Shown: positions 1 to 64,000 of the stretch, piece after piece
Numbering within the stretch: position 1 is the first letter of the stretch
How the letters are laid out: every line of letters begins with the position of its first letter
Assembly: GCF_000384215.1 (NCBI RefSeq)
Contig: NZ_KB913032.1
Coordinates: 4,419,665 to 4,483,664 of the forward strand
From: Amycolatopsis alba DSM 44262
GTDB lineage: Bacteria > Actinomycetota > Actinomycetes > Mycobacteriales > Pseudonocardiaceae
DNA: 64,000 nt
Direction of reading: 5' to 3'
The notes under the pieces: model-generated
Seen by the model: only the letters and a program-made list of their open reading frames with translations
Told to the model about the DNA's origin: nothing
The model's database searches: none
Made by a program: the position numbers and the translations under genes

Positions 1-2
1 CG

Positions 3-293
3 CCGTCTTCGGCGCCTTTCCGGGCCTTGGCCGACGCCCTGCGGGCCGACAGGATCGCGCTGGCCGCCGTCGCGCGCGGGACGGCGAACCCGAAACTGGA
101 CCTGACGGCGATCGCCGTCCCGACCCTGATCCTGGCCGGGGACACCGACCCGCTGGCCGCCGAACCCGAACGCCTGGCCGCCGCCATCGCCGGCGCCCGC
201 CTCGTCCGCGTCCCCGGCGACCACATGGCCGCCGTCATGCACCCCGCCTTCGGCTCCACCCTGGCCGCCTTCCTCACCTCCCACGACCTCTGA
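3..293 (+). CDS. alpha/beta hydrolase, C-terminal part (5' truncated by window edge)
   Basis: The frame is open from the window edge, so the true start lies upstream. The visible ~97 residues carry the end of an alpha/beta-hydrolase fold: a strand and acid-residue turn (VPTLILAGDTDPLA) followed by GDHMAAV, where the His fits the catalytic histidine. The nucleophile elbow would lie outside the window. Substrate cannot be told. The gene ends nine bases before a pair of palindromic repeats and faces a convergent gene. Confidence 0.75.
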   Translation, partial: PSSAPFRALADALRADRIALAAVARGTANPKLDLTAIAVPTLILAGDTDPLAAEPERLAAAIAGARLVRVPGDHMAAVMHPAFGSTLAAFLTSHDL

Positions 294-301
294 CCCCCGT
301 G

Positions 302-363
302 TCGACTTTCGCGGGCTAATCGCGATCCGGCGCCCACTCGACTTTCGCGGGCTAATCGCGATC
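302..363. repeat. two tandem copies of the intergenic palindromic element
   Basis: Copies at 302-327 and 338-363, same orientation, 36 bp apart. Both have the TCGACTTTCGC left half and GCTAATCGCGATC right half. They lie between two convergent genes, which fits a 3'-end role such as bidirectional termination (inference). Confidence 0.9.
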
Positions 364-392
364 TGGTGGCAGGAAGCGCAGGTCAGCGGGGG

Positions 393-1238
393 TCAGTTGC
401 CGGTGGGGGGAGCGGGGCAGGGCTCCGGGGAGTTGGCGTGGCCGGTGATCAGCCACTGGCCCATCTCGACTTCCTGCAGGGTGAAGCTGCCCAGCAGGGG
501 GCCGCCGCGGATGCTGTACCAGCAGGAGTGGATCGTCAGGTTCTGCCGCGGGACCACGCTCGACATCGGGCGCACCGCGTAGATGTACGGCGTGATGTCG
601 GTGACCTTGGCGTTCAGCGCCGGGACGGCGGTCGCGCAGTCCGGGTAGCCGAGGTCTCGGGCGAACTGGGCTTGCGCCTGCTCGCTCATCGACAGGCAGA
701 CCTTCTCGACACGGGTGGCGGGCGGGTACGGCTTGCCGATCGTGTCGTAGATGGCCCGGACGGCTTCCCAGGGATTGGTCGAAAGCACCTGGTTGGTGTG
801 GTGCTTGCCGCCGCCGCCCTGGACGAACGTCGCCGTGTCCTGACCTGCGTCGCTGGGGAAGATCTGCCGGTAGGCGATGGTGGCCCCGACGCAGATCAGC
901 ACGATCACGATCACCCAAGCGAGGAGTTTCCCGCCGAGACGTCGCAGCCAACGCGGCAGGCGCGGACGAGGGGCGGGCACGAGCTCGCCGGGTGGCGGTC
1001 CCGGAGGCGCCGGTGGCTGTCCTCCGTAGTGCTGGGTCACGGGCTGGGTGGGCTGGGCCGGGACGAGGCCCTGGTTCTGCGCCTCGGTGAACTTCAGATA
1101 GTCCTGGAACTGCTGAAACTGCTGGAACTGGCGCAGTTGCTCCTCGTCCAGCCGGGGCGCGGGCTGACCGCCCGCCTTGGGCTCGATGCCCGTGCCGGGC
1201 TGGTCGACCGGCTTTCCGTCATCACGCTGCTCCGCCAC
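393..1238 (-). CDS. hypothetical single-pass membrane protein
   Basis: 281 residues, GTG start. Residues 1-90 are Gln/Pro-rich and probably disordered and cytoplasmic, including a QQFQQFQ run. A basic stretch (RPRLPRWLRRLGGK) precedes one transmembrane segment (about 104-125, LLAWVIVIVLICVGATIAY). About 155 extracytoplasmic residues follow, with four cysteines that could form disulfides. I do not recognise a family. Topology suggests a cell-envelope protein. It is transcribed towards the repeat pair at 302-363 and diverges from the rplJ leader. Confidence 0.75.
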   Translation of the reverse strand: MAEQRDDGKPVDQPGTGIEPKAGGQPAPRLDEEQLRQFQQFQQFQDYLKFTEAQNQGLVPAQPTQPVTQHYGGQPPAPPGPPPGELVPAPRPRLPRWLRRLGGKLLAWVIVIVLICVGATIAYRQIFPSDAGQDTATFVQGGGGKHHTNQVLSTNPWEAVRAIYDTIGKPYPPATRVEKVCLSMSEQAQAQFARDLGYPDCATAVPALNAKVTDITPYIYAVRPMSSVVPRQNLTIHSCWYSIRGGPLLGSFTLQEVEMGQWLITGHANSPEPCPAPPTGN

Positions 1239-1367
1239 GTCACCATGATGCCTCCCGAGACCTTCCGCGCACTCCGCCGGTCGCGTTTAGCCCTCCATCC
1301 ATGCCCCCGCCGCCACCCTCAACGGACCCCGTGCGGAGGGCGGGAGAGGGTCGCGTATTCTTGTCAA

Positions 1368-1540
1368 GGTTCTACCGAAGACCGCTGGTCTTCTCCTGGT
1401 CATCTGGCCTGGAGAACGAAGGCCCCGCTAGGGCGGGCGACCCGCGCAGGAGGAACGAGGCTCGTCCACGATGCATGTCGTCGTGTGCCCTGACGCCCCG
1501 CGCCTGTCTGCGCTGGGGCGTTTCGTCGTTTCAGGGCTCT
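1368..1540 (+). ncRNA. ribosomal protein L10 leader with attenuator hairpin
   Basis: The 340-base gap before rplJ contains an ACCGAAGACCGCTGGT-type block near 1374, like the L10-binding site of rplJ leaders. A strong hairpin follows: arms ACGCCCC at 1493-1499 and GGGGCGT at 1515-1521, then TTT. In the known mechanism, L10 (or L10-L12) binds its own leader and lowers rplJL expression. The family assignment is by motif and position. A -10-like TATTCT lies at 1356-1361 but I see no convincing -35. Confidence 0.7.
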
Positions 1541-1578
1541 CAAGGCCAGTGGACCACTAGCCAAGAGAGGAGGCGACC

Positions 1579-2130
1579 ATGGCGAAGCCCGACAAGGAGG
1601 CGGCCGTCGCCGAGATCGCGGAGAGCTTCCGCAGCAGCTCGGCCACAGTCGTTACCCAGTACACCGGCCTCTCCGTGTCCCAGCTGTCCCAGCTGCGCCG
1701 CGCTCTCGGCACCAGTGCCAAGTACCGGGTCGCGAAGAACACCCTCGTCAAGCGTGCCGCCACGGACGCGGGCATCGAGGGCCTTGAAGACCTGTTCGTC
1801 GGCCCGACCGCGATCGCCTTCGTCGAAGGTGAAGCTGTTGACGCCGCGAAGGCGCTTCGCGACTTCGCGAAGGACAACAACGCGCTTGTGATCAAGGGCG
1901 GCTTCATGGACGGCAAGACGCTGTCCGTGGACGAGATCAACAAGATCGCCGATCTCGACAGCCGTGAGGTCCTGCTCGCCAAGGCGGCGGGCGCGTTCAA
2001 GGCGAAGCTGTCCCAGGCCGCCGCGCTGTTCCAGGCGCCGGCGTCCCAGGTCGCTCGCCTGGCTGCCGCGCTGGAGGAGAAGCAGCGCAACGCCGGTACC
2101 GAAGCAGCCGAAGCACCCGCCGAGAGCTGA
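1579..2130 (+). CDS. rplJ: 50S ribosomal protein L10
   Basis: 183 residues, slightly longer than usual (~170-175) because of an acidic Ala/Glu tail. L10 forms the base of the ribosomal stalk and holds L7/L12 dimers through its C-terminal helix. The N-terminal part ([20 protein letters not shown]) and [13 protein letters not shown] are typical. ATG with a strong upstream AGAGGAGG. First gene behind the L10 leader, 48 bp before rplL. The usual upstream rplK-rplA pair is not in the window. Confidence 0.98.
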
Positions 2131-2178
2131 ACACCCCCCACCCCGAACTTTTAGTTCGTTTCAGAGAGGAAAGCCACC

Positions 2179-2565
2179 ATGGCGAAGCTGAGCACCACCG
2201 AGCTGATCGACGCCTTCAAGGAGCTCACCCTTCTTGAGCTGTCCGAGTTCGTCAAGGAATTCGAGACCACCTTCGACGTGACCGCGGCCGCCCCGGCTGC
2301 CGTCGTCGCCGCCGGCCCGGTCGGCGCTGCCCCGGCCGCCGCCGAGGAGCAGGACGAGTTCGACGTCGTCCTCGAGTCCGCTGGTGAGAAGAAGATCCAG
2401 GTCATCAAGGTCGTCCGTGAGGTCGTCTCGGGCCTGGGCCTGAAGGAGGCCAAGGAGCTGGTCGAGGCCGCTCCCAAGGCCCTTCTGGAGAAGGTCGACA
2501 AGGAGGCCGCCGAGGCCGCCAAGGAGAAGCTCGAGGCCGCGGGCGCCAAGATCGCCATCAAGTGA
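2179..2565 (+). CDS. rplL: 50S ribosomal protein L7/L12
   Basis: 128 residues. Three parts are visible: an N-terminal dimerisation helix region (1-35, [18 protein letters not shown]), an Ala/Gly/Pro hinge (36-58), and the factor-binding C-terminal domain ([21 protein letters not shown] onwards). It recruits and stimulates translational GTPases. RBS GAGAGGAAAG precedes the ATG. A strong terminator follows, so rplJ-rplL form their own unit, apart from rpoBC. Confidence 0.98.
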
Positions 2566-2603
2566 TCTCGGGCGCGTAAGCGCCTACCGCAGCACCGTCG
2601 AAG

Positions 2604-2636
2604 GGGCGGGCATCCACCACGGATGCCCGCCCTTTC
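2604..2636 (+). terminator. rplJL terminator
   Basis: Inverted repeat GGGCGGGCATCC / GGATGCCCGCCC with a 5-base ACCAC loop, followed by TTT. It lies about 40 bp after the rplL stop. Confidence 0.9.
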
Positions 2637-2714
2637 GCTTTGGTCACGACCGTTGCGTCCGGTTCATGCTCTCCGATTACAGAGGACTTGTCCTGCTGCG
2701 GAAGGTGACTTGCG

Positions 2715-3047
2715 ATGACCGACGGCCACACACGCGTCAGATACTTCGCGACCGCGTCTCTCGACCCCTATGAAGTCGAGAAACGGATCAAGAACGCAAA
2801 GGCCCAGGTCGAAGGCATTGACGGCGTGGATGAGCCCAGTCCCGTCTACACCGATCAGTTGCTCGTCGAGATTCTCGCTCAACAGGTCGCCGCTCGGCGC
2901 TATTTGCTGACCCTCGCCGTCATCGCCGTGCTCGGTGTCGCCGCCTCGGTGATCTGCGCGATCGTCATCGCCGTCCAGGTCACGGAGGCCAACGCCCACT
3001 CCAGCAGCTCGTCGTCTTCCTCCTACTGCGGCCTCTATCGCTGCTAG
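2715..3047 (+). CDS. small single-pass membrane protein, unknown
   Basis: 110 residues, ATG start. Residues 1-62 are soluble and charged (DPYEVEKRIKNAKAQVEGID). A long transmembrane segment covers about 65-90 (LLTLAVIAVLGVAASVICAIVIAV). The short tail carries eight serines in a row and ends SYCGLYRC with two cysteines. No family recognised. The gene stands alone between the rplL terminator and the mce locus, with an intergenic repeat 13 bp past its stop. Confidence 0.7.
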   Translation: MTDGHTRVRYFATASLDPYEVEKRIKNAKAQVEGIDGVDEPSPVYTDQLLVEILAQQVAARRYLLTLAVIAVLGVAASVICAIVIAVQVTEANAHSSSSSSSSYCGLYRC

Positions 3048-3059
3048 GCCCAGGGCACC

Positions 3060-3089
3060 GGATCGCGATTAGCCCGCGAAACTCGATCC
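3060..3089. repeat. intergenic palindromic element, reverse orientation
   Basis: GGATCGCGATTAGC, CC, GCGAAACTCGATCC. It is 13 bp after the preceding stop and about 270 bp before the mce operon. Confidence 0.9.
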
Positions 3090-3135
3090 GGGCGCCGAGG
3101 GAGGGGCCAGTTGTGGATCTGCGGCCGGGGGTGAC

Positions 3136-3163
3136 GTGCACTACGGTGCCGCTAGCGGTGCAC
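3136..3163. promoter_or_regulatory. possible operator upstream of the mce operon
   Basis: Two GTGCAC palindromes (3136-3141 and 3158-3163) are exactly 22 bp apart, two helical turns, in the gap before mkl/mceG. That spacing suits a dimer-of-dimers repressor. Mce operons are often controlled by FadR- or TetR-type regulators, but I cannot match this site to one. A TTGACG at 3259 may belong to a promoter; no clear -10 was found. Confidence 0.3.
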
Positions 3164-3354
3164 GGGCGGGCGGCGGGCTGCGCGAAAAGTTACCCGCGGG
3201 TCTGGCCAGAAAAGAAAACTGGTGAGTAACCTGTTCGCACTCAGCTCGTTGCACCTGGTTGACGCGGGTATCGCTGCGCGAACGCATGCGTCCTCTCGGG
3301 CCAGTGGCACGGGACGGCAGTGCGCGACGACGCGGAACAGCTCCTGGAGGTGCG

Positions 3355-4527
3355 ATGGGTGCCGAGGTGGTCATCGAAGGTCTTTCCAAGTCCTTCGGTA
3401 AGCAGGCCATCTGGCGGGACGTCACGCTGACCCTGCCTCCGGGCGAGGTTTCGGCGATGCTCGGTCCGTCCGGAACCGGTAAGTCCGTCTTCTTGAAGTC
3501 GATGATCGGTCTGCTCAAGCCCGACAAGGGCCGGTGCATGATCAACGGCGTCGACATCGTGACGTGCTCCGAACACCAGCTCTACGAGGTGCGCAAGCTC
3601 TTCGGTGTCCTCTTCCAGGACGGCGCCCTCTTCGGCTCGATGAACCTCTACGACAACGTGGCGTTCCCCCTGCGGGAGCACACGAAGAAGTCGGAGACCG
3701 AGGTCCGCCGGATCGTGCTCGAGAAACTCGAGATGACCGGCCTCAACGGCGCCGACAAGAAGCTGCCCGGCGAGATCTCCGGCGGTATGCGCAAGCGCGC
3801 CGGTCTCGCCCGCGCCCTGGTGCTGGACCCGCAGATCATCCTGGTCGACGAGCCGGACTCCGGCCTCGACCCGGTCCGCACCACCTACATCTCCCAGCTC
3901 TTCCTGGACGTCAACGCGCAGATCGACGCGACGTTCCTGATCGTCACGCACAACATCAACCTCGCCCGCACCGTCCCGGACAACCTTGGCATGCTGTTCC
4001 GCAAGGAACTGGTCATGTTCGGCCCGCGCGAGGTGCTGCTGACCAGCGAGGAGCCGGTCGTCAAGCAGTTCCTCAACGGCAAGATGGACGGCCCCATCGG
4101 CATGAGTGAGGAGAAGGACTCGGCCCAGCTCGCCGCGGAGCGCGCGATGTTCGAGGCCGGTCACCACGCGGGCGGTGTCGAGGACATCAGCGGGGTGCCG
4201 CCGCAGATGCAGCCGACGCCTGGCGTGCCGACGCGGATGGGCGCGGTCCGCCGCAAGGACCGCGTCATGCAGATCCTGTCCGGTCTGCCGCACGAGGCAC
4301 AGCAGAGCATCATCGAGTCGCTCTCCCCGGAGGAGCAGCAGCGCTACGGCGTCCGCCCGCAGCGCCTCGCCGCCGCGGGGCACCGTTCCGCACCGCAGAG
4401 CGACGGTCCGATGCCGAACCACCACCAGGGGCAGCTGCCCGACGATCAGGTCGCCTCGATCCCGCATCCGGGGAGACCGGGCAACCACCGCTTGCGGCCA
4501 CATGATCCGGGGTCAGGTGGCGCGTGA
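3355..4527 (+). CDS. mkl: Mce transport ATPase MceG/Mkl
   Basis: About 390 residues from ATG 3355, chosen because CTGGAGG lies just upstream and the ABC domain starts at once; the frame is also open further upstream. ATPase of the MlaFEDB-like Mce lipid importer. Walker A GPSGTGKS is at residues 37-44, the signature ISGGMRKRAGLARAL begins near 141, Walker B ILVDEPDSGLDP near 162, and the His switch is in VTHNINLA. A C-terminal extension of ~150 residues (with LSGLPHEAQQSIIESL) is typical of actinobacterial Mkl. It energises the permease pair encoded next, with a 4-bp overlap. Confidence 0.93.
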   Translation: MGAEVVIEGLSKSFGKQAIWRDVTLTLPPGEVSAMLGPSGTGKSVFLKSMIGLLKPDKGRCMINGVDIVTCSEHQLYEVRKLFGVLFQDGALFGSMNLYDNVAFPLREHTKKSETEVRRIVLEKLEMTGLNGADKKLPGEISGGMRKRAGLARALVLDPQIILVDEPDSGLDPVRTTYISQLFLDVNAQIDATFLIVTHNINLARTVPDNLGMLFRKELVMFGPREVLLTSEEPVVKQFLNGKMDGPIGMSEEKDSAQLAAERAMFEAGHHAGGVEDISGVPPQMQPTPGVPTRMGAVRRKDRVMQILSGLPHEAQQSIIESLSPEEQQRYGVRPQRLAAAGHRSAPQSDGPMPNHHQGQLPDDQVASIPHPGRPGNHRLRPHDPGSGGA

Positions 4528-5318
4528 GCTCTCCCGCTTCATCGGCGAAGATCCCCGGAATCGGCATGTTGCGCGAGACCGGGAACCTGTTCGCTCTCGG
4601 CCTCGACATCGTTCGTGGCATTTTCCAGCGCCCGTTCCAGCTGCGGGAGTTCATCCAGCAGGCCTGGTTCATCGCGAGCGTCACGATCCTGCCGACGGCG
4701 CTCGTCGCGATCCCGTTCGGCGCGGTCATCTCGCTGCAGTTCGGTTCCCTTGCCCGCCAGCTCGGCGCCCAGTCCTACACGGGCGCCGGGTCGGTGCTCG
4801 CCACCGTGCAGCAGGCCAGTCCGCTGGTCACCGCGCTGCTGGTCGCGGGGGCCGGTGGCAGCGCGGTCTGCGCCGACATCGGCGCGCGGACCATCCGTGA
4901 AGAGATCGACGCCATGGAGGTACTCGGCGTCTCCGCGGTGCAGCGGCTGATCGTGCCGCGTGTGCTCGCGATGATGCTGGTGGCGCTCCTGCTGAACGGC
5001 ATGGTCAGCGTCATCGGCGTGCTCGGCGGCTACTTCTTCAACGTCGTCCTCCAGGGTGGGACGCCGGGCGCGTACCTGGCGAGCTTCTCCGCGCTGGCCC
5101 AGCTGCCGGACCTCTGGGTCGGTGAGCTGAAGGCGCTGATCTTCGGCTTCATCGCCGCGGTCGTCGCCTCCTACCGGGGACTGAACCCGTCCGGCGGCCC
5201 GAAGGGCGTCGGCGACGCGGTGAACCAGTCGGTCGTCATCACGTTCCTCATGCTGTTCGTGGTGAACTTCGTGATCACGCTGATCTACCTGCAGATCGTG
5301 CCCGGAAAGCTGGACTGA
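4524..5318 (+). CDS. yrbE1A: MlaE-family permease YrbE A
   Basis: 264 residues, GTG overlapping the mkl stop. Membrane subunit of the Mce transporter, with five to six hydrophobic segments. The MlaE signature AGAGGSAVCADIGARTIREEIDAMEVLGV includes the EEIDAMEVLG coupling helix that meets the ATPase. It probably forms a heterodimer with the next gene product. The locus number '1' is a convenience; which Mycobacterium Mce operon is orthologous cannot be told. Confidence 0.92.
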   Translation: MSSPASSAKIPGIGMLRETGNLFALGLDIVRGIFQRPFQLREFIQQAWFIASVTILPTALVAIPFGAVISLQFGSLARQLGAQSYTGAGSVLATVQQASPLVTALLVAGAGGSAVCADIGARTIREEIDAMEVLGVSAVQRLIVPRVLAMMLVALLLNGMVSVIGVLGGYFFNVVLQGGTPGAYLASFSALAQLPDLWVGELKALIFGFIAAVVASYRGLNPSGGPKGVGDAVNQSVVITFLMLFVVNFVITLIYLQIVPGKLD

Positions 5319-5321
5319 CGC

Positions 5322-6158
5322 ATGACCTTCCTCCAGGGCGCCAAGCGGGTCGCCAATCGTCCATTGCAGACGCTGGACAGCCTCGGTGACCAGATGTCGT
5401 TCTACGGCCGCGCGTTGCTGTGGACGCCGCGGACGCTGCGCCGTTACACCAAAGAGGTCCTGCGGCTGCTCGCCGAAGTGAGTTTCGGTTCCGGTTCGCT
5501 CGCCGTCATCGGCGGCACGGTCGGCGTGATGGTCGGCCTGACGCTGTTCACCGGTGTCCTCGTCGGCCTGCAGGGCTACTCGGCGCTGAACTCGATCGGC
5601 ACCTCGGCCTTCACCGGCTTCCTGACCGCGTTCTTCAACACCCGTGAGATCGCGCCGCTGGTCGCCGGCCTCGCGCTTTCGGCGACCGTCGGCGCCGGGT
5701 TCACCGCCCAGCTGGGCGCGATGCGGATCTCGGAGGAGATCGACGCGCTCGAGGTCATGGGCGTGCCCAGCCTGCCGTACCTGGTGACCACGCGGATCAT
5801 CGCCGGTTTCGTCGCGGTCATCCCGCTGTACGTCATCGGCCTGCTGAGTTCGTATCTCGCTTCCCGGTTGGTCGTTATCTACATCTACAACCAGTCAGCG
5901 GGTACCTACGACCATTACTTCGACCTGTTCTTACCACCGCAGGATGTGCTCTATTCGTTCATCAAGGTGCTGTTGTTCAGCGTCTTGATCATCCTGTCCC
6001 ATTGCTATTTCGGATACCGGGCCTCCGGTGGCCCCGCCGGTGTCGGCGTGGCTGTCGGCAAGGCGGTGCGGCTGAGCATCGTCACGGTGTCCATCATGAA
6101 CTTCTTCATCGGTTTCGCGATCTGGGGAACCGACGTCACGGTGAGGATCGCAGGATGA
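5322..6158 (+). CDS. yrbE1B: MlaE-family permease YrbE B
   Basis: 278 residues, ATG three bases after the previous stop. Second permease of the Mce system. It has the same family signature (GAMRISEEIDALEVMGVPSLPYLV) and several transmembrane helices. Its stop overlaps the mceA ATG (ATGA). Together with YrbE A it should form the inner-membrane channel through which lipid delivered by the MceA-F shuttle enters the cell. Confidence 0.92.
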   Translation: MTFLQGAKRVANRPLQTLDSLGDQMSFYGRALLWTPRTLRRYTKEVLRLLAEVSFGSGSLAVIGGTVGVMVGLTLFTGVLVGLQGYSALNSIGTSAFTGFLTAFFNTREIAPLVAGLALSATVGAGFTAQLGAMRISEEIDALEVMGVPSLPYLVTTRIIAGFVAVIPLYVIGLLSSYLASRLVVIYIYNQSAGTYDHYFDLFLPPQDVLYSFIKVLLFSVLIILSHCYFGYRASGGPAGVGVAVGKAVRLSIVTVSIMNFFIGFAIWGTDVTVRIAG

Positions 6159-7492
6159 TCGCGACAGTCCGGCGCAGGTTGCTCGGCCTGCTCTTGGTCG
6201 CCGTGCTCGTCGGCGGGGTGGTGCTGAGCATCGCGCTGTACCAGAAGGCCTTCACGCCCGTGGTGAGCGTGAAGCTCCAATCGGGCAGCATCGGGAACCA
6301 GTTGCTGAAGCAGTCCGACGTGAAGGTCCGCGGTCTCATCGTCGGCTCGGTGAAGGACATCGCCGCGACCCCGGACGGCGCGGAACTCACGCTCGCGCTG
6401 AATCCGGAGTCGGCGAAACTGATCCCCCAGAACGTTTCCGCACGATTCCTGCCGAAGACGTTGTTCGGTGAGCGTTTCGTTTCCCTCGAAATCCCGGACG
6501 CCCCTTCGGCGCGGACGATCGCCGAGGGTGACGTGATCCCCCAGGACCGGACGTCCGGCGCTGTCGAGCTGGAGCAGGCCTTCGCCCATCTGATGCCGGT
6601 GCTTCAGGCCGTCCAGCCGCAGAAGCTGTCGAGCACGCTTTCGGCGATCTCCACCGCGCTCAACGGCCGCGGCGGTCAGCTCGGCGACACCCTCTCCCAG
6701 CTCGGCTCCTACGTCGGGGACCTGAACCCGCACGAGCCCCAGCTCCAGCAGAACCTCAAGGAACTCGCGAAGTTCTCGGACAATCTCAACGCCGTCGCCC
6801 CGGACCTGGTGCAGACCTTGGACAACCTGAGCACCACCACACGCACCGTGGTGGACCAGAAGATGAACCTGCAGAACCTCTACGGCAGCGTCACCCAGGC
6901 CTCGGTCGATCTGCAGACCTTCCTGCAGAACAACGCGGACAACCTGATCCGGCTCGCCGACAGCGCCCGCCCGACGGCGGAACTGCTGGCGAAGTACGCG
7001 CCGGAGTACCCGTGTGTGATCGGGCAGATGGCCGCCAACCTGCCGAAGATCGACAAGGCCCTCGGCAAGGGCACGGACCGGCCCGGTCTGCACGCGACCA
7101 TCGAGATCACCGTCAACCGCGGGCCGTACCTGCCGGGCAAGGACGAGCCGAGGTTCGAGGACAAACGCGGTCCGCGCTGTTACGACCTGAAGCAGTTCCC
7201 GGACCCGTTCCCGCAGTACCCGCCGGACGGCCCGATCAAGGACGGCAGCACGGCCAAACCGCCGGCGCGGTCGGCCAACGACGGCCTTTCGCCCTCGAAC
7301 GGCTACGCGAACATCGGCGGTTACAACGGCGGGGGAGCGCCCGGCGGTAGCCCGTCCTACAGCGCGTCCGAATCGGACTTCCTCTCGCAGCTGGTCGCCC
7401 CGCAGGTCGGCATGTCCGCCTCGGACGTGCCCGGCTGGGGTTCGCTGCTCGTCGGTCCGCTCTACCGGGGAGCGGAGGTGCACGTCCAGTGA
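6155..7492 (+). CDS. mceA: Mce family protein MceA
   Basis: About 445 residues from ATG 6155, which overlaps the upstream stop; the longer open frame runs inside yrbEB and is not used. One N-terminal membrane anchor (about 8-28, LLGLLLVAVLVGGVVLSIAL). An MCE domain follows (about 33-115, with VKVRGLIVGSVKDI), then a long helical region. The C-terminal ~110 residues are Gly/Pro/Ser-rich. Part of the hexameric MceA-F lipid shuttle outside the membrane. Confidence 0.9.
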   Translation: MIATVRRRLLGLLLVAVLVGGVVLSIALYQKAFTPVVSVKLQSGSIGNQLLKQSDVKVRGLIVGSVKDIAATPDGAELTLALNPESAKLIPQNVSARFLPKTLFGERFVSLEIPDAPSARTIAEGDVIPQDRTSGAVELEQAFAHLMPVLQAVQPQKLSSTLSAISTALNGRGGQLGDTLSQLGSYVGDLNPHEPQLQQNLKELAKFSDNLNAVAPDLVQTLDNLSTTTRTVVDQKMNLQNLYGSVTQASVDLQTFLQNNADNLIRLADSARPTAELLAKYAPEYPCVIGQMAANLPKIDKALGKGTDRPGLHATIEITVNRGPYLPGKDEPRFEDKRGPRCYDLKQFPDPFPQYPPDGPIKDGSTAKPPARSANDGLSPSNGYANIGGYNGGGAPGGSPSYSASESDFLSQLVAPQVGMSASDVPGWGSLLVGPLYRGAEVHVQ

Positions 7493-8520
7493 GGGGATTG
7501 CTCGCGCCGCTGATCAAGCTCTGTGTCTTCGTCGTGGTCACCGTGCTGTTCACGACGATCCTCGGGATCAGCATCGCCAACATCAACACCACCAGCACCA
7601 ACGCCTACAAGGCGCGGTTCAGCGACGCGACCCTGCTGCTGCCCAACGACGACGTCCGCATCGCGGGTGTCCGGGTCGGGCAGGTCAAGGACGTCCGCAT
7701 CGTCGACCGCCGCCAGGCCGAGGTCGAGTTCGAAGTGGACGCCGGCCGCAAGCTGCCCGCCGGGGTCACCGCGCAGATCAAGTTCCGCAACCTGGTCGGC
7801 CAGCGCTACGTCTCGCTCGGACAGGGCACCGACTCCTCCGGGAAGAACCTGGCGCCCGGCGGCAACATCCCCCTGGAGCGGACCACGCCCGCGCTCGACC
7901 TGACGCAGCTGTTCAACGGGTTCAAGCCGCTGTTCACCGCGCTCAACCCGGACGACATCAACAAGCTGTCCTACGAGGTCATCCAGGTCCTGCAGGGCGA
8001 AGGTGGCACGATCGAGAGCCTGCTGAAGCACACTGCTTCGCTGGCCACCACGATCTCCGACAAGGACCAGGTGATCGGTGAGGTCATCGACAACCTGAAC
8101 TCGGTCCTCGACACGGTCAACGCGCATACGCCGCAGCTGAACGACCTGATCGTCAAGCTGCAGCAGCTGGTCTCCGGCCTCGCCGCGGACCGCGAGCCGA
8201 TCGGTGACGCCATCGACTCGCTCGGCACGCTCGCGCAGACCACGTCCGGCCTGCTCGGCGAGGCTCGCGAGCCGCTCAAGCAGGACATCGCTGCGCTCGG
8301 CACGCTGACGAAGAACCTCAACGACAGCCAGCCGATCGTCGAGCACTTCATCCAGTTCCTGCCGCAGAAGGTGACGGCGCTGACCCGCACGGCCGACTAC
8401 GGCTCCTGGTTCAACTTCTTCGCCTGCGAGCTGAAGGGGGCCGTCGCCCTGCCTCCGCTGATCAACGCGCCGATCGATCTGCCGCTGCTGCCGGTGAACC
8501 GGGCGAGGTGCACGGCATGA
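7489..8520 (+). CDS. mceB: Mce family protein MceB
   Basis: 343 residues, GTG overlapping the mceA stop. Membrane anchor at about 8-30, then an MCE domain with the family signature DDVRIAGVRVGQVKDVRI (near 53-70) and FRNLVGQRYVSLGQG. A helical hairpin-like region follows, ending with two cysteines (FFACEL and ARCTA) like those seen in other MceB-D proteins. Predicted subunit of the lipid shuttle. Confidence 0.9.
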   Translation: MRGLLAPLIKLCVFVVVTVLFTTILGISIANINTTSTNAYKARFSDATLLLPNDDVRIAGVRVGQVKDVRIVDRRQAEVEFEVDAGRKLPAGVTAQIKFRNLVGQRYVSLGQGTDSSGKNLAPGGNIPLERTTPALDLTQLFNGFKPLFTALNPDDINKLSYEVIQVLQGEGGTIESLLKHTASLATTISDKDQVIGEVIDNLNSVLDTVNAHTPQLNDLIVKLQQLVSGLAADREPIGDAIDSLGTLAQTTSGLLGEAREPLKQDIAALGTLTKNLNDSQPIVEHFIQFLPQKVTALTRTADYGSWFNFFACELKGAVALPPLINAPIDLPLLPVNRARCTA

Positions 8521-9503
8521 AGTCGTTCCAGAAACGCAATCCGATCCCGATCGCGCTGGTCGGCATCTCGGTGCTGCTGCTCGGTTTCCTCGCCGCGCTC
8601 AACTCCGAGGACCTGCCGGTGATCGGCGGCGGCACCACCTACACCGCGGACTTCAGCGAGGCCTCCGGGCTGCAGCAGGACAACGACGTCCGGGTCGCCG
8701 GGGTGAAGGTCGGCAAGATCTCCGACATCAAGCTCGACGGCGACAAGGTTCGGGTCTCCTTCAAGGTCAAGGACGCCTGGCTGGGCGACAAGACCAGCGC
8801 GGCGATCAAGATCAAGACCGTGCTCGGCCAGAAGTACCTGGCGCTCGACCCGCAGGGCCAGCGCACGCTCGACCCGAGCGCGACCATCCCGCGTGAGCGC
8901 ACAGCGTCGCCGTTCGACGTCCTCGACGCTTTCCGCGGGCTTTCGCAGACCGTCGACGACATCGACACGACGCAGCTCGCGAAGAGCTTCGACGTCATCA
9001 CAGAGACCTTCGCCGACACCCCGGCCGACGTGAAGGGCGCCCTGAACGGCCTTTCGCGTCTCTCGGACACGATCGCCAAGCGTGACTCGCAGCTGTCGAG
9101 CCTGCTCGCGAACACGCGGCAGGTCTCGCAGACGCTCGTCGACCGCGACGCCGAGTTCCAGAAGCTCCTGGCCGACGGCAACAAGCTGCTCGGCGAGGTG
9201 TCCCGCCGCAAGGACGCGATCACCGCGCTGCTGGACGGTTCGCGCAACCTCGCCACCCAGCTCAAGGGCCTGGTCGACGACAACGACGCGCAGCTCGACC
9301 CGGTACTCACCCAGCTCGACCAGCTGACCTCGATGTTGCAGCGCAACCAGGACGCCCTCGGCCAGGGCGTCGCGCGGTTCGCGCCGTTCATCCGGGTGTT
9401 CACGAACACGATCGGCAACGGCCGCTGGTTCGACAACTACATCTGCGGACTGGTCCTGCCGTCGTTCGGGCCGATCAACGACAAGGGGTGCTACGAGAAA
9501 TGA
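8517..9503 (+). CDS. mceC: Mce family protein MceC
   Basis: 328 residues. ATG 8517 overlaps the mceB stop (ATGA), preferred over an ATG three codons upstream. Anchor at about 11-30. MCE signature DNDVRVAGVKVGKISDIKL, then KTVLGQKYLALDPQG. A long coiled or helical region (about 130-290) carries repeated SxLLxN/DRD-type heptads. C-terminal WFDNYICG and KGCYEK contain paired cysteines shared with MceB/D-type proteins. Confidence 0.9.
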   Translation: MKSFQKRNPIPIALVGISVLLLGFLAALNSEDLPVIGGGTTYTADFSEASGLQQDNDVRVAGVKVGKISDIKLDGDKVRVSFKVKDAWLGDKTSAAIKIKTVLGQKYLALDPQGQRTLDPSATIPRERTASPFDVLDAFRGLSQTVDDIDTTQLAKSFDVITETFADTPADVKGALNGLSRLSDTIAKRDSQLSSLLANTRQVSQTLVDRDAEFQKLLADGNKLLGEVSRRKDAITALLDGSRNLATQLKGLVDDNDAQLDPVLTQLDQLTSMLQRNQDALGQGVARFAPFIRVFTNTIGNGRWFDNYICGLVLPSFGPINDKGCYEK

Positions 9504-10678
9504 GTACCCGTCTCGGTTCCAGCCTCGCGCGCGGCTTCACCATCGCGATCGTGCTCGCGCTGGTCGTCGCCGGCGCGCTGTGGTGGACGCTCAAGGACGC
9601 CGGCCGCAACCACGTGACCGCCTACTTCGCCGGAGCTGTCGGCCTCTACGAGGGCAACAGCGTCCGCATGCTCGGCGTCGACATGGGCACGGTCACCAAG
9701 ATCCAGCCGATGGGCAACCAGGTCCGCGTCGAACTCGAATACGACCGTTCGGTGGCGGTGCCCGCCGACGCGAAGGCGATCATCGTGTCGCCGTCGCTGG
9801 TCAGCGACCGATACGTGCAGCTGGCCCCGGCCTACAAGGGCGGCGCGCGGATCGCCGACGGCGCCGTCATCGGCCTCGACCGCACCGAGGTCCCCCTCGA
9901 AGTCGACGAACTCGCCGCCAGCCTGTCCAGGGTCAGCAAGTCGCTCGGGCCCAACGGCGCCAACAAGAACGGTTCGCTGTCGAACCTGCTCGACACCGCC
10001 GCGAAGAACTTCGACGGCAACGGGCAGGCGCTGCACGACACGATCACGAAGCTCGGCCAGGCCGCGGGCACGTTGTCCGGCAACTCCGGCGACCTGTTCA
10101 AGACCGTCGAGAACCTCGGCTCCTTCTCCCAGACGCTGGTGAACAGCGATTCGCAGGTCCGCGACTTCGAGCGGCAGCTCGCCGACGTCAGCGGATTCCT
10201 CGCGGGGGAGAAGGACAACCTCGCCGCGACGGTCAAGCAGCTGTCGGACACGCTCACCGCGGTCCAGGCGTTCATCGAGAAGAACCGTGACCGACTCAAG
10301 TCCAATGTGGACAAACTGGCCAGCGTGACCAAGGTGCTCGTGGACCAGCGCGGCGCGCTCGCCGAGATCCTCGACGTCGCCCCGGTCGGCCTCGGGAACC
10401 TGGTCAACACCTACAACGCCTCGTCGGGCACGCTCGACGCGCGGGCCAACCTCAACGAGCTCACCCAGCCGCCGCTGGTGATGGTGTGCAACCTGCTCAA
10501 GCAGACCCCGGACGCGCTCGACGCGCTGGGCGACGCGTGCAAGGGGATCGCCGGACTGGTCGACGGGCTGGTGCCGCTGCCGTCCATCGCGCAGGTGATC
10601 CAGTCCTCGCAGGCGGGCCAGTTGCCACCGCTTCCGCTGCCCATCGCGGGGCAGCTCTACGGATCGGCGGCCAAGTGA
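9500..10678 (+). CDS. mceD: Mce family protein MceD
   Basis: 392 residues from ATG 9500 (overlaps the mceC stop). Membrane anchor at about 12-32. MCE domain with EGNSVRMLGVDMGTVTKIQP and VSPSLVSDRYVQLAP. The extended helical region has many NxL/DxL repeats. The C-terminus is Leu/Pro-rich. Fourth shuttle subunit. Confidence 0.9.
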   Translation: MSTRLGSSLARGFTIAIVLALVVAGALWWTLKDAGRNHVTAYFAGAVGLYEGNSVRMLGVDMGTVTKIQPMGNQVRVELEYDRSVAVPADAKAIIVSPSLVSDRYVQLAPAYKGGARIADGAVIGLDRTEVPLEVDELAASLSRVSKSLGPNGANKNGSLSNLLDTAAKNFDGNGQALHDTITKLGQAAGTLSGNSGDLFKTVENLGSFSQTLVNSDSQVRDFERQLADVSGFLAGEKDNLAATVKQLSDTLTAVQAFIEKNRDRLKSNVDKLASVTKVLVDQRGALAEILDVAPVGLGNLVNTYNASSGTLDARANLNELTQPPLVMVCNLLKQTPDALDALGDACKGIAGLVDGLVPLPSIAQVIQSSQAGQLPPLPLPIAGQLYGSAAK

Positions 10679-11880
10679 TGAAGAAACTTGCTTTCGCGGC
10701 CGTCGGGACCGTCGCGGCGCTGACGTTGAGCGGCTGCGGGTTCAGCGGGATCTACGACGTCCCGCTGCCCGGTGGCGCCGAACTCGGCGACCACCCGTAC
10801 ACGGTCAAAGTGCAGTTCCGGGACGTCCTCGACCTGACCCCGCAGGCCGGGGTGAAGGTCAACGAGGTCTCCATCGGCCGTGTCGAAGCGATCGGGCTGA
10901 CCCAGGACGGCTGGAACGCCGAAGTCACCCTCCGGGTGAACGGCGACGTGAAGCTGCCGTCGAACGCGCTGGCCAACGTCAAGCAGTCGAGCCTCCTCGG
11001 CGAGAAGTACGTCGAGCTGGCCGCGCCCGCCGACGGGCAGGGCAAACTCGCCGACAACGCGGTGATCCCGCTGGCCCGCACGAACCGCAGCGTCGAGGTC
11101 GAGGAACTGCTCGGCGCGCTTTCGCTGCTCCTCAACGGTGGTGGCGTCGACCAGCTCAACACCATCACCAAGGAACTCAACAACGCCACCAGCGGCCGCT
11201 CGCCGGAGCTCAAGGCGCTGCTGAACAACACCAACGAGCTGGTCTCGAACCTGGACAGGCAGTCCGCGAACATCACGCGGGCGCTCGACGGGCTGAACCG
11301 GCTCTCGCTCACCCTGAACGGTCAGAAGGACAAGCTGGTCGGCGCGGTCGACAACCTCGGCCCCGGCCTCGGCGTGCTGGAACAGCAGCGCGGCCAGCTG
11401 GTGACCATGCTGAACGCGCTCAACAGCCTCTCCGGGGTCGCCGTCGACACGGTGAACAAGAGCAAGGAAGACCTCGTCGCCGACCTCAAGGCGCTTCAGC
11501 CGACGCTGCAGAAGCTCGGCGAGGCTGGCTCGGATCTGCCCAAGGCCCTGGAGATCCTGTTGACCTTCCCGTTCAGCGACGCCGCGTACGACGGGGTCAA
11601 GGGCGACTACTTCAACCTGTTCGCGAAGGTCGACCTGAACCTGAACGAGATCCTCAAGAACCTCGGCCGCAGCCGGCAGAACCCGCTCCAGGACGTCATC
11701 CCGGTGCCGGGGCTGACCGGCGGGACCGAAGGGCCGGGCGTGAACCCGCCGCTGCCGATCCCCGACAGTGTCGGCGGGACCCAGGCAGGCGGCCAGGCGA
11801 GCGTGCCGCAGGGCGGCGGGAAGCCGCAACAGACCGGACCCGCCGGGATCTTCGGCCTGCTGTCGGGAGGTGCCGGCTGA
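10678..11880 (+). CDS. mceE: Mce family lipoprotein MceE
   Basis: 400 residues; the ATG shares its A with the mceD stop (TGATG). It has a lipoprotein signal: MKKLAFAAVGTVAALTLSGC, with lipobox LSGC and Cys20 predicted to be lipidated. In Mycobacterium the E subunit (LprK in mce1) is likewise the lipoprotein. MCE signature is KVNEVSIGRVEAIGL with KQSSLLGEKYVELA. A Pro/Gly-rich tail follows the helical region. Confidence 0.92.
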   Translation: MKKLAFAAVGTVAALTLSGCGFSGIYDVPLPGGAELGDHPYTVKVQFRDVLDLTPQAGVKVNEVSIGRVEAIGLTQDGWNAEVTLRVNGDVKLPSNALANVKQSSLLGEKYVELAAPADGQGKLADNAVIPLARTNRSVEVEELLGALSLLLNGGGVDQLNTITKELNNATSGRSPELKALLNNTNELVSNLDRQSANITRALDGLNRLSLTLNGQKDKLVGAVDNLGPGLGVLEQQRGQLVTMLNALNSLSGVAVDTVNKSKEDLVADLKALQPTLQKLGEAGSDLPKALEILLTFPFSDAAYDGVKGDYFNLFAKVDLNLNEILKNLGRSRQNPLQDVIPVPGLTGGTEGPGVNPPLPIPDSVGGTQAGGQASVPQGGGKPQQTGPAGIFGLLSGGAG

Positions 11881-13145
11881 TGCTGGTCCGTAGGACGAAA
11901 ATCCAGCTGGTCGCGTTCGCGATCATCTCCGTGGTCTTCATCGTGTACGCGCTGATCCGGTTCGCCGGGCTCGGCCAGGTCTTCGGCGACGAGGGCTACA
12001 CGGTGAAAATGCAGCTCAAGCAGTCCGGCGGCATCTTCGAGAACGCCGAGGTCACCTACCGGGGCTTCAACATCGGCCGGGTCGGCCAGCTGCGCCTGAC
12101 CAAGACCGGCCTGGAAGCCGACCTCAACATCGCGCCGGACGCCCCGCAGGTGCCCGCCGATCTGGACGCCGTGGTCGCGAACCGGTCGGCGGTCGGCGAG
12201 CAGTTCGTCGACCTGCGGCCCAAGAGCGAGAACGGGCCGTTCCTCAACGCGAGCTCGGTCATCCCGGCAGACAAGGTCAAGACGCCGGTGCCCACCGAAC
12301 AGCTCATCGGCGACCTCGACAGCCTCGCGGCGTCGGTGCCGACCGACTCGCTGCGCAAGGTCGTCGACGAGTCGTACAACGCCTTCAACGGCACCGGCCC
12401 GGACCTGCAGCGGCTGCTCGACACCGCGCGGAGCTTCACCGCGACCGCGCAGGAGTACCTGCCGCAGACCGTCCAGCTGCTGGAAAAGGGCGGACAGGTC
12501 CTCGAAACGCAGAACGACATGGCGAGCTCGATGAAGTCGTTCAGCGCGGATCTCAACAAGCTGTCCGGCACGCTGAAGAACTCCGACGCCGACATCCGGA
12601 AGCTGATCGGGATCACCCCGCAGGTGGCGAACCAGATCAGCTCGGTGCTCGCCGAATCCGGACCGGGGCTGGGCGCGCTGACGGCGAACCTGCTCACGAC
12701 GTCGAATCTGCTGGTGACCCGGCTGGACGGGCTGGAGCAGGGCCTGGTGACGTACCCGATGCTGGCCGCGGGCGCGAACAGCGTCGCCAACGACGGCACC
12801 GCGCACCTGGGTCTCGCGCTCAACCTGTTCAACCCGCCTTCGTGCACCAAGGGCTACATCGGCCTCGACAAGTACCGCGAAGGCACCGACACGACGGTTC
12901 GCCCGCCGAAGGACGACGCGTACTGCGCCGAGCCGAAGGGCAGCCCGATCAACGTGCGCGGTTCGCAGAACGTGCCGTACAACGGGGTCCCGCAGATCCC
13001 GACCGAAGGCGACGTCGCGAAGAACGCCGGCCGGTCCGCCGAGGAACTGGCGGCCCTGCGCGCGGCACAGGGTATGCCGAGCGTCCTGCAGAGCCCCGGT
13101 GTCAGCCTGGCCAGCCTGGGTGCGCTGCTGGGCCTGCCCGGCTGA
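11880..13145 (+). CDS. mceF: Mce family protein MceF
   Basis: 421 residues, ATG overlapping the mceE stop. Anchor at about 10-30 (LVAFAIISVVFIVYALIRF). MCE domain with ENAEVTYRGFNIGRVGQLRL and VANRSAVGEQFVDLRP. The helical region ends near 290, then a cysteine-containing globular part (NPPSCTKGYIGLD, DDAYCAEPKG). Last of the six shuttle genes, in canonical A-F order. Confidence 0.92.
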   Translation: MLVRRTKIQLVAFAIISVVFIVYALIRFAGLGQVFGDEGYTVKMQLKQSGGIFENAEVTYRGFNIGRVGQLRLTKTGLEADLNIAPDAPQVPADLDAVVANRSAVGEQFVDLRPKSENGPFLNASSVIPADKVKTPVPTEQLIGDLDSLAASVPTDSLRKVVDESYNAFNGTGPDLQRLLDTARSFTATAQEYLPQTVQLLEKGGQVLETQNDMASSMKSFSADLNKLSGTLKNSDADIRKLIGITPQVANQISSVLAESGPGLGALTANLLTTSNLLVTRLDGLEQGLVTYPMLAAGANSVANDGTAHLGLALNLFNPPSCTKGYIGLDKYREGTDTTVRPPKDDAYCAEPKGSPINVRGSQNVPYNGVPQIPTEGDVAKNAGRSAEELAALRAAQGMPSVLQSPGVSLASLGALLGLPG

Positions 13146-13176
13146 GCCCGAGACCGTATACCTACCCTGGAGTGTC

Positions 13177-13698
13177 ATGAGTTCTTCTCGATCGCGGACC
13201 CTGGTCCTCGGGGCGGCCGCCTTCGCCCTGGCCGCCTTCGTCGCCGCGGCGATCTTCGGTGTCCAGTGGGCCGTGGCCGCGTCGGACGACAACGCCGACC
13301 TGGCGCGCTCGCGGGACGCGGTGGCCGATGCGGGCGGCCGCGCGATCAAGGCGTACACCGAGGTCGACTTCGAGAACCTCGACGCGTTCTTCAACCAGCA
13401 GAAGGCCGTCTCCGACGACAAGATGAGCCAGCAGCTGGCGCAGCTGGAGCCGACCTACCGCAAGGCGCTCAGCGACGCGAAGACCAAGGTCGCGACCACG
13501 ATCCAGGACATCGCGGTCGAGGAACTCGACGACCACGAGGGCAAGGCGAGCTTCCTCGCCGCCATCACCACCCAGGTCACCCAGGGCGACAAGTCGAGCT
13601 CGAAGGCGTTGCGCCTGGAGGTCTCGATGACACGGGTCGGCGATGAGTGGAAGTTGTCCGGGATCGACAACGTGCCCCTCGTCGCGGCCGGTCAGTAA
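13177..13698 (+). CDS. Mce-associated membrane protein (Mas-type)
   Basis: 173 residues from ATG 13177, 31 bp after mceF. One transmembrane segment (about 8-30), then a ~140-residue extracytoplasmic domain with DARSRDAVADAG-type helix and SMTRVGDEWKLSGIDNVP. That NTF2-like end is common to Mce-associated proteins, which are thought to stabilise or assist the Mce complex. No catalytic motif seen. Confidence 0.8.
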   Translation: MSSSRSRTLVLGAAAFALAAFVAAAIFGVQWAVAASDDNADLARSRDAVADAGGRAIKAYTEVDFENLDAFFNQQKAVSDDKMSQQLAQLEPTYRKALSDAKTKVATTIQDIAVEELDDHEGKASFLAAITTQVTQGDKSSSKALRLEVSMTRVGDEWKLSGIDNVPLVAAGQ

Positions 13699-13725
13699 GC
13701 GCGTCACCTAGAACGGAGCCTCGTA

Positions 13726-14736
13726 GTGCCCCCCTCCCGTCGCCAGCCCCCTCGCAGCACTCCACCGGTGCGCCGCCCACGGGTGGCCGGTCTGCGGCGG
13801 CCCCCTTCCGCTCCCGAGGCCCCCGCCTCGGAGGTCTCTGCTTCGGAAGTCTCTGTCTCGGAGGTCGACGAGACGCCGGTGCGCCGTCCGTCGCCGCGGC
13901 CCGCTCCGCGCCCGGCGCCTGAGCCTGAGCCTGCCGAGTCCTCTGAGGACGTTGCTGACGTTGCTGAGGCTGTCGAGACCGTCGAGGAGCCCACGGAGGT
14001 CGAAGAGGCTCCCGAAGAAGAGGTCGTCGCGAAGCCGAGCCCGCGTGCGAAGACGCGTGCGGTCGCCGAGCAGAAGCCGGACGACATCGAAGAGGCCGAA
14101 GCCGCGATCGCTTCCGAGCCTGCCGAGCCTGCTGAGGCTTCCGAGGTCGAGAAGAAGCCGGGCTCCGGCAAGCTGATCCTGGCGTGCGCGCTGGTCGTCA
14201 TCGGGCTGCTGCTGGCCGCGACCGCGGTGCTGTTCAAGATCCAGGCCGACGACGTGTCCAGCTCGACGGACAACACGGCGCTGCTGGACGTCGCGAAGAC
14301 CGCGCAGGTCAAGGACCAGGTCGCGAAGGCGACCGAGGCGCTGTTCTCGTACGACTACAAGAACATCTCGAAGACCGAGACCGCGGCGGGCGACCTGCTG
14401 GTCAACGACGAGGTGCGGGCGAAGTACAACCTGCTGATGGGCGAGGTCAAGCGGCTGGCCCCGCAGCAGAAGATGGTCGTGACCTGCAAGGTCACCCGCA
14501 GCGCCGTCATCCGGCTGGAAGGCGACCGGGCCGACGTTATGGTGTTCGTCGACCAGAGCTCGACGCGGGCCGACACGAACAAGACCACCGCCGGGAGCGC
14601 GCAGCTGCATTTGAACGCGGAGCTGCAGGGCGACAAGTGGAAGATCACGGCGATGAACACCTACGCCGCTCCGCCGAACCCGGCGGCCTCCCAGGCCTCC
14701 GCTTCACCCCCCGCCTCCCCGGCCCCCTCCAAGTAG
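13726..14736 (+). CDS. Mce-associated membrane protein with acidic/proline N-terminus
   Basis: 336 residues, GTG start, 27 bp after the previous gene. Residues 1-140 are low complexity: Pro/Arg-rich, then strongly acidic Glu/Ala/Val repeats. One transmembrane segment is at about 149-172 (LILACALVVIGLLLAATAVLF). The extracytoplasmic domain (about 175-315) ends with ELQGDKWKITAMNTYAAPP, like the preceding Mas protein. The two appear to be paralogues closing the mce operon. A perfect palindromic repeat lies eight bases past the stop. Confidence 0.78.
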   Translation: MPPSRRQPPRSTPPVRRPRVAGLRRPPSAPEAPASEVSASEVSVSEVDETPVRRPSPRPAPRPAPEPEPAESSEDVADVAEAVETVEEPTEVEEAPEEEVVAKPSPRAKTRAVAEQKPDDIEEAEAAIASEPAEPAEASEVEKKPGSGKLILACALVVIGLLLAATAVLFKIQADDVSSSTDNTALLDVAKTAQVKDQVAKATEALFSYDYKNISKTETAAGDLLVNDEVRAKYNLLMGEVKRLAPQQKMVVTCKVTRSAVIRLEGDRADVMVFVDQSSTRADTNKTTAGSAQLHLNAELQGDKWKITAMNTYAAPPNPAASQASASPPASPAPSK

Positions 14737-14743
14737 CGCCCCC

Positions 14744-14773
14744 GGATCGCGTTTAGCCCGCTAAACGCGATCC
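14744..14773. repeat. perfect palindromic element between convergent genes
   Basis: Arms GGATCGCGTTTAGC and GCTAAACGCGATCC are perfect complements around CC (14+2+14). The minus-strand gene starting at 15999 takes its TAG stop from inside it. Confidence 0.93.
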
Positions 14774-15999
14774 GGCCCCCTGGACCGGAGCTTGAAGCTC
14801 GCCGTCCGCGCCTTCTTGGCCATCGCCCGGTCCGGATGCTCCGCGCCGACCACGTCCAGGAGCTCGCGGGTGGCCGGGTGGCCGGAGGACGTCAGCAGGT
14901 CGACCACGTCGAAGCCGTCGTCCAGGTCGGCGAGCTGATGGACGAACGAGCCGAGCACGTGCATGGCCGCGTAGTGGTCGGTCATCCCGATGGCGACTTC
15001 GTCGCGGGTGACCGTTTCGCGCCGGATCGCTCCCCGCTCGGACAGCCACATCGCGGCGACCGCGCCGGGCAGGCCGCCCTCGGCGCGGACTCCGGCCGCG
15101 GCTTCGATACCGGGCTCGCCGGTGGCCCCGAGCACGACCAGGGCGAACAGTCGCCCCTCGGGACGCTTCGTGGTCCGGAGGAACTCACTCGCTTCCTCGA
15201 TCGTGGCGGAGGGCGATCGGTGCCGGGCCCAGGCCTTCAGCTCGGCGTCCATGATCGACGGTGCGGTGCCGATGAGGCCCGAACACAGGCTGTCGAGACT
15301 TTCGTCCGCGGATTCACCGACGACCGGCGCGTCCACCCCGGCCGCGCGGAGTTCCCGGTTGATCGCCCATACGGCGATCGGGGTGAGCCAGATCATCGCC
15401 GGTGACGGGCTGGGATCGCCCGTGACCTTGGTGACCGCCGCGAGTTCGGCCGGATCCGCGACGCCCTGATGGAGGGCGCCGAGCCGTTCCAGGAGGTCCA
15501 GCGTGACCGCCACCGCGTGACGTGTCGACTCGCCCGGTTCGAGGCCGAGCAGCGCCGCCAAGACCTCGGGGAGGAGGTCGACGGGAATCGGGGTCGGACC
15601 CGATCCGTAGAGCGTGAAAGCGATCGTCGAGACCAGCCGGGGAAGCATCAGGTCGAAACCTGGAGGCAGGTCGCCGTCCTCGGCGATGAAGACGGGGCCG
15701 GTTTCGCCGATCGTCAGATACGCCCGCTCCCAGAGCTCGACAGGGCTGTCGAGGAGGTTCGCGTTCTCCTCGACGGCTACGTGCGCTCCGTCGACGACGC
15801 GGACCAGCCCGCAGGCCTCGGCCCAGCGGGGGATCAGCGCGTTGTCAGGTTCGCCGGGCTCGCCCAAAGCGGCGACGTAGCGGCGAAGGTCCTTCAGGAC
15901 GAGGCTCTGCTCCGCGGCGACCCGCAGCTCGGCCTCCGTGGGCAGAACAGCCGCGCGCATCGGCGGCGGCGCGTCGGACTCGGGCCTCTGCTCGGTCAT
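14761..15999 (-). CDS. hypothetical protein
   Basis: 412 residues from ATG at 15999; the frame runs on upstream but loses coding character. Mostly helical and acidic (PTEAELRVAAEQSLVLKDLRRYVAALG); no membrane segments, no catalytic motif and no family I can name. It resembles cytosolic actinomycete proteins of unknown role. The last four residues (PDRV) and the stop are encoded by the palindromic repeat at 14744-14773, so its native C-terminus may have been altered. Confidence 0.75.
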   Translation of the reverse strand: MTEQRPESDAPPPMRAAVLPTEAELRVAAEQSLVLKDLRRYVAALGEPGEPDNALIPRWAEACGLVRVVDGAHVAVEENANLLDSPVELWERAYLTIGETGPVFIAEDGDLPPGFDLMLPRLVSTIAFTLYGSGPTPIPVDLLPEVLAALLGLEPGESTRHAVAVTLDLLERLGALHQGVADPAELAAVTKVTGDPSPSPAMIWLTPIAVWAINRELRAAGVDAPVVGESADESLDSLCSGLIGTAPSIMDAELKAWARHRSPSATIEEASEFLRTTKRPEGRLFALVVLGATGEPGIEAAAGVRAEGGLPGAVAAMWLSERGAIRRETVTRDEVAIGMTDHYAAMHVLGSFVHQLADLDDGFDVVDLLTSSGHPATRELLDVVGAEHPDRAMAKKARTASFKLRSRGPDRV

Positions 16000-16462
16000 G
16001 CCTCCAGTCTCGCAGTGTCGGCCGGATCGACTTTCGCCCCCTAATCGCGATCCGGGGGCCTTCCTGTGCGCCGCACCAGCCAGCCCACCGGCCACAGCCG
16101 CCACAGGCCCCCAGCGGCCTCGGAGCGCCCCGCTCCGACCCGGTGACTCTGGGGAACACCCCACCGGCGGGATCGCGTTTAGCCCGCTAAACGCAGGTCG
16201 GCGCCCCAGCGTCGTCACCTGCGGGTACCGGGCGGTAACCAGGATGATCGTCCTGTGAAGCGTCCTGCGCGGAGCCACTTCCACGCTGCGCCAACCGGCG
16301 GGACCACCGCGCGGCATCTTGACTCAGAGCCCCTGTGGGGTCACGCTTACTGGCAACGGTGAGAACCGGCGGTGCCCTTGCGGGAGGGACGGTCCGGGGA
16401 AGCCAGGAGAGGCATACCTGAAGACGTTGCGATGCAGGCTGGGCCCCATCGGGAGCGCCCCC
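16000..16462. other. gap upstream of rpoB with two palindromic elements
   Basis: The gap holds one element at 16024-16053 (a variant with CCCCC in place of CGGG in the middle) and one at 16171-16203. The second shares 33 identical bases, including flank, with a copy at 55254-55286. No convincing gene. Confidence 0.8.
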
Positions 16463-16491
16463 TGGACAGACCGCGACGTTCGGGCTAGACT
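16463..16491 (+). promoter_or_regulatory. rpoBC promoter (sigma-70 type)
   Basis: TGGACA at 16463-16468, a 17-bp spacer, and TAGACT at 16486-16491, close to the HrdB/SigA consensus. This gives a leader of about 130 bases before rpoB. A second -10-like TAGGAT at 16536-16541 has no clear -35. Confidence 0.7.
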
Positions 16492-16626
16492 GCTTCTTTG
16501 CGCTGCCCTCTTTCAGGCTGCCCGGAGCCGGTAGTTAGGATAGTGGGCACACGGCACCCTTGACAGTCCGCATCAGCTGTTGCTGACGCGGCTGCTCACC
16601 GCTCATTGTCCCCGGAAGGACGCATC

Positions 16627-19600
16627 TTGGCAGTCTCTCCCGCGAACCAGGCCACTGCTGCGACCACCTCGGCTGTATCTCGCTCGGAGTCCACGGGAAT
16701 CCCCGGAGCCCCCAAACGGGTCTCCTTCGCAAAGATTCGCGAGCCGCTCAGCACCCCGAACCTGCTCGACGTGCAGATCAGGTCCTTTGAATGGTTCACC
16801 GGCGACGAGGCGTGGTTCGAACGCCGCGTCGAAGAAGGTGAAGAAAACCCGGTCGGCGGCCTGGAAGAGGTCCTCAACGAGATCTCGCCGATCGAAGACT
16901 TCTCCGGATCCATGTCGCTGTCCTTCTCCGACCCGCGCTTCGACGAGGTCAAGGCCTCCGTCGAGGAGTGCAAGGACAAGGACATGACGTACGCGGCCCC
17001 GCTGTTCGTGACCGCCGAGTTCGTGAACAACAACACCGGCGAGATCAAGAGCCAGACGGTCTTCATGGGCGACTTCCCGGTGATGACCGACAAGGGCACC
17101 TTCGTCATCAACGGCACCGAGCGTGTCGTCGTGTCCCAGCTGGTCCGTTCGCCCGGTGTGTACTTCGACACCAGCGTCGACAAGACCACGGACAAGGACG
17201 TCTTCAACGTCCGCGTCATCCCGAGCCGGGGTGCCTGGCTCGAGTTCGACGTCGACAAGCGCGACACCGTCGGCGTCCGCATCGACCGCAAGCGCCGCCA
17301 GCCGGTCACCGTGCTGCTGAAGGCGCTCGGCTGGACCACCGAGGCGATCCGCGAGCGTTTCTCGTTCTCCGAGACGCTGCTCGCCACCCTCGAGAAGGAC
17401 CACACCGCCGGCACCGACGAGGCGCTCCTCGACATCTACCGCAAGCTGCGTCCGGGCGAACCCCCCACCAAGGAGAGCGCGCAGACGCTGCTGGAGAACC
17501 TGTTCTTCAAGCCGAAGCGCTACGACCTGGCCAAGGTCGGCCGGTACAAGGTCAACAAGAAGCTCGCCCTGACCACGCCGTACGACACCGGGACGCTGAC
17601 CGAAGAGGACATCGTCTCGACGATCGAGTACCTGGTCCGCCTGCACGCGGGCGAGGACAAGGTCACCGTCGGCGACCAGACCATCCCGGTCGAGACCGAC
17701 GACATCGACCACTTCGGCAACCGTCGTCTCCGCACCGTCGGCGAGCTCATCCAGAACCAGATCCGCGTGGGTCTGTCCCGGATGGAGCGCGTCGTCCGCG
17801 AGCGGATGACCACCCAGGACGTCGAAGCGATCACGCCGCAGACCCTGATCAACATCCGCCCCGTCGTGGCGGCGATCAAGGAGTTCTTCGGTACTTCGCA
17901 GCTGTCGCAGTTCATGGACCAGAACAACCCGCTGTCGGGGCTGACGCACAAGCGTCGTCTGTCCGCCCTCGGCCCCGGCGGTCTGTCGCGTGAGCGCGCC
18001 GGCATGGAGGTCCGTGACGTCCACCCGTCGCACTACGGCCGCATGTGCCCGATCGAGACGCCGGAAGGCCCGAACATCGGCCTGATCGGTTCGCTCTGCT
18101 CGTACGCACGGGTCAACCCGTTCGGTTTCATCGAGACCCCGTACCGCAAGGTCGTCGAGGGTCGCGTCACCGACCAGGTCGACTACCTCACCGCGGACGA
18201 GGAAGACCGCTTCGTGAAGGCGCAGGCGAACGCGCCGATCTCGGACGACGGCACCTTCGTCGAAGATCGCGTCCTGGTCCGTAAGAAGGGCGGCGAGGTC
18301 GAGCTGATCGACCCGCTCGACGTGGACTACATGGACGTCTCGCCGCGGCAGATGGTCTCGGTCGCGACGGCGATGATCCCGTTCCTCGAGCACGACGACG
18401 CGAACCGCGCGCTGATGGGCGCGAACATGCAGCGTCAGGCCGTTCCGCTGCTGCGCAACCAGGCGCCGTACGTCGGCACCGGTGTGGAGCTGCGCGCCGC
18501 GGTCGACGCCGGTGACGTGCTCGTCGCCGAGCAGTCCGGTGTCGTCGAGGAGCTCTCGGCCGACCTGATCACGATCATGCACGACGACGGCACGCGGAAG
18601 AGCTACGGACTGTACAAGTTCCGCCGCTCCAACCACGGCACCTGCTTCAACCACCGCCCGATCGTCAACGAGGGCGACCGGGTCGAGCAGGGTCAGGTCA
18701 TCGCCGACGGCCCGTCCACCGAGAACGGTGAGATGGCGCTCGGCAAGAACCTGCTCGTCGCGGTCATGCCGTGGGAGGGCCACAACTACGAAGACGCGAT
18801 CATCCTCTCCGAGCGCCTGGTGCAGGACGACGTGCTCACGTCGATCCACATCGAGGAGCACGAGATCGACGCCCGCGACACCAAGCTGGGCGCCGAGGAG
18901 ATCACACGGGACATCCCGAACGTCTCCGAGGAGGTCCTCGCCGACCTCGACGAGCGCGGCATCATCCGCATCGGTGCCGAGGTCCGCGACGGCGACATCC
19001 TGGTCGGCAAGGTCACGCCCAAGGGTGAGACCGAGCTGACCCCGGAAGAGCGTCTGCTCCGCGCGATCTTCGGTGAGAAGGCCCGCGAGGTCCGCGACAC
19101 CTCGCTGAAGGTGCCGCACGGCGAGACCGGCAAGGTCATCGGCATCCGCGTGTTCTCGCGCGAGGACGACGACGAGCTGCCCCCCGGCGTCAACGAACTG
19201 GTCCGCGTCTACGTGGCCCAGAAGCGGAAGATCCAGCCGGGCGACAAGCTCGCCGGCCGCCACGGGAACAAGGGTGTCATCGGCAAGATCCTCCCCGCCG
19301 AGGACATGCCGTTCATGGAGGACGGCACGCCCGTCGACATCATCCTGAACACCCACGGTGTCCCGCGTCGTATGAACATCGGTCAGGTCCTGGAGCTTCA
19401 CCTGGGCTGGCTGGCGTCGCAGGGCTGGAAGATCGAGGGCAACCCCGACTGGGCGAAGAACCTCAACGAGGAGCTCTACGACGTCGACCCCGGCACGAAC
19501 ACCGCCACCCCGGTGTTCGACGGCGCCAAGGAAGAGGAGCTCACCGGGCTGCTCGCGGCGACCAAGCCGAACCGCGACGGCGAGCGCATGGTCAAGCAGA

Positions 19601-20127
19601 ACGGCAAGGCCACGCTGCTCGACGGCCGCTCCGGCGAGCCGTACCCGTACCCGGTCTCGGTCGGCTACATGTACATCCTGAAGCTGCACCACCTTGTCGA
19701 CGACAAGATCCACGCCCGGTCCACCGGCCCGTACTCGATGATCACGCAGCAGCCGCTGGGTGGTAAGGCGCAGTTCGGTGGCCAGCGGTTCGGCGAGATG
19801 GAGTGCTGGGCGATGCAGGCGTACGGCGCCGCATACACCCTGCAGGAGCTCCTGACGATCAAGTCGGACGACGTGGTCGGCCGCGTGAAGGTGTACGAGG
19901 CCATCGTCAAGGGGGAGAACATCCCCGAGCCGGGTATCCCGGAGTCGTTCAAGGTGCTCCTGAAGGAGCTCCAGTCGCTCTGCCTCAACGTCGAGGTGCT
20001 GTCCAGCGACGGCGCCGCGATCGAGATGCGCGACTCCGACGACGAGGACCTCGAGCGTGCCGCGGCCAACCTCGGCATCAACCTGTCCCGCAACGAGTCG
20101 CCCTCGGTGGACGACGTCGTGCACTGA
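16627..20127 (+). CDS. rpoB: RNA polymerase beta subunit
   Basis: About 1166 residues from TTG 16627, chosen because GGAAGGA sits 6 bp upstream; another TTG at 16606 lacks an RBS. Catalytic core subunit. The rifampicin-binding cluster (from about residue 422: [32 protein letters not shown]) has the wild-type sensitive residues at the sites equivalent to E. coli Gln513, Asp516, His526 and Ser531. [12 protein letters not shown] near the active site is intact. Some actinomycetes, including relatives of this organism, have a second resistant rpoB; this copy is the housekeeping type. Confidence 0.99.
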
Positions 20128-20136
20128 CCCGCGATG

Positions 20137-20163
20137 AGGTGGGAGCCCGCCAGGCTCCCACCT
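20137..20163 (+). terminator. rpoB-rpoC intercistronic hairpin
   Basis: Perfect 11-bp arms AGGTGGGAGCC / GGCTCCCACCT with a 5-base loop and no T tract. With no T-run it is more likely an attenuator or RNA-processing/stability hairpin than a full terminator (inference). Confidence 0.6.
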
Positions 20164-20212
20164 CCGCTCGCCAACTCCTCTAGTCGCATCAACCCCAAGG
20201 GGATGTAAAGAC

Positions 20213-24124
<3,912 letters not shown>

Positions 24125-24141
24125 TCCACCCCGCTCCACCC

Positions 24142-24180
24142 CGAAGCGCCCCTGGCCCCCGGCCAGGGGCGCTTCGCTTT
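24142..24180 (+). terminator. rpoBC terminator
   Basis: Perfect 16-bp arms CGAAGCGCCCCTGGCC / GGCCAGGGGCGCTTCG with a CCC loop, then CTTT. It starts 17 bp after the rpoC stop. Confidence 0.93.
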
Positions 24181-24201
24181 CCCCACCCCCTCCCACCTGC
24201 C

Positions 24202-24315
24202 GGATCGCGATTAGCCCGCGAAAGTCGAGTCCCGCTTCCTGCCCTCGCAGATCGCGATTAGCCCGCTAAAGTCGACGCCCCCGCAGATCGCGATTAGCCC
24301 GCTAAAGTCGATCCG
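24202..24315. repeat. three tandem palindromic elements
   Basis: Reverse-orientation copies at 24203-24228, 24250-24275 and 24286-24311. The last two are identical over 26 bp and 36 bp apart. The first has GCGAAA in place of GCTAAA. Confidence 0.93.
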
Positions 24316-24395
24316 GCCGGAGGGCGACGATCGGTGCGGTATCCGCCTGGATGCGCGACGGTTGGCGGGCGATCCCGGTGCTGTCGGCCGAAAGG

Positions 24396-25519
24396 ATGGT
24401 CGACATGGAGTCCCTTGAGACAGACGAGAGCACGACCACGAAGAACCTGCGATCCGCCTTGGACGGCGTCCATCGGGCAGGGGTGCCGGGCGCGTTCGCC
24501 GAGGTGCGGGCAGGCGACTTGACCTGGCGCGGCGCCGCCGGGGTCGCCGACCTCGAAACCGGCCGCCCCGTCGAGCCCGCGATGCGGCAGCGCGTCGGCA
24601 GCATCACCAAGACCTTCGTCTCGGCCGCGGTGCTGCGCCAGGTCGAGGACGGCCGGATCGAGCTGGACACGCCGATCGGCGACCACCTGCCGCTGCTGGT
24701 CTCCGGCGAACGCGGCCGGAAGATCACGATCCGCATGCTGCTCAACCACACCAGCGGCCTCGCCGAATACCTGCCCTACGCGTTCCCGTCGTTCAAGGAG
24801 ATCGCCCCTGGGAGCCTCGACGACAACCGGTTCCGGCAGTTCCGTCCGGCCGAGTTGATCGTGCTGGGCGTCGGCGCACCCGCGACCGGTGAGCCCGGAG
24901 GCACCCCGGCATCTACTCCAACACGAACTACCTGCTCCTGGGCGAACTCCTGGAACACCTGACCGGAACTCCGGTGGAGGAGCACATCTCCCGCGCCATC
25001 ATCGAACCCGCGGGCCTCGCGAACACCGGCTTTCCCGCCGGTCCTCAGATCGAGGGGCCGCACTCGCGGATGTACGAAGCGTTCTTCGGCGCGATCGATC
25101 CGCCGCGCGACTACAGCGTCTACAACATGTCCTGGGTGATGACCGGCGCCGGCTTGATCTCGACCGTCGAGGATCTCAACCGCTTCTACCGCAAGCTGCT
25201 CGGCGGCGAGATCGTCAGCCCGTCGTCGCTGGCGGAGATGCAGCGCACCGTCCCGGTCATCGCCCAGGACGGTCGGACTCTCGACTACGGCCTCGGCCTG
25301 TACAAGACCGTCTTCCCTGATCATGGCACCTTCTGGGGTCACGACGGCACGGTCTGGGGAGCCTTGACGATGTCCTGGACCCGTCCCGACGGTGGTCAGC
25401 AGTTCTCCGCCGCGTTCAACCTCGTGCGGTGGCGCAAGCCGACCGACGACGGAACACCGCACCCCATCGACGTCGCTCTCGCGACCCTCAAGCATCAGGC
25501 CCTCTGCGGCCCCGCCTGA
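24396..25519 (+). pseudogene. serine hydrolase of the beta-lactamase/DD-peptidase class, frameshifted
   Basis: Two open frames join into one family S12-like protein if one C is restored in the CCCC run near 24904. The first part carries the nucleophile motif SITK (S69-K72). The second starts GIYSNTNYLLLGELLEH, containing the catalytic Tyr-x-Asn, and later GHDGTVWG, matching the third motif. So the break falls immediately before the YxN box. No signal peptide is seen, so it looks cytosolic. ATG 24396 or 24405 are both possible. A true one-base deletion or a base-calling error in a short C run would look the same. Confidence 0.75.
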
Positions 25520-25532
25520 CCCCGCGACCGAC

Positions 25533-25558
25533 TCGACTTTCGCCCCCTAATCGCGATC
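25533..25558. repeat. intergenic palindromic element, forward
   Basis: TCGACTTTCGC with a CCCC middle and CTAATCGCGATC, 13 bp after the serine hydrolase stop. The CCCC variant matches the copy at 16024-16053. Confidence 0.88.
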
Positions 25559-26302
25559 AGGGGGTGGGGAAGCGCAGGTCAGGGAGTGGTGGGACACGGG
25601 GAAGGCTCCCTGTTGAGCGTGTAGTGCCACCACTCCTCGGCGAGGTTCCGGAACCCGTCGGAAGTTGTGCAGCCCCTTCGCTCCGAAGCCAGGGCAGCGT
25701 GGGAATCGCGGCGAGCGCGGCGACAGCAGGCGCCCTTCTTGCCTCCTCAAGCGGCCTTGCGGACCCAGAGTTCCCGAGATTGCATAACGAACTAGTAACG
25801 CCATCGTGCGTGCCGGACGCAGGTTACTCGTCCGTTGTGACCTGCAGTAGTGCCGCCAAGTGGCCTAGTTCCCAGCACTCGGAAAATCGCCACTCGTTCG
25901 GCCTAATGGCCTATCCGCATCGTGGGAAATTCACTCTGTCGTGGCATGTCCCATTCTTTGATCACGAGATTGACACTCCGGCGGGTTCACACGAGTATTT
26001 CGCCCATGCAATCCCCAGTCGCCTTGGTGTGGCGCCGGCACGTTGACTTGCGGCAGCAAGCAAGCGCGCTGTGTATGGATTCCTGACCAATTCCGGGCTT
26101 GTCGCGACGTAGTTGAATCCGCGTATCCCAAACGGATGCGCCCCTTCTTCGCGCGCTGACACTTTCCGCTGTGCCGCAACGGTTCGCTGCTCGAACCCGC
26201 GGTTGATTGCTTTCCTCTGCTCCGGGCCGGTGAGGTCTGCGCGAAAAGGGGGAGAGGTGTGCCGATTGTCTGGCGCTTCGGTAGCGAAAACAGGGAGAAA
26301 GA
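25559..26302. other. long non-coding gap before the SBP56-like gene
   Basis: About 740 bases that are clearly richer in A/T than their surroundings from about 25760 onwards, with none of the codon bias of the flanking genes. I see no gene, no obvious tandem repeat and no RNA family. It may hold a long regulated 5' region for the gene at 26303 or be decayed DNA. The last bases include an RBS (GGGAGAAAG). Confidence 0.6.
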
Positions 26303-28147
26303 ATGCTATCCAACTCGCCTAAGTGGCGAAAAGTGGTGATAGGCGCCATGGCGGCGGTGCTCGCCGTGGGAGCGGTGACCTATACCGGTTCCGCGACGAG
26401 TGCCTACGCCGACGTCCAGGTCGTCAAGGACGCGAAGAAGGCGGCCGACGGCAAGGAGTATTGGGTCCAGAACCATCTGGTGTCCAAGGACGTCGCGGCG
26501 TCCCGGAGTGCGGACGGTCAGCGCAAGAAGTGGCTGCTGGTCTGGGCAGGCGACGAGAACATCGCCGACACCCTGGTCAAGGACATCAAGAATCTGCCGG
26601 GTTCACTCGGCGGCGGCCTGAACAAGATCAAGAACGCGTTGCCCGGTCCGGACTTCCTCGCCGTGATCGACGCGACGCAGGGTTCGCCGACCTACGGCAA
26701 GGTCGTCAACACCGCCACCGTGGGACCGCTCGTCGAGAACGAGCCGCACCACATGCAGTACGTGTGGCACAAGGGCGACACGATCTACGCCGGCGCGTTG
26801 TTCGCCGCCGCGACGTACGCCTTTGACGTCTCCGCGTTGCCGCAGTTGAAGCTCAAGGGTGTCAGCCTGCCAACCCAGACCCTCGGCGGTTCCGTGCCGG
26901 ACGCGTACTGGGTGCTCAAGGACGGCACCGCCTACGGCACGTACATGGGCGGCCCGGTCGTGCCCGGCCCGCACACCTACGCCAACGGTTCCACCGTGGT
27001 GGGCAACGGTTTCGCCGGCAGCCCCGGCGAGGTCGTCCACTTCGACCAGAACGCGCAGGTGCTCTCCGAGTCCCCGGCTGCCACACCGCAGGGCGACAAC
27101 AAGAAGCTGTGCGACAACCTCCCGCAACTGGACAAGCCGACCTGCGCCAACCCGCACGGCATCCAAGCCCGCGAGGACCTGAACACCCTGGTCACCAGCG
27201 ACTACGCCGAGCCGCGCAACATCATCCTCGACCCGGTGAAGCAGCCGTCGCCGTATCTGCGACGGCCGACCGTCCGCACATGGGACATCTCCGACCGCAA
27301 CAAGCCGAAGCTCAAGGCGGTTTCGTACCTGCCGGACGGCCCGAGGGCCGATCCCGCGGACCCGTTGCACGCCGAAAGCCGCGCGGTCATGGAGACCACG
27401 GTGACCAATCTGCCCGGTCACAAGGGCGCCTTCGCCCAGACCATGCAGGGCGGCGCGGTGTTCTACACGCCGGACATCACCGCCAAGGAGCCGCACTGGA
27501 TCCAGGTGTTCGACGACGGCGCCGCGAACAAGGCGATCCACCCGAACAACGACTCCAACGGCGGCGGCTCGAACGGTGGCTGGATCCAGACCAGCCCCGA
27601 CGACAAGTACCTCTACCGCGCGATCACCGGACGGTCCAAGGGCGCGCTCGGCCCGGACGACCCCGGTACCACCGGTGGCGTGTACGTCCTCGACATCCAG
27701 AAGCTGCTCGCCGCGGGCGACAAGGTCGAGAACATCAACGGCCGGATCGACACGAAGGAAAAGTCCCAGCAGGGTGGCGGCGGCGACCTGCCGACCGTCG
27801 TCGGCGCGGCGCCGATCAACCCTGGCACCCCTGGTGGTGGCCCGCACTGGGGCGCGTACGACAACTTCGTGCTCGGTGACGACGGCTTCTACCACGAAAC
27901 CGACAAGCCGCAGCATCTCGCGGTGTCGAACTACTTCGTCGCACGGTCCGGTTTGGACGGTGACCACAAGGTCAACCTGCTGAACCTCGGCCAGGACGGA
28001 AAGCTCGCGGTCGACCAGAACTTCCGCGACGAGTTCACCGGACAGGTCGGGATCAACTTCAACCGGAAGACCTGGCCGCACGGGTCCTTCGGCAACGCCA
28101 AGCCGCACTCCGAACTGTTCGTCGTGGCTGACGCGGATCTCAAGTAA
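26303..28147 (+). CDS. secreted SBP56/methanethiol-oxidase-like beta-propeller protein
   Basis: 614 residues. A Sec-type signal is at 1-36 (KVVIGAMAAVLAVGAVTYTGSA... SAYA). The body resembles selenium-binding protein 56: PDFLAVIDATQGSPTYGKVV, then EPHHMQYVW, ANPHGIQAREDLNTLVTSD, VRTWDISDRNKPKL, SPDDKYLYRA and VYVLDI follow the family order. Several His-rich turns (EPHHMQ, NPHG, GGPHWG) could bind metal; characterised family members are copper-dependent methanethiol oxidases. Homology is remote and the substrate here is unknown. It heads a cluster with a CopD-like gene 81 bp downstream. Confidence 0.72.
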   Translation: MLSNSPKWRKVVIGAMAAVLAVGAVTYTGSATSAYADVQVVKDAKKAADGKEYWVQNHLVSKDVAASRSADGQRKKWLLVWAGDENIADTLVKDIKNLPGSLGGGLNKIKNALPGPDFLAVIDATQGSPTYGKVVNTATVGPLVENEPHHMQYVWHKGDTIYAGALFAAATYAFDVSALPQLKLKGVSLPTQTLGGSVPDAYWVLKDGTAYGTYMGGPVVPGPHTYANGSTVVGNGFAGSPGEVVHFDQNAQVLSESPAATPQGDNKKLCDNLPQLDKPTCANPHGIQAREDLNTLVTSDYAEPRNIILDPVKQPSPYLRRPTVRTWDISDRNKPKLKAVSYLPDGPRADPADPLHAESRAVMETTVTNLPGHKGAFAQTMQGGAVFYTPDITAKEPHWIQVFDDGAANKAIHPNNDSNGGGSNGGWIQTSPDDKYLYRAITGRSKGALGPDDPGTTGGVYVLDIQKLLAAGDKVENINGRIDTKEKSQQGGGGDLPTVVGAAPINPGTPGGGPHWGAYDNFVLGDDGFYHETDKPQHLAVSNYFVARSGLDGDHKVNLLNLGQDGKLAVDQNFRDEFTGQVGINFNRKTWPHGSFGNAKPHSELFVVADADLK

Positions 28148-28164
28148 CCCTGCTCGGCGCGGAA

Positions 28165-28201
28165 GGTCGTGGGTGGCGGGCACACTCCGCCACCCACGAC
28201 C
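28165..28201 (+). terminator. intercistronic hairpin
   Basis: Perfect 14-bp arms GGTCGTGGGTGGCG / CGCCACCCACGACC with a 9-base loop and no T tract. It could attenuate transcription from the SBP56-like gene into the membrane protein. Confidence 0.65.
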
Positions 28202-28228
28202 CCGCCGATCTACTCGGAGAGGGTCCCC

Positions 28229-29980
28229 ATGGATCACCACGTCATACCGGCGAGCTCGGGTTCGGCCGGAGTCGACATCGCCTTGGTCCTGCTTCGGCTC
28301 GGTCTCCTGCTGGCGACCGCTTTCCTCGCCGGTACGGGAATCCTCCGCCCGCTGGTGGGCGAGCTGCCCAAACGCCTGCGTCTCACCATCACCGTCCTCG
28401 GCGGGCTTTCCGCCGCGCTCGCCACTGTTTCCGCCTTCGCGACCGACGTCAACGTCATCGCGCTGATCGTGCATCTCGTGCTCGCGCTGGCCGTCCCCGT
28501 CCTGATCGGCAGGCCGTCCGCCGTCCGCTGGGCCTCCCTCGCGCTCGCCGCTCTGGTGGTGCTCGAAACCTCGCTCGGGCGGACAGGCGTCGAGTTCGCC
28601 ATCGACACCGTCTACGTCGCGGCCGCGGCTTTGTGGTTCGGTGTCACCGTTCTTTCCGTCTGGGTGCCCGCCGGACAGTGGCGCCAGACGAACTTCCGGC
28701 TCGGCCCGCTTTCCCTGACCCTGGGCGGACTTCTGGTCGTCGCGGGCACGGTCCAGCTGTTTTCCTCAGGGCTTGGTTTCGACCGCAGGATCTACGGCAC
28801 GCTCTTCGGTGCCGCGTTGCTGGTGATCGCCGTACTGCCGGTCTTCGCCACCGTCGTCGCCGGAGTTTTCTTCACGGGCAAGGACTCCACGCGTGCCTAC
28901 CGCATCGGCGCGGCCGCCGTGACGGTCGGGTTCGTTGCCTGGAGTGCCCTCGCGGCCATCCCCAAACCACCCGAACCACCTGCTCCCGGTGTCGCGCTGC
29001 TCGCCGACGCTTCCCTCGGTGACCGGCAGTTCCCGGTGCTCGTGAGCCCGCAGCGGCCCGGCAAGAACCTCGTCCATTTCCCCGCGAGCGCGGGAGACGA
29101 CCTGTCCGCCGGGATCGAAGGCGGCCTGATCGGCAAGGCCATCGTGCGCCCCGGCGCCGAAGGCACCTGGGCCGAGGTCGACCTCCCCGCCGGCCGCAGT
29201 GACCTGATCATCAGCCGTGGCGAAGAGAAGACGACGGTCGAGGTCGACGCCGGTGACGAGCAAGGACCCGTGATCGCGGACGCGGACGCGCCCGAATGCG
29301 CTTCGGCCGCGCTGGGCGGCTTGATCGCCGACCGCCACGAAGTCCTCACCTCATGCCCCGCGGACGCGCTTTCCGGCGAGGACAGCGGTTCTCTCGTCAA
29401 ACTCGTCGAGTTCCTCGCCGTGCGCAAACCTTCCGCGCTCACCCTCGTCGAAGACACCTCGCCGCGCAGTGCCGCGGCCGCGAAGCTCGTCCGGGAGACC
29501 GCCGCGCGCTCCGGGCTCCCGGTGCAGGCCGAAGCGGGCCCGAACACCGCGCTGGTCGTCGTGTCCGGCTGGTCCGGCGGCTACACGGCGATGACCCGCG
29601 CGGCCGAGTCCCAGCGGCTCAAACCGACCCACCAATACGGCCTGTACCTGGCGCCCTGGCTGCTCAACGGACCGATCGTCAACTCCGTCGCCAGCTCGTC
29701 GGTACCGCTGAGGTTCGACCCGCGTGAGCAGGTCGCCGTGAGTTTCGCCGTCGCCGCGGGCAACGCTTTCGGCGGCGAAAGCCCCACGCTCGGCGGCTTC
29801 CGGAACTGGCTGGGAGCCCCGCTGAACGGCGACGTCCAGATCTTCGCGGCCGCACAGGTCAACGCCATGCCGATGTACCCCGGCGAACCGCACGCCGTCG
29901 GGATGATCGCCGACCGGAACTACGCGGGGCAATGGATCCCCGATGGCACGATCGTGCCGGTCAGCTCGGTACTGCGGTGA
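28229..29980 (+). CDS. CopD-like eight-helix membrane protein with large extracytoplasmic domain
   Basis: 583 residues from ATG 28229 (GGAGAGGG upstream). Residues 10-245 contain about eight transmembrane helices. The fifth (TVYVAAAALWFGVTVLSVWV) resembles the ALWxG helix of CopD-family copper-import proteins. Residues 250-583 form a soluble domain of no recognised family, with PECAS and LTSCPA cysteines. The CopD relation is by topology and one motif only. Next to an SBP56-like gene it suggests a copper- or sulfur-linked envelope function (inference). Confidence 0.6.
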   Translation: MDHHVIPASSGSAGVDIALVLLRLGLLLATAFLAGTGILRPLVGELPKRLRLTITVLGGLSAALATVSAFATDVNVIALIVHLVLALAVPVLIGRPSAVRWASLALAALVVLETSLGRTGVEFAIDTVYVAAAALWFGVTVLSVWVPAGQWRQTNFRLGPLSLTLGGLLVVAGTVQLFSSGLGFDRRIYGTLFGAALLVIAVLPVFATVVAGVFFTGKDSTRAYRIGAAAVTVGFVAWSALAAIPKPPEPPAPGVALLADASLGDRQFPVLVSPQRPGKNLVHFPASAGDDLSAGIEGGLIGKAIVRPGAEGTWAEVDLPAGRSDLIISRGEEKTTVEVDAGDEQGPVIADADAPECASAALGGLIADRHEVLTSCPADALSGEDSGSLVKLVEFLAVRKPSALTLVEDTSPRSAAAAKLVRETAARSGLPVQAEAGPNTALVVVSGWSGGYTAMTRAAESQRLKPTHQYGLYLAPWLLNGPIVNSVASSSVPLRFDPREQVAVSFAVAAGNAFGGESPTLGGFRNWLGAPLNGDVQIFAAAQVNAMPMYPGEPHAVGMIADRNYAGQWIPDGTIVPVSSVLR

Positions 29981-30042
29981 AGGATTCCGCTCGATTCCAG
30001 CAGCGGTAAGGCTCGATTTCAACGAAAGAAAAGGGAGAAGAG

Positions 30043-30276
30043 ATGAAGCGAATCGCGGCCCGTGTGCTGCTGCCGCTCGCCGTCGCGGGCGCGCTGTCCG
30101 GACTCGCCGGCGGGGTTGCCTCGGCCGACCCGCTGCCGGGCCTGCCCACCGGCGGCGGCAACCCCGCGGTCTGGCTGATCCCCGGCCTCGACCTCGGCGG
30201 ACTGCTCGGCCCGACCGTTCCCGTGCCCACCGACGTCCTCGCCCCGATCTACGGGATCATCACGCCCATTTCGTAA
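30043..30276 (+). CDS. small secreted peptide A, unknown
   Basis: 77 residues, ATG with GGGAGAAGAG upstream. Clear Sec signal (MKRIAARVLLPLAVAGALSG...) with cleavage predicted after VASA, leaving about 49 residues. The mature part is Pro/Gly/Leu-rich (DPLPGLPTGGGNPAVW, PTVPVPTDVLAPIYGI), with no Cys, His or Met. It looks hydrophobic and extracellular or surface-associated, not enzymatic. Paired with a peptide of the same length 26 bp downstream. Confidence 0.72.
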   Translation: MKRIAARVLLPLAVAGALSGLAGGVASADPLPGLPTGGGNPAVWLIPGLDLGGLLGPTVPVPTDVLAPIYGIITPIS

Positions 30277-30302
30277 AACCGTTACCAGCAAAGGAGAATC
30301 TC

Positions 30303-30536
30303 ATGAAGAAGACGTTCGTCCGCGCGGTCACCGGCGCGGCGCTCGCCGGTCTCGTCGTCCTCGGCTCGGCCGCCCCGGCACTCGCCGTCCAGTCCGCCCC
30401 GAACGACGTCGTGGTCGTCGACGAACCCGACACGAGCGACCTCAACAACATCTGGACGTTCGCTCCGCTCGGCGTCCCGGTGCTCGGTCTCATCCAGTCG
30501 CTCAACGGCGTCCCCGGCAAGCTGCTGCCGTCCTGA
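30303..30536 (+). CDS. small secreted peptide B, unknown
   Basis: 77 residues, ATG with AAAGGAGAA upstream. Signal peptide MKKTFVRAVTGAALAGLVVL... with cleavage after ALA, leaving about 49 residues: an acidic N-half (VVVVDEPDTSDLNN) and a hydrophobic C-half (IWTFAPLGVPVLGLIQ). No Cys. Same size and architecture as peptide A but little sequence identity. Probably co-transcribed with it. Confidence 0.72.
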   Translation: MKKTFVRAVTGAALAGLVVLGSAAPALAVQSAPNDVVVVDEPDTSDLNNIWTFAPLGVPVLGLIQSLNGVPGKLLPS

Positions 30537-30542
30537 TCCCGT

Positions 30543-30570
30543 GGCGGCGCGGCTTCCGGGCCGCGCCGCC
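30543..30570 (+). terminator. hairpin after the peptide pair
   Basis: Perfect 11-bp arms GGCGGCGCGGC / GCCGCGCCGCC with loop TTCCGG. No T run. Probable partial terminator before the MmpS-like gene. Confidence 0.6.
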
Positions 30571-30598
30571 GCTTCCGGCGTTCCGGTGAGGAGAACCG

Positions 30599-31090
30599 AT
30601 GGCCGACAGACAACTGATCGGGCGCATCGCCATCGCGGGCATCGTGGTGGCCGCGCTCGCGACCTGTGTGGTGCTGCTCAACGGTGGTGAGGAGCCACGG
30701 GCCGAGACCGTGGCCGTCGTCGGCGAGCCGACCGAGGCCGCGCCGTCGCGGGGGCCGGACCGCACGATCACGCGGACGCTGAGCCAGCCGCAGCCGCAGC
30801 CGGTGTCGAACGACTGGCAGATCGCCTACGAACTCGTCGGGACGGGGACCGCGACCGTGGTCTACGACTCGAACGGGCTGGGGCTCGTGCACCAGGAGCT
30901 CCAGGTGACGCTGCCGTGGCGCAAGGAGCTCACGTGGAAGAACACCGGCACCCCGCCGACCGTCCAGGTGATGGGGCAGGGCGAGGGTGCCGTCGAATGC
31001 CGGGTGGCCGTGGGCGGCGCCGTCGTCACCTCGGAGAAGTCCGCCCCCGGCGAGGTCGCGACCTGCGCCGGCCGCCTCGCCCCCTCCTGA
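30599..31090 (+). CDS. MmpS-like membrane-anchored protein
   Basis: 163 residues, ATG with GAGGAG upstream. One N-terminal anchor (about 8-28, RIAIAGIVVAALATCVVLL), a Pro/Thr-rich linker, then a beta-sandwich-like domain: WQIAYELVGTGTATVVYDSN, LPWRKELTW and CRVAVGGAVVTSEKS...ATC. This matches the MmpS pattern; MmpS proteins work with MmpL lipid exporters, but no mmpL is nearby. The two cysteines near the end may pair. It is the last gene of the accessory cluster before a pair of palindromic elements. Confidence 0.72.
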   Translation: MADRQLIGRIAIAGIVVAALATCVVLLNGGEEPRAETVAVVGEPTEAAPSRGPDRTITRTLSQPQPQPVSNDWQIAYELVGTGTATVVYDSNGLGLVHQELQVTLPWRKELTWKNTGTPPTVQVMGQGEGAVECRVAVGGAVVTSEKSAPGEVATCAGRLAPS

Positions 31091-31096
31091 CCCACT

Positions 31097-31177
31097 TCGA
31101 TGTTCGCGGGCTAATCGCGATCTGGGGCCCTGGACGCGCCTGGGCGGCGGAGCGACTTTAGCGGGCTAATCGCGATC
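31097..31177. repeat. two palindromic elements, forward
   Basis: Copies at 31097-31122 (variant TCGATGTTCGC) and 31152-31177 (GCGACTTTAGC), between the MmpS-like gene and the GNAT gene. Confidence 0.9.
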
Positions 31178-31222
31178 TGGTGGCCGGGGAAATTCGCTGG
31201 GCAGGGTGGGCAGAATGGGGGC

Positions 31223-31720
31223 ATGACCTGGAGCTTCGAAGTCACGCCCGTCGATCACCCGGACGCCGCCCAGTTGCTGCGCGAGTACCTGGACGAGATC
31301 GCTTCCCGGTTCTACGGGCGCCAGATCACCGACGAGGAGCTCGACGCCGCGCTCGAGGAGCACCACAGCAGGCACCTGACCCCGCCGACCGGCGCCTTCC
31401 TGCTCGCCTGGCGCGAAGGGGTGCTCGCCGGTTGCGCCGGGCTGCGGGTCGTAGCGCCCGACATCACCGAACTCACCCGCGTCTTCCTCCGGCGGGAAGA
31501 ACGCGGCAAGGGCGGCGCGGCGCTGCTCGTGGCCGCCGCCGAGGACGTCGCCCGCGATCTCGGGGCCACGACCATCCGCCTAGACACCCGTGACGACCTC
31601 GTCGAGGCGAGGGCCCTGTACGCGCGCCTCGGCTACGAAACGGTCGAGCCCTTCAACGACGACCCCTTCGCCCATCACTACTTCGCGAAGTCCCTGGCCG
31701 GATCGCGTTTAGCGGGCTAA
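31223..31720 (+). CDS. GNAT-family N-acetyltransferase
   Basis: 165 residues, ATG start. Acetyl-CoA-binding motif A is RVFLRREERGKGGAALLVAAAEDVA (Arg/Gly loop near residues 90-96). The C-terminal YARLGYETVEPF is typical of GNATs. Substrate unknown. The last residues, SRLAG, and the TAA stop are encoded by a palindromic element at 31701-31726, and the 3' end overlaps the convergent gene by four bases. Confidence 0.85.
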   Translation: MTWSFEVTPVDHPDAAQLLREYLDEIASRFYGRQITDEELDAALEEHHSRHLTPPTGAFLLAWREGVLAGCAGLRVVAPDITELTRVFLRREERGKGGAALLVAAAEDVARDLGATTIRLDTRDDLVEARALYARLGYETVEPFNDDPFAHHYFAKSLAGSRLAG

Positions 31721-31726
31721 ACGCGA
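31701..31726. repeat. palindromic element forming the ends of two convergent genes
   Basis: GATCGCGTTTAGC / GGGCTAAACGCGA. The plus-strand GNAT stops at its TAA and the minus-strand membrane protein at its TAG. Confidence 0.93.
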
Positions 31727-33144
31727 CGCGGGCGCGGGCGGAAGGTCGCCTTCGCGAGGAGGGCACCGGCGAGGACGGGGGCCAAGCCGATCAGCAGCAG
31801 GAAGAAGCCCGTGTCCTTGCCCTCGATCAGCGGATGCCACCACAGCGGCGTGACGGCGATGTCGACGACGTCGCCCCGTTCCGGGAACGTCCCGAACGAC
31901 ATCCATCGCAGGTCCTTGACCTCGTGCGGCTCCCCGTCGAGTTCGTAGGTGCCGTCCACCAGGTTGCCGTTGCCGCAGCTGGTGCAGTTCGACGTGCCCG
32001 CCTCCGCCCGCAGGGTCGCGGTCACGGTGAGCCGCGCCTCGGGCGCGAGCCCGGTCAACGCGGTCAGCGAGTTCACCGCGAGCGCCAGCCCCGGCAGCAC
32101 CAGCGCGAGCGCGACGACCGTCCGCGCCACCAGCGACAGCGAAGACAGCGGCTGACGGCCGGTCGCTTCCCGGCGCGCGTTGAGCGGGCCTCGGAGCCCG
32201 GCGAGCGGACCCCGCCGTCCGCCGAGCCATCCGGCGTCACTGGTGTCGGAAGTCGTTGCGACCGAACGGAAGTCCGCGTCATCCCAGTCCACCGTGGACG
32301 CCAGGACGGCCAGGCGACGGGAGTCGGCGAACATCATTTCCTCGGTCAGCGTCCCGGCTTCGGAAGCCCACAGCGAACCACCGTGGAAAGCCACTTCGCG
32401 GACCCGGAACCACGGATCGCGCTCCAGCAGTTCCCGGACGCCAGTGGAGAGCAGCGCTTCCGCGAACGCCGGATCCGACGTCGTCACGGTGAACCGGCGG
32501 TCGAACTCCGTGCCGGTCTCGAACCGTTGCAGCAACGCGTCCGGCTTCGGCGCCCCGACGGTGTTCCGCGTGATCCGGGCGTCCTCCAACGGCGTGAACC
32601 GCTCCGGCTCGAAAGCGCCCGTGGCCGGGGTGATGACGACCGACGGCACGACCGGCGTCCGAAGCTGGATCAGGGCGTACGTCCCATCCATCAGGTCAGC
32701 CGTCCTGCCCGGCTCCGGGAACGCTTCGAGCCGGTACTCGACCCCGAGCAGCCGATGCCCGTTGTGGCCGAACTCGACCGCCGTCACCACGGACTCGGAA
32801 GACGCCTGGGTGACCGCGATCCCGCGCACGGGAAGCACACCGAACGAAGGCTCACCGGACCCGTCGAGCCTGCCGGTCCACGTCTTCTGCCGATACCCCC
32901 GCCACGCCGCCAAAGCCGCGATGACCAGCGGGAACGCGAACCACAGCCAGCCGGGCACCGCACTGCCGGACCCCGTCGAGAGCCAGTACAGCGACGTCTC
33001 GGAGACGAGGACCCCGCTGAGCGCGTAACTGACGGCCGCCGCTGTCGGCCGCCGTCCGTCGAATCGCCCGCCGAGCAGCAACAGCGCGAGGGCCACGGTG
33101 TAGCCACCGGCGATGAGCCACGGCCCGGCCAGCTGATCGTCCAT
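31717..33144 (-). CDS. multi-pass membrane protein, unknown
   Basis: 475 residues from ATG at 33144. Three hydrophobic segments lie near the N-terminus (about 8-25, 34-55 and 64-80). A ~220-residue soluble part follows, then helices at about 345-368 and 445-465. Between the last two helices, SNCTSCGNGNLVDGTYELDG carries a CxxC. No family recognised. It is the last gene of a four-gene minus-strand operon with secretion-type genes, so a role in that system or as an immunity/accessory protein is possible. The C-terminal RRV and the stop come from the repeat. Confidence 0.7.
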   Translation of the reverse strand: MDDQLAGPWLIAGGYTVALALLLLGGRFDGRRPTAAAVSYALSGVLVSETSLYWLSTGSGSAVPGWLWFAFPLVIAALAAWRGYRQKTWTGRLDGSGEPSFGVLPVRGIAVTQASSESVVTAVEFGHNGHRLLGVEYRLEAFPEPGRTADLMDGTYALIQLRTPVVPSVVITPATGAFEPERFTPLEDARITRNTVGAPKPDALLQRFETGTEFDRRFTVTTSDPAFAEALLSTGVRELLERDPWFRVREVAFHGGSLWASEAGTLTEEMMFADSRRLAVLASTVDWDDADFRSVATTSDTSDAGWLGGRRGPLAGLRGPLNARREATGRQPLSSLSLVARTVVALALVLPGLALAVNSLTALTGLAPEARLTVTATLRAEAGTSNCTSCGNGNLVDGTYELDGEPHEVKDLRWMSFGTFPERGDVVDIAVTPLWWHPLIEGKDTGFFLLLIGLAPVLAGALLAKATFRPRPRRV

Positions 33145-33153
33145 CGGGCGACC

Positions 33154-34317
33154 CTACTGGTCCATGTCGAGGTTCTCGCGGGTCTCCTTCTCGCTGTGGT
33201 GCCCGCCGGTGTCGCCGTACTCCTGCCCGGCGATGGTGGTCCTCGAGTTGTCGATCGTCTTGTTCACGAAGTCGAAGCCCGCCTTGCCCGCGTACGCCGA
33301 CCCCTTCGAGATGTCGGCCGGGTTGACCCCGACGACCTGCTTGATCGCCTGGTTCGGCACACCCTTGAGGACGTCCTTCGCGGCATCGCCGAACGTGCCC
33401 AGCTGCGTCCCGGAGCCCTTGGCGAAAGCGCCGACGATCGACTTCTCCTGACCGGGCGTCATCCCGATCTTGCCGGCCTTCGTCAGCTTCGAACCCTGTT
33501 TCACCAGGTCATCGGTCCACTTGAGCATGAATCCCATGAACTTGTCGAGCAGCTTGCCGAGTTTGCCGAGGTGCTTGGTGATCTTGCCCATCGCGCTCGC
33601 GGCCTTGGCGATCGTCGCGGTCATCGCGGCGGCCACCGACGAGCCGAGGCTCACGATCGACGCGGCCAGCGCGGGCAGCCAGATGTAGATCGCCCAGGTG
33701 ACCAGCTCGGAGATGATCGATTTGACGACCTCTTCGATGACCGTCATCACCATCGACCACATCTGCAGCGTCTCGGCCACCGTCCCGGCGCTGTTGCCGA
33801 TGCCCTTGATGCCGACGGCGAAGTCGCCGAGCGCGTTGCGAGCCGCGTCGCCCGCGTCGCCCACCCAGTCCTTCAGCGACTCGTCGCCGGTCTTCACGAA
33901 GTCGTCGGCCAGCGTGACGAAACCCTTGGCGATGTTGCCGAAGTTGCCTGCCGCGGTCTTGAGTGCCGGACCGTCACCCGTGACGAAGTGCAGCGCGTCC
34001 TGCAGCGGCTGGATCAGCTCGATCAGGATGTTCAGGCCGTTGCTGACCAGCCAGCCGACCGGGTCGAGCACGAAACTCGCGAGGTCCGCGCCCGCGCCCG
34101 CGATGAAACCGGCGCCGTCCTGCACCAGCTGCCCACCGGCGGCCACGACGTCGCCGGGGCCCTGCGCGGCACTGAACTTGTCGTAGGCGTTGGCGACCGT
34201 GGTGACGCCCTTGCCCGCGATCGGCACCTTCTTCGCCGCGTCGAGCGCGTTCTTGCCGAAGCTGTCGTCACCCGTGATCTTGACGCCGCCGGCGATACTC
34301 GCCTTCTCGTCGGTCAT
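33154..34317 (-). CDS. type VII secretion substrate-like protein
   Basis: 387 residues from ATG 34317, 9 bp upstream of the next gene. It resembles the long alpha-helical proteins encoded beside WXG100 genes in actinomycetes: Gly/Ala-rich helices, VLDPVGWLVSNGLNILIELI near 84-103, and a hydrophobic central stretch (about 205-240: WAIYIWLPALAASIVSLGSSVAAAM). The C-terminal ~100 residues are hydrophilic and could be an effector domain, but no toxin motif is visible. Function is inferred from its neighbours. Confidence 0.6.
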   Translation of the reverse strand: MTDEKASIAGGVKITGDDSFGKNALDAAKKVPIAGKGVTTVANAYDKFSAAQGPGDVVAAGGQLVQDGAGFIAGAGADLASFVLDPVGWLVSNGLNILIELIQPLQDALHFVTGDGPALKTAAGNFGNIAKGFVTLADDFVKTGDESLKDWVGDAGDAARNALGDFAVGIKGIGNSAGTVAETLQMWSMVMTVIEEVVKSIISELVTWAIYIWLPALAASIVSLGSSVAAAMTATIAKAASAMGKITKHLGKLGKLLDKFMGFMLKWTDDLVKQGSKLTKAGKIGMTPGQEKSIVGAFAKGSGTQLGTFGDAAKDVLKGVPNQAIKQVVGVNPADISKGSAYAGKAGFDFVNKTIDNSRTTIAGQEYGDTGGHHSEKETRENLDMDQ

Positions 34318-34330
34318 GCCGTCCCCCAGC

Positions 34331-34669
34331 TCACTTCGGTCCGTCGATCTTGGCTTCGTACTTCCCCAGGGTGATCGTCGCGTCGTTTTCGAAGCCGTTG
34401 TAGATCGACGCCGCCTGGGTCATCTTCCCGGAGAACGAGTCCACCCCGGTCTTCATCAGTTCGAGCAGTTCCCGCAGGTCGGAGAGCTTGCCGGTGTAGG
34501 TCTGCTTCACCGCGAGCCCGATCAGCCCCCACGACTTGTCCGTGACGTCGGCCTGGTCGACGAGGCCGCCGAACTTGCCGGCCTCGTCCTTGTAGTAGCC
34601 GAGCTTGTTCGCGTAGTCGGTCAAGTCCTGCGTCTTGACCGCGTGCCCGCCGGCGCCTGGTCCGGTCAT
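34331..34669 (-). CDS. WXG100/EspC-like small secretion-associated protein
   Basis: 112 residues, ATG overlapping the upstream stop by 4 bp (ATGA). All-helical, hairpin-like sequence: LTDYANKLGYYKDEAGKFGGLV, a turn with DKSWGLIGLAV, then LSDLRELLELMKTGVDSF and MTQAASIYNGFENDATITL. This size and pattern fit ESX-secreted proteins of the EspC/WXG100 type. Likely partner of the long protein at 33154-34317 in export. Confidence 0.65.
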   Translation of the reverse strand: MTGPGAGGHAVKTQDLTDYANKLGYYKDEAGKFGGLVDQADVTDKSWGLIGLAVKQTYTGKLSDLRELLELMKTGVDSFSGKMTQAASIYNGFENDATITLGKYEAKIDGPK

Positions 34670-35244
34670 CAGTGGTCCTCCTCGTCGAACAGGTTCTTGA
34701 GGAACTGGTCACCGGCCGAGTTCCCGCCCGCGGGCGGCTGCCCGGCGGTCGGCTCGTCCGACCGCCGGAGCACCGTGTCCTCGCTGAAGTCGTCCTCGTT
34801 CCGAGGGCGGCGGGTGGTGTCCTGTGGCGGCTCCTCCGACATCTGAGACCGCAGATCGTCCTTCGTGGTTCCCAACGCTTCCGCCTGGGCTTCGAGGACC
34901 TGTTCTTCGACGTTCGTGTGGAACGCCCCGCCGAACTGCGCGTCGACGATCCCGGCCTGCTTCCGCGCCGCGTCGGCCACCGCGGTGTGCAAAGTGGACA
35001 GAATGGCGGCGGCGAGCTGTTGTGGTTGCTGCCTAAGGGCTTCCGGGGACAGGCGAATGTCCTTCACGGACCCGCCGGGCCCCGCGACGACGGTGACCGA
35101 GCGGTCCGGCGACGCCGCGACCGATTCCAGCTCCGCCAGTTCGCTCTGCATTTCGCCGACCTTCGCGAACTGCGTCTCGGCCTGTTTGATCTTGGATTGG
35201 AACTTTTCGAACTCGGCGACCAGCTGTTCGAACTCGGCCGACAT
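34669..35244 (-). CDS. YbaB/EbfC-family protein
   Basis: 191 residues, ATG at 35244. N-terminal coiled helix (EFEQLVAEFEKFQSKIKQAETQFAKVG), then a YbaB core: VTVVAGPGGSVKDIRLSPEALR and a helix LAAAILSTLHTAVADA. The acidic tail (about 125-191) is disordered. YbaB proteins bind DNA as dimers, but variants encoded with WXG100 genes are common in actinomycetes and may be chaperone-like or regulatory. First gene of the minus-strand operon. Confidence 0.75.
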   Translation of the reverse strand: MSAEFEQLVAEFEKFQSKIKQAETQFAKVGEMQSELAELESVAASPDRSVTVVAGPGGSVKDIRLSPEALRQQPQQLAAAILSTLHTAVADAARKQAGIVDAQFGGAFHTNVEEQVLEAQAEALGTTKDDLRSQMSEEPPQDTTRRPRNEDDFSEDTVLRRSDEPTAGQPPAGGNSAGDQFLKNLFDEEDH

Positions 35245-35415
35245 GGAGCCTCCCCGTGCAAGTGCGTGTGACCGCTATCACCGCAGTCATCGTGACCCAT
35301 TCACCGGTTGGACGCGATGGTGCGCTTTCCGGATCCATCCGGCTCACCCGTTAGGGGAATAGGTAGCGTGGTTTGCCGAGCAGGGCGGTATCAGTACGAA
35401 CGAGGGGAGTGCGTC

Positions 35416-35562
35416 GTGGACGCCGAGCAGCAGGAAAGCACCGAAGAACCCAGGCGGGGGAGTCACGCGGCGCCGGAGGGGGCGCCCGTTCACCCGTTGA
35501 TCGACCTCAACCGGGACCCGCATCCGGGCCGGGCGGATCACGCCAAGCCCGACGAGGAGTGA
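35416..35562 (+). CDS. possible small hydrophilic protein
   Basis: 48 residues from GTG 35416, with AGGGGAG upstream. Acidic, Pro/His-rich and disordered-looking (EQQESTEEPRRGSHAAPEG, then DLNRDPHPGRADHAKP). Codon use fits coding. No family known. It lies alone between the type VII operon and the rpsL leader. Confidence 0.4.
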   Translation: MDAEQQESTEEPRRGSHAAPEGAPVHPLIDLNRDPHPGRADHAKPDEE

Positions 35563-35972
35563 TGGCAGGCCGCGGCGCCTCCGGTGAGGGCGGGGCAGGA
35601 ATGACCCTCTACCGGGAGATCCGGCGCCGGAGGCCTACGGGGAATGAATCAGCCCCGAAACGCCGTTCCATCAGGGTGGCCGCGGCGTGACGCCCGGCAC
35701 GATATAGTTATCGACCCCCCGATTTGGTCGGGCCGGAAGTGGCCGGGTATCTTTGGAGACCGTGCCCGGCAGGCGTCGGGCCGTCCCGTGTGCCGTGCGG
35801 CATGGACGGGGTGCTCAGGCATCCGGTCCAAAGGCTTCGCCCACACGGGATCCGACGGAAAATCCCTACGGGAAGTTACCGGTCGCAAGACCGTGACGCG
35901 GGCCGACACGCCCGACCGCGGGGGCCGGAGACAGACACGTAGTAGCAAGATCGCGAACAGAAAGCTGGTCCA
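35563..35972 (+). promoter_or_regulatory. rpsL leader region with element shared with rpsJ
   Basis: About 410 bases without a gene. An AT-rich -10-like TATAGT is at 35703-35708, with no clear -35. At 35904-35934 the block CGACACGCCCGACCGCG, then GGGGCCGGAGACAG, matches 40594-40624 before rpsJ with about three differences in 30. The block overlaps a small hairpin, CGGGC...GCCCG. It may mark common control of the str and S10 operons. Confidence 0.5.
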
Positions 35973-36347
35973 TTGCCCACGATCCAGCAGCTGGTCCGTA
36001 AGGGCCGCCAGGACAAGGCTGCCAAGCAGAAGACCGCGGCCCTCAAGGGGAGCCCGCAGCGGCGTGGCGTGTGCACTCGCGTGTACACCACAACCCCCAA
36101 GAAGCCGAACTCGGCGCTTCGCAAGGTCGCTCGTGTGAAGCTGACCAGCGGCATCGAGGTCACCGCCTACATTCCCGGTGAAGGCCACAACCTGCAGGAG
36201 CACTCGATGGTGCTCGTGCGCGGTGGTCGTGTGAAGGACCTGCCGGGTGTCCGTTACAAGATCATCCGCGGTTCGCTCGACACCCAGGGTGTCAAGAACC
36301 GTAAGCAGGCGCGCAGCCGGTACGGCGCGAAGAAGGAGAAGAGCTAA
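35973..36347 (+). CDS. rpsL: 30S ribosomal protein S12
   Basis: 124 residues, TTG start ([14 protein letters not shown] follows). Decoding-centre protein. The streptomycin-related loop [18 protein letters not shown] has the normal Lys at the Lys43-equivalent, and [13 protein letters not shown] at the Lys88 region is also normal, so no streptomycin-resistance change is seen. No strong RBS before the TTG. First gene of rpsL-rpsG-fusA-tuf; its stop overlaps the rpsG ATG. Confidence 0.98.
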
Positions 36348-36817
36348 TGCCCCGCAAGGGTCCGGCCCCGAAGCGGCCGCTGATCTCTGACCCCGTCTAC
36401 GCATCCCCGCTGGTCACCCAGCTGGTGAACAAGGTGCTGAAGGACGGCAAGCGGTCCCTGGCCGAGCGCATCGTCTACGGCGCCCTCGAAGGCGCTCGCG
36501 AGAAGACCGGCACCGACCCGGTCGTCACGCTGAAGCGCGCCCTCGACAACGTGAAGCCCACCATCGAGGTGAAGAGCCGCCGCGTCGGTGGTGCCACCTA
36601 CCAGGTGCCGATCGAGGTCAAGCCGGGCCGTTCGACCACTCTCGCGCTCCGCTGGCTGGTCTCCTTCTCCGCGGCTCGCCGCGAGAAGACCATGATCGAG
36701 CGCCTGCAGAACGAACTCCTCGACGCGAGCAACGGCCTCGGCGCCAGCGTGAAGCGGCGCGAGGACACGCACAAGATGGCCGAGTCCAACAAGGCCTTCG
36801 CGCACTACCGCTGGTGA
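36347..36817 (+). CDS. rpsG: 30S ribosomal protein S7
   Basis: 156 residues, ATG sharing a base with the rpsL stop. Organises the head of the 30S subunit and, in E. coli, represses the str operon. Typical start [18 protein letters not shown], and [16 protein letters not shown] in the middle. Confidence 0.98.
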
Positions 36818-36880
36818 TGACCGCCCGGCTGCCGATCAAAGCCTTGCCGGGCCCCAATTTTGAGACAGGGGAACACTCTC

Positions 36881-38980
36881 GTGGCACGTGAAGTGCTGAC
36901 CGACCTGAACCAGGTCCGCAACATCGGCATCATGGCCCACATCGACGCCGGTAAGACCACCACCACCGAGCGGATCCTGTTCTACACCGGGGTCAACTAC
37001 AAGATCGGTGAAGTCCACGATGGCGCCGCCACCATGGACTGGATGGAGGAGGAGCAGAAGCGGGGTATCACCATCACCTCGGCTGCCACCACCACTTTCT
37101 GGGCCGATCACCAGATCAACATCATCGACACGCCCGGCCACGTCGACTTCACCGTCGAGGTGGAGCGTTCGCTCCGCGTGCTCGACGGTGCCGTCGCCGT
37201 CTTCGACGGCAAGGAAGGTGTCGAGCCGCAGTCCGAGCAGGTCTGGCGTCAGGCGGACAAGTACGAGGTTCCTCGTGTCTGCTTCGTCAACAAGATGGAC
37301 AAGCTCGGCGCGGACTTCTACTTCACCGTCCGCACCATCGAGGAGCGCCTCGGCGCCCGCCCGCTGGTCATCCAGCTGCCGATCGGCGCCGAGAACGAGT
37401 TCGAAGGCGTCATCGACCTGGTCCGCATGAAGGCGCTGACCTGGCGCGGCGAGGTCCAGAAGGGCGAGGACTACGCCGTCGAGGAGATCCCGGCCGAGCT
37501 CGCCGACAAGGCGCGCGAGTACCGGGAGAAGCTGGTCGAGGCCATCGCCGAGACCGACGACTCACTGATGGAGAAGTTCCTCGAGGGTGAAGAGCTGACC
37601 GAGGCCGAGCTGAAGGCCGGTATCCGGAAGCTCACCATCGCCCGCGAGGCGTACCCGGTGCTCACCGGTTCCGCGTTCAAGAACAAGGGTGTCCAGCCCA
37701 TGCTCGACGCGGTCATCGACTACCTTCCGTCGCCGCTGGACGTCCCCGCCGTCGAGGGCACGCTGCCCGACGGCGAGACCCCGGTCACCCGGAAGCCGTC
37801 CGTCGACGAGCCGTTCTCCGCTCTGGCGTTCAAGATCGCCGCGCACCCGTTCTTCGGCAAGCTGACCTACATCCGGGTGTACTCGGGCAAGGTCGCCTCC
37901 GGCGCGCAGCTGATCAACGCCACCAAGGAGCGCAAGGAGCGCATCGGGAAGCTCTTCCAGATGCACTCCAACAAGGAGAACCCGGTCGACGAGGCCCAGG
38001 CGGGCCACATCTACGCGGTCATCGGCCTGAAGGACACCACCACCGGTGACACCCTCGCCGACCCGCAGAACCCGGTCGTCCTCGAGTCGATGACGTTCCC
38101 GGCGCCGGTCATCCGCGTCGCGATCGAGCCGAAGACCAAGGCCGACCAGGAGAAGCTGTCCCTGGCGATCCAGAAGCTGGCCGAAGAGGACCCGACGTTC
38201 CAGGTCAACCTGGACGAGGACACCGGCCAGACGATCATCGCGGGTATGGGCGAGCTGCACCTCGAGGTGCTGGTCAACCGCATGAAGTCCGACTACAAGG
38301 TCGAGGCGAACATCGGTAAGCCGCAGGTCGCCTACCGCGAGACGGTGCGCAAGACGGTCGAGAAGCTCGACTACGTGCACAAGAAGCAGACCGGTGGTTC
38401 CGGTCAGTTCGCGAAGGTCATCGTCAAGCTCGAGCCGCTCGAGTCCACCGACGGTGCTCTTTACGAGTTCTCCAACAAGGTCACCGGTGGCCGCGTGCCG
38501 CGGGAGTACATCCCGTCGGTCGACGCGGGCGCACAGGACGCCATGCAGTACGGCGTGCTGGCCGGCTACCCGCTCGTCGGGTTGAAGTTCACCTTGCTGG
38601 ACGGCGCGTACCACGAGGTCGACTCTTCGGAAATGGCCTTCAAGATCGCCGGCTCCATGGCGATGAAGGAAGCCGCGAAGAAGGCCGGTCCGGTCATCCT
38701 CGAACCGCTGATGGCGGTCGAGGTCACCACGCCCGAGGACTACATGGGCGATGTGATCGGCGACCTCAACTCCCGCCGTGGCCAGATCCAGGCCATGGAG
38801 GAGCGCGCCGGTACCCGTGTCGTCAAGGCACTGGTCCCGCTGTCGGAGATGTTCGGTTACGTCGGTGACCTGCGGTCGCGCACCCAGGGACGTGCCAACT
38901 ACTCCATGGTGTTCGATTCCTACGCCGAGGTTCCCGCGAACGTCGCGAAGGAAATCATCGCGAAGGCGACGGGGGAGTAG
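36881..38980 (+). CDS. fusA: elongation factor G
   Basis: 699 residues from GTG 36881 (AGACAGGGGA upstream; an earlier in-frame start at 36860 lacks an RBS). Translocation GTPase. G1 AHIDAGKTT is at 19-27, G3 DTPGH, G4 NKMDK. All five domains are present by length. Lies between rpsG and tuf as usual. Confidence 0.99.
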
Positions 38981-39104
38981 TTCCCGTCCGCTCGCGGGCA
39001 TAAGGGACACTCCTGACCGTCCGCAGCATCCGTCAACAAACGAATCTCCGTCCGACAGCCACGTTGGCCGGTGAGTAAGCAAAACAGTCCAGGAGGACAT
39101 TCCA

Positions 39105-40295
<1,191 letters not shown>

Positions 40296-40298
<3 letters not shown>

Positions 40299-40351
40299 TT
40301 TAACGCCGATCCGGGGGTCTGATACACCCCCGGATTCAAGGCGTCAAATCA
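40296..40351 (+). terminator. tuf terminator, nested double inverted repeat
   Basis: Inner arms TCCGGGGGT (40310-40318) / ACCCCCGGA (40326-40334). Outer arms TGATTTAACGCC (40296-40307) / GGCGTCAAATCA (40340-40351) with one mismatch. The structure begins on the tuf stop codon itself. Confidence 0.85.
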
Positions 40352-40708
40352 CGTGTGCGACACTATTCAGGTTGCTCGTCCTGGGGCGGCCGAACTCGTT
40401 CTTCTTCGGAAATCGGGTTCCGGCCGCCCTGGTATGAGCGGCCACGGTCCGCGGAGCACTTCCTTCGGGTGAGGCTAGCGGGCAAGGGCGTTTGAGACGG
40501 CGATTCAAGCTTTTCAGCCGGCTCGATGCCTCCTCACGTTGAGGAAGACCAGGCAAGACGAAGATCCCGCGGGATCCGTCTGTGCGTCGGGCACGACACG
40601 CCCGACCGCGTGGACCGGGGACAGGGCCGTTGAGCTGGGAAAACCTCAGTCAGACTGAGGTTTGAAAAGACAAAAGCGGCACGAGACGACAAGGAACGAG
40701 CAGCCACC
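40352..40708 (+). promoter_or_regulatory. S10 operon promoter/leader region
   Basis: About 360 bases without a gene. It holds a possible -10 (CACTAT) near 40361-40366 and the 30-base element at 40594-40624 shared with the rpsL leader, overlapping the hairpin CGGGC...GCCCG. The AT-richer stretch at 40629-40680 precedes the rpsJ RBS. An L4-binding leader cannot be confirmed by eye. Confidence 0.45.
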
Positions 40709-41014
40709 ATGGCGGGACAGAAGATCCGCATCCGGCTCAAGGCCTACGACCACGAGGCGATCGACACCTCGGCGCGCAAGATCGTCGAGACGGTCACGCG
40801 CACCGGCGCCCGTGTTGTCGGGCCGGTGCCGCTGCCCACCGAGAAGAACGTTTACTGCGTCATCCGCTCGCCGCACAAGTACAAGGACTCGCGCGAGCAC
40901 TTCGAGATGCGCACGCACAAGCGTCTGATCGACATCCTCGACCCGACGCCGAAGACGGTCGACGCGCTCATGCGCATCGACCTGCCGGCGAGCGTCGACG
41001 TCAACATCCAGTAG
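40709..41014 (+). CDS. rpsJ: 30S ribosomal protein S10
   Basis: 101 residues, ATG start. Standard sequence [19 protein letters not shown], with the extended loop region [12 protein letters not shown]. Part of the 30S head and of NusB-S10 antitermination. First gene of the S10-spc operon, which runs unbroken to rplO. Confidence 0.99.
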
Positions 41015-41048
41015 CAGCGGCTGGCGAGCGGCGGAGAGTAAGAGACTC

Positions 41049-41699
41049 ATGTCTGACAGGCAAGTGAAGGGCATCCTGGGCACCAAGCTCGGCATGACCC
41101 AGGTCTTCGACGAGAACAACCGGGTCGTCCCGGTGACCGTCGTGCAGGCCGGTCCGAACGTGGTCACCCAGGTTCGGACCCAGGAAAACGACGGCTACAA
41201 GGCCGTGCAGCTGGCTTTCGGCGCGGTCGACCCGCGCCGGGTGAACAAGCCGCGCACCGGCCACTTCGACAAGGCGAGCGTGACCCCGCGTCGTTTCCTT
41301 GCGGAGCTGCGTACCACCGACGCCGAGACCTACGAGGTCGGCCAGGAGATCACCGCCGAGGTGTTCGAGGCCGGTATCGAGGTCGACGTGACCGGTACCA
41401 GCAAGGGCAAGGGCTACGCCGGTGTCATGAAGCGTCACGGCTTCAAGGGCCAGGGCGCGAGCCACGGTGCCCAGGCCGTGCACCGCAAGCCCGGCTCGAT
41501 CGGTGGCTGCGCCACTCCGGGCCGTGTCTTCAAGGGCCTGCGCATGGCGGGCCGGATGGGCAACGACCGGGTCACCACGCAGAACCTGACCGTGCACGCG
41601 GTGCGTGCCGAAGACGGCCTGCTGCTGATCAAGGGCGCCGTGCCCGGTCCCAAGGGCGGCCTGCTGTTCGTTCGCAGCGCCGCGAAGGGTGGTAACTGA
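41049..41699 (+). CDS. rplC: 50S ribosomal protein L3
   Basis: 216 residues, [18 protein letters not shown] start and the central [15 protein letters not shown] extension that reaches towards the peptidyl-transferase centre. Two bases separate it from rplD. Confidence 0.98.
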
Positions 41700-41701
41700 A
41701 C

Positions 41702-42388
41702 ATGAGCAGCGTCGAGCTGAAGACCCCGGCCGGTAAAGCCGACGGCACGGTCGAGCTCCCCTCGGAGATCTTCGACGTGCAGGCCAACGTGCCCCTCATG
41801 CACCAGGTCGTGGTTGGCCAGCTGGCCGCCGCGCGCCAGGGCACGCATGACACCAAGACCCGCGGTGAAGTCCGCGGTGGTGGCAAGAAGCCGTACCGCC
41901 AGAAGGGCACCGGCCGCGCCCGCCAGGGTTCGACCCGTGCGCCGCAGTTCACCGGTGGTGGCGTCGTCCACGGCCCCACGCCGCGTGACTACACCCAGCG
42001 GACCCCGAAGAAGATGAAGGCCGCCGCTCTGCGTGGCGCCCTCTCCGACCGGGCCCGTGCCGGACAGCTGCACGTCGTCACCGAACTGGTGACCGGCGAG
42101 AAGCCGTCCACCAAATCCGCCAAGGCCGCCATCGCCGCGGTGACCCAGGCCAAGCGCGTTCTCGTGGTGCTGCACCGCGACGACGAGCTGAGCTGGAACT
42201 CGCTGCGGAACCTGGCCGAGGTCCACATCATCACGCCCGACCAGCTCAACACCTACGACGTGTTGGTCAACGACGACGTGGTGTTCACCAAGGCCGCTTA
42301 CGACGTGTTCGTCGCCGGTCCCGTCCGGGGCAAGGGCGCGAAGGCCAGCGCGCGGTCGAGCGAGGTTGAAGGGAGTGACGAGCAGTGA
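41702..42388 (+). CDS. rplD: 50S ribosomal protein L4
   Basis: 228 residues, ATG. The tunnel-lining loop [19 protein letters not shown] is intact (macrolide-resistance changes would map here). The Lys/Ala/Ser tail is a little longer than in E. coli. L4 is the S10-operon repressor in enterobacteria. The stop overlaps the rplW GTG. Confidence 0.98.
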
Positions 42389-42696
42389 GTGCGATCGCCA
42401 TCCCCGATCCCCGCGACATCTTGCTCGCGCCGGTGATCTCCGAGAAGTCCTACGGGCTGCTCGAGGACCACAAGTACACGTTCATCGTCCGCCCGGACGC
42501 CAACAAGACCCAGATCAAGATCGCGGTCGAGAAGGTGTTCGGCGTCAAGGTGGTCAGCGTCAACACGGCCAACCGCCAGGGCAAGCGTAAGCGGACTCGC
42601 GCCGGCTTCGGCAAGCGCAAGGACACCAAGCGCGCCATCGTGACTCTTTCGGCTGAAAGCAAGCCGATCGAGATCTTCGGCGGACCCACCGCGTAA
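42385..42696 (+). CDS. rplW: 50S ribosomal protein L23
   Basis: 103 residues, GTG in a 4-bp overlap with rplD. Tunnel-exit protein that docks trigger factor and SRP. Features [18 protein letters not shown] and the [18 protein letters not shown] basic loop. Confidence 0.98.
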
Positions 42697-42712
42697 AGGA
42701 CTGAGCTGACAC

Positions 42713-43546
42713 ATGGGCATCCGCAAGTACAAGCCGACGACTCCGGGTCGTCGCGGTTCCAGCGTCTCCGACTTCGCCGAGATCACTCGGTCCACGCCGG
42801 AGAAGTCGCTGCTGCGTCCGCTGAGCAAGTCCGGCGGCCGTAACTCCAGCGGCAAGATCACCACCCGCCACAAGGGCGGTGGCCACAAGCGTGCGTACCG
42901 GCTGATCGACTTCCGCCGGAACGACAAGGACGGCGTTCCCGCCAAGGTCGCGCACATCGAGTACGACCCCAACCGGTCCGCTCGTATCGCGCTGCTGCAC
43001 TACGCCGACGGCGAGAAGCGCTACATCATCGCCCCGGAGAAGCTCAAGCAGGGTGACACGGTTGAGAACGGCCCCCGCGCCGACATCAAGCCGGGTAACA
43101 ACCTGCCGCTGCGCAACATCCCGGTCGGTACCGTGATCCACGCGATCGAGCTCCGCCCCGGTGGCGGCGCGAAGATGGCGCGGTCCGCCGGTGCCAAGGT
43201 GCAGCTGGTGGCGAAGGACGGGCCTTACGCCCAGCTTCGTCTCCCCTCGGGCGAGATCCGCAACGTCGACGTGCGCAACCGCGCCACCATCGGCGAGGTC
43301 GGCAACTCCGAGCACTCCAACATCAACTGGGGCAAGGCGGGCCGTAACCGCTGGCGCGGCAAGCGCCCCACCGTCCGTGGTGTCGTCATGAACCCGGTCG
43401 ACCACCCGCACGGTGGTGGTGAGGGTAAGACCTCCGGTGGTCGCCACCCGGTGAACCCGAACGGTAAGCCCGAAGGCCGCACCCGCCGCCGCAAGGCTTC
43501 CGACGCCATGATCGTCCGCCGCCGGCGTACCGGCAAGAAGCGCTGA
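42713..43546 (+). CDS. rplB: 50S ribosomal protein L2
   Basis: 277 residues, ATG. The conserved end [13 protein letters not shown] near the peptidyl-transferase centre, including the key His, is present. Needed for subunit association and peptide-bond formation. Confidence 0.99.
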
Positions 43547-43564
43547 GCAGGGAGGTAGAAGAAC

Positions 43565-43846
43565 ATGCCACGTAGCCTCAAAAAGGGCCCCTTCGTGGAC
43601 GACCACCTGCTCAAGAAGGTGGACGCTCTCAACGAGTCGGGCAAGAAGACCGTCATCAAGACCTGGTCGCGACGCTCCACGATCATCCCGGATTTCCTGG
43701 GTCACACGATCGCGGTGCACGACGGTCGCAAGCACGTCCCGGTGTTCGTCACCGAGGCGATGGTGGGTCACAAGTTGGGCGAATTCGCTCCGACTCGGAC
43801 CTTCAAGGGCCACATCAAGGACGACCGCAAGTCGCGCCGCCGCTGA
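43565..43846 (+). CDS. rpsS: 30S ribosomal protein S19
   Basis: 93 residues, ATG with GGGAGG upstream. [18 protein letters not shown] start and [16 protein letters not shown] end are standard. Forms the head of the 30S with S13. Confidence 0.99.
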
Positions 43847-43874
43847 GCGGGCACGAGAGAACAAGGAACTAGCG

Positions 43875-44290
43875 ATGAACGCCCAGAACGACGTGGCCGA
43901 GGCTTTGCCGACGGCTTACGCGCGGGCTCGCTTCGTCCGGGACTCGCCTACCAAGGTGCGCCGGGTGATCGAGCTGATCAAGGGACGTAGCGCCGCCGAC
44001 GCCTTGGCCGTGCTCCAGTTCGCCCCGCAGGCGGCAAGCGAGCCGGTCGCGAAGGTGCTCGCCAGCGCCGTGGCCAACGCCGAAAACAACCTCGATCTCG
44101 ACCCTGACACCCTCTGGGTCAAGAACGCCTACGCCGACGAGGGCCCGACCCTCAAGCGCATCCGTCCGCGGGCCCAGGGCCGTGCGTACCGGATCCGCAA
44201 GCGGACCAGCCACATCACCGTCGAGGTGGAGTCGCGTCCCAAGGCCGAGGCCAAGAAGGCACAGGGCAAGAAGAAGGCAGGTGGCCGGTA

Positions 44291-44291
<1 letters not shown>
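43875..44291 (+). CDS. rplV: 50S ribosomal protein L22
   Basis: 138 residues, ATG. Tunnel-constriction hairpin near [20 protein letters not shown]; no insertion or deletion of the kind linked to macrolide resistance is evident. Lys/Ala tail. The stop overlaps the rpsC GTG. Confidence 0.98.
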
Positions 44292-45142
<851 letters not shown>

Positions 45143-45145
45143 CAC

Positions 45146-45565
45146 GTGCTCATCCCGCGCAGGGTCAAGCACCGGAAGCAGCACTCCCCGAAGCGCCACG
45201 GTGCCGCCAAGGGCGGTACGAAGGTGAGCTTCGGCGAGTACGGCATCCAGGCGCTTGAGCACAGCTACGTGACCAACCGGCAGATCGAGTCCGCTCGTAT
45301 CGCCATGACGCGTCACATCAAGCGTGGCGGCAAGGTGTGGACGACCATCTACCCGGACCGCCCGCTGACCAAGAAGCCGGCGGAAACCCGCATGGGTTCC
45401 GGTAAGGGTTCGCCCGAGTGGTGGATCGCCAACGTGAAGCCGGGCCGCGTGATGTTCGAGATCTCGTTCCCGAACGAGGAGACCGCCCGTGAGGCGCTCC
45501 GTCGCGCGATCCACAAGCTGCCCATGAAGTGCCGCATCGTGACCCGTGAAGGTGGTGAGTTCTGA
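45146..45565 (+). CDS. rplP: 50S ribosomal protein L16
   Basis: 139 residues; GTG start directly after rps[17 protein letters not shown] and [21 protein letters not shown] are diagnostic. Binds at the central protuberance near the A site. ATG of rpmC shares its last base. Confidence 0.98.
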
Positions 45566-45813
45566 TGGCGAAGGCAGGTGCCGCTCTGGCATCGGAGCTT
45601 CGTGAGCTCACCGCGGAAGAGCTCGTCCTGCGTCTGAAGGAATACAAGGAGGAGCTCTTCAACCTCCGCTTCCAGATGGCGACCGGACAGCTCGACAACA
45701 ACCGCCGTCTGCGTACCGTCCGCACGGACATCGCGCGGATCTACACGGTCATGCGCGAGCGTGAACTCGGCCTGTCCGTTTCCCCTGACGCCGAGAGTGA
45801 AGGTGCCGCATGA
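45565..45813 (+). CDS. rpmC: 50S ribosomal protein L29
   Basis: 82 residues, ATG overlapping the rplP stop. Two-helix protein at the tunnel exit: [39 protein letters not shown]. Overlaps rpsQ by 4 bp. Confidence 0.97.
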
Positions 45814-46088
45814 GCGAGCAGCCCACCGAGGCGGCCGGCCGCAACGACCGTAAGGTCCGTGAGGGCTATGTCGTCTCGGACAAGATGAACAAGACGATCG
45901 TGGTCGAGCTCGAGGACCGCAAGAAGCACCGTCGCTACGCCAAGGTTCTCCGCAGCACCAGCAAGGTCAAGGTGCACGACGAGAACAACGAGGCGGGCGT
46001 GGGCGACCGGGTCACCTTGATGGAGACCCGCCCGCTGTCGGCGACCAAGCGCTGGCGTCTGGTGCAGATCGTGGAGAAGGCCAAGTAA
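45810..46088 (+). CDS. rpsQ: 30S ribosomal protein S17
   Basis: 92 residues, ATG in a 4-bp overlap. OB-fold protein; [17 protein letters not shown] and [21 protein letters not shown] are typical. Last gene before the first sizeable gap of the operon. Confidence 0.98.
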
Positions 46089-46091
46089 GTA

Positions 46092-46109
46092 GGGCTCTTT
46101 TTGAGTCCC
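46092..46109 (+). promoter_or_regulatory. U-loop hairpin before rplN
   Basis: GGGCTC, TTTTT, GAGTCCC: a short stem with a U5 loop four bases after the rpsQ stop. A near-copy of the layout lies before rpsH at 47611-47627. Confidence 0.45.
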
Positions 46110-46167
46110 TTAGTTCCGCAAGGCTCGCAGTTCAACGCGAGAACCAGCGCGACATACAGGAGTAGAC

Positions 46168-46536
46168 GTGATCCAGCAGGAGTCGCGGCTTCGGGTTGCC
46201 GACAACACGGGCGCGAAGGAAATCCTTTGCATCCGCGTTCTCGGTGGCTCGGGGCGGCGCTACGCGGGCATCGGCGACATCATCGTCGCCACCGTGAAGG
46301 ACGCCATGCCGGCTGCCGGCGTGAAGAAGGGTGACGTCGTCAAGGCGGTCATCGTTCGCACGCGCAAGGAGCGCCGTCGTCCGGACGGTTCTTACATCCG
46401 CTTCGACGAGAACGCTGCTGTGCTCATCAAGAACGACAATGAGCCCCGCGGCACCCGCATCTTCGGCCCGGTGGGCCGCGAGCTGCGCGACCGAAAGTTC
46501 ATGAAGATCATTTCGCTCGCGCCGGAGGTGTTGTAG
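46168..46536 (+). CDS. rplN: 50S ribosomal protein L14
   Basis: 122 residues, GTG start with CAGGAG upstream. [18 protein letters not shown] is diagnostic. Forms intersubunit bridge B8. The 79-bp gap before it is one of two long gaps in the S10-spc operon. Confidence 0.99.
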
Positions 46537-46539
46537 AGC

Positions 46540-46854
46540 ATGAAGGTGAAGAAGGGCGACACGGTCGTCGTCATCGCCGGCAAGGACAAGGGTGCCAAGG
46601 GCAAGGTCATCCAGGCCTACCCCGAGCGCGAGCGCGTCCTGGTCGAGGGCGTGAACCGGATCAAGAAGCACACGCGGATCTCCCAGACCCAGCGCGGCGC
46701 GCAGTCCGGCGGCATCGTCACGCAGGAGGCGCCCATCCACGTCTCGAACGTGATGGTCGTCGACTCCGACGGCAAGCCGACCCGCGTCGGCTACCGCATC
46801 GGCGAGGACGGCAAGAAGGTCCGGGTCTCGCGCCGGAACGGTAAGGACATCTGA
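46540..46854 (+). CDS. rplX: 50S ribosomal protein L24
   Basis: 104 residues, ATG 3 bp after rplN. KOW motif [20 protein letters not shown] at the N-terminus. Assembly-initiating protein near the tunnel exit. Confidence 0.98.
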
Positions 46855-46856
46855 TC

Positions 46857-47420
46857 ATGACCACCGCAGAGAAGATCGCCCCGCGCCTCAAGGTGCGGTA
46901 CCGCGAGGAGATCAAGGGACAGCTCCAGGCGGAGTTCTCCTTCGAGAACGTCCACCAGATCCCTGGCGTCGTCAAGGTCGTCGTGAACATGGGTGTCGGT
47001 GACGCCGCCCGTGACAGCAAGCTGATCGAAGGCGCCATCAAGGACCTGGCCGCGATCACCGGGCAGAAGCCCGAGGTTCGCAAGGCCCGCAAGTCCATCG
47101 CGCAGTTCAAGCTGCGTGAGGGCCAGCCGATCGGCGCGCGCGTCACGCTGCGCGGCGACCGGATGTGGGAGTTCCTCGACCGGCTGCTGACCATCGCGCT
47201 TCCGCGTATCCGTGACTTCCGCGGGCTTTCGCCGAAGCAGTTCGACGGCAACGGCAACTACACGTTCGGTCTCAACGAGCAGTCCATGTTCCACGAGATC
47301 GACCCGGACGCCATCGACCGCCCCCGCGGTATGGACGTCACTGTCGTCACCACCGCCAACACCGACGACGAGGGCCGCGCGCTGCTTCGCAAGCTCGGCT
47401 TCCCGTTCAAGGAGAACTGA
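46857..47420 (+). CDS. rplE: 50S ribosomal protein L5
   Basis: 187 residues, [25 protein letters not shown] and [18 protein letters not shown] are typical. Binds 5S rRNA and contacts the P-site tRNA. Confidence 0.98.
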
Positions 47421-47424
47421 GTCG

Positions 47425-47610
47425 ATGGCCAAGAAAGCACTGGTCCACAAGGCCGCGAAGACGCCGAAGTTCAAGGTTCGCGGTTACACGCGCTGCCAGC
47501 GGTGCGGACGCCCGCACTCGGTGTTCCGCAAGTTCGGGCTCTGCCGGATCTGCCTTCGCGAGATGGCACACGCGGGCGAGCTGCCCGGTGTCCGCAAGTC
47601 CAGCTGGTAA
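47425..47610 (+). CDS. rpsZ: 30S ribosomal protein S14, zinc type
   Basis: 61 residues from ATG 47425. Short S14 with two CxxC pairs (CQRC and CRIC) that bind zinc. Many actinomycetes also carry a longer, zinc-free S14 under zinc control; it is not in this window. Some annotations call this gene rpsN. Confidence 0.97.
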
Positions 47611-47627
47611 GAGTCTTTTTTAACTCC
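47611..47627 (+). promoter_or_regulatory. U-loop hairpin before rpsH
   Basis: GAGTC, TTTTTT, AACTCCC immediately after the S14 stop. Stem GAGT/ACTC around a U-rich loop, in the 80-bp gap before rpsH. Confidence 0.45.
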
Positions 47628-47690
47628 CACTTCGCCACAGGCCTTGCATCGAATGCAGGGAACCAGGGCGAGAAAGGTTGACAGGTCACC

Positions 47691-48089
47691 ATGACGATGA
47701 CCGACCCCATCGCAGACTTCTTGACCCGTCTGCGTAACGCGAACTCGGCTTACCACGACGAGGTCGTGCTTCCCCACTCGAAGATCAAGGCGAACATCGC
47801 CGAGATCCTCAAGCGCGAGGGCTACATCTCGGGCTACCGCGACGAGCCGGGCGAGAAGCACAAGAACCTCATCGTGGAGCTGAAGTACGGCCCCAACCGT
47901 GAGCGCAGCATCGCCGGCCTCCGCCGCGTGTCCAAGCCCGGCCTGCGGGTCTACGCAAAATCGACCGAACTGCCGTCGGTTCTCGGTGGCCTCGGCGTCG
48001 CGATCATCTCGACGTCGTCCGGCCTCCAGACCGACCGTCAGGCCAAGCGCAACAGCGTGGGCGGCGAAGTCCTCGCCTACGTCTGGTAA
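47691..48089 (+). CDS. rpsH: 30S ribosomal protein S8
   Basis: 132 residues, [19 protein letters not shown] start; [21 protein letters not shown] end. In E. coli S8 represses the spc operon by binding its mRNA. Here a hairpin at 47611-47627 precedes it. Confidence 0.98.
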
Positions 48090-48105
48090 GGAAGGGGGCA
48101 CAGAC

Positions 48106-48645
48106 ATGTCACGCATCGGAAAGCTGCCGGTCGCCGTCCCCTCCGGGGTCGAGGTGACCATCGACGGTCAGCAGATCAAGGTCAAGGGGCCCAAGGGCAC
48201 CCTTGAGCACACCATCGCCGAGCCGATCATCGTCGAGAAGGCCGAGAACGGCACTCTCGAGGTGAAGCGTCCCGACGAGGAGCGCACCAGCCGTGCCCTG
48301 CACGGTCTCACCCGGACGCTGGTCAACAACCTCGTCGTCGGTGTGACCGAGGGCTACGAGAAGAAGCTCGAGATCCACGGTGTCGGTTACCGCGTGCAGG
48401 CCAAGGGCTCGGACCTCGAGTTCGCCCTCGGCTACAGCCACCCGGTGAAGATCGAGGCCCCGGAAGGCATCACCTTCAAGGTCGAGACCCCCACCCGGTT
48501 CTCGGTCTCGGGCATCGACAAGCAGAAGGTCGGCCAGATCGCCGCGGTCATCCGCAAGCTGCGCCGCCCGGACCCGTACAAGGGCAAGGGCCTGCGCTAC
48601 GAGGGTGAGAAGATCCGCCGCAAGGTCGGAAAGACGGGTAAGTGA
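48106..48645 (+). CDS. rplF: 50S ribosomal protein L6
   Basis: 179 residues from ATG 48106 (GAAGGGGG upstream). [17 protein letters not shown] and the C-terminal [22 protein letters not shown] are diagnostic. Located near the factor-binding site. Confidence 0.98.
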
Positions 48646-48647
48646 TC

Positions 48648-49046
48648 ATGAGCGACACGACTACGAAGCGCAAGCCGGTCGGCAAGGACATCTCGACCCG
48701 CCGCCGCGTCGCGAAGGCCCGTCGGCACTTCCGCCTTCGCAAGAAGATCAACGGCACGGACCAGCGTCCGCGCCTGGTCGTCAAGCGTTCGTCGCGGCAC
48801 ATCGCCGTGCAGCTGATCGACGACCTGGTCGGCAAGACCCTGGCGTCGGCGTCCACCCTCGAGGCGGACGTTCGCGCGCTGGACGGCGACAAGAAGGCCA
48901 AGGCCGCCAAGGTCGGGGAGCTTCTCGCCGCCCGTGCCAAGAACGCCGGCGTCTCGACCGTGGTGTTCGACCGTGGTGGCAACGCCTACCACGGCCGCAT
49001 CGCGGCGCTCGCCGACGCTGCCCGTGAGGCGGGGTTGGAGTTCTGA
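48648..49046 (+). CDS. rplR: 50S ribosomal protein L18
   Basis: 132 residues from ATG 48648, two bases after the rplF stop. [18 protein letters not shown] and [23 protein letters not shown] are standard. 5S rRNA-binding protein. Confidence 0.98.
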
Positions 49047-49077
49047 TGCAGATGCTCGTGAATGGAAGGAAAGCCTG

Positions 49078-49722
49078 ATGCCGGGACGTACGCGGCAATT
49101 CGGCGGCGGCCAGGGTGGACCCGGCGGGCAGGGCGGCAACGACCGCAATGACCGTCGCGACCGCCGTGACCGGCGCGACAGTGGCCGTGGCGGGGCCGGC
49201 CAGGAAAAGACCCCGCACCTCGAGAAGGTCGTGACGATCAACCGCGTCGCCAAGGTCGTCAAGGGTGGTCGTCGCTTCAGCTTCACCGCTCTGGTGGTCG
49301 TCGGTGACGGCGACGGTCAGGTCGGCGTCGGCTACGGCAAGGCCAAGGAAGTTCCCGCGGCCATCGCCAAGGGCGTCGAGGAAGCGAAGAAGAACTTCTT
49401 CCGCGTTCCCCGCGTCGGCGGCACCATTCCCCACCCGATCCAGGGTGAGGAAGCCGCCGGTGTCGTGCTGCTCCGTCCGGCCTCGGCCGGTACCGGCGTC
49501 ATCGCCGGTGGCCCGGTGCGCGCGGTGCTGGAGTGCGCGGGTGTCCACGACGTGCTGTCGAAGTCGCTTGGCTCCGACAACGCGATCAACATCGTGCACG
49601 CGACCGTGGCGGCCCTGAAGGGTCTCCAGCGTCCCGAAGAGGTCGCGGCCCGCCGCGGTCTCCCGCTCGAGGACGTCGCCCCGGCTCGGATGCTGCGTCA
49701 GCGCGCGGGCCAGGGGGTCTGA
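49078..49722 (+). CDS. rpsE: 30S ribosomal protein S5
   Basis: 214 residues from ATG 49078 (GGAAGGA upstream). A Gly/Asp/Arg-rich N-terminal extension (about 1-45) is typical of actinomycetes. The S5 core follows: [34 protein letters not shown]. Accuracy and helicase function. Confidence 0.98.
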
Positions 49723-49723
49723 C

Positions 49724-49909
49724 ATGACTCAGCTCAAGGTGACCCAGGTCAAGAGCAAGATCGGCACGAAGCACGCTCACCGCGAGTCGCTGCGCACCCT
49801 CGGGCTGCGCAAGATCCGCCAGAGCGTCGTGCGTGAAGACACCCCCCAGGTTCGCGGCCTCATCCACACGGTCCGCCACCTGGTGGAGGTCGAGGAGGTC
49901 AAGGCATGA
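49724..49909 (+). CDS. rpmD: 50S ribosomal protein L30
   Basis: 61 residues, [22 protein letters not shown] and [19 protein letters not shown] are standard. Overlaps rplO by 4 bp. Confidence 0.97.
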
Positions 49910-50352
49910 CTGCCATCAAGATCCACCACCTTCGTCCGGCTCCGGGCGCGAAGCGCGACAAGATCCGCGTCGGCCGTGGTGAGGGCTCGAAGGGCAAGAC
50001 CGCCGGTCGCGGTACCAAGGGCACCAAGGCCCGGAAGAACGTGCCCGCCGGTTTCGAGGGTGGGCAGATGCCCATCCACATGCGGCTCCCGAAGCTGCGT
50101 GGTTTCAAGAACCGTTTCCGCACCGAGTACCAGCCCGTGAACCTGGGCGACATCGCCCGCGTGTTCCCGGACGGTGGCACGGTCGGCAACGAGGAGCTCG
50201 TCGCGAAGGGCCTTGTTCGCAAGAACAAGCTCGTGAAGGTGCTCGGCAACGGTGACCTGAACGGCGTCAAGCTGGACATCACCGCCGACGCTTTCTCCGG
50301 CTCCGCCAAGGAGAAGCTCTCCGCCGCCGGTGGCTCCGCCACCACGCTCTGA
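49906..50352 (+). CDS. rplO: 50S ribosomal protein L15
   Basis: 148 residues, [25 protein letters not shown] and the Gly/Lys-rich [14 protein letters not shown] loop are diagnostic. Last gene of this transcription unit: two hairpins follow, and secY is displaced by 2 kb, unlike the usual rplO-secY adjacency. Confidence 0.98.
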
Positions 50353-50369
50353 GCGCTCCCGCTTCACCC

Positions 50370-50441
50370 GGCTCCCTCCGCTTCGCTGCGGGAGCCTCAG
50401 CTTCACCGAAAGGCCCGCCCGGCTCCGCCCGGCGGGCCTTT
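50370..50441 (+). terminator. S10-spc operon terminators
   Basis: Two hairpins in series: GGCTCCC / GGGAGCC at 50370-50396, then AAAGGCCCGCC / GGCGGGCCTTT at 50409-50441. The second has an A-rich 5' and T-rich 3' side, so it could act in both directions. Confidence 0.85.
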
Positions 50442-50457
50442 CGCTTGCGCTCACCCC

Positions 50458-50646
50458 GGATCGAGTTTCGCGGGCTAATCGCGATCCGGCGCCTCGGGCT
50501 CCCCACGCTTGCGACGACCTCTGTTCAGCCCGCTAATCGCGATCCGGGCCCCGGAACGGCCGACCCGACTTTAGCGGGCTAATCGCGATCTGTCGGTCGC
50601 CCAGGTGCCCACCGCCCAGATCGCGATTAGCCCGCTAAAGTCGATC
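50458..50646. repeat. cluster of four palindromic elements
   Basis: Copies at 50461-50486 (forward), 50523-50543 (partial, TTCAGCCCGCTAATCGCGATC), 50565-50590 (forward) and 50619-50644 (reverse). Densest cluster in the window, filling the gap between the rplO terminators and the next gene. Confidence 0.92.
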
Positions 50647-50700
50647 CGGCCTCGGGCCGCGAGCGTGGCGGCCGGGGGGCTGACCTGGAAGAATCATGAG

Positions 50701-51441
50701 GTGGCCATACCTTCCGGGCAGGATCCGCAGCCCTTCCAGCAGCCGGATGCCCCGCCGATGGTCGTATCCGTTTCAGGTCCCATGGATCCCCTAGGCGAAC
50801 CAAGTCGGTCCGGTCGGCTTGAGCCCCGCAGGCTCGTCGCGGCGGGGCTGGCCGCTCTGGCCCTGGTGCTGACCCTCGCAGGCTGCTTCTTCCCGCTCTT
50901 CAGGACCGAGCATCGGTTCGCCTTCGACACCAGCGACCAGAGCATGTTCGTGTTGGTGCAGAGTGCATGGGACACGATCGCGGAGCAGCGCGACCAACCT
51001 GCCGTCGTGTCGTCGACGACACCTATCGGTATTCCGCTCCTGATTGCCACGACGCTCCTGCTGGCGGCCGCGGTCGTCAGCACGCGGTTCGCCTGGCGTC
51101 ATCGACCGGGAGCTTTGGACAGGTGGTTCACCACCATCGCGGCGGTGTTCCTCACCGGCGTCGTCAGCTGCGTCGCCACGCTGGGGGCCGGACGCCAGCT
51201 GGGAGATGACGTCAAGGTGACCTTGACTCTCGAAGCGGGTATGTGGGCGCTCTTCGCTGCGGTCGTCGCCGTTGTCGCTGCGGCCGTGATGAGCCATCGC
51301 GTCCAGGAGGACGAGGTCTCGCTGAGCGGTCACCCGAGTCTCGCGGATCTGCCGACGCCGAAAGACGGTATCTCCATCACGGTGCTTCCGCCGGAGCCGC
51401 CGGACTACTCAGCCTTCGCGCCTCCGAAGGATCGCGATTAG
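50701..51441 (+). CDS. hypothetical membrane protein, four helices
   Basis: About 246 residues from GTG 50701 (GGAAGA upstream; the frame is open further back through a repeat, which is unlikely to be coding). Pro/Gln-rich N-terminus, then hydrophobic segments near 51-70 (LVAAGLAALALVLTLAGCFF), 110-130, 142-165 and 178-200. Hydrophilic tail. No family recognised. The final PKDRD and TAG stop are encoded by the repeat at 51429-51458. Confidence 0.65.
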   Translation: MAIPSGQDPQPFQQPDAPPMVVSVSGPMDPLGEPSRSGRLEPRRLVAAGLAALALVLTLAGCFFPLFRTEHRFAFDTSDQSMFVLVQSAWDTIAEQRDQPAVVSSTTPIGIPLLIATTLLLAAAVVSTRFAWRHRPGALDRWFTTIAAVFLTGVVSCVATLGAGRQLGDDVKVTLTLEAGMWALFAAVVAVVAAAVMSHRVQEDEVSLSGHPSLADLPTPKDGISITVLPPEPPDYSAFAPPKDRD

Positions 51442-51458
51442 CCCGCTAAACGCGATCC
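51429..51458. repeat. palindromic element forming a gene end
   Basis: GGATCGCGATTAGC, CC, GCTAAACGCGATCC (one mismatch from perfect symmetry). Supplies the stop of the preceding gene and lies 30 bp before the LysE gene. Confidence 0.93.
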
Positions 51459-51487
51459 TTCATATCGGGGGTGCGAGGAGGTAGCCG

Positions 51488-52120
51488 ATGACTTGGGCAG
51501 TGGTCTTCTTCGGAGCGGCAGTGCTCGTGGCTTTTACGCCAGGGGCGAACAACCTGCTCGGCCTGCACCACGGCATGACACAAGGGGCGTGGAAAGGGCT
51601 CGTCGGCCTGCTAGGCCGATTGGCCGCATTCACGGTGCTGATCGCGGCTGTCGCGGCAGGGCTCGGGCAGCTTCTCGCGGCCTCGGAGCTTGCACTCACG
51701 GTGATCAAATGGGCAGGTGTCACCTACCTGGTCTGGATCGGCGGGCGGCTGCTGTGGTCGACGTTCCGTGCCGGACGAACCGCGCTGGTCCAGGCGCCGC
51801 AGGACGCCGAGTCCGTATCAGCGCTGCGGATCGCGAGGAAGGAATTCGTCGTCGCGGTCACGAACCCGAAGGCGATCCTCATCTTCACGGCGTTCGTACC
51901 CCAGTTCATCGACGCAGCTCACGGCTCATTTCCCAGCCAGATCGCGATTCTCGGCGCCATCTACCTGCTCGCCGAGTTCGTCGCGGGCGCGACCTACATC
52001 GGCGCAGGCACGCTCGTGAAGTCGCTCCGGCTGTCCCGCCGCGCGACTCGTAACGTCGACCGCGGAACAGGTGTCGTGCTCCTCGGCATGGCGGGAGCCC
52101 TCGCCACATCGAGCTCCTGA
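51488..52120 (+). CDS. LysE/RhtB-family amino-acid exporter
   Basis: 210 residues, ATG with a strong GAGGAGGT. Six hydrophobic segments. Family features: FTPGANNLLGLHHGMTQG near the start, and KEFVVAVTNPKAILIFTAFVPQF in the middle (the NPKA/NPK motif of LysE transporters). Likely exports an amino acid or analogue; substrate unknown. Unusual neighbour of secY. Confidence 0.88.
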   Translation: MTWAVVFFGAAVLVAFTPGANNLLGLHHGMTQGAWKGLVGLLGRLAAFTVLIAAVAAGLGQLLAASELALTVIKWAGVTYLVWIGGRLLWSTFRAGRTALVQAPQDAESVSALRIARKEFVVAVTNPKAILIFTAFVPQFIDAAHGSFPSQIAILGAIYLLAEFVAGATYIGAGTLVKSLRLSRRATRNVDRGTGVVLLGMAGALATSSS

Positions 52121-52128
52121 TCACGTTG

Positions 52129-52151
52129 CGTTCAGTGGCCTGATCGCGATC
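52129..52151. repeat. degenerate palindromic element
   Basis: CGTTCAGTGGCCTGATCGCGATC: the right half is kept, the left half is diverged. Just after the LysE stop. Confidence 0.6.
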
Positions 52152-52263
52152 TGATGGGTCCGGAAAGCAGGGAACGCTCACGCGATCTGTCAAGGTTCCT
52201 GAGCAAGAAGCGCAAGTCGATCAACCCCACGGACCAACCTTCGTCCGGAAAACCCACACGCAC

Positions 52264-52293
52264 TGCGGACACGCCCTGTGAAGCTGTTAGAGT
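52264..52293 (+). promoter_or_regulatory. possible secY promoter
   Basis: -10 TAGAGT at 52288-52293; a weak -35 (TGCGGA) about 18 bp upstream. The 308-base gap before secY otherwise holds only the degenerate repeat. Confidence 0.4.
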
Positions 52294-52428
52294 CGGCGAC
52301 ACGCTTCGGGACGAGTGTGCCCCGAAGCGTTCCTGGCTTGTGCCAGAAAGCTGTGTGTTCCCGCCGGCCCCAGGTCGGCCAAGCCGATCGTCGGTAAGAC
52401 AGCCGACGACGCCGAGGAGGTCCCCCGC

Positions 52429-53736
52429 GTGCTCAGCGCCTTCCGCTCGGCTCTCGCGACGCCGGATCTACGTAAGAAGATCCTGTTCACGCTAGCCATT
52501 GTCGCGGTCTACCGAATCGGTGCCACCATCCCGGCTCCGGGCATCTCGTACTCCGCCGTCCAGAAATGCACGGAAACCGGGTCGCAGGAGGGCGTCTATC
52601 AGCTGCTGAACTTGTTCAGCGGCGGCGCACTGCTCCAGCTTTCGCTGTTCTCGACCGGCATCATGCCGTACATCACGGCGAGCATCATCGTCCAGCTTCT
52701 CACCGTGGTCATCCCGCGGTTCGAGGAGCTGAAGAAGGAAGGCCAGTCCGGTCAGGGCAAGCTGACCCAGTACACCCGGTACCTGACGATCGCCCTCGCG
52801 GTCCTGCAGGCCACCGGTGTGGTGGCGCTCGCCGACCGCAAGCAGCTCTTCCCGCAGTGCGACACCCCGATCATCCCGGACAACAGCGTCTACACGCTGG
52901 CCATCATCGTCGTCACGATGACCGCCGGTACCGCCGTCATGATGTGGCTGGGTGAGCTGATCACCGAGCGCGGCGTCGGCAACGGCATGTCCGTCCTCAT
53001 CTTCCTGAACATCGCGGCGCGTATCCCGATCGAGGGTGGCAACATCCTCAGCAGCGCGGGCGGCATGGTCTTCGCTCTCGTCTGCGTGTTCGGCCTGGTG
53101 ATCATCGCCAGCGTCATCTTCGTCGAGCAGGGGCAGCGCCGGATCCCGGTGCAGTACGCCAAGCGCATGATCGGCCGCCGCATGTACGGCGGGACCTCGA
53201 CCTACCTGCCGATCAAGGTGAACCAGGCCGGTGTCATCCCGGTCATCTTCGCCTCGTCGCTGCTCTACCTGCCGGACCTGATCAGCCGCCTCGTCGGCGA
53301 CGCCAACAGCAACTCCGGCTGGCAGGTCTTCATCCAGAACTACATCGTCAACCAGTCCAGCTGGGCACACGTCCTGCTGTACTTCGCGTTGATCATCTTC
53401 TTCACGTACTTCTACATCACGATCACGTTCAACGTGGACGAGCGTGCGGAGGAGATGAAGAAGTTCGGTGGCTTCATCCCCGGTATCCGTCCGGGTCGCC
53501 CCACCGCGGAGTACCTCAGCTACGTCCTGGGCCGGATCACCCTGCCGGGCTCGCTGTACCTGGGCATCATCGCGATCCTTCCGAACTTCTTCCTGTCCGT
53601 CACCGGCAGCGGGAACAACCAGAACTTCCCGTTCGGTGGCACGGCTGTGCTGATCATGGTCGGTGTCGGTCTCGACACCGTGAAGCAGATCGAAAGCCAG
53701 CTGATGCAACGTAACTACGAAGGGTTCTTGAAGTGA
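52429..53736 (+). CDS. secY: protein translocase subunit SecY
   Basis: About 435 residues from GTG 52429 (GAGGAGG upstream; start [21 protein letters not shown] matches the family). Ten transmembrane helices. The plug region and cytoplasmic loop 5 ([15 protein letters not shown]) are typical. Core channel of Sec export. Stop overlaps the adk GTG. Confidence 0.98.
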
Positions 53737-54287
53737 CGCGCCTGGTTCTCGTTGGCCCTCCTGGCGCGGGCAAAGGTACTCAGGCGGTAGCACTGTCGGA
53801 GAAGCTCCGGATCCCGCACATCTCGACCGGCGACCTGTTCCGCGCCCACGTGGGCGAGCAGACGCCGCTGGGCCAGGAAGCCAAGCGCTACCTGGACTCC
53901 GGCGAACTCGTGCCCGACTCGGTCACGAACGAGATGGTGCGCGAGCGCCTCGCCGAACCCGACGCCAAGGTCGGCTTCCTGCTGGACGGGTTCCCCCGGA
54001 ACACCAAGCAGGCCGACGTCCTCGGTGAGATCCTCGGCGAGGTCGACACCAAACTGAACGCGGTCATCCAGCTTCAGGTCTCGGAAGACGTCGTCGTCGA
54101 GCGGCTGCTGTCCCGCGGCCGCTCGGACGACACCGAAGAGGTCATCCGCCGTCGCCAGCAGATCTACGTGTCCGAGACGGCTCCGCTGCTCGAGTACTAC
54201 GCGGACATCCTGGTCACGGTCGACGGCGTCGGCTCGGTCGACGAGATCTCCGCCCGCGTGCTGGAAGCGCTGCGCGACCGCACGTGA
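53733..54287 (+). CDS. adk: adenylate kinase
   Basis: 184 residues, GTG in a 4-bp overlap with secY. ATP + AMP = 2 ADP. P-loop [10 protein letters not shown] (8-17), then [11 protein letters not shown] and LLDGFPRN. It is the short form: the LID is reduced and has no zinc cysteines, as in Mycobacterium. Confidence 0.98.
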
Positions 54288-54331
54288 ACCTCGGAGGACT
54301 GCGTGTACTGCAACGGCTTCGTCGTGGGCGC

Positions 54332-55108
54332 ATGATCGAAATCAAGACACCTGGTGAGCTCCAGGCGATGCGGGCCGCGGGCCTGGTCGTCTGGCGCACC
54401 CTCACCGCGGTGGGCGAGATCGCCAAACCGGGCGTGACCACGGCCGACCTCGACGAACTCGCCGAGCAGACGATCCGCGACGCCGGCGCGGTGCCCTCGT
54501 TCAAGGGGTACCACGGGTTCCCGGCGTCGATCTGCGCTTCGGTGAACGAGCAGATCGTCCACGGCATCCCGTCGAAGACGCAGGTCCTGAACGATGGGGA
54601 CATCATCTCCGTCGACTGTGGCGCGATCCTCGACGGCTGGCACGGCGACTCCGCGGTCACCCTCGCGATCGGTGAGGTGTCGAAGGCGGATCTGGCGCTC
54701 TCGGCGGCCACCGAGGCGGCGATGTGGGCTGGGATCGCCGCGGTGTCGTCGGGCGGCAGGCTGACGGACATCTCGTACGCGGTGCAGACGGCTGCCGAGA
54801 AGGCAGGCCAGGATGACGGCATCGAGTACGGGATGATCGTCGAGTATGGCGGTCACGGGATCGGGCGCCAGATGCACATGGACCCGTTCCTGCCGAATCT
54901 CGGGAAACCGGGCAAGGGACCGCGGCTCAAGACCGGTATGGCGCTCGCGATCGAGCCCATGCTGACCGGCGGCGGGGGAGAGACCGTCGAGCTCGACGAC
55001 GGCTGGACAGTCGTGACCGCGGACGGCTCGCGGGCCTCACACTGGGAACACACCGTCGCCATCACCGATGACGGCCCGTGGGTCCTCACCGCCCCCGAAG
55101 ACGCCTGA
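54332..55108 (+). CDS. map: methionine aminopeptidase, type I
   Basis: 258 residues from ATG 54332 (MIEIKTPGEL is the usual start); a GTG at 54284 overlapping the adk stop gives 16 more residues and cannot be excluded. Removes the initiator Met. Metal ligands: Asp in SVDCG, Asp in HGDSA, His in GGHGIG, Glu in AIEPM and Glu in HWEHTVAI; the substrate His is in VHGIP. Cotranscribed with secY-adk. Confidence 0.96.
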   Translation: MIEIKTPGELQAMRAAGLVVWRTLTAVGEIAKPGVTTADLDELAEQTIRDAGAVPSFKGYHGFPASICASVNEQIVHGIPSKTQVLNDGDIISVDCGAILDGWHGDSAVTLAIGEVSKADLALSAATEAAMWAGIAAVSSGGRLTDISYAVQTAAEKAGQDDGIEYGMIVEYGGHGIGRQMHMDPFLPNLGKPGKGPRLKTGMALAIEPMLTGGGGETVELDDGWTVVTADGSRASHWEHTVAITDDGPWVLTAPEDA

Positions 55109-55537
55109 CCCCCACCCCGGATCGCGATTAGCCCGCTAAAGTCGAGTCCGTCCGCTGGTCGGCGCAGTGCCCAGGCCCGCCGATGAGACGCCCGCCCGCT
55201 GCCCTCATCGGAGGCACCCCCTCCGCCGAGCGCCCCAGGGCACCCGCCCGTCAGATCGCGTTTAGCCCGCTAAACGCAGGTCGGCGGAGGCGTACGATGG
55301 TGAAGGTCGCTTCCGGCGAACTCGGGGGACATCTAACACAGTCACCCCCCGTTTGGGGCTCACGACACGGGTTGCGTACACTGTCAAGTCGGTGTACTCA
55401 TCGCGCCCGGATCCTGCGCGCTCGTGAATTCTCGCGAACGGACATTGGACCCGTGGAGGAGTGTGCCGAAGCACCACCCAGCCAAGCACTCAAGCTCTGA
55501 CTGATAACACAGCGTAGCGACAGGAAATGCGGAGGAC
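55109..55537. other. gap with two palindromic elements and the infA promoter region
   Basis: Elements at 55119-55145 (reverse) and 55254-55286 (identical over 33 bases to 16171-16203). Possible promoter: TACACT at 55377-55382, or TTGCGT (55372-55377) with a 17-bp spacer before TACTCA. No gene seen. Confidence 0.6.
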
Positions 55538-55759
55538 ATGGGCAAGAAAGACGGGGCCATCGAGGTCGAAGGCCGCGTAGTCGAGCCGCTCCCCAACGCG
55601 ATGTTCCGCGTCGAGTTGGAGAACGGCCACAAGGTCCTTGCACACATCAGCGGCAAGATGCGGCAGCACTACATCCGCATCCTGCCCGAGGACAGGGTTG
55701 TCGTGGAGCTCTCGCCCTACGACTTGTCTCGTGGTCGCATCGTCTACCGCTACAAGTGA
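55538..55759 (+). CDS. infA: translation initiation factor IF-1
   Basis: 73 residues, ATG with GCGGAGGA upstream. OB-fold: [55 protein letters not shown]. Occupies the A site during initiation. Confidence 0.99.
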
Positions 55760-55795
55760 TCACGACGAGTTAGCACAAGCAGGAGAGCAGGAGAC

Positions 55796-55909
55796 GTGAA
55801 GGTCCAGCCGAGCGTCAAGAAGATCTGCGACAAGTGCAAGGTGATCCGCCGTCACGGCCGGATCATGGTGATCTGCGAGAACCTGCGGCACAAGCAGCGG
55901 CAGGGCTGA
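55796..55909 (+). CDS. rpmJ: 50S ribosomal protein L36, zinc type
   Basis: 37 residues, GTG start with AGGAG upstream. Begins [19 protein letters not shown]; three Cys plus His (CDKC, IC, RH) form the zinc site. A zinc-free paralogue may exist elsewhere. Confidence 0.97.
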
Positions 55910-55962
55910 TCACTCGCACTCGTACAGAGTGGATTGACGGCTACACAATCTCCCCGCACCTG

Positions 55963-56065
55963 CCGGGCCGTGCGAACGGCCCGGTTCACCCCCGGACTTC
56001 AGGCCGGGGCCGGGACACCCGAAGCGCAAGCCAAGGGCACGACAGGCGAGTCGGTCCCGGGACCG
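55963..56065 (+). promoter_or_regulatory. structured rpsM leader
   Basis: Three inverted repeats in the 205-base gap before rpsM: CCGGGCCGT / ACGGCCCGG with a GCGA tetraloop (55963-55984); CCCCGG / CCGGGG (55991-56011, approximate); and the palindrome CGGTCCCGGGACCG (56052-56065). This could be an S4-responsive leader by analogy with the E. coli alpha operon (inference). A 16-codon open frame, 56086-56136, overlaps the rpsM start. Confidence 0.5.
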
Positions 56066-56114
56066 GACGGGGAGCAGACCTGAAGATGAATTCTATGAAG
56101 GAGCATCAACGCCA

Positions 56115-56495
56115 ATGGCACGACTCGCTGGCGTAGACCTCCCCCGCGAAAAGCGGTTGGAGATCGCGCTGACCTACATCTACGGCATCGGCCGTACTCG
56201 CTCGAAGCAGCTCATCGCGGCTGCCGAGCTCAACGCGGACACTCGCGTCAAGGATCTGAGCGATGACGACCTCGCCAAGCTGCGGGTCTACATCGAGGAG
56301 AACTTCAAGGTCGAGGGTGACCTTCGCCGCGAGGTGAACGCCGACATCCGTCGGAAGATCGAGATCGGGTGCTACGAGGGCCTTCGCTGGCGTCGCGGAC
56401 TTCCCGTCCGTGGTCAGCGCACCAAGACGAACGCCCGCACCCGTAAGGGTCCGAAGAAGACGGTCGCCGGCAAGAAGAAGGCTGGCAAGAAGTGA
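56115..56495 (+). CDS. rpsM: 30S ribosomal protein S13
   Basis: 126 residues, [38 protein letters not shown] and a Lys-rich end. Head protein contacting the P-site tRNA. The stop overlaps a GTG of the next, unknown gene. Confidence 0.98.
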
Positions 56496-56677
56496 GCGTC
56501 CAGGGCAAGAAGGTCGTGCGGATGGGCGGCGTTCACCGCCGCGGCTCGGCTTGTGTCTCGCCCAAGGCGCTCTACGCCCGCCCGATGGCGCTCCGCAACC
56601 TGTACACCGACGCCGGTTCGATCATCCGGCGCGGACAGGCCGAAGCGGTCGCCGCTCACCAAGAGAACGCGCGCTAA
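56492..56677 (+). CDS. unknown 61-residue basic protein between rpsM and rpsK
   Basis: 61 residues, GTG overlapping the rpsM stop by 4 bp, the pattern of translational coupling. Codon composition is strongly coding (hand count: GC about 72 % at position 1, 52 % at position 2, nearly 90 % at position 3). The protein is basic: N-terminus [17 protein letters not shown], middle [15 protein letters not shown], end [16 protein letters not shown]. It has one Cys and no membrane segment. It matches no ribosomal protein I know; rpsM and rpsK are normally adjacent. A ribosome- or RNA-associated small protein is a guess from location and charge. Confidence 0.6.
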
Positions 56678-56695
56678 CAGGAGAACCCTCAAAAC

Positions 56696-57103
56696 ATGCC
56701 ACCGAAGTCTCGTACTGCGGCGGGGGCCAAGAAGGTCCGCCGTAAGGAAAAGAAGAATGTCGCGCACGGTCACGCGCACATCAAGAGCACCTTCAACAAC
56801 ACCATCGTCTCGATCACGGACCCGACCGGTGCCGTGATCGCGTGGGCGTCGAGTGGTCACGTGGGCTTCAAGGGCTCGCGTAAGTCCACCCCGTTCGCCG
56901 CGCAGATGGCCGCCGAGAACGCCGCCCGCAAGGCTGCTGAGCACGGCATGAAGAAGGTCGACGTCTTCGTGAAGGGCCCTGGTTCGGGTCGCGAGACGGC
57001 GATCCGCTCGTTGCAGGCGGCCGGCCTCGAGGTCGGCACCATCCAGGACGTGACCCCGCAGCCTCACAACGGCTGCCGCCCGCCCAAGCGGCGCCGGGTC
57101 TGA
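56696..57103 (+). CDS. rpsK: 30S ribosomal protein S11
   Basis: 135 residues, ATG with CAGGAGAA upstream. [18 protein letters not shown] and [15 protein letters not shown] are diagnostic. Platform protein near the E-site codon. Confidence 0.99.
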
Positions 57104-57126
57104 GGAACGGGGAGGAGTAAGAAGAA

Positions 57127-57732
57127 ATGGCTCGTTACACCGGCCCCGCGACGCGTATTTCGCGTCGCCTCAAGGTTGACCTCATCGGCGGCGACCAGGC
57201 TTTCGAGCGTCGCCCCTACCCGCCGGGCCAGCACGGCCGCGGGCGCATCAAGGAGTCCGAGTACCTCCTGCAGTCGCAGGAGAAGCAGAAGGCTCGTTAC
57301 ACCTACGGCGTTCTCGAGCGTCAGTTCGTCCGGTACTACAAGGAAGCCGTCCGGCGTCCCGGTAAGACCGGTGAGAACCTGCTGCAGATCCTCGAGTCCC
57401 GTCTGGACAACGTGATCTACCGCGCCGGCATCGCCCGCACCCGCCGTCAGGCGCGTCAGCTGGTGAGCCACGGCCACTTCGTGGTCAATGGCGTCAAGGT
57501 CAACGTCCCGTCCTACCAGGTCACGAAGTGGGACATCATCGACGTGCGGCCGAAGTCGTTCGCGATGCTGCCCTTCGTCGCTGCCAAGGAGTCGTTCGGC
57601 GAGCGTCCCGTTCCCGCGTGGCTCCAGGTTGTTCCGTCCAACCTCCGGGTGCTGGTCCACCAGCTCCCGGAGCGCGCTCAGATCGACGTTCCGGTTCAGG
57701 AACAGCTGATCGTCGAGCTCTACTCGAAGTGA
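57127..57732 (+). CDS. rpsD: 30S ribosomal protein S4
   Basis: 201 residues, ATG. Cys-free N-terminal form. [23 protein letters not shown]4 domain at about 90-115. In E. coli S4 is the alpha-operon repressor. Followed by a strong hairpin before rpoA. Confidence 0.98.
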
Positions 57733-57737
57733 TCCAT

Positions 57738-57766
57738 TACCGGGCCGGAGATCCTCCGGCCCGGTA
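57738..57766 (+). terminator. rpsD-rpoA intercistronic hairpin
   Basis: Perfect 12-bp arms TACCGGGCCGGA / TCCGGCCCGGTA with a 5-base loop and no clear T run. Likely an attenuator or processing hairpin, like the one between rpoB and rpoC. Confidence 0.65.
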
Positions 57767-57859
57767 TGGGTTCGCGCGGCGGCGCCCAGAGTGCGCCGCC
57801 GCGTCGCCATCCCTTTCGGTGTCATATGGCGGGCGCCGTTTGGAAAGGAATTAGGAAAG

Positions 57860-58933
57860 ATGCTGATTTCCCAGCGGCCGGCTCTCGGCGAAGAGACGGT
57901 CAACGAGACCCGCTCCCGGTTCACCATCGAACCGCTGGAGCCCGGCTTCGGCTACACGCTCGGCAACTCGCTGCGGCGCACGCTGCTGTCGTCCATTCCT
58001 GGCGCGGCCGTGACGAGCATCCGCATCGACGGCGTGCTGCACGAGTTCACCACCGTTCCCGGAGTGAAGGAAGATGTCACCGACATCATCCTGAACCTCA
58101 AGGAGCTCGTGGTCTCCTCGGAAGAGGACGAGCCGGTCACCATGTACCTGCGCAAGCAGGGCCCCGGTGAGGTCACCGCTGCCGACATCGTGCCCCCGGC
58201 CGGTGTCACCGTGCATAACCCGGATCTGCACATCGCGTCGCTGAACGGCAAGGGCAAGCTCGAGATCGAGCTCGTCGTCGAGCGCGGCCGCGGTTACGTT
58301 CCGGCCCTGCAGAACAAGCAGGCGGGCGCGGAGATCGGCCGGATCCCGGTCGACTCCATCTACTCCCCGGTGCTGAAGGTGACCTACAAGGTCGAGGCGA
58401 CCCGTGTCGAGCAGCGCACCGACTTCGACAAGCTGATCCTGGACGTGGAGACGAAGCCGTCGATCACGCCGCGGGACGCCGTCGCGTCGGCCGGTAAGAC
58501 GCTGGTGGAGCTGTTCGGTCTCGCGCGCGAGCTGAACGTCGACGCCGAGGGCATCGAGATCGGCCCGTCGCCGCAGGAGGCGGACACCATCGCCGCCTAC
58601 GCGATGCCGATCGAGGACCTGGACCTCACCGTCCGGTCGTACAACTGCCTCAAGCGCGAGGGCATCCACACCGTCGGCGAACTGGTCTCGCGCAGCGAGG
58701 CCGACCTGCTGGACATCCGCAACTTCGGTGCGAAGTCGATCGACGAGGTCAAGCTCAAGCTCGTCGGCCTCGGCCTCGCGCTGAAGGACAGCCCGCCTGG
58801 GTTCGACCCGACCGCGGCTGCGGCCAGCTACGACGGTGAAGGCTGGTCCGAGGGCGTCGACAGCATCACGGACGGAATTTCGGACAACGGCCACGACGAT
58901 GGCCAGGACTACGCAGAGACGGAGCAGCTGTAA
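57860..58933 (+). CDS. rpoA: RNA polymerase alpha subunit
   Basis: 357 residues from ATG 57860 (AGGAAAG upstream); the longer frame to 57791 crosses the intercistronic region and is not used. N-terminal dimerisation domain starts near [25 protein letters not shown]-terminal domain includes [20 protein letters not shown]. An acidic tail of ~40 residues is typical of actinomycetes. Confidence 0.98.
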
Positions 58934-58943
58934 GGCCAGCTAC

Positions 58944-58973
58944 GGCTCCCTCACCGGTAGGGGTGGGGGAGCC
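58944..58973 (+). terminator. rpoA-rplQ intercistronic hairpin
   Basis: GGCTCCCTCACC / GGTGGGGGAGCC with one mismatch and a 6-base loop. Third hairpin flanking an RNA-polymerase gene. Confidence 0.5.
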
Positions 58974-59008
58974 CCGGCCTCCAGCTGTGAGCTGAACGAG
59001 GAGAACCG

Positions 59009-59572
59009 ATGCCCACCCCCACAAAGGGACCCCGTCTCGGCGGGTCGCCCGCGCACGAGCGGCTGATCCTGGCCAACCTGGCCACCCAGCTGTTCGAGCA
59101 CGGCAAGATCACGACGACCGAGGCGAAGGCCCGGCGGGTGCGCCCGCTGGCCGAGAAGCTGATCACGAAGGCGAAGCGGGGCGACCTGCACAACCGTCGT
59201 CAGATCCAGCGCATCGTGCGCGACAAGGATGTCGTGCACAAGCTGATCGCCGAGATCGGTCCGTTCTTCGCGGAGCGTCCGGGTGGCTACACCCGGATCA
59301 CCAAGACGATGGCGCGCAAGGGCGACAACGCCCCCATGGCCGTCATCGAACTGGTGGCCGAGAAGACCGTCACCGCCGAGGCCGAGGCCGCGCGCAAGAC
59401 GAAGTTCGCCAAGGACGAGCCGAAGGCTGCCGCCCCGGCCGCCGAGGAGACCACTGAGGCCCCTGAGGTTGCCGACACGGCCGCCACCGAGGCTCCGGAG
59501 GCCACCGAGGCTCCCGCCGCTGACGAGGCCGCTGAGGCCCCCGCCGCGGACGCGGACAGCAAGAAGGACTGA
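59009..59572 (+). CDS. rplQ: 50S ribosomal protein L17
   Basis: 187 residues, ATG with GAGGAG upstream. Core 1-120: [24 protein letters not shown]. The last ~65 residues are an acidic Ala/Glu/Pro tail, as in other actinomycetes. Ends just before truA. Confidence 0.98.
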
Positions 59573-59576
59573 CGTC

Positions 59577-60479
59577 CTGACGGCACCGAACACCCCGGAC
59601 GAGCCCGCCACTCCCACTGCGGAGGGCGGGCTCGTTCGTCTGCGTCTGGACGTTTCCTACGACGGCACCGATTTCTCCGGCTGGGCGCGACAGCCCGAGC
59701 GGCGCACGGTGCAGGGAGTCCTCGAAGAGGCGCTCGCGAAGCAGCCTCCAGGAGCCTCGGTCCCGAAGTCCGTCGTCGTCGCCGGCCGCACCGATGCCGG
59801 TGTGCACGCCGCCGGCCAGGTGGTCCACGTCGACGTGTCGACTTTAGCGGGCAAAACTCGATCCGGTCGCTTGGAACTGGACGGGCAGGGCATTCCTGAC
59901 CTGGGGCGGATGCGCCATCGCTGGAATCGGTACCTGCCGGGTGACGTGCGCGTGCTCGATGCTCGCGTGGCCGCGCCCGGATTCGACGCCCGGTTCTCGG
60001 CCGTGCGGCGGCACTATCGCTACCGCGTCTCGGACGCGCCGTGGGGTGTCGATCCGTTGAGGCGTCACGACACCCTGGCCTGGGGACGTCCGCTCTCGAT
60101 CGACGCGATGAACGAGGCGTCGGAGTCTCTCTTGGGGCTTCAGGACTTCGCGGCCTTCTGCAAACAGCGCGAAGGCGGGACGACCATTCGTGAGCTGCAG
60201 CGGCTTGTCTGGCGCCGGACCGGACCGCACGCTGTCGAGGTCGATGTCTCCGCTGACGCCTTCTGCCACTCGATGGTCCGAAGCCTGGTGGGTGCGCTGC
60301 TCCTGGTCGGTGACGGCCGTCGTCCGCTGACGTGGCCAGGCGACGTCCTGGAGAGCCGGACGCGAGACAGCGCTGTCGCTCCCGCACACGGCCTTACGCT
60401 GATGGCCGTCGACTACCCGCCGGACACCGAACTCGCGGCCCGCGCCGATCAAACGCGCGCCATGCGCACCCCCTCCTGA
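59577..60479 (+). CDS. truA: tRNA pseudouridine synthase A, with an embedded palindromic element
   Basis: About 300 residues if translation starts at CTG 59577. No ATG, GTG or TTG lies between the rplQ stop and the first conserved block (RLRLDVSYDGTDFSGWARQP), while AAGGA is 8 bp before the CTG. TruA makes pseudouridine 38-40 in tRNA anticodon arms. The catalytic Asp is in GRTDAGVHA. Later blocks FDARFSAVRRHYRYR, FAAFCKQREGGTTIR and FCHSMVRSLVGALL are intact. A palindromic repeat at 59838-59863 encodes STLAGKTRS in a loop that varies among TruA proteins. Its expected in-frame TAA reads AAA here. Confidence 0.9.
   Translation: MTAPNTPDEPATPTAEGGLVRLRLDVSYDGTDFSGWARQPERRTVQGVLEEALAKQPPGASVPKSVVVAGRTDAGVHAAGQVVHVDVSTLAGKTRSGRLELDGQGIPDLGRMRHRWNRYLPGDVRVLDARVAAPGFDARFSAVRRHYRYRVSDAPWGVDPLRRHDTLAWGRPLSIDAMNEASESLLGLQDFAAFCKQREGGTTIRELQRLVWRRTGPHAVEVDVSADAFCHSMVRSLVGALLLVGDGRRPLTWPGDVLESRTRDSAVAPAHGLTLMAVDYPPDTELAARADQTRAMRTPS
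59838..59863. repeat. palindromic element inside the truA coding sequence
   Basis: TCGACTTTAGC, GG, GCAAAACTCGATC. Against GCTAAACTCGATC it differs by T to A at 59852, which turns an in-frame TAA into AAA. Confidence 0.88.
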
Positions 60480-61408
60480 CCCGGCCGCGGCGACGTTAGC
60501 GGGCTAATCGCGCTGCGGCGGGCGCGCCAGACGGCATCGACGATGCCTTTGAAGTCGTTCGCCAGGTCTTCCGCGGTGACGATGACGAAGCGCCAACCCT
60601 CAGCCTCCGCACGTCTTCGGCGCTTGCGATCGTAGGCTTGTTGTTTTGGTGTGTTGTGCCATTGGCCGTCGTATTCGATGGCGACCTTGTACTCCTTGTC
60701 TCCAAGGTCGAGGCGGGCGATGAAGTGGCCTGTCCGGGAGAAGACCTCGACTTGAGGTGTCGCGGCAATGCCGCCGGCGGCCAGCACGATGCGGACTTCC
60801 GATTCCGGAGGTGATTCCGCGCGAGGGTCGGACAGCCGTAAAGCGGTTCTGGCCAAGCGAATTCCCCGATTCCGGCGTCCGTAGAACTCCCCGTTGAGAT
60901 GTAGATCGCTCAGCTTCTCGGCTTTCATGAACTGGTCCAGATCCGGGACGCCGATCCGGAGTCGTCGCACCCACCCGGATTTGCGAGGAGAAAGCCGGAG
61001 TAGCAGGTCCAGTGCGATTCGAGTTTTACGCGCGATACGAATGCCGTTCCACGGCTTCGATTCCTCGGGCTTGATCTCGGTACGCCGGACCTTGATACCG
61101 ACTATCGGGCCGAAGCGTTGTTTCTCCGGTACGACCATCTCAACCGGATCATTGGGCCTGGCCAGCTCGACACCTTGAATGGTCGCGGCCGATCGTCCGG
61201 TCAGCACAGCTTCCGGAGGCGCCAGCAATGCGGCGCCGCGGCAACGCAGCTCGTGCGTGACCTCCACGTCGGCACGCGTGTAGACGTCCTGGAACAGCCT
61301 TCGGACGCTGGGGCCAAGTAGTTGGCTCGCCGTGATGAGGCCCGCCTTGCGCGCCACTGAGCCGCGGAAGACTTCGGGGAGATGAGATGAATCGAAGGGT
61401 TTGGTCAT
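60449..61408 (-). CDS. DUF559-type endonuclease-like protein with AbiEi-like N-terminus
   Basis: 319 residues, ATG at 61408. N-terminal part (1-90) resembles the winged-helix of AbiEi-type antitoxins (GLITASQLLGPSVRRLFQD). C-terminal part has the Vsr-like nuclease fold of DUF559: LDLGDKEYKVAIEYDGQWHN, then KRRRRAEAEGWRFVIVTAEDL. Activity is untested in most such proteins. The last ~30 residues read through a palindromic element (RSAISPLTSP) and overlap the truA 3' end by 31 bp, so the natural C-terminus was probably closer to VDAVWRA. Confidence 0.75.
   Translation of the reverse strand: MTKPFDSSHLPEVFRGSVARKAGLITASQLLGPSVRRLFQDVYTRADVEVTHELRCRGAALLAPPEAVLTGRSAATIQGVELARPNDPVEMVVPEKQRFGPIVGIKVRRTEIKPEESKPWNGIRIARKTRIALDLLLRLSPRKSGWVRRLRIGVPDLDQFMKAEKLSDLHLNGEFYGRRNRGIRLARTALRLSDPRAESPPESEVRIVLAAGGIAATPQVEVFSRTGHFIARLDLGDKEYKVAIEYDGQWHNTPKQQAYDRKRRRRAEAEGWRFVIVTAEDLANDFKGIVDAVWRARRSAISPLTSPRPGQEGVRMARV
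60490..60513. repeat. palindromic element inside a gene 3' end
   Basis: GCGACGTTAGC, GG, GCTAATCGCGC. Lies 11 bp after the truA stop and in frame near the end of the minus-strand gene. Confidence 0.85.
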
Positions 61409-61550
61409 GTCTGCACGGTGATAGACAAGGCCGACAACACCTGGCCATCACCGGCCCCGCAAGGGCTATCTATCCACAACCCCCGCCTTGTCCACAGTCG
61501 GCGCTATTGCCCCTTGACGGACCAACTTCCCACCGGCTTCCCGACCCAAG

Positions 61551-61653
61551 TCGACTTTAGCGGCCTAATCGCGACGCGGGTGGGACGCAAAACGGGGGCA
61601 CTGTCCGATGTGGACAATGCCCCCGCAGATCGCGATTAGGCCGCTAAAGTCGA
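61551..61653. repeat. facing pair of palindromic elements enclosing a hairpin
   Basis: Forward copy 61551-61574 and reverse copy 61630-61653 are perfect inverted repeats of 24 bp, both with GGCC at the centre instead of GGGC. Between them is GGGGGCACTGTCC / GGACAATGCCCCC (61594-61624), an imperfect hairpin with one mismatch. The 61409-61663 gap holds no gene. Confidence 0.88.
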
Positions 61654-61663
61654 CGCGGGCGGG

Positions 61664-62386
61664 TCAGTCGCCGCGGCGTACGGGGCCTAGGAGCTGTTGC
61701 TCTTTCGCGGTGGTGACCAGGCGAAGCGGGCGCCAGAGGTTCCGGCCCAAGGCGACGACCTGGTCGTCCTTCAGTGTCGTGAGCTGCTTCATCATCTGCG
61801 GCGGGAGACGCCAGATCCGTGCGGCCAGTTCGGCCTGTCCCGGCGGGAGCCGCTGCATCAGCACCAGGTCGGCCGCGTTCGCGGTCGCCCCGGCCTGCGG
61901 GTGCAGGTACGGCAGCACGTAGACCGTCGTCTGCCACGGCGACCGCGGTGGGAACAAGTCCTGCGGTGTCGGACCGCCGTCGGTCACCACCAGCAGCGGC
62001 GCGTCCTCGGACGGGCGCGGAAGGTCCACAGGCGACAGCCGCCGGATCTGCACCAGCGGCGAAGGCCTGCCGTTGGGCTGATTCCCCGCGGCCTGCGGGA
62101 GGACCTGCCACGCGGCCGGGCGACCGGTCGCCACGACGACCCACGCCCCGACCGCCATCGCCCGCAGCGCGACCTGCCGAGCCAGGTACAGGCCACCGAC
62201 CAGCACGATCCGGGTCGGCGTCGACCGCAGCGCGGAGATCGTCAGCGGTTCGCCCTTGAGCCCGGAGCCGAGGACGATCCCGCCTCGGTCGCCGGACGGG
62301 CTGATCGCGTCGAGCATCGCCGGGTCGACGGTGAATTCCGGGGCGACACCGGTGCTCTGGCCGGCGTCGCGCATACGGGTACTCAT
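61664..62386 (-). CDS. type VII secretion-associated protein, unknown
   Basis: 240 residues, ATG at 62386 overlapping the eccE-like stop by 4 bp. A Rossmann-like hydrophobic core (TRIVLVGGLYLARQVALRAM, GAWVVVATGRPAAW, APLLVVTDGG) without a clear nucleotide-binding or catalytic motif. No membrane helix of full length. Coupling to eccE suggests an ESX accessory role, perhaps matching the unnamed gene of mycobacterial ESX-4. Confidence 0.55.
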   Translation of the reverse strand: MSTRMRDAGQSTGVAPEFTVDPAMLDAISPSGDRGGIVLGSGLKGEPLTISALRSTPTRIVLVGGLYLARQVALRAMAVGAWVVVATGRPAAWQVLPQAAGNQPNGRPSPLVQIRRLSPVDLPRPSEDAPLLVVTDGGPTPQDLFPPRSPWQTTVYVLPYLHPQAGATANAADLVLMQRLPPGQAELAARIWRLPPQMMKQLTTLKDDQVVALGRNLWRPLRLVTTAKEQQLLGPVRRGD

Positions 62387-63963
62387 GCGGTGCCTCCGAT
62401 CGGCAAAGTCGCGGAGAACCCGGAGATCTGCAGGCCGCGCAACGGCGTCAGCGCCACACCCAGCTTGTCCGAGACACTTTGCAGCCGTTGGTCGGCGGCG
62501 TCCAGTTCACGCGGGTTCCGCGCGCTCAGGCGCACGATTCCCCGCAGGCCGATTTTGCCTTCGTCCGCGGACGGCGAGATCGACATCGCCACCGTCGCCG
62601 ACAGCGCGCGGACACTGGTCAGCGCGTTCAGACTGCCGCTGATCTTGCCCTTCGGCCAGCTGGTGATCGCGTAGCTCGCGTGCCCGATGCCCGCCGCGGT
62701 GACGCCGGTCCAGCGTTCCTGCAGACCGACTTTCGCGGGTGAACCGGCGACCGCGGTCAGTTCCGCGGCGGAAATGCTGGATCGCAGCAACTCGTCCGGG
62801 TCGAGCGGCCGGGTCGGCACGCCCTGGGACTCCAGGGCGTTGCGCACCCGCGACAGCGCGCCGATCAGCGCGCGGTGCGCGCCGACGACGCCGCCGCCAC
62901 GTTCGCGGATGGCGGCCGGGCATCGGCGCGGGTCGAGCCGGATGGCGACCCATGTGGTCCGCCGCGCGGCCGCGGGAAGCGGGCCGAGCACCTCCATGTA
63001 GGAGCTGAGTGCCGGCGAGTCCGACGGAAGCGCGGCGCTGCCCGGATAGCAGTGCCAGATCATCTGGATCGAGTCGAGGACCACGCCGCGGTCCTCGAGG
63101 CACGGAGCGAGCGCGGACAGTGGCAGACTCGGCGCGCCACCCGCCTGGGTGATCAGCGCGGGCGCGGGCTCGACGAGCAGGACCGCGGTCCACGTCCCGT
63201 CGTTCCACGCGAGGCCGACCTGCTGGCGCTCGTGGTCCACGCCGTGCGCGACGACGAGATCGGGAACGGCGAGACGAAGCAGGTTCACTCTGGCGTCGTC
63301 GGGGCCGGTGACAGCGTCCTCTTCGGCGGCGAGCGTCTCGATGCTGCTCGGCGGAAGCGGATTCGCCACACGATCGTGCGAACGGAACATGTACCGCGTG
63401 GTGAGGCCGGCCCATTGGGTGAACCAGCGGCCGCCCCAGCGCAGGAACGCGATGATGATCGCGAACCCGAGTACGCCGATCGCGATCCACTTCAGCTTCA
63501 TGTCGATCGCGAGCAGGACCAGGCCGATCGCGAGCCCGAGTTCGAGCACGACCAGATTCGCCACGGGAAGCGGACCGAGATTGATCCCGCCGGTCCGTCG
63601 TCGCGTCGGCGCGGCGATCCGTGCCGCTGGAGCGGCGGGCGGACCAGACTGCGGGCCGGGGTCACCGGGCGGGGGACCGCCAGGGCCGCCTGGCCCACCG
63701 GGGCCTCCCGGACCACCAGGGCCACCGGGGCCCCCAGGCCCTCTTGGGCCACCAGGACCTCCCGGACCACCGGGGCCAGGGCCCTGTGGTCCGCCGGGCC
63801 CTCCAGGGCCACCGGGACCGCGAGGAACACCGGGACCGCCAGGGCCTCCGGCCGGGCCACCAGGGCCGCCTGGTCTGCCGGGCCTCGGCGGCGGCCCCGG
63901 CGGACGACCCGGCGGTTGCGGCCCCGGAGGGCCGGGCGGACGTGGAGGAGTGGTGACGGACAT
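62383..63963 (-). CDS. eccE: type VII secretion protein EccE with collagen-like N-terminus
   Basis: 526 residues, start at 63963, near the window edge. Residues 1-120 are Gly/Pro triplets (GGPGGPGGP runs, some GPQ/GPR), giving Gly at every third position over long stretches. Two transmembrane helices follow (about 135-155 and 157-175: [35 protein letters not shown]). The EccE domain then runs to the end, with [20 protein letters not shown]. EccE sits at the periphery of the ESX membrane complex. Position beside truA matches mycobacterial ESX-4. Confidence 0.8.
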
Positions 63964-64000
63964 CCGCGCTTTCTCTTCCCCTCGTGCGTGCTGCGTACCC

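Follow-up and report, generated by a model that had tools for sequence, protein, structure and literature searches.

The window, by which we mean the whole stretch of 64,000 nucleotides of Amycolatopsis alba DSM 44262 that was analysed, contains a family of short palindromic elements and, beside truA, a gene encoding a 319-aa protein, P0001 (60449..61408, minus strand), which domain, fold and co-occurrence evidence mark as the likely partner of the palindromes. The genus agrees with the nearest named proteins, at 93% to A. azurea. The gene names rpoB, map, infA, rpsL and tuf are presumed assignments, in part taken from the original prediction. All 25 of the copies listed in that prediction were found where it had placed them, with the 26-bp core and the orientation read in the window. 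In the matrix scan, the core of site 1 lies at 302..327 (+) and that of site 2, 36 bp past it, at 338..363 (+), followed by site 3 at 3061..3086 (-), the perfectly symmetrical site 4 at 14745..14770 (-), site 5 at 16027..16052 (+) and site 6 at 16171..16196 (-). Sites 7 (24203..24228), 8 (24250..24275, 47 bp past site 7) and 9 (24286..24311, 36 bp past site 8) are all on the minus strand. Site 10 was located at 25533..25558 (+), site 11 at 31097..31122 (+), site 12, 55 bp past site 11, at 31152..31177 (+), and site 13, which is near-symmetrical and fits on both strands, at 31701..31726 (-). Further along are site 14 at 50461..50486 (+), the weak site 15 at 50519..50544 (+), site 16 at 50565..50590 (+), site 17 at 50619..50644 (-), site 18 at 51430..51455 (-) and the weak site 19 at 52126..52151 (+). 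Sites 20 (55120..55145, -) and 21 (55254..55279, -) share the map-infA spacer and were also read in a spacer comparison, and site 22 (59838..59863, +) lies within the truA coding sequence and was also read in a truA comparison. The P0001 gene has palindromic sites on both sides: site 23 (60490..60515, +) falls in its final codons, and sites 24 (61551..61576, +) and 25 (61628..61653, -, 77 bp from site 24) lie upstream of it.

A matrix built from the 25 copies gave 35 matches at a score of at least 15 bits in the window, with symmetrical copies counted on both strands and with the training sites included, as for all matrices used here. At a score of at least 10 bits, 19 of 20 Markov-3 resamplings gave no match and the other gave one. 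In addition, GATCGCGTTTAGC was observed 33 times at up to two mismatches against 1.57 expected. A search of the element against Rfam gave nothing at the gathering score. No matrix match was found between window positions 31726 and 50459, in agreement with the reported absence of the element from the rpsL-tuf and S10-spc operons.

A matrix retrained on 400 kb gave the consensus CCGnnTCGACTTTCGCGGGCTAATCGCGATCnGGnG and 86 sites, of which 85 lie inside a single domain of 262 kb, with no match in one Markov control. A second matrix gave 87 sites and none in its Markov controls (three per genome). The element is almost restricted to this domain, which makes up 2.7% of the 9.81-Mb chromosome; outside it, three places were found among the matches listed at up to two mismatches. 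The domain surrounds the P0001 gene, with about one site per 3 kb and a bell-shaped density near the gene. In five genomes the site medians lie 14.5–41 kb past the gene on the side facing away from rpoB, as measured in regions that clip the distributions, most in G021, so the centring is loose. In the readable genomes with a P0001 ortholog the cluster stays in the neighbourhood of rpoB. The distance between rpoB and parB ranges from 0.38 to 1.76 Mb (five genomes, taken as circular), and the idea of a domain set purely by distance from oriC was discarded for this reason.

According to gene calls by a simple in-house gene finder, 23 of the 86 sites are in convergent spacers, 41 in tandem spacers, 12 in divergent spacers and 10 within genes, which corresponds to about 7.3, 2.2 and 1.2 sites per kb of convergent, tandem and divergent spacer. 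Some of the 76 sites called outside genes overlap the end of a gene, by 18 bp at most. Of 88 distances to a stop codon within 330 nt, 39 fall between -30 and +30 nt, compared with 3 of 61 distances to a start codon. The placement described in the original prediction, mostly between genes and at 3' ends or between convergent genes, is borne out by these counts.

Neighbouring copies are spaced at about 36, 46, 56, 67 or 77 bp, that is, with a helical period of 10.0–10.4 bp. The tandem spacing of 36 bp noted originally is real but is just one member of this series. Vector strength was 0.63 at 10.4 bp (n = 110, from loci that may overlap and stem from related species) compared with a maximum of 0.34 among 300 uniform draws, and helical phasing was present in both orientations. 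Phasing was weak among inverted pairs from A. alba alone (n = 12, p 0.075); no clear phasing was seen in the seven gaps of G021. Because the spacings follow the helical period, the palindromic site probably acts as double-stranded DNA.

Comparison between genomes, in which A. alba itself is G000, indicated both conservation and turnover of sites. The truA site takes the spelling of its lineage, with no insertion of 26 bp, and truA has no site in the site-less genomes G003 and G012. The map-infA spacer holding sites 20 and 21 carries sites in all six genomes compared. Spacers were counted when they measured at least 25 bp in each of the two genomes and were bordered by conserved neighbours on both sides (114, 129, 49, 48 and 23 spacers in five comparisons). 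Between A. alba and G019, 24 spacers have sites in both, none in A. alba only, two in G019 only and 88 in neither. Whole units of site plus linker are gained or lost between species, tandem amplification included, and the palindromes show concerted similarity within genomes. No clear target duplication was found in the five spacers read. The truA spelling and the conserved spacers argue for selection in place more than for active movement.

The likely partner, P0001, consists of an AbiEi-like N-terminal part (residues 1–194) fused to a Vsr/EDxHD nuclease domain (195–302), and corresponds to an MTES_1575/DUF559 protein with an AbiEi-like part. It has the fold and the catalytic residues of the EDxHD group, and its N-terminal part resembles the AbiEi fold of the AbiE type IV toxin-antitoxin system. 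Residues E202, D234, H251 and D260 are the same in every sequence of two sets, of 43 and 57 sequences, and would be those of the EDxHD motif. A DUF1814 nucleotidyltransferase toxin was not found beside P0001, whose gene lies between truA and the gene for a 240-aa protein that has no Pfam match at E ≤ 0.01. The original prediction had suggested looking for a REP-associated tyrosine transposase (RAYT); domain and fold searches of P0001 indicate that the gene flanked by sites is not a tyrosine transposase. Two DnaA-box-like sequences, CTATCCACA (61470..61478, +) and TTGTCCACA (61488..61496, +), lie about 60 and 78 bp upstream of the P0001 gene start. Sites of the same architecture occur 114–234 bp upstream of the gene in 31 of 43 homologue rows against a background of 0.013 per kb; this strict scan scored none in A. 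alba, though sites 24 and 25 sit there, and two genomes are each entered twice (G206 = L266, G248 = L265) in the 43-row set as well as in the 52-row DnaA-box set. Four genes within the domain have a fitting presence pattern, for which the G003 region is the sole negative, and on reading them only the P0001 gene appears DNA-related. The original prediction had overlooked that the element is almost restricted to one domain, that its likely partner gene lies in the window and that one copy sits within the truA coding sequence.

A survey of 249 genomes, which are related so that counts are not independent, revealed that all 32 Pseudonocardiaceae genomes with at least three core matches carry a P0001 homologue with E ≤ 1e-60, which reaches ortholog level in 30 of them and has 46% identity in G055 and G132; of the remaining 217 genomes, 8 have one. 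Of 18 site-bearing genomes tested, 17 have the ortholog 30–42 kb from rpoB, edge to edge, and the 18th has it on another contig. The ortholog is present and the usual palindrome absent in G004, for which a variant palindrome was predicted before its DNA was read; the DNA then showed GCTTYTGC-SS-GCARAAGC. A de novo scan of seven further genomes detected palindromes of the same architecture in G246, G068 and G047 and, more weakly, in G206 and G248. None was found near the homologue in G045 and G132 (30 and 16 kb scanned); the variant core matches of G132 sit on other contigs. Among nine genomes, G003, G005 and G023, which carry a paralogue (~44%), contain 135, 68 and 58 copies of CACTTTCACGTGAAAGTG, compared with 0–1 in the other six. 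The paralogue gene of G003 is 775 kb from rpoB and is flanked by three copies of CACTTTCACGTGAAAGTG. A view of CACTTTCACGTGAAAGTG in G003 as an unrelated oddity was given up, since it goes with the paralogue. The homologue of G014 (~44%) is flanked by a different element, and homologues of ~43–46% are also present in G016, G021, G056 and G190. A repeat of at least 14 nt common to both flanks was found in 6 of 9 distant homologues, picked from 14 non-own matches listed, compared with 10 of 299 control genes; at 12 nt or more, a weak criterion with a 24% background, the values were 7 of 9 and 72 of 299. The palindrome GTCCAC-N-GTGGAC, which came top in one palindrome count, was dropped as lying mostly within called genes (8 of 10 in A. 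alba).

As judged from sequence comparison, the palindromes are probably double-stranded-DNA binding sites of P0001 in a two-part chromosomal system that may work like REP/RAYT with a partner that is not a RAYT. Two candidates of the original prediction meet here. A REP-like repeat and a protein-binding site are both supported by high copy number, mostly extragenic position, palindromy, a gene flanked by sites and the helical phasing of neighbours. In the proposed mechanism, one resident gene would have cognate sites around it together with a family of dispersed sites. Dimers of P0001 would bind at single sites, with cooperation between neighbours in helical register, and the sites just upstream of the gene, with the DnaA-box-like sequences, would set its expression; direct binding, autoregulation and DnaA control are what we infer on this basis. 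More speculatively, the nuclease domain would nick or cut at or near sites and thereby drive copying over short distances, the gain and loss of tandem copies, and the replacement of sites. Such local spreading by P0001 would make sites alike within a genome and spread them around the gene, gene ends being places where sites are tolerated. With about 85 targets in the chromosome, an active nuclease would be expected to do harm; P0001 may therefore be under control, make nicks only or act at other places. A broader proposal, on which we are nearly evenly divided and lean slightly to doubt, is a new gene-palindrome class in which AbiEi-like/EDxHD proteins with lineage-specific palindromes write and maintain either a marked domain of ~100–260 kb (truA-linked clade) or a scattered array (paralogue clade). 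Sites would be bound in helical register and expression tied to replication via DnaA boxes, and the class would parallel REP/RAYT without being homologous to it, with a regional reach.

The same pairing of protein and site is kept if the palindromes are purely selfish miniature elements copied by P0001, with no host role and with confinement as a result of short-range copying. Gain and loss of site-plus-linker units with tandem amplification, concerted similarity within genomes and the bell-shaped density near the gene fit this account. It is nevertheless rather unlikely in view of the truA site, with its lineage spelling and no insertion, the retention of sites in G019 by all 24 counted site-bearing spacers of A. 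alba, and helical phasing in both orientations, which suggests a selected binding geometry. Alternatively, another chromosome-organising protein (MatP- or Noc-like) could mark the rpoB-ribosomal domain, with the P0001 gene merely resident; the cluster does keep to the rpoB neighbourhood whatever the parB distance, and sites are conserved by spacer across species. However, presence of the P0001 gene predicts the palindrome, the G004 prediction included, the G003 paralogue is flanked by its own palindrome far from rpoB, and P0001 alone of the four pattern-matching genes appears DNA-related, which makes this improbable.

In number of copies and in size, in lying downstream of genes and in being paired with a gene that they flank, the palindromes match REP biology (PMC3733652, PMC3116915), as would suit classical REP elements moved by a RAYT, an HUH tyrosine transposase. 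The GTAG tag is, however, absent from the consensus and the flanked gene is of another kind, so that this origin is very unlikely. The original prediction had also offered a bidirectional terminator. Terminators or RNA hairpins would suit the enrichment at convergent 3' ends and the palindromes of five other genomes, which fold better than shuffled sequence (-12.1 to -12.9 vs -6.5 to -8.3). In A. alba, however, arm pairing drops to 0.36, 0.11, 0.22 and 0.21 at four columns and is lost there in most copies, RNA energy (-9.1) is close to that of mono-shuffled sequence (-7.4), and a conserved hairpin, as for an intrinsic terminator, is absent, other genomes retaining more pairing. Separate GC-rich hairpins adjoin the site in 2 of 5 spacers inspected, and near-confinement to so small a part of the chromosome also speaks against a terminator, a role that we hold to be highly improbable. 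Sequence resemblance favours KorB/ParB-type clamp-loading sites, since the core of the element resembles what we take to be the RK2 KorB operator and the G003 palindrome presumably contains the parS core. This scarcely credible reading is largely refuted by the single ParB_N (PF02195) protein of A. alba, which lies next to parS at 3.74 Mb; no ParB paralogue besides the oriC ParB was found in that genome.

REP/RAYT systems consist of extragenic palindromes of 20–40 bp at gene ends in tens to hundreds of copies, and in REPtrons a resident gene is flanked by cognate copies and protein and palindrome co-evolve (PMC8266576, PMC3733652, PMC3116915). The present family has in common with REP/REPIN and RAYT (TnpA-REP) short extragenic palindromes at gene ends, high copy number, a flanked resident gene and co-evolution with its protein. 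Unlike the RAYT system with its HUH tyrosine transposase, the partner here is an AbiEi-like/EDxHD nuclease-like protein, the GTAG tag is missing, copies are helically phased and confined to one domain (P0001 clade), and the own genome has no conserved hairpin. Many short palindromes in one chromosomal region are also known from matS/MatP, NBS/Noc and parS/ParB, which the family resembles in this respect; unlike these, it has about one site per 3 kb and follows a gene neighbourhood instead of the distance from oriC. Inverted repeats in the promoter of their own gene are bound cooperatively by AbiEi proteins (PMC7319586). The N-terminal part of P0001 resembles the fold of AbiEi antitoxins (S. 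agalactiae AbiEi, 6y8q; M. tuberculosis Rv2827c, 1zel), from which it differs in that no toxin-like gene was recognised in the two neighbours scanned, a nuclease domain is fused and there are dozens of chromosomal sites. P0001 also differs from the EDxHD homing endonucleases (I-Bth0305I, 3r3p) and Vsr (1cw0) as a chromosomal gene with its own nearby palindromes, its cleavage being putative. The regional confinement is unusual and points either to copying over very short distances or to a marked chromosome domain in the surroundings of rpoB and the ribosomal protein genes. REP elements were described decades ago, and why they are maintained is, to our knowledge, not agreed upon. With a second and unrelated class of proteins that apparently does likewise, the reasons for which a genome retains both the gene and its palindromes can be tested independently. 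For the so far unexplained DUF559/MTES_1575 proteins, the flanks of the genes now offer candidate target sites.

The original prediction described about 25 copies of one short palindrome in the window, and all 25 are present and form a single family. The oriented 26-bp core in Amycolatopsis alba (G000) is TCGACTTTAGCGGGCTAATCGCGATC, and perfect symmetry occurs in a few of the window copies. Palindrome copies in this genome exceed the chance expectation, and the claimed placement at gene ends and between convergent genes is borne out by a preference for convergent spacers and stop codons. An Rfam search of the palindromes gave no match at gathering score. The window occupies 4,419,665–4,483,664 of a single 9.81-Mb contig. 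Three of the places listed at two or fewer mismatches lie elsewhere (3.076, 4.298, and 4.689 Mb), and all the others fall at 4.388–4.650 Mb; at three or fewer, at least three further places outside this domain are matched (3.658, 4.125, and 4.846 Mb). A matrix scan of 400 kb of the genome found 86 sites, 85 of them within 4.387–4.651 Mb. A lone identical site, CGTTTAGCGGGCTGAACG, lies outside the domain in four genomes (G000:C1:3075526, G019:C1:670453, G237:C1:450138, and G016:C3:105339) and may be a conserved isolated target.

Among relatives, the A. alba pattern was matched in 16 of 40 genomes (G000 counted). Matches to the symmetrical core at two or fewer mismatches were found in 52 of 249 Pseudonocardiaceae genomes and reached at least three in 32, where a backward-pattern control gave 0–3. 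The cluster adjoins the gene taken to be rpoB where the listed contigs are readable (G053, G079, G095, G077, G058, G021, G013, G019, and G016); the core matches of G055 are dispersed on small contigs, on which placement relative to rpoB is not readable. The gene order of the domain is largely colinear with that of G003, G053, and G099. The G003 genome has zero sites of the A. alba type despite this colinearity, and the neighborhood alone is therefore insufficient to make sites.

A candidate filter retained domain genes shared with G019, G237, and either or both of G053 and G099, and missing from the G003 region. Four genes were left, and the one DNA-related by reading of the sequences is the likely partner gene (window 60449–61408, minus strand; P0001), of which this step had called only the last 112 residues. 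The full 319-residue protein joins an AbiEi-like part to a Vsr/EDxHD nuclease domain, with Pfam placing the nuclease family MTES_1575 below and DUF559 just above the cut-off. The gene adjoins truA, which contains site 22, and its own ends carry sites 23, 24, and 25. An ortholog (at least 56% identity) occurs in all 18 site-bearing genomes tested, 30–42 kb from rpoB edge to edge in 17 and on another contig in G093. Among nine site-less Amycolatopsis, five have no homologue at E ≤ 1e-15, three have a ~44% paralogue elsewhere and no ortholog (G023 also having a weaker one), and only G004 has an ortholog. A homologue at E ≤ 1e-60 occurs in 32 of the 32 Pseudonocardiaceae genomes with at least three core matches versus 8 of the 217 others. 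Site density is bell-shaped, with its median offset from the gene in the direction opposite to rpoB by 27 (G000), 41 (G019), 27 (G237), 16 (G053), and 14.5 kb (G099); the median is at −6 kb in G021 (60 kb read) and 25 kb to one side in G246; the gene is therefore inside the dense core, off its exact centre.

Since every ortholog that can be placed is close to rpoB, effects of the gene and of the rpoB neighborhood are inseparable within the clade, and the two are separated by the paralogue case only. In G003, copies of CACTTTCACGTGAAAGTG, which contains the parS core, TTTCACGTGAAA, and might thus cross-talk with ParB, stand at both ends of the ~44% paralogue; copies lie near this gene and in the rpoB region 0.8–1.0 Mb away. 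At two or fewer mismatches, CACTTTCACGTGAAAGTG has 135 copies in G003, 68 in G005, and 58 in G023, all paralogue holders, and 0–1 in the other six of nine genomes searched; among the matches listed, those in G005 and G023 are scattered genome-wide. For G004, a divergent palindrome was predicted before its DNA was examined and was then found: 240 kb hold eight exact TTCTGC-2-GCAGAA versus 0.03 expected, and the genome has 102 pattern matches versus five in the backward control (G000, G003, and G009 have 4–6). The G246 genome has 89 matches versus nine in the control, with its gene at 2.143 Mb and, among the matches listed, nine outside ~1.99–2.23 Mb. Palindromes of the same architecture occur in G068 and G047, in the latter one near each gene end; G206 and G248 have a few weaker ones, and none was found in 30 kb of G045 or 16 kb of G132. 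A second, ~44% homologue in G014 (G014:C4:5014736-5015578) is bracketed by another element of 25 bp, CCCCGCAATTAGTCACCTACTTGCG, whose copies at the two ends are inverted, which counts against a simple pairing rule. Nine distant homologues from other families (34–43% identity) were scanned for repeats of 14 nt or more common to the upstream and downstream flanks; six have one (14 to 33 nt), as do 10 of 299 control genes.

Start-to-start gaps between neighboring sites, direct and inverted, are mostly 36–38, 45–48, 55–58, 66–68, and 77–79 bp in three Amycolatopsis genomes, and the distribution of 237 gaps from named Amycolatopsis loci has its maxima at these spacings too. For 110 gaps, a period of 10.4 bp gives a vector strength of 0.63 and the best period, 10.0 bp, gives 0.68; 300 uniform draws reach at most 0.34 across all tested periods. 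The gaps are not all independent events, because some equal gaps come from tandem duplication. Best periods by genome are 10.4, 10.1, and 9.9; inverted pairs give 0.58 pooled (n = 52) and 0.46 in G000 alone (n = 12, p 0.075). In G053 and G099 the gaps are mostly 32 and 42–43 (27 gaps; 0.75 at 10.4), with best periods of 14.5 and 11.1 taken singly, and phasing is not clear in seven gaps of G021. Between genera, the spacings are offset by roughly half a helical turn (32/42/53 in G053 and G099, 36/46/56 in G000, G019, and G237) with the helical period kept, which suggests a different protein geometry. Palindromes of five other genomes fold better than shuffled sequences; in G000, pairing is lost at four arm columns and RNA energy is near that of mono-shuffled sequences. 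Together, this lost pairing and the gap phasing favor sites that would act as DNA, bound by proteins in fixed helical relation.

Spacers of at least 25 bp in both genomes, with both neighbors conserved, have been compared for sites. Against G019, 24 have sites in both, none in G000 only, two in G019 only, and 88 in neither; the corresponding counts are 25, 0, 2, and 102 against G237, 3, 2, 2, and 42 against G053, 2, 3, 1, and 42 against G099, and 2, 1, 2, and 18 against G021. Likeness within a genome is at least that across orthologous spacers (random within-genome pairs match at 21.6, 21.1, and 21.1 of 26; best cross-spacer matches at 20.6 and 21.1), and copy number per spacer shifts by whole units in five spacers inspected. 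The truA site sits in a variable loop, and its spelling tracks the palindrome of each lineage: TTTAGC-type in Amycolatopsis relatives of G000, TTTTGC in G004 and G246, and a CGAGAAC arm in G021. The G019 copy is degenerate (GGG for GCG), the site of G110 (L258) lies ~19 nt further along, and the loops of G003 and G012 have no site. Loop length varies by one or two residues between groups, and a 26-bp insertion is therefore excluded; the truA case suggests that the sequence was altered in situ, with selection favoring a matching site.

On sequence evidence, the simplest account would be a resident DNA-binding, nuclease-like protein with cognate sites. The putative gene–palindrome system would work like REP/RAYT; two features that define the REP/RAYT family are lacking, as the palindrome has no GTAG tag and the flanked gene is no tyrosine transposase. 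A literature search, with subscription journals mostly outside its coverage, found no published description of this gene–palindrome pairing.

Other features have been seen alongside. Adjacent ORFs at window 24351–24962 and 24974–25519 match the N- and C-terminal portions of a single beta-lactamase-family protein (PF00144) and look like a split gene. Palindromes of the form GTCCAC-N-GTGGAC occur in 10 copies at 4.30–4.70 Mb of G000, eight within called genes, and in five in the G003 region. At the window end (63661–63867) lies an array of repeats with a 9-bp period and a collagen-like look.
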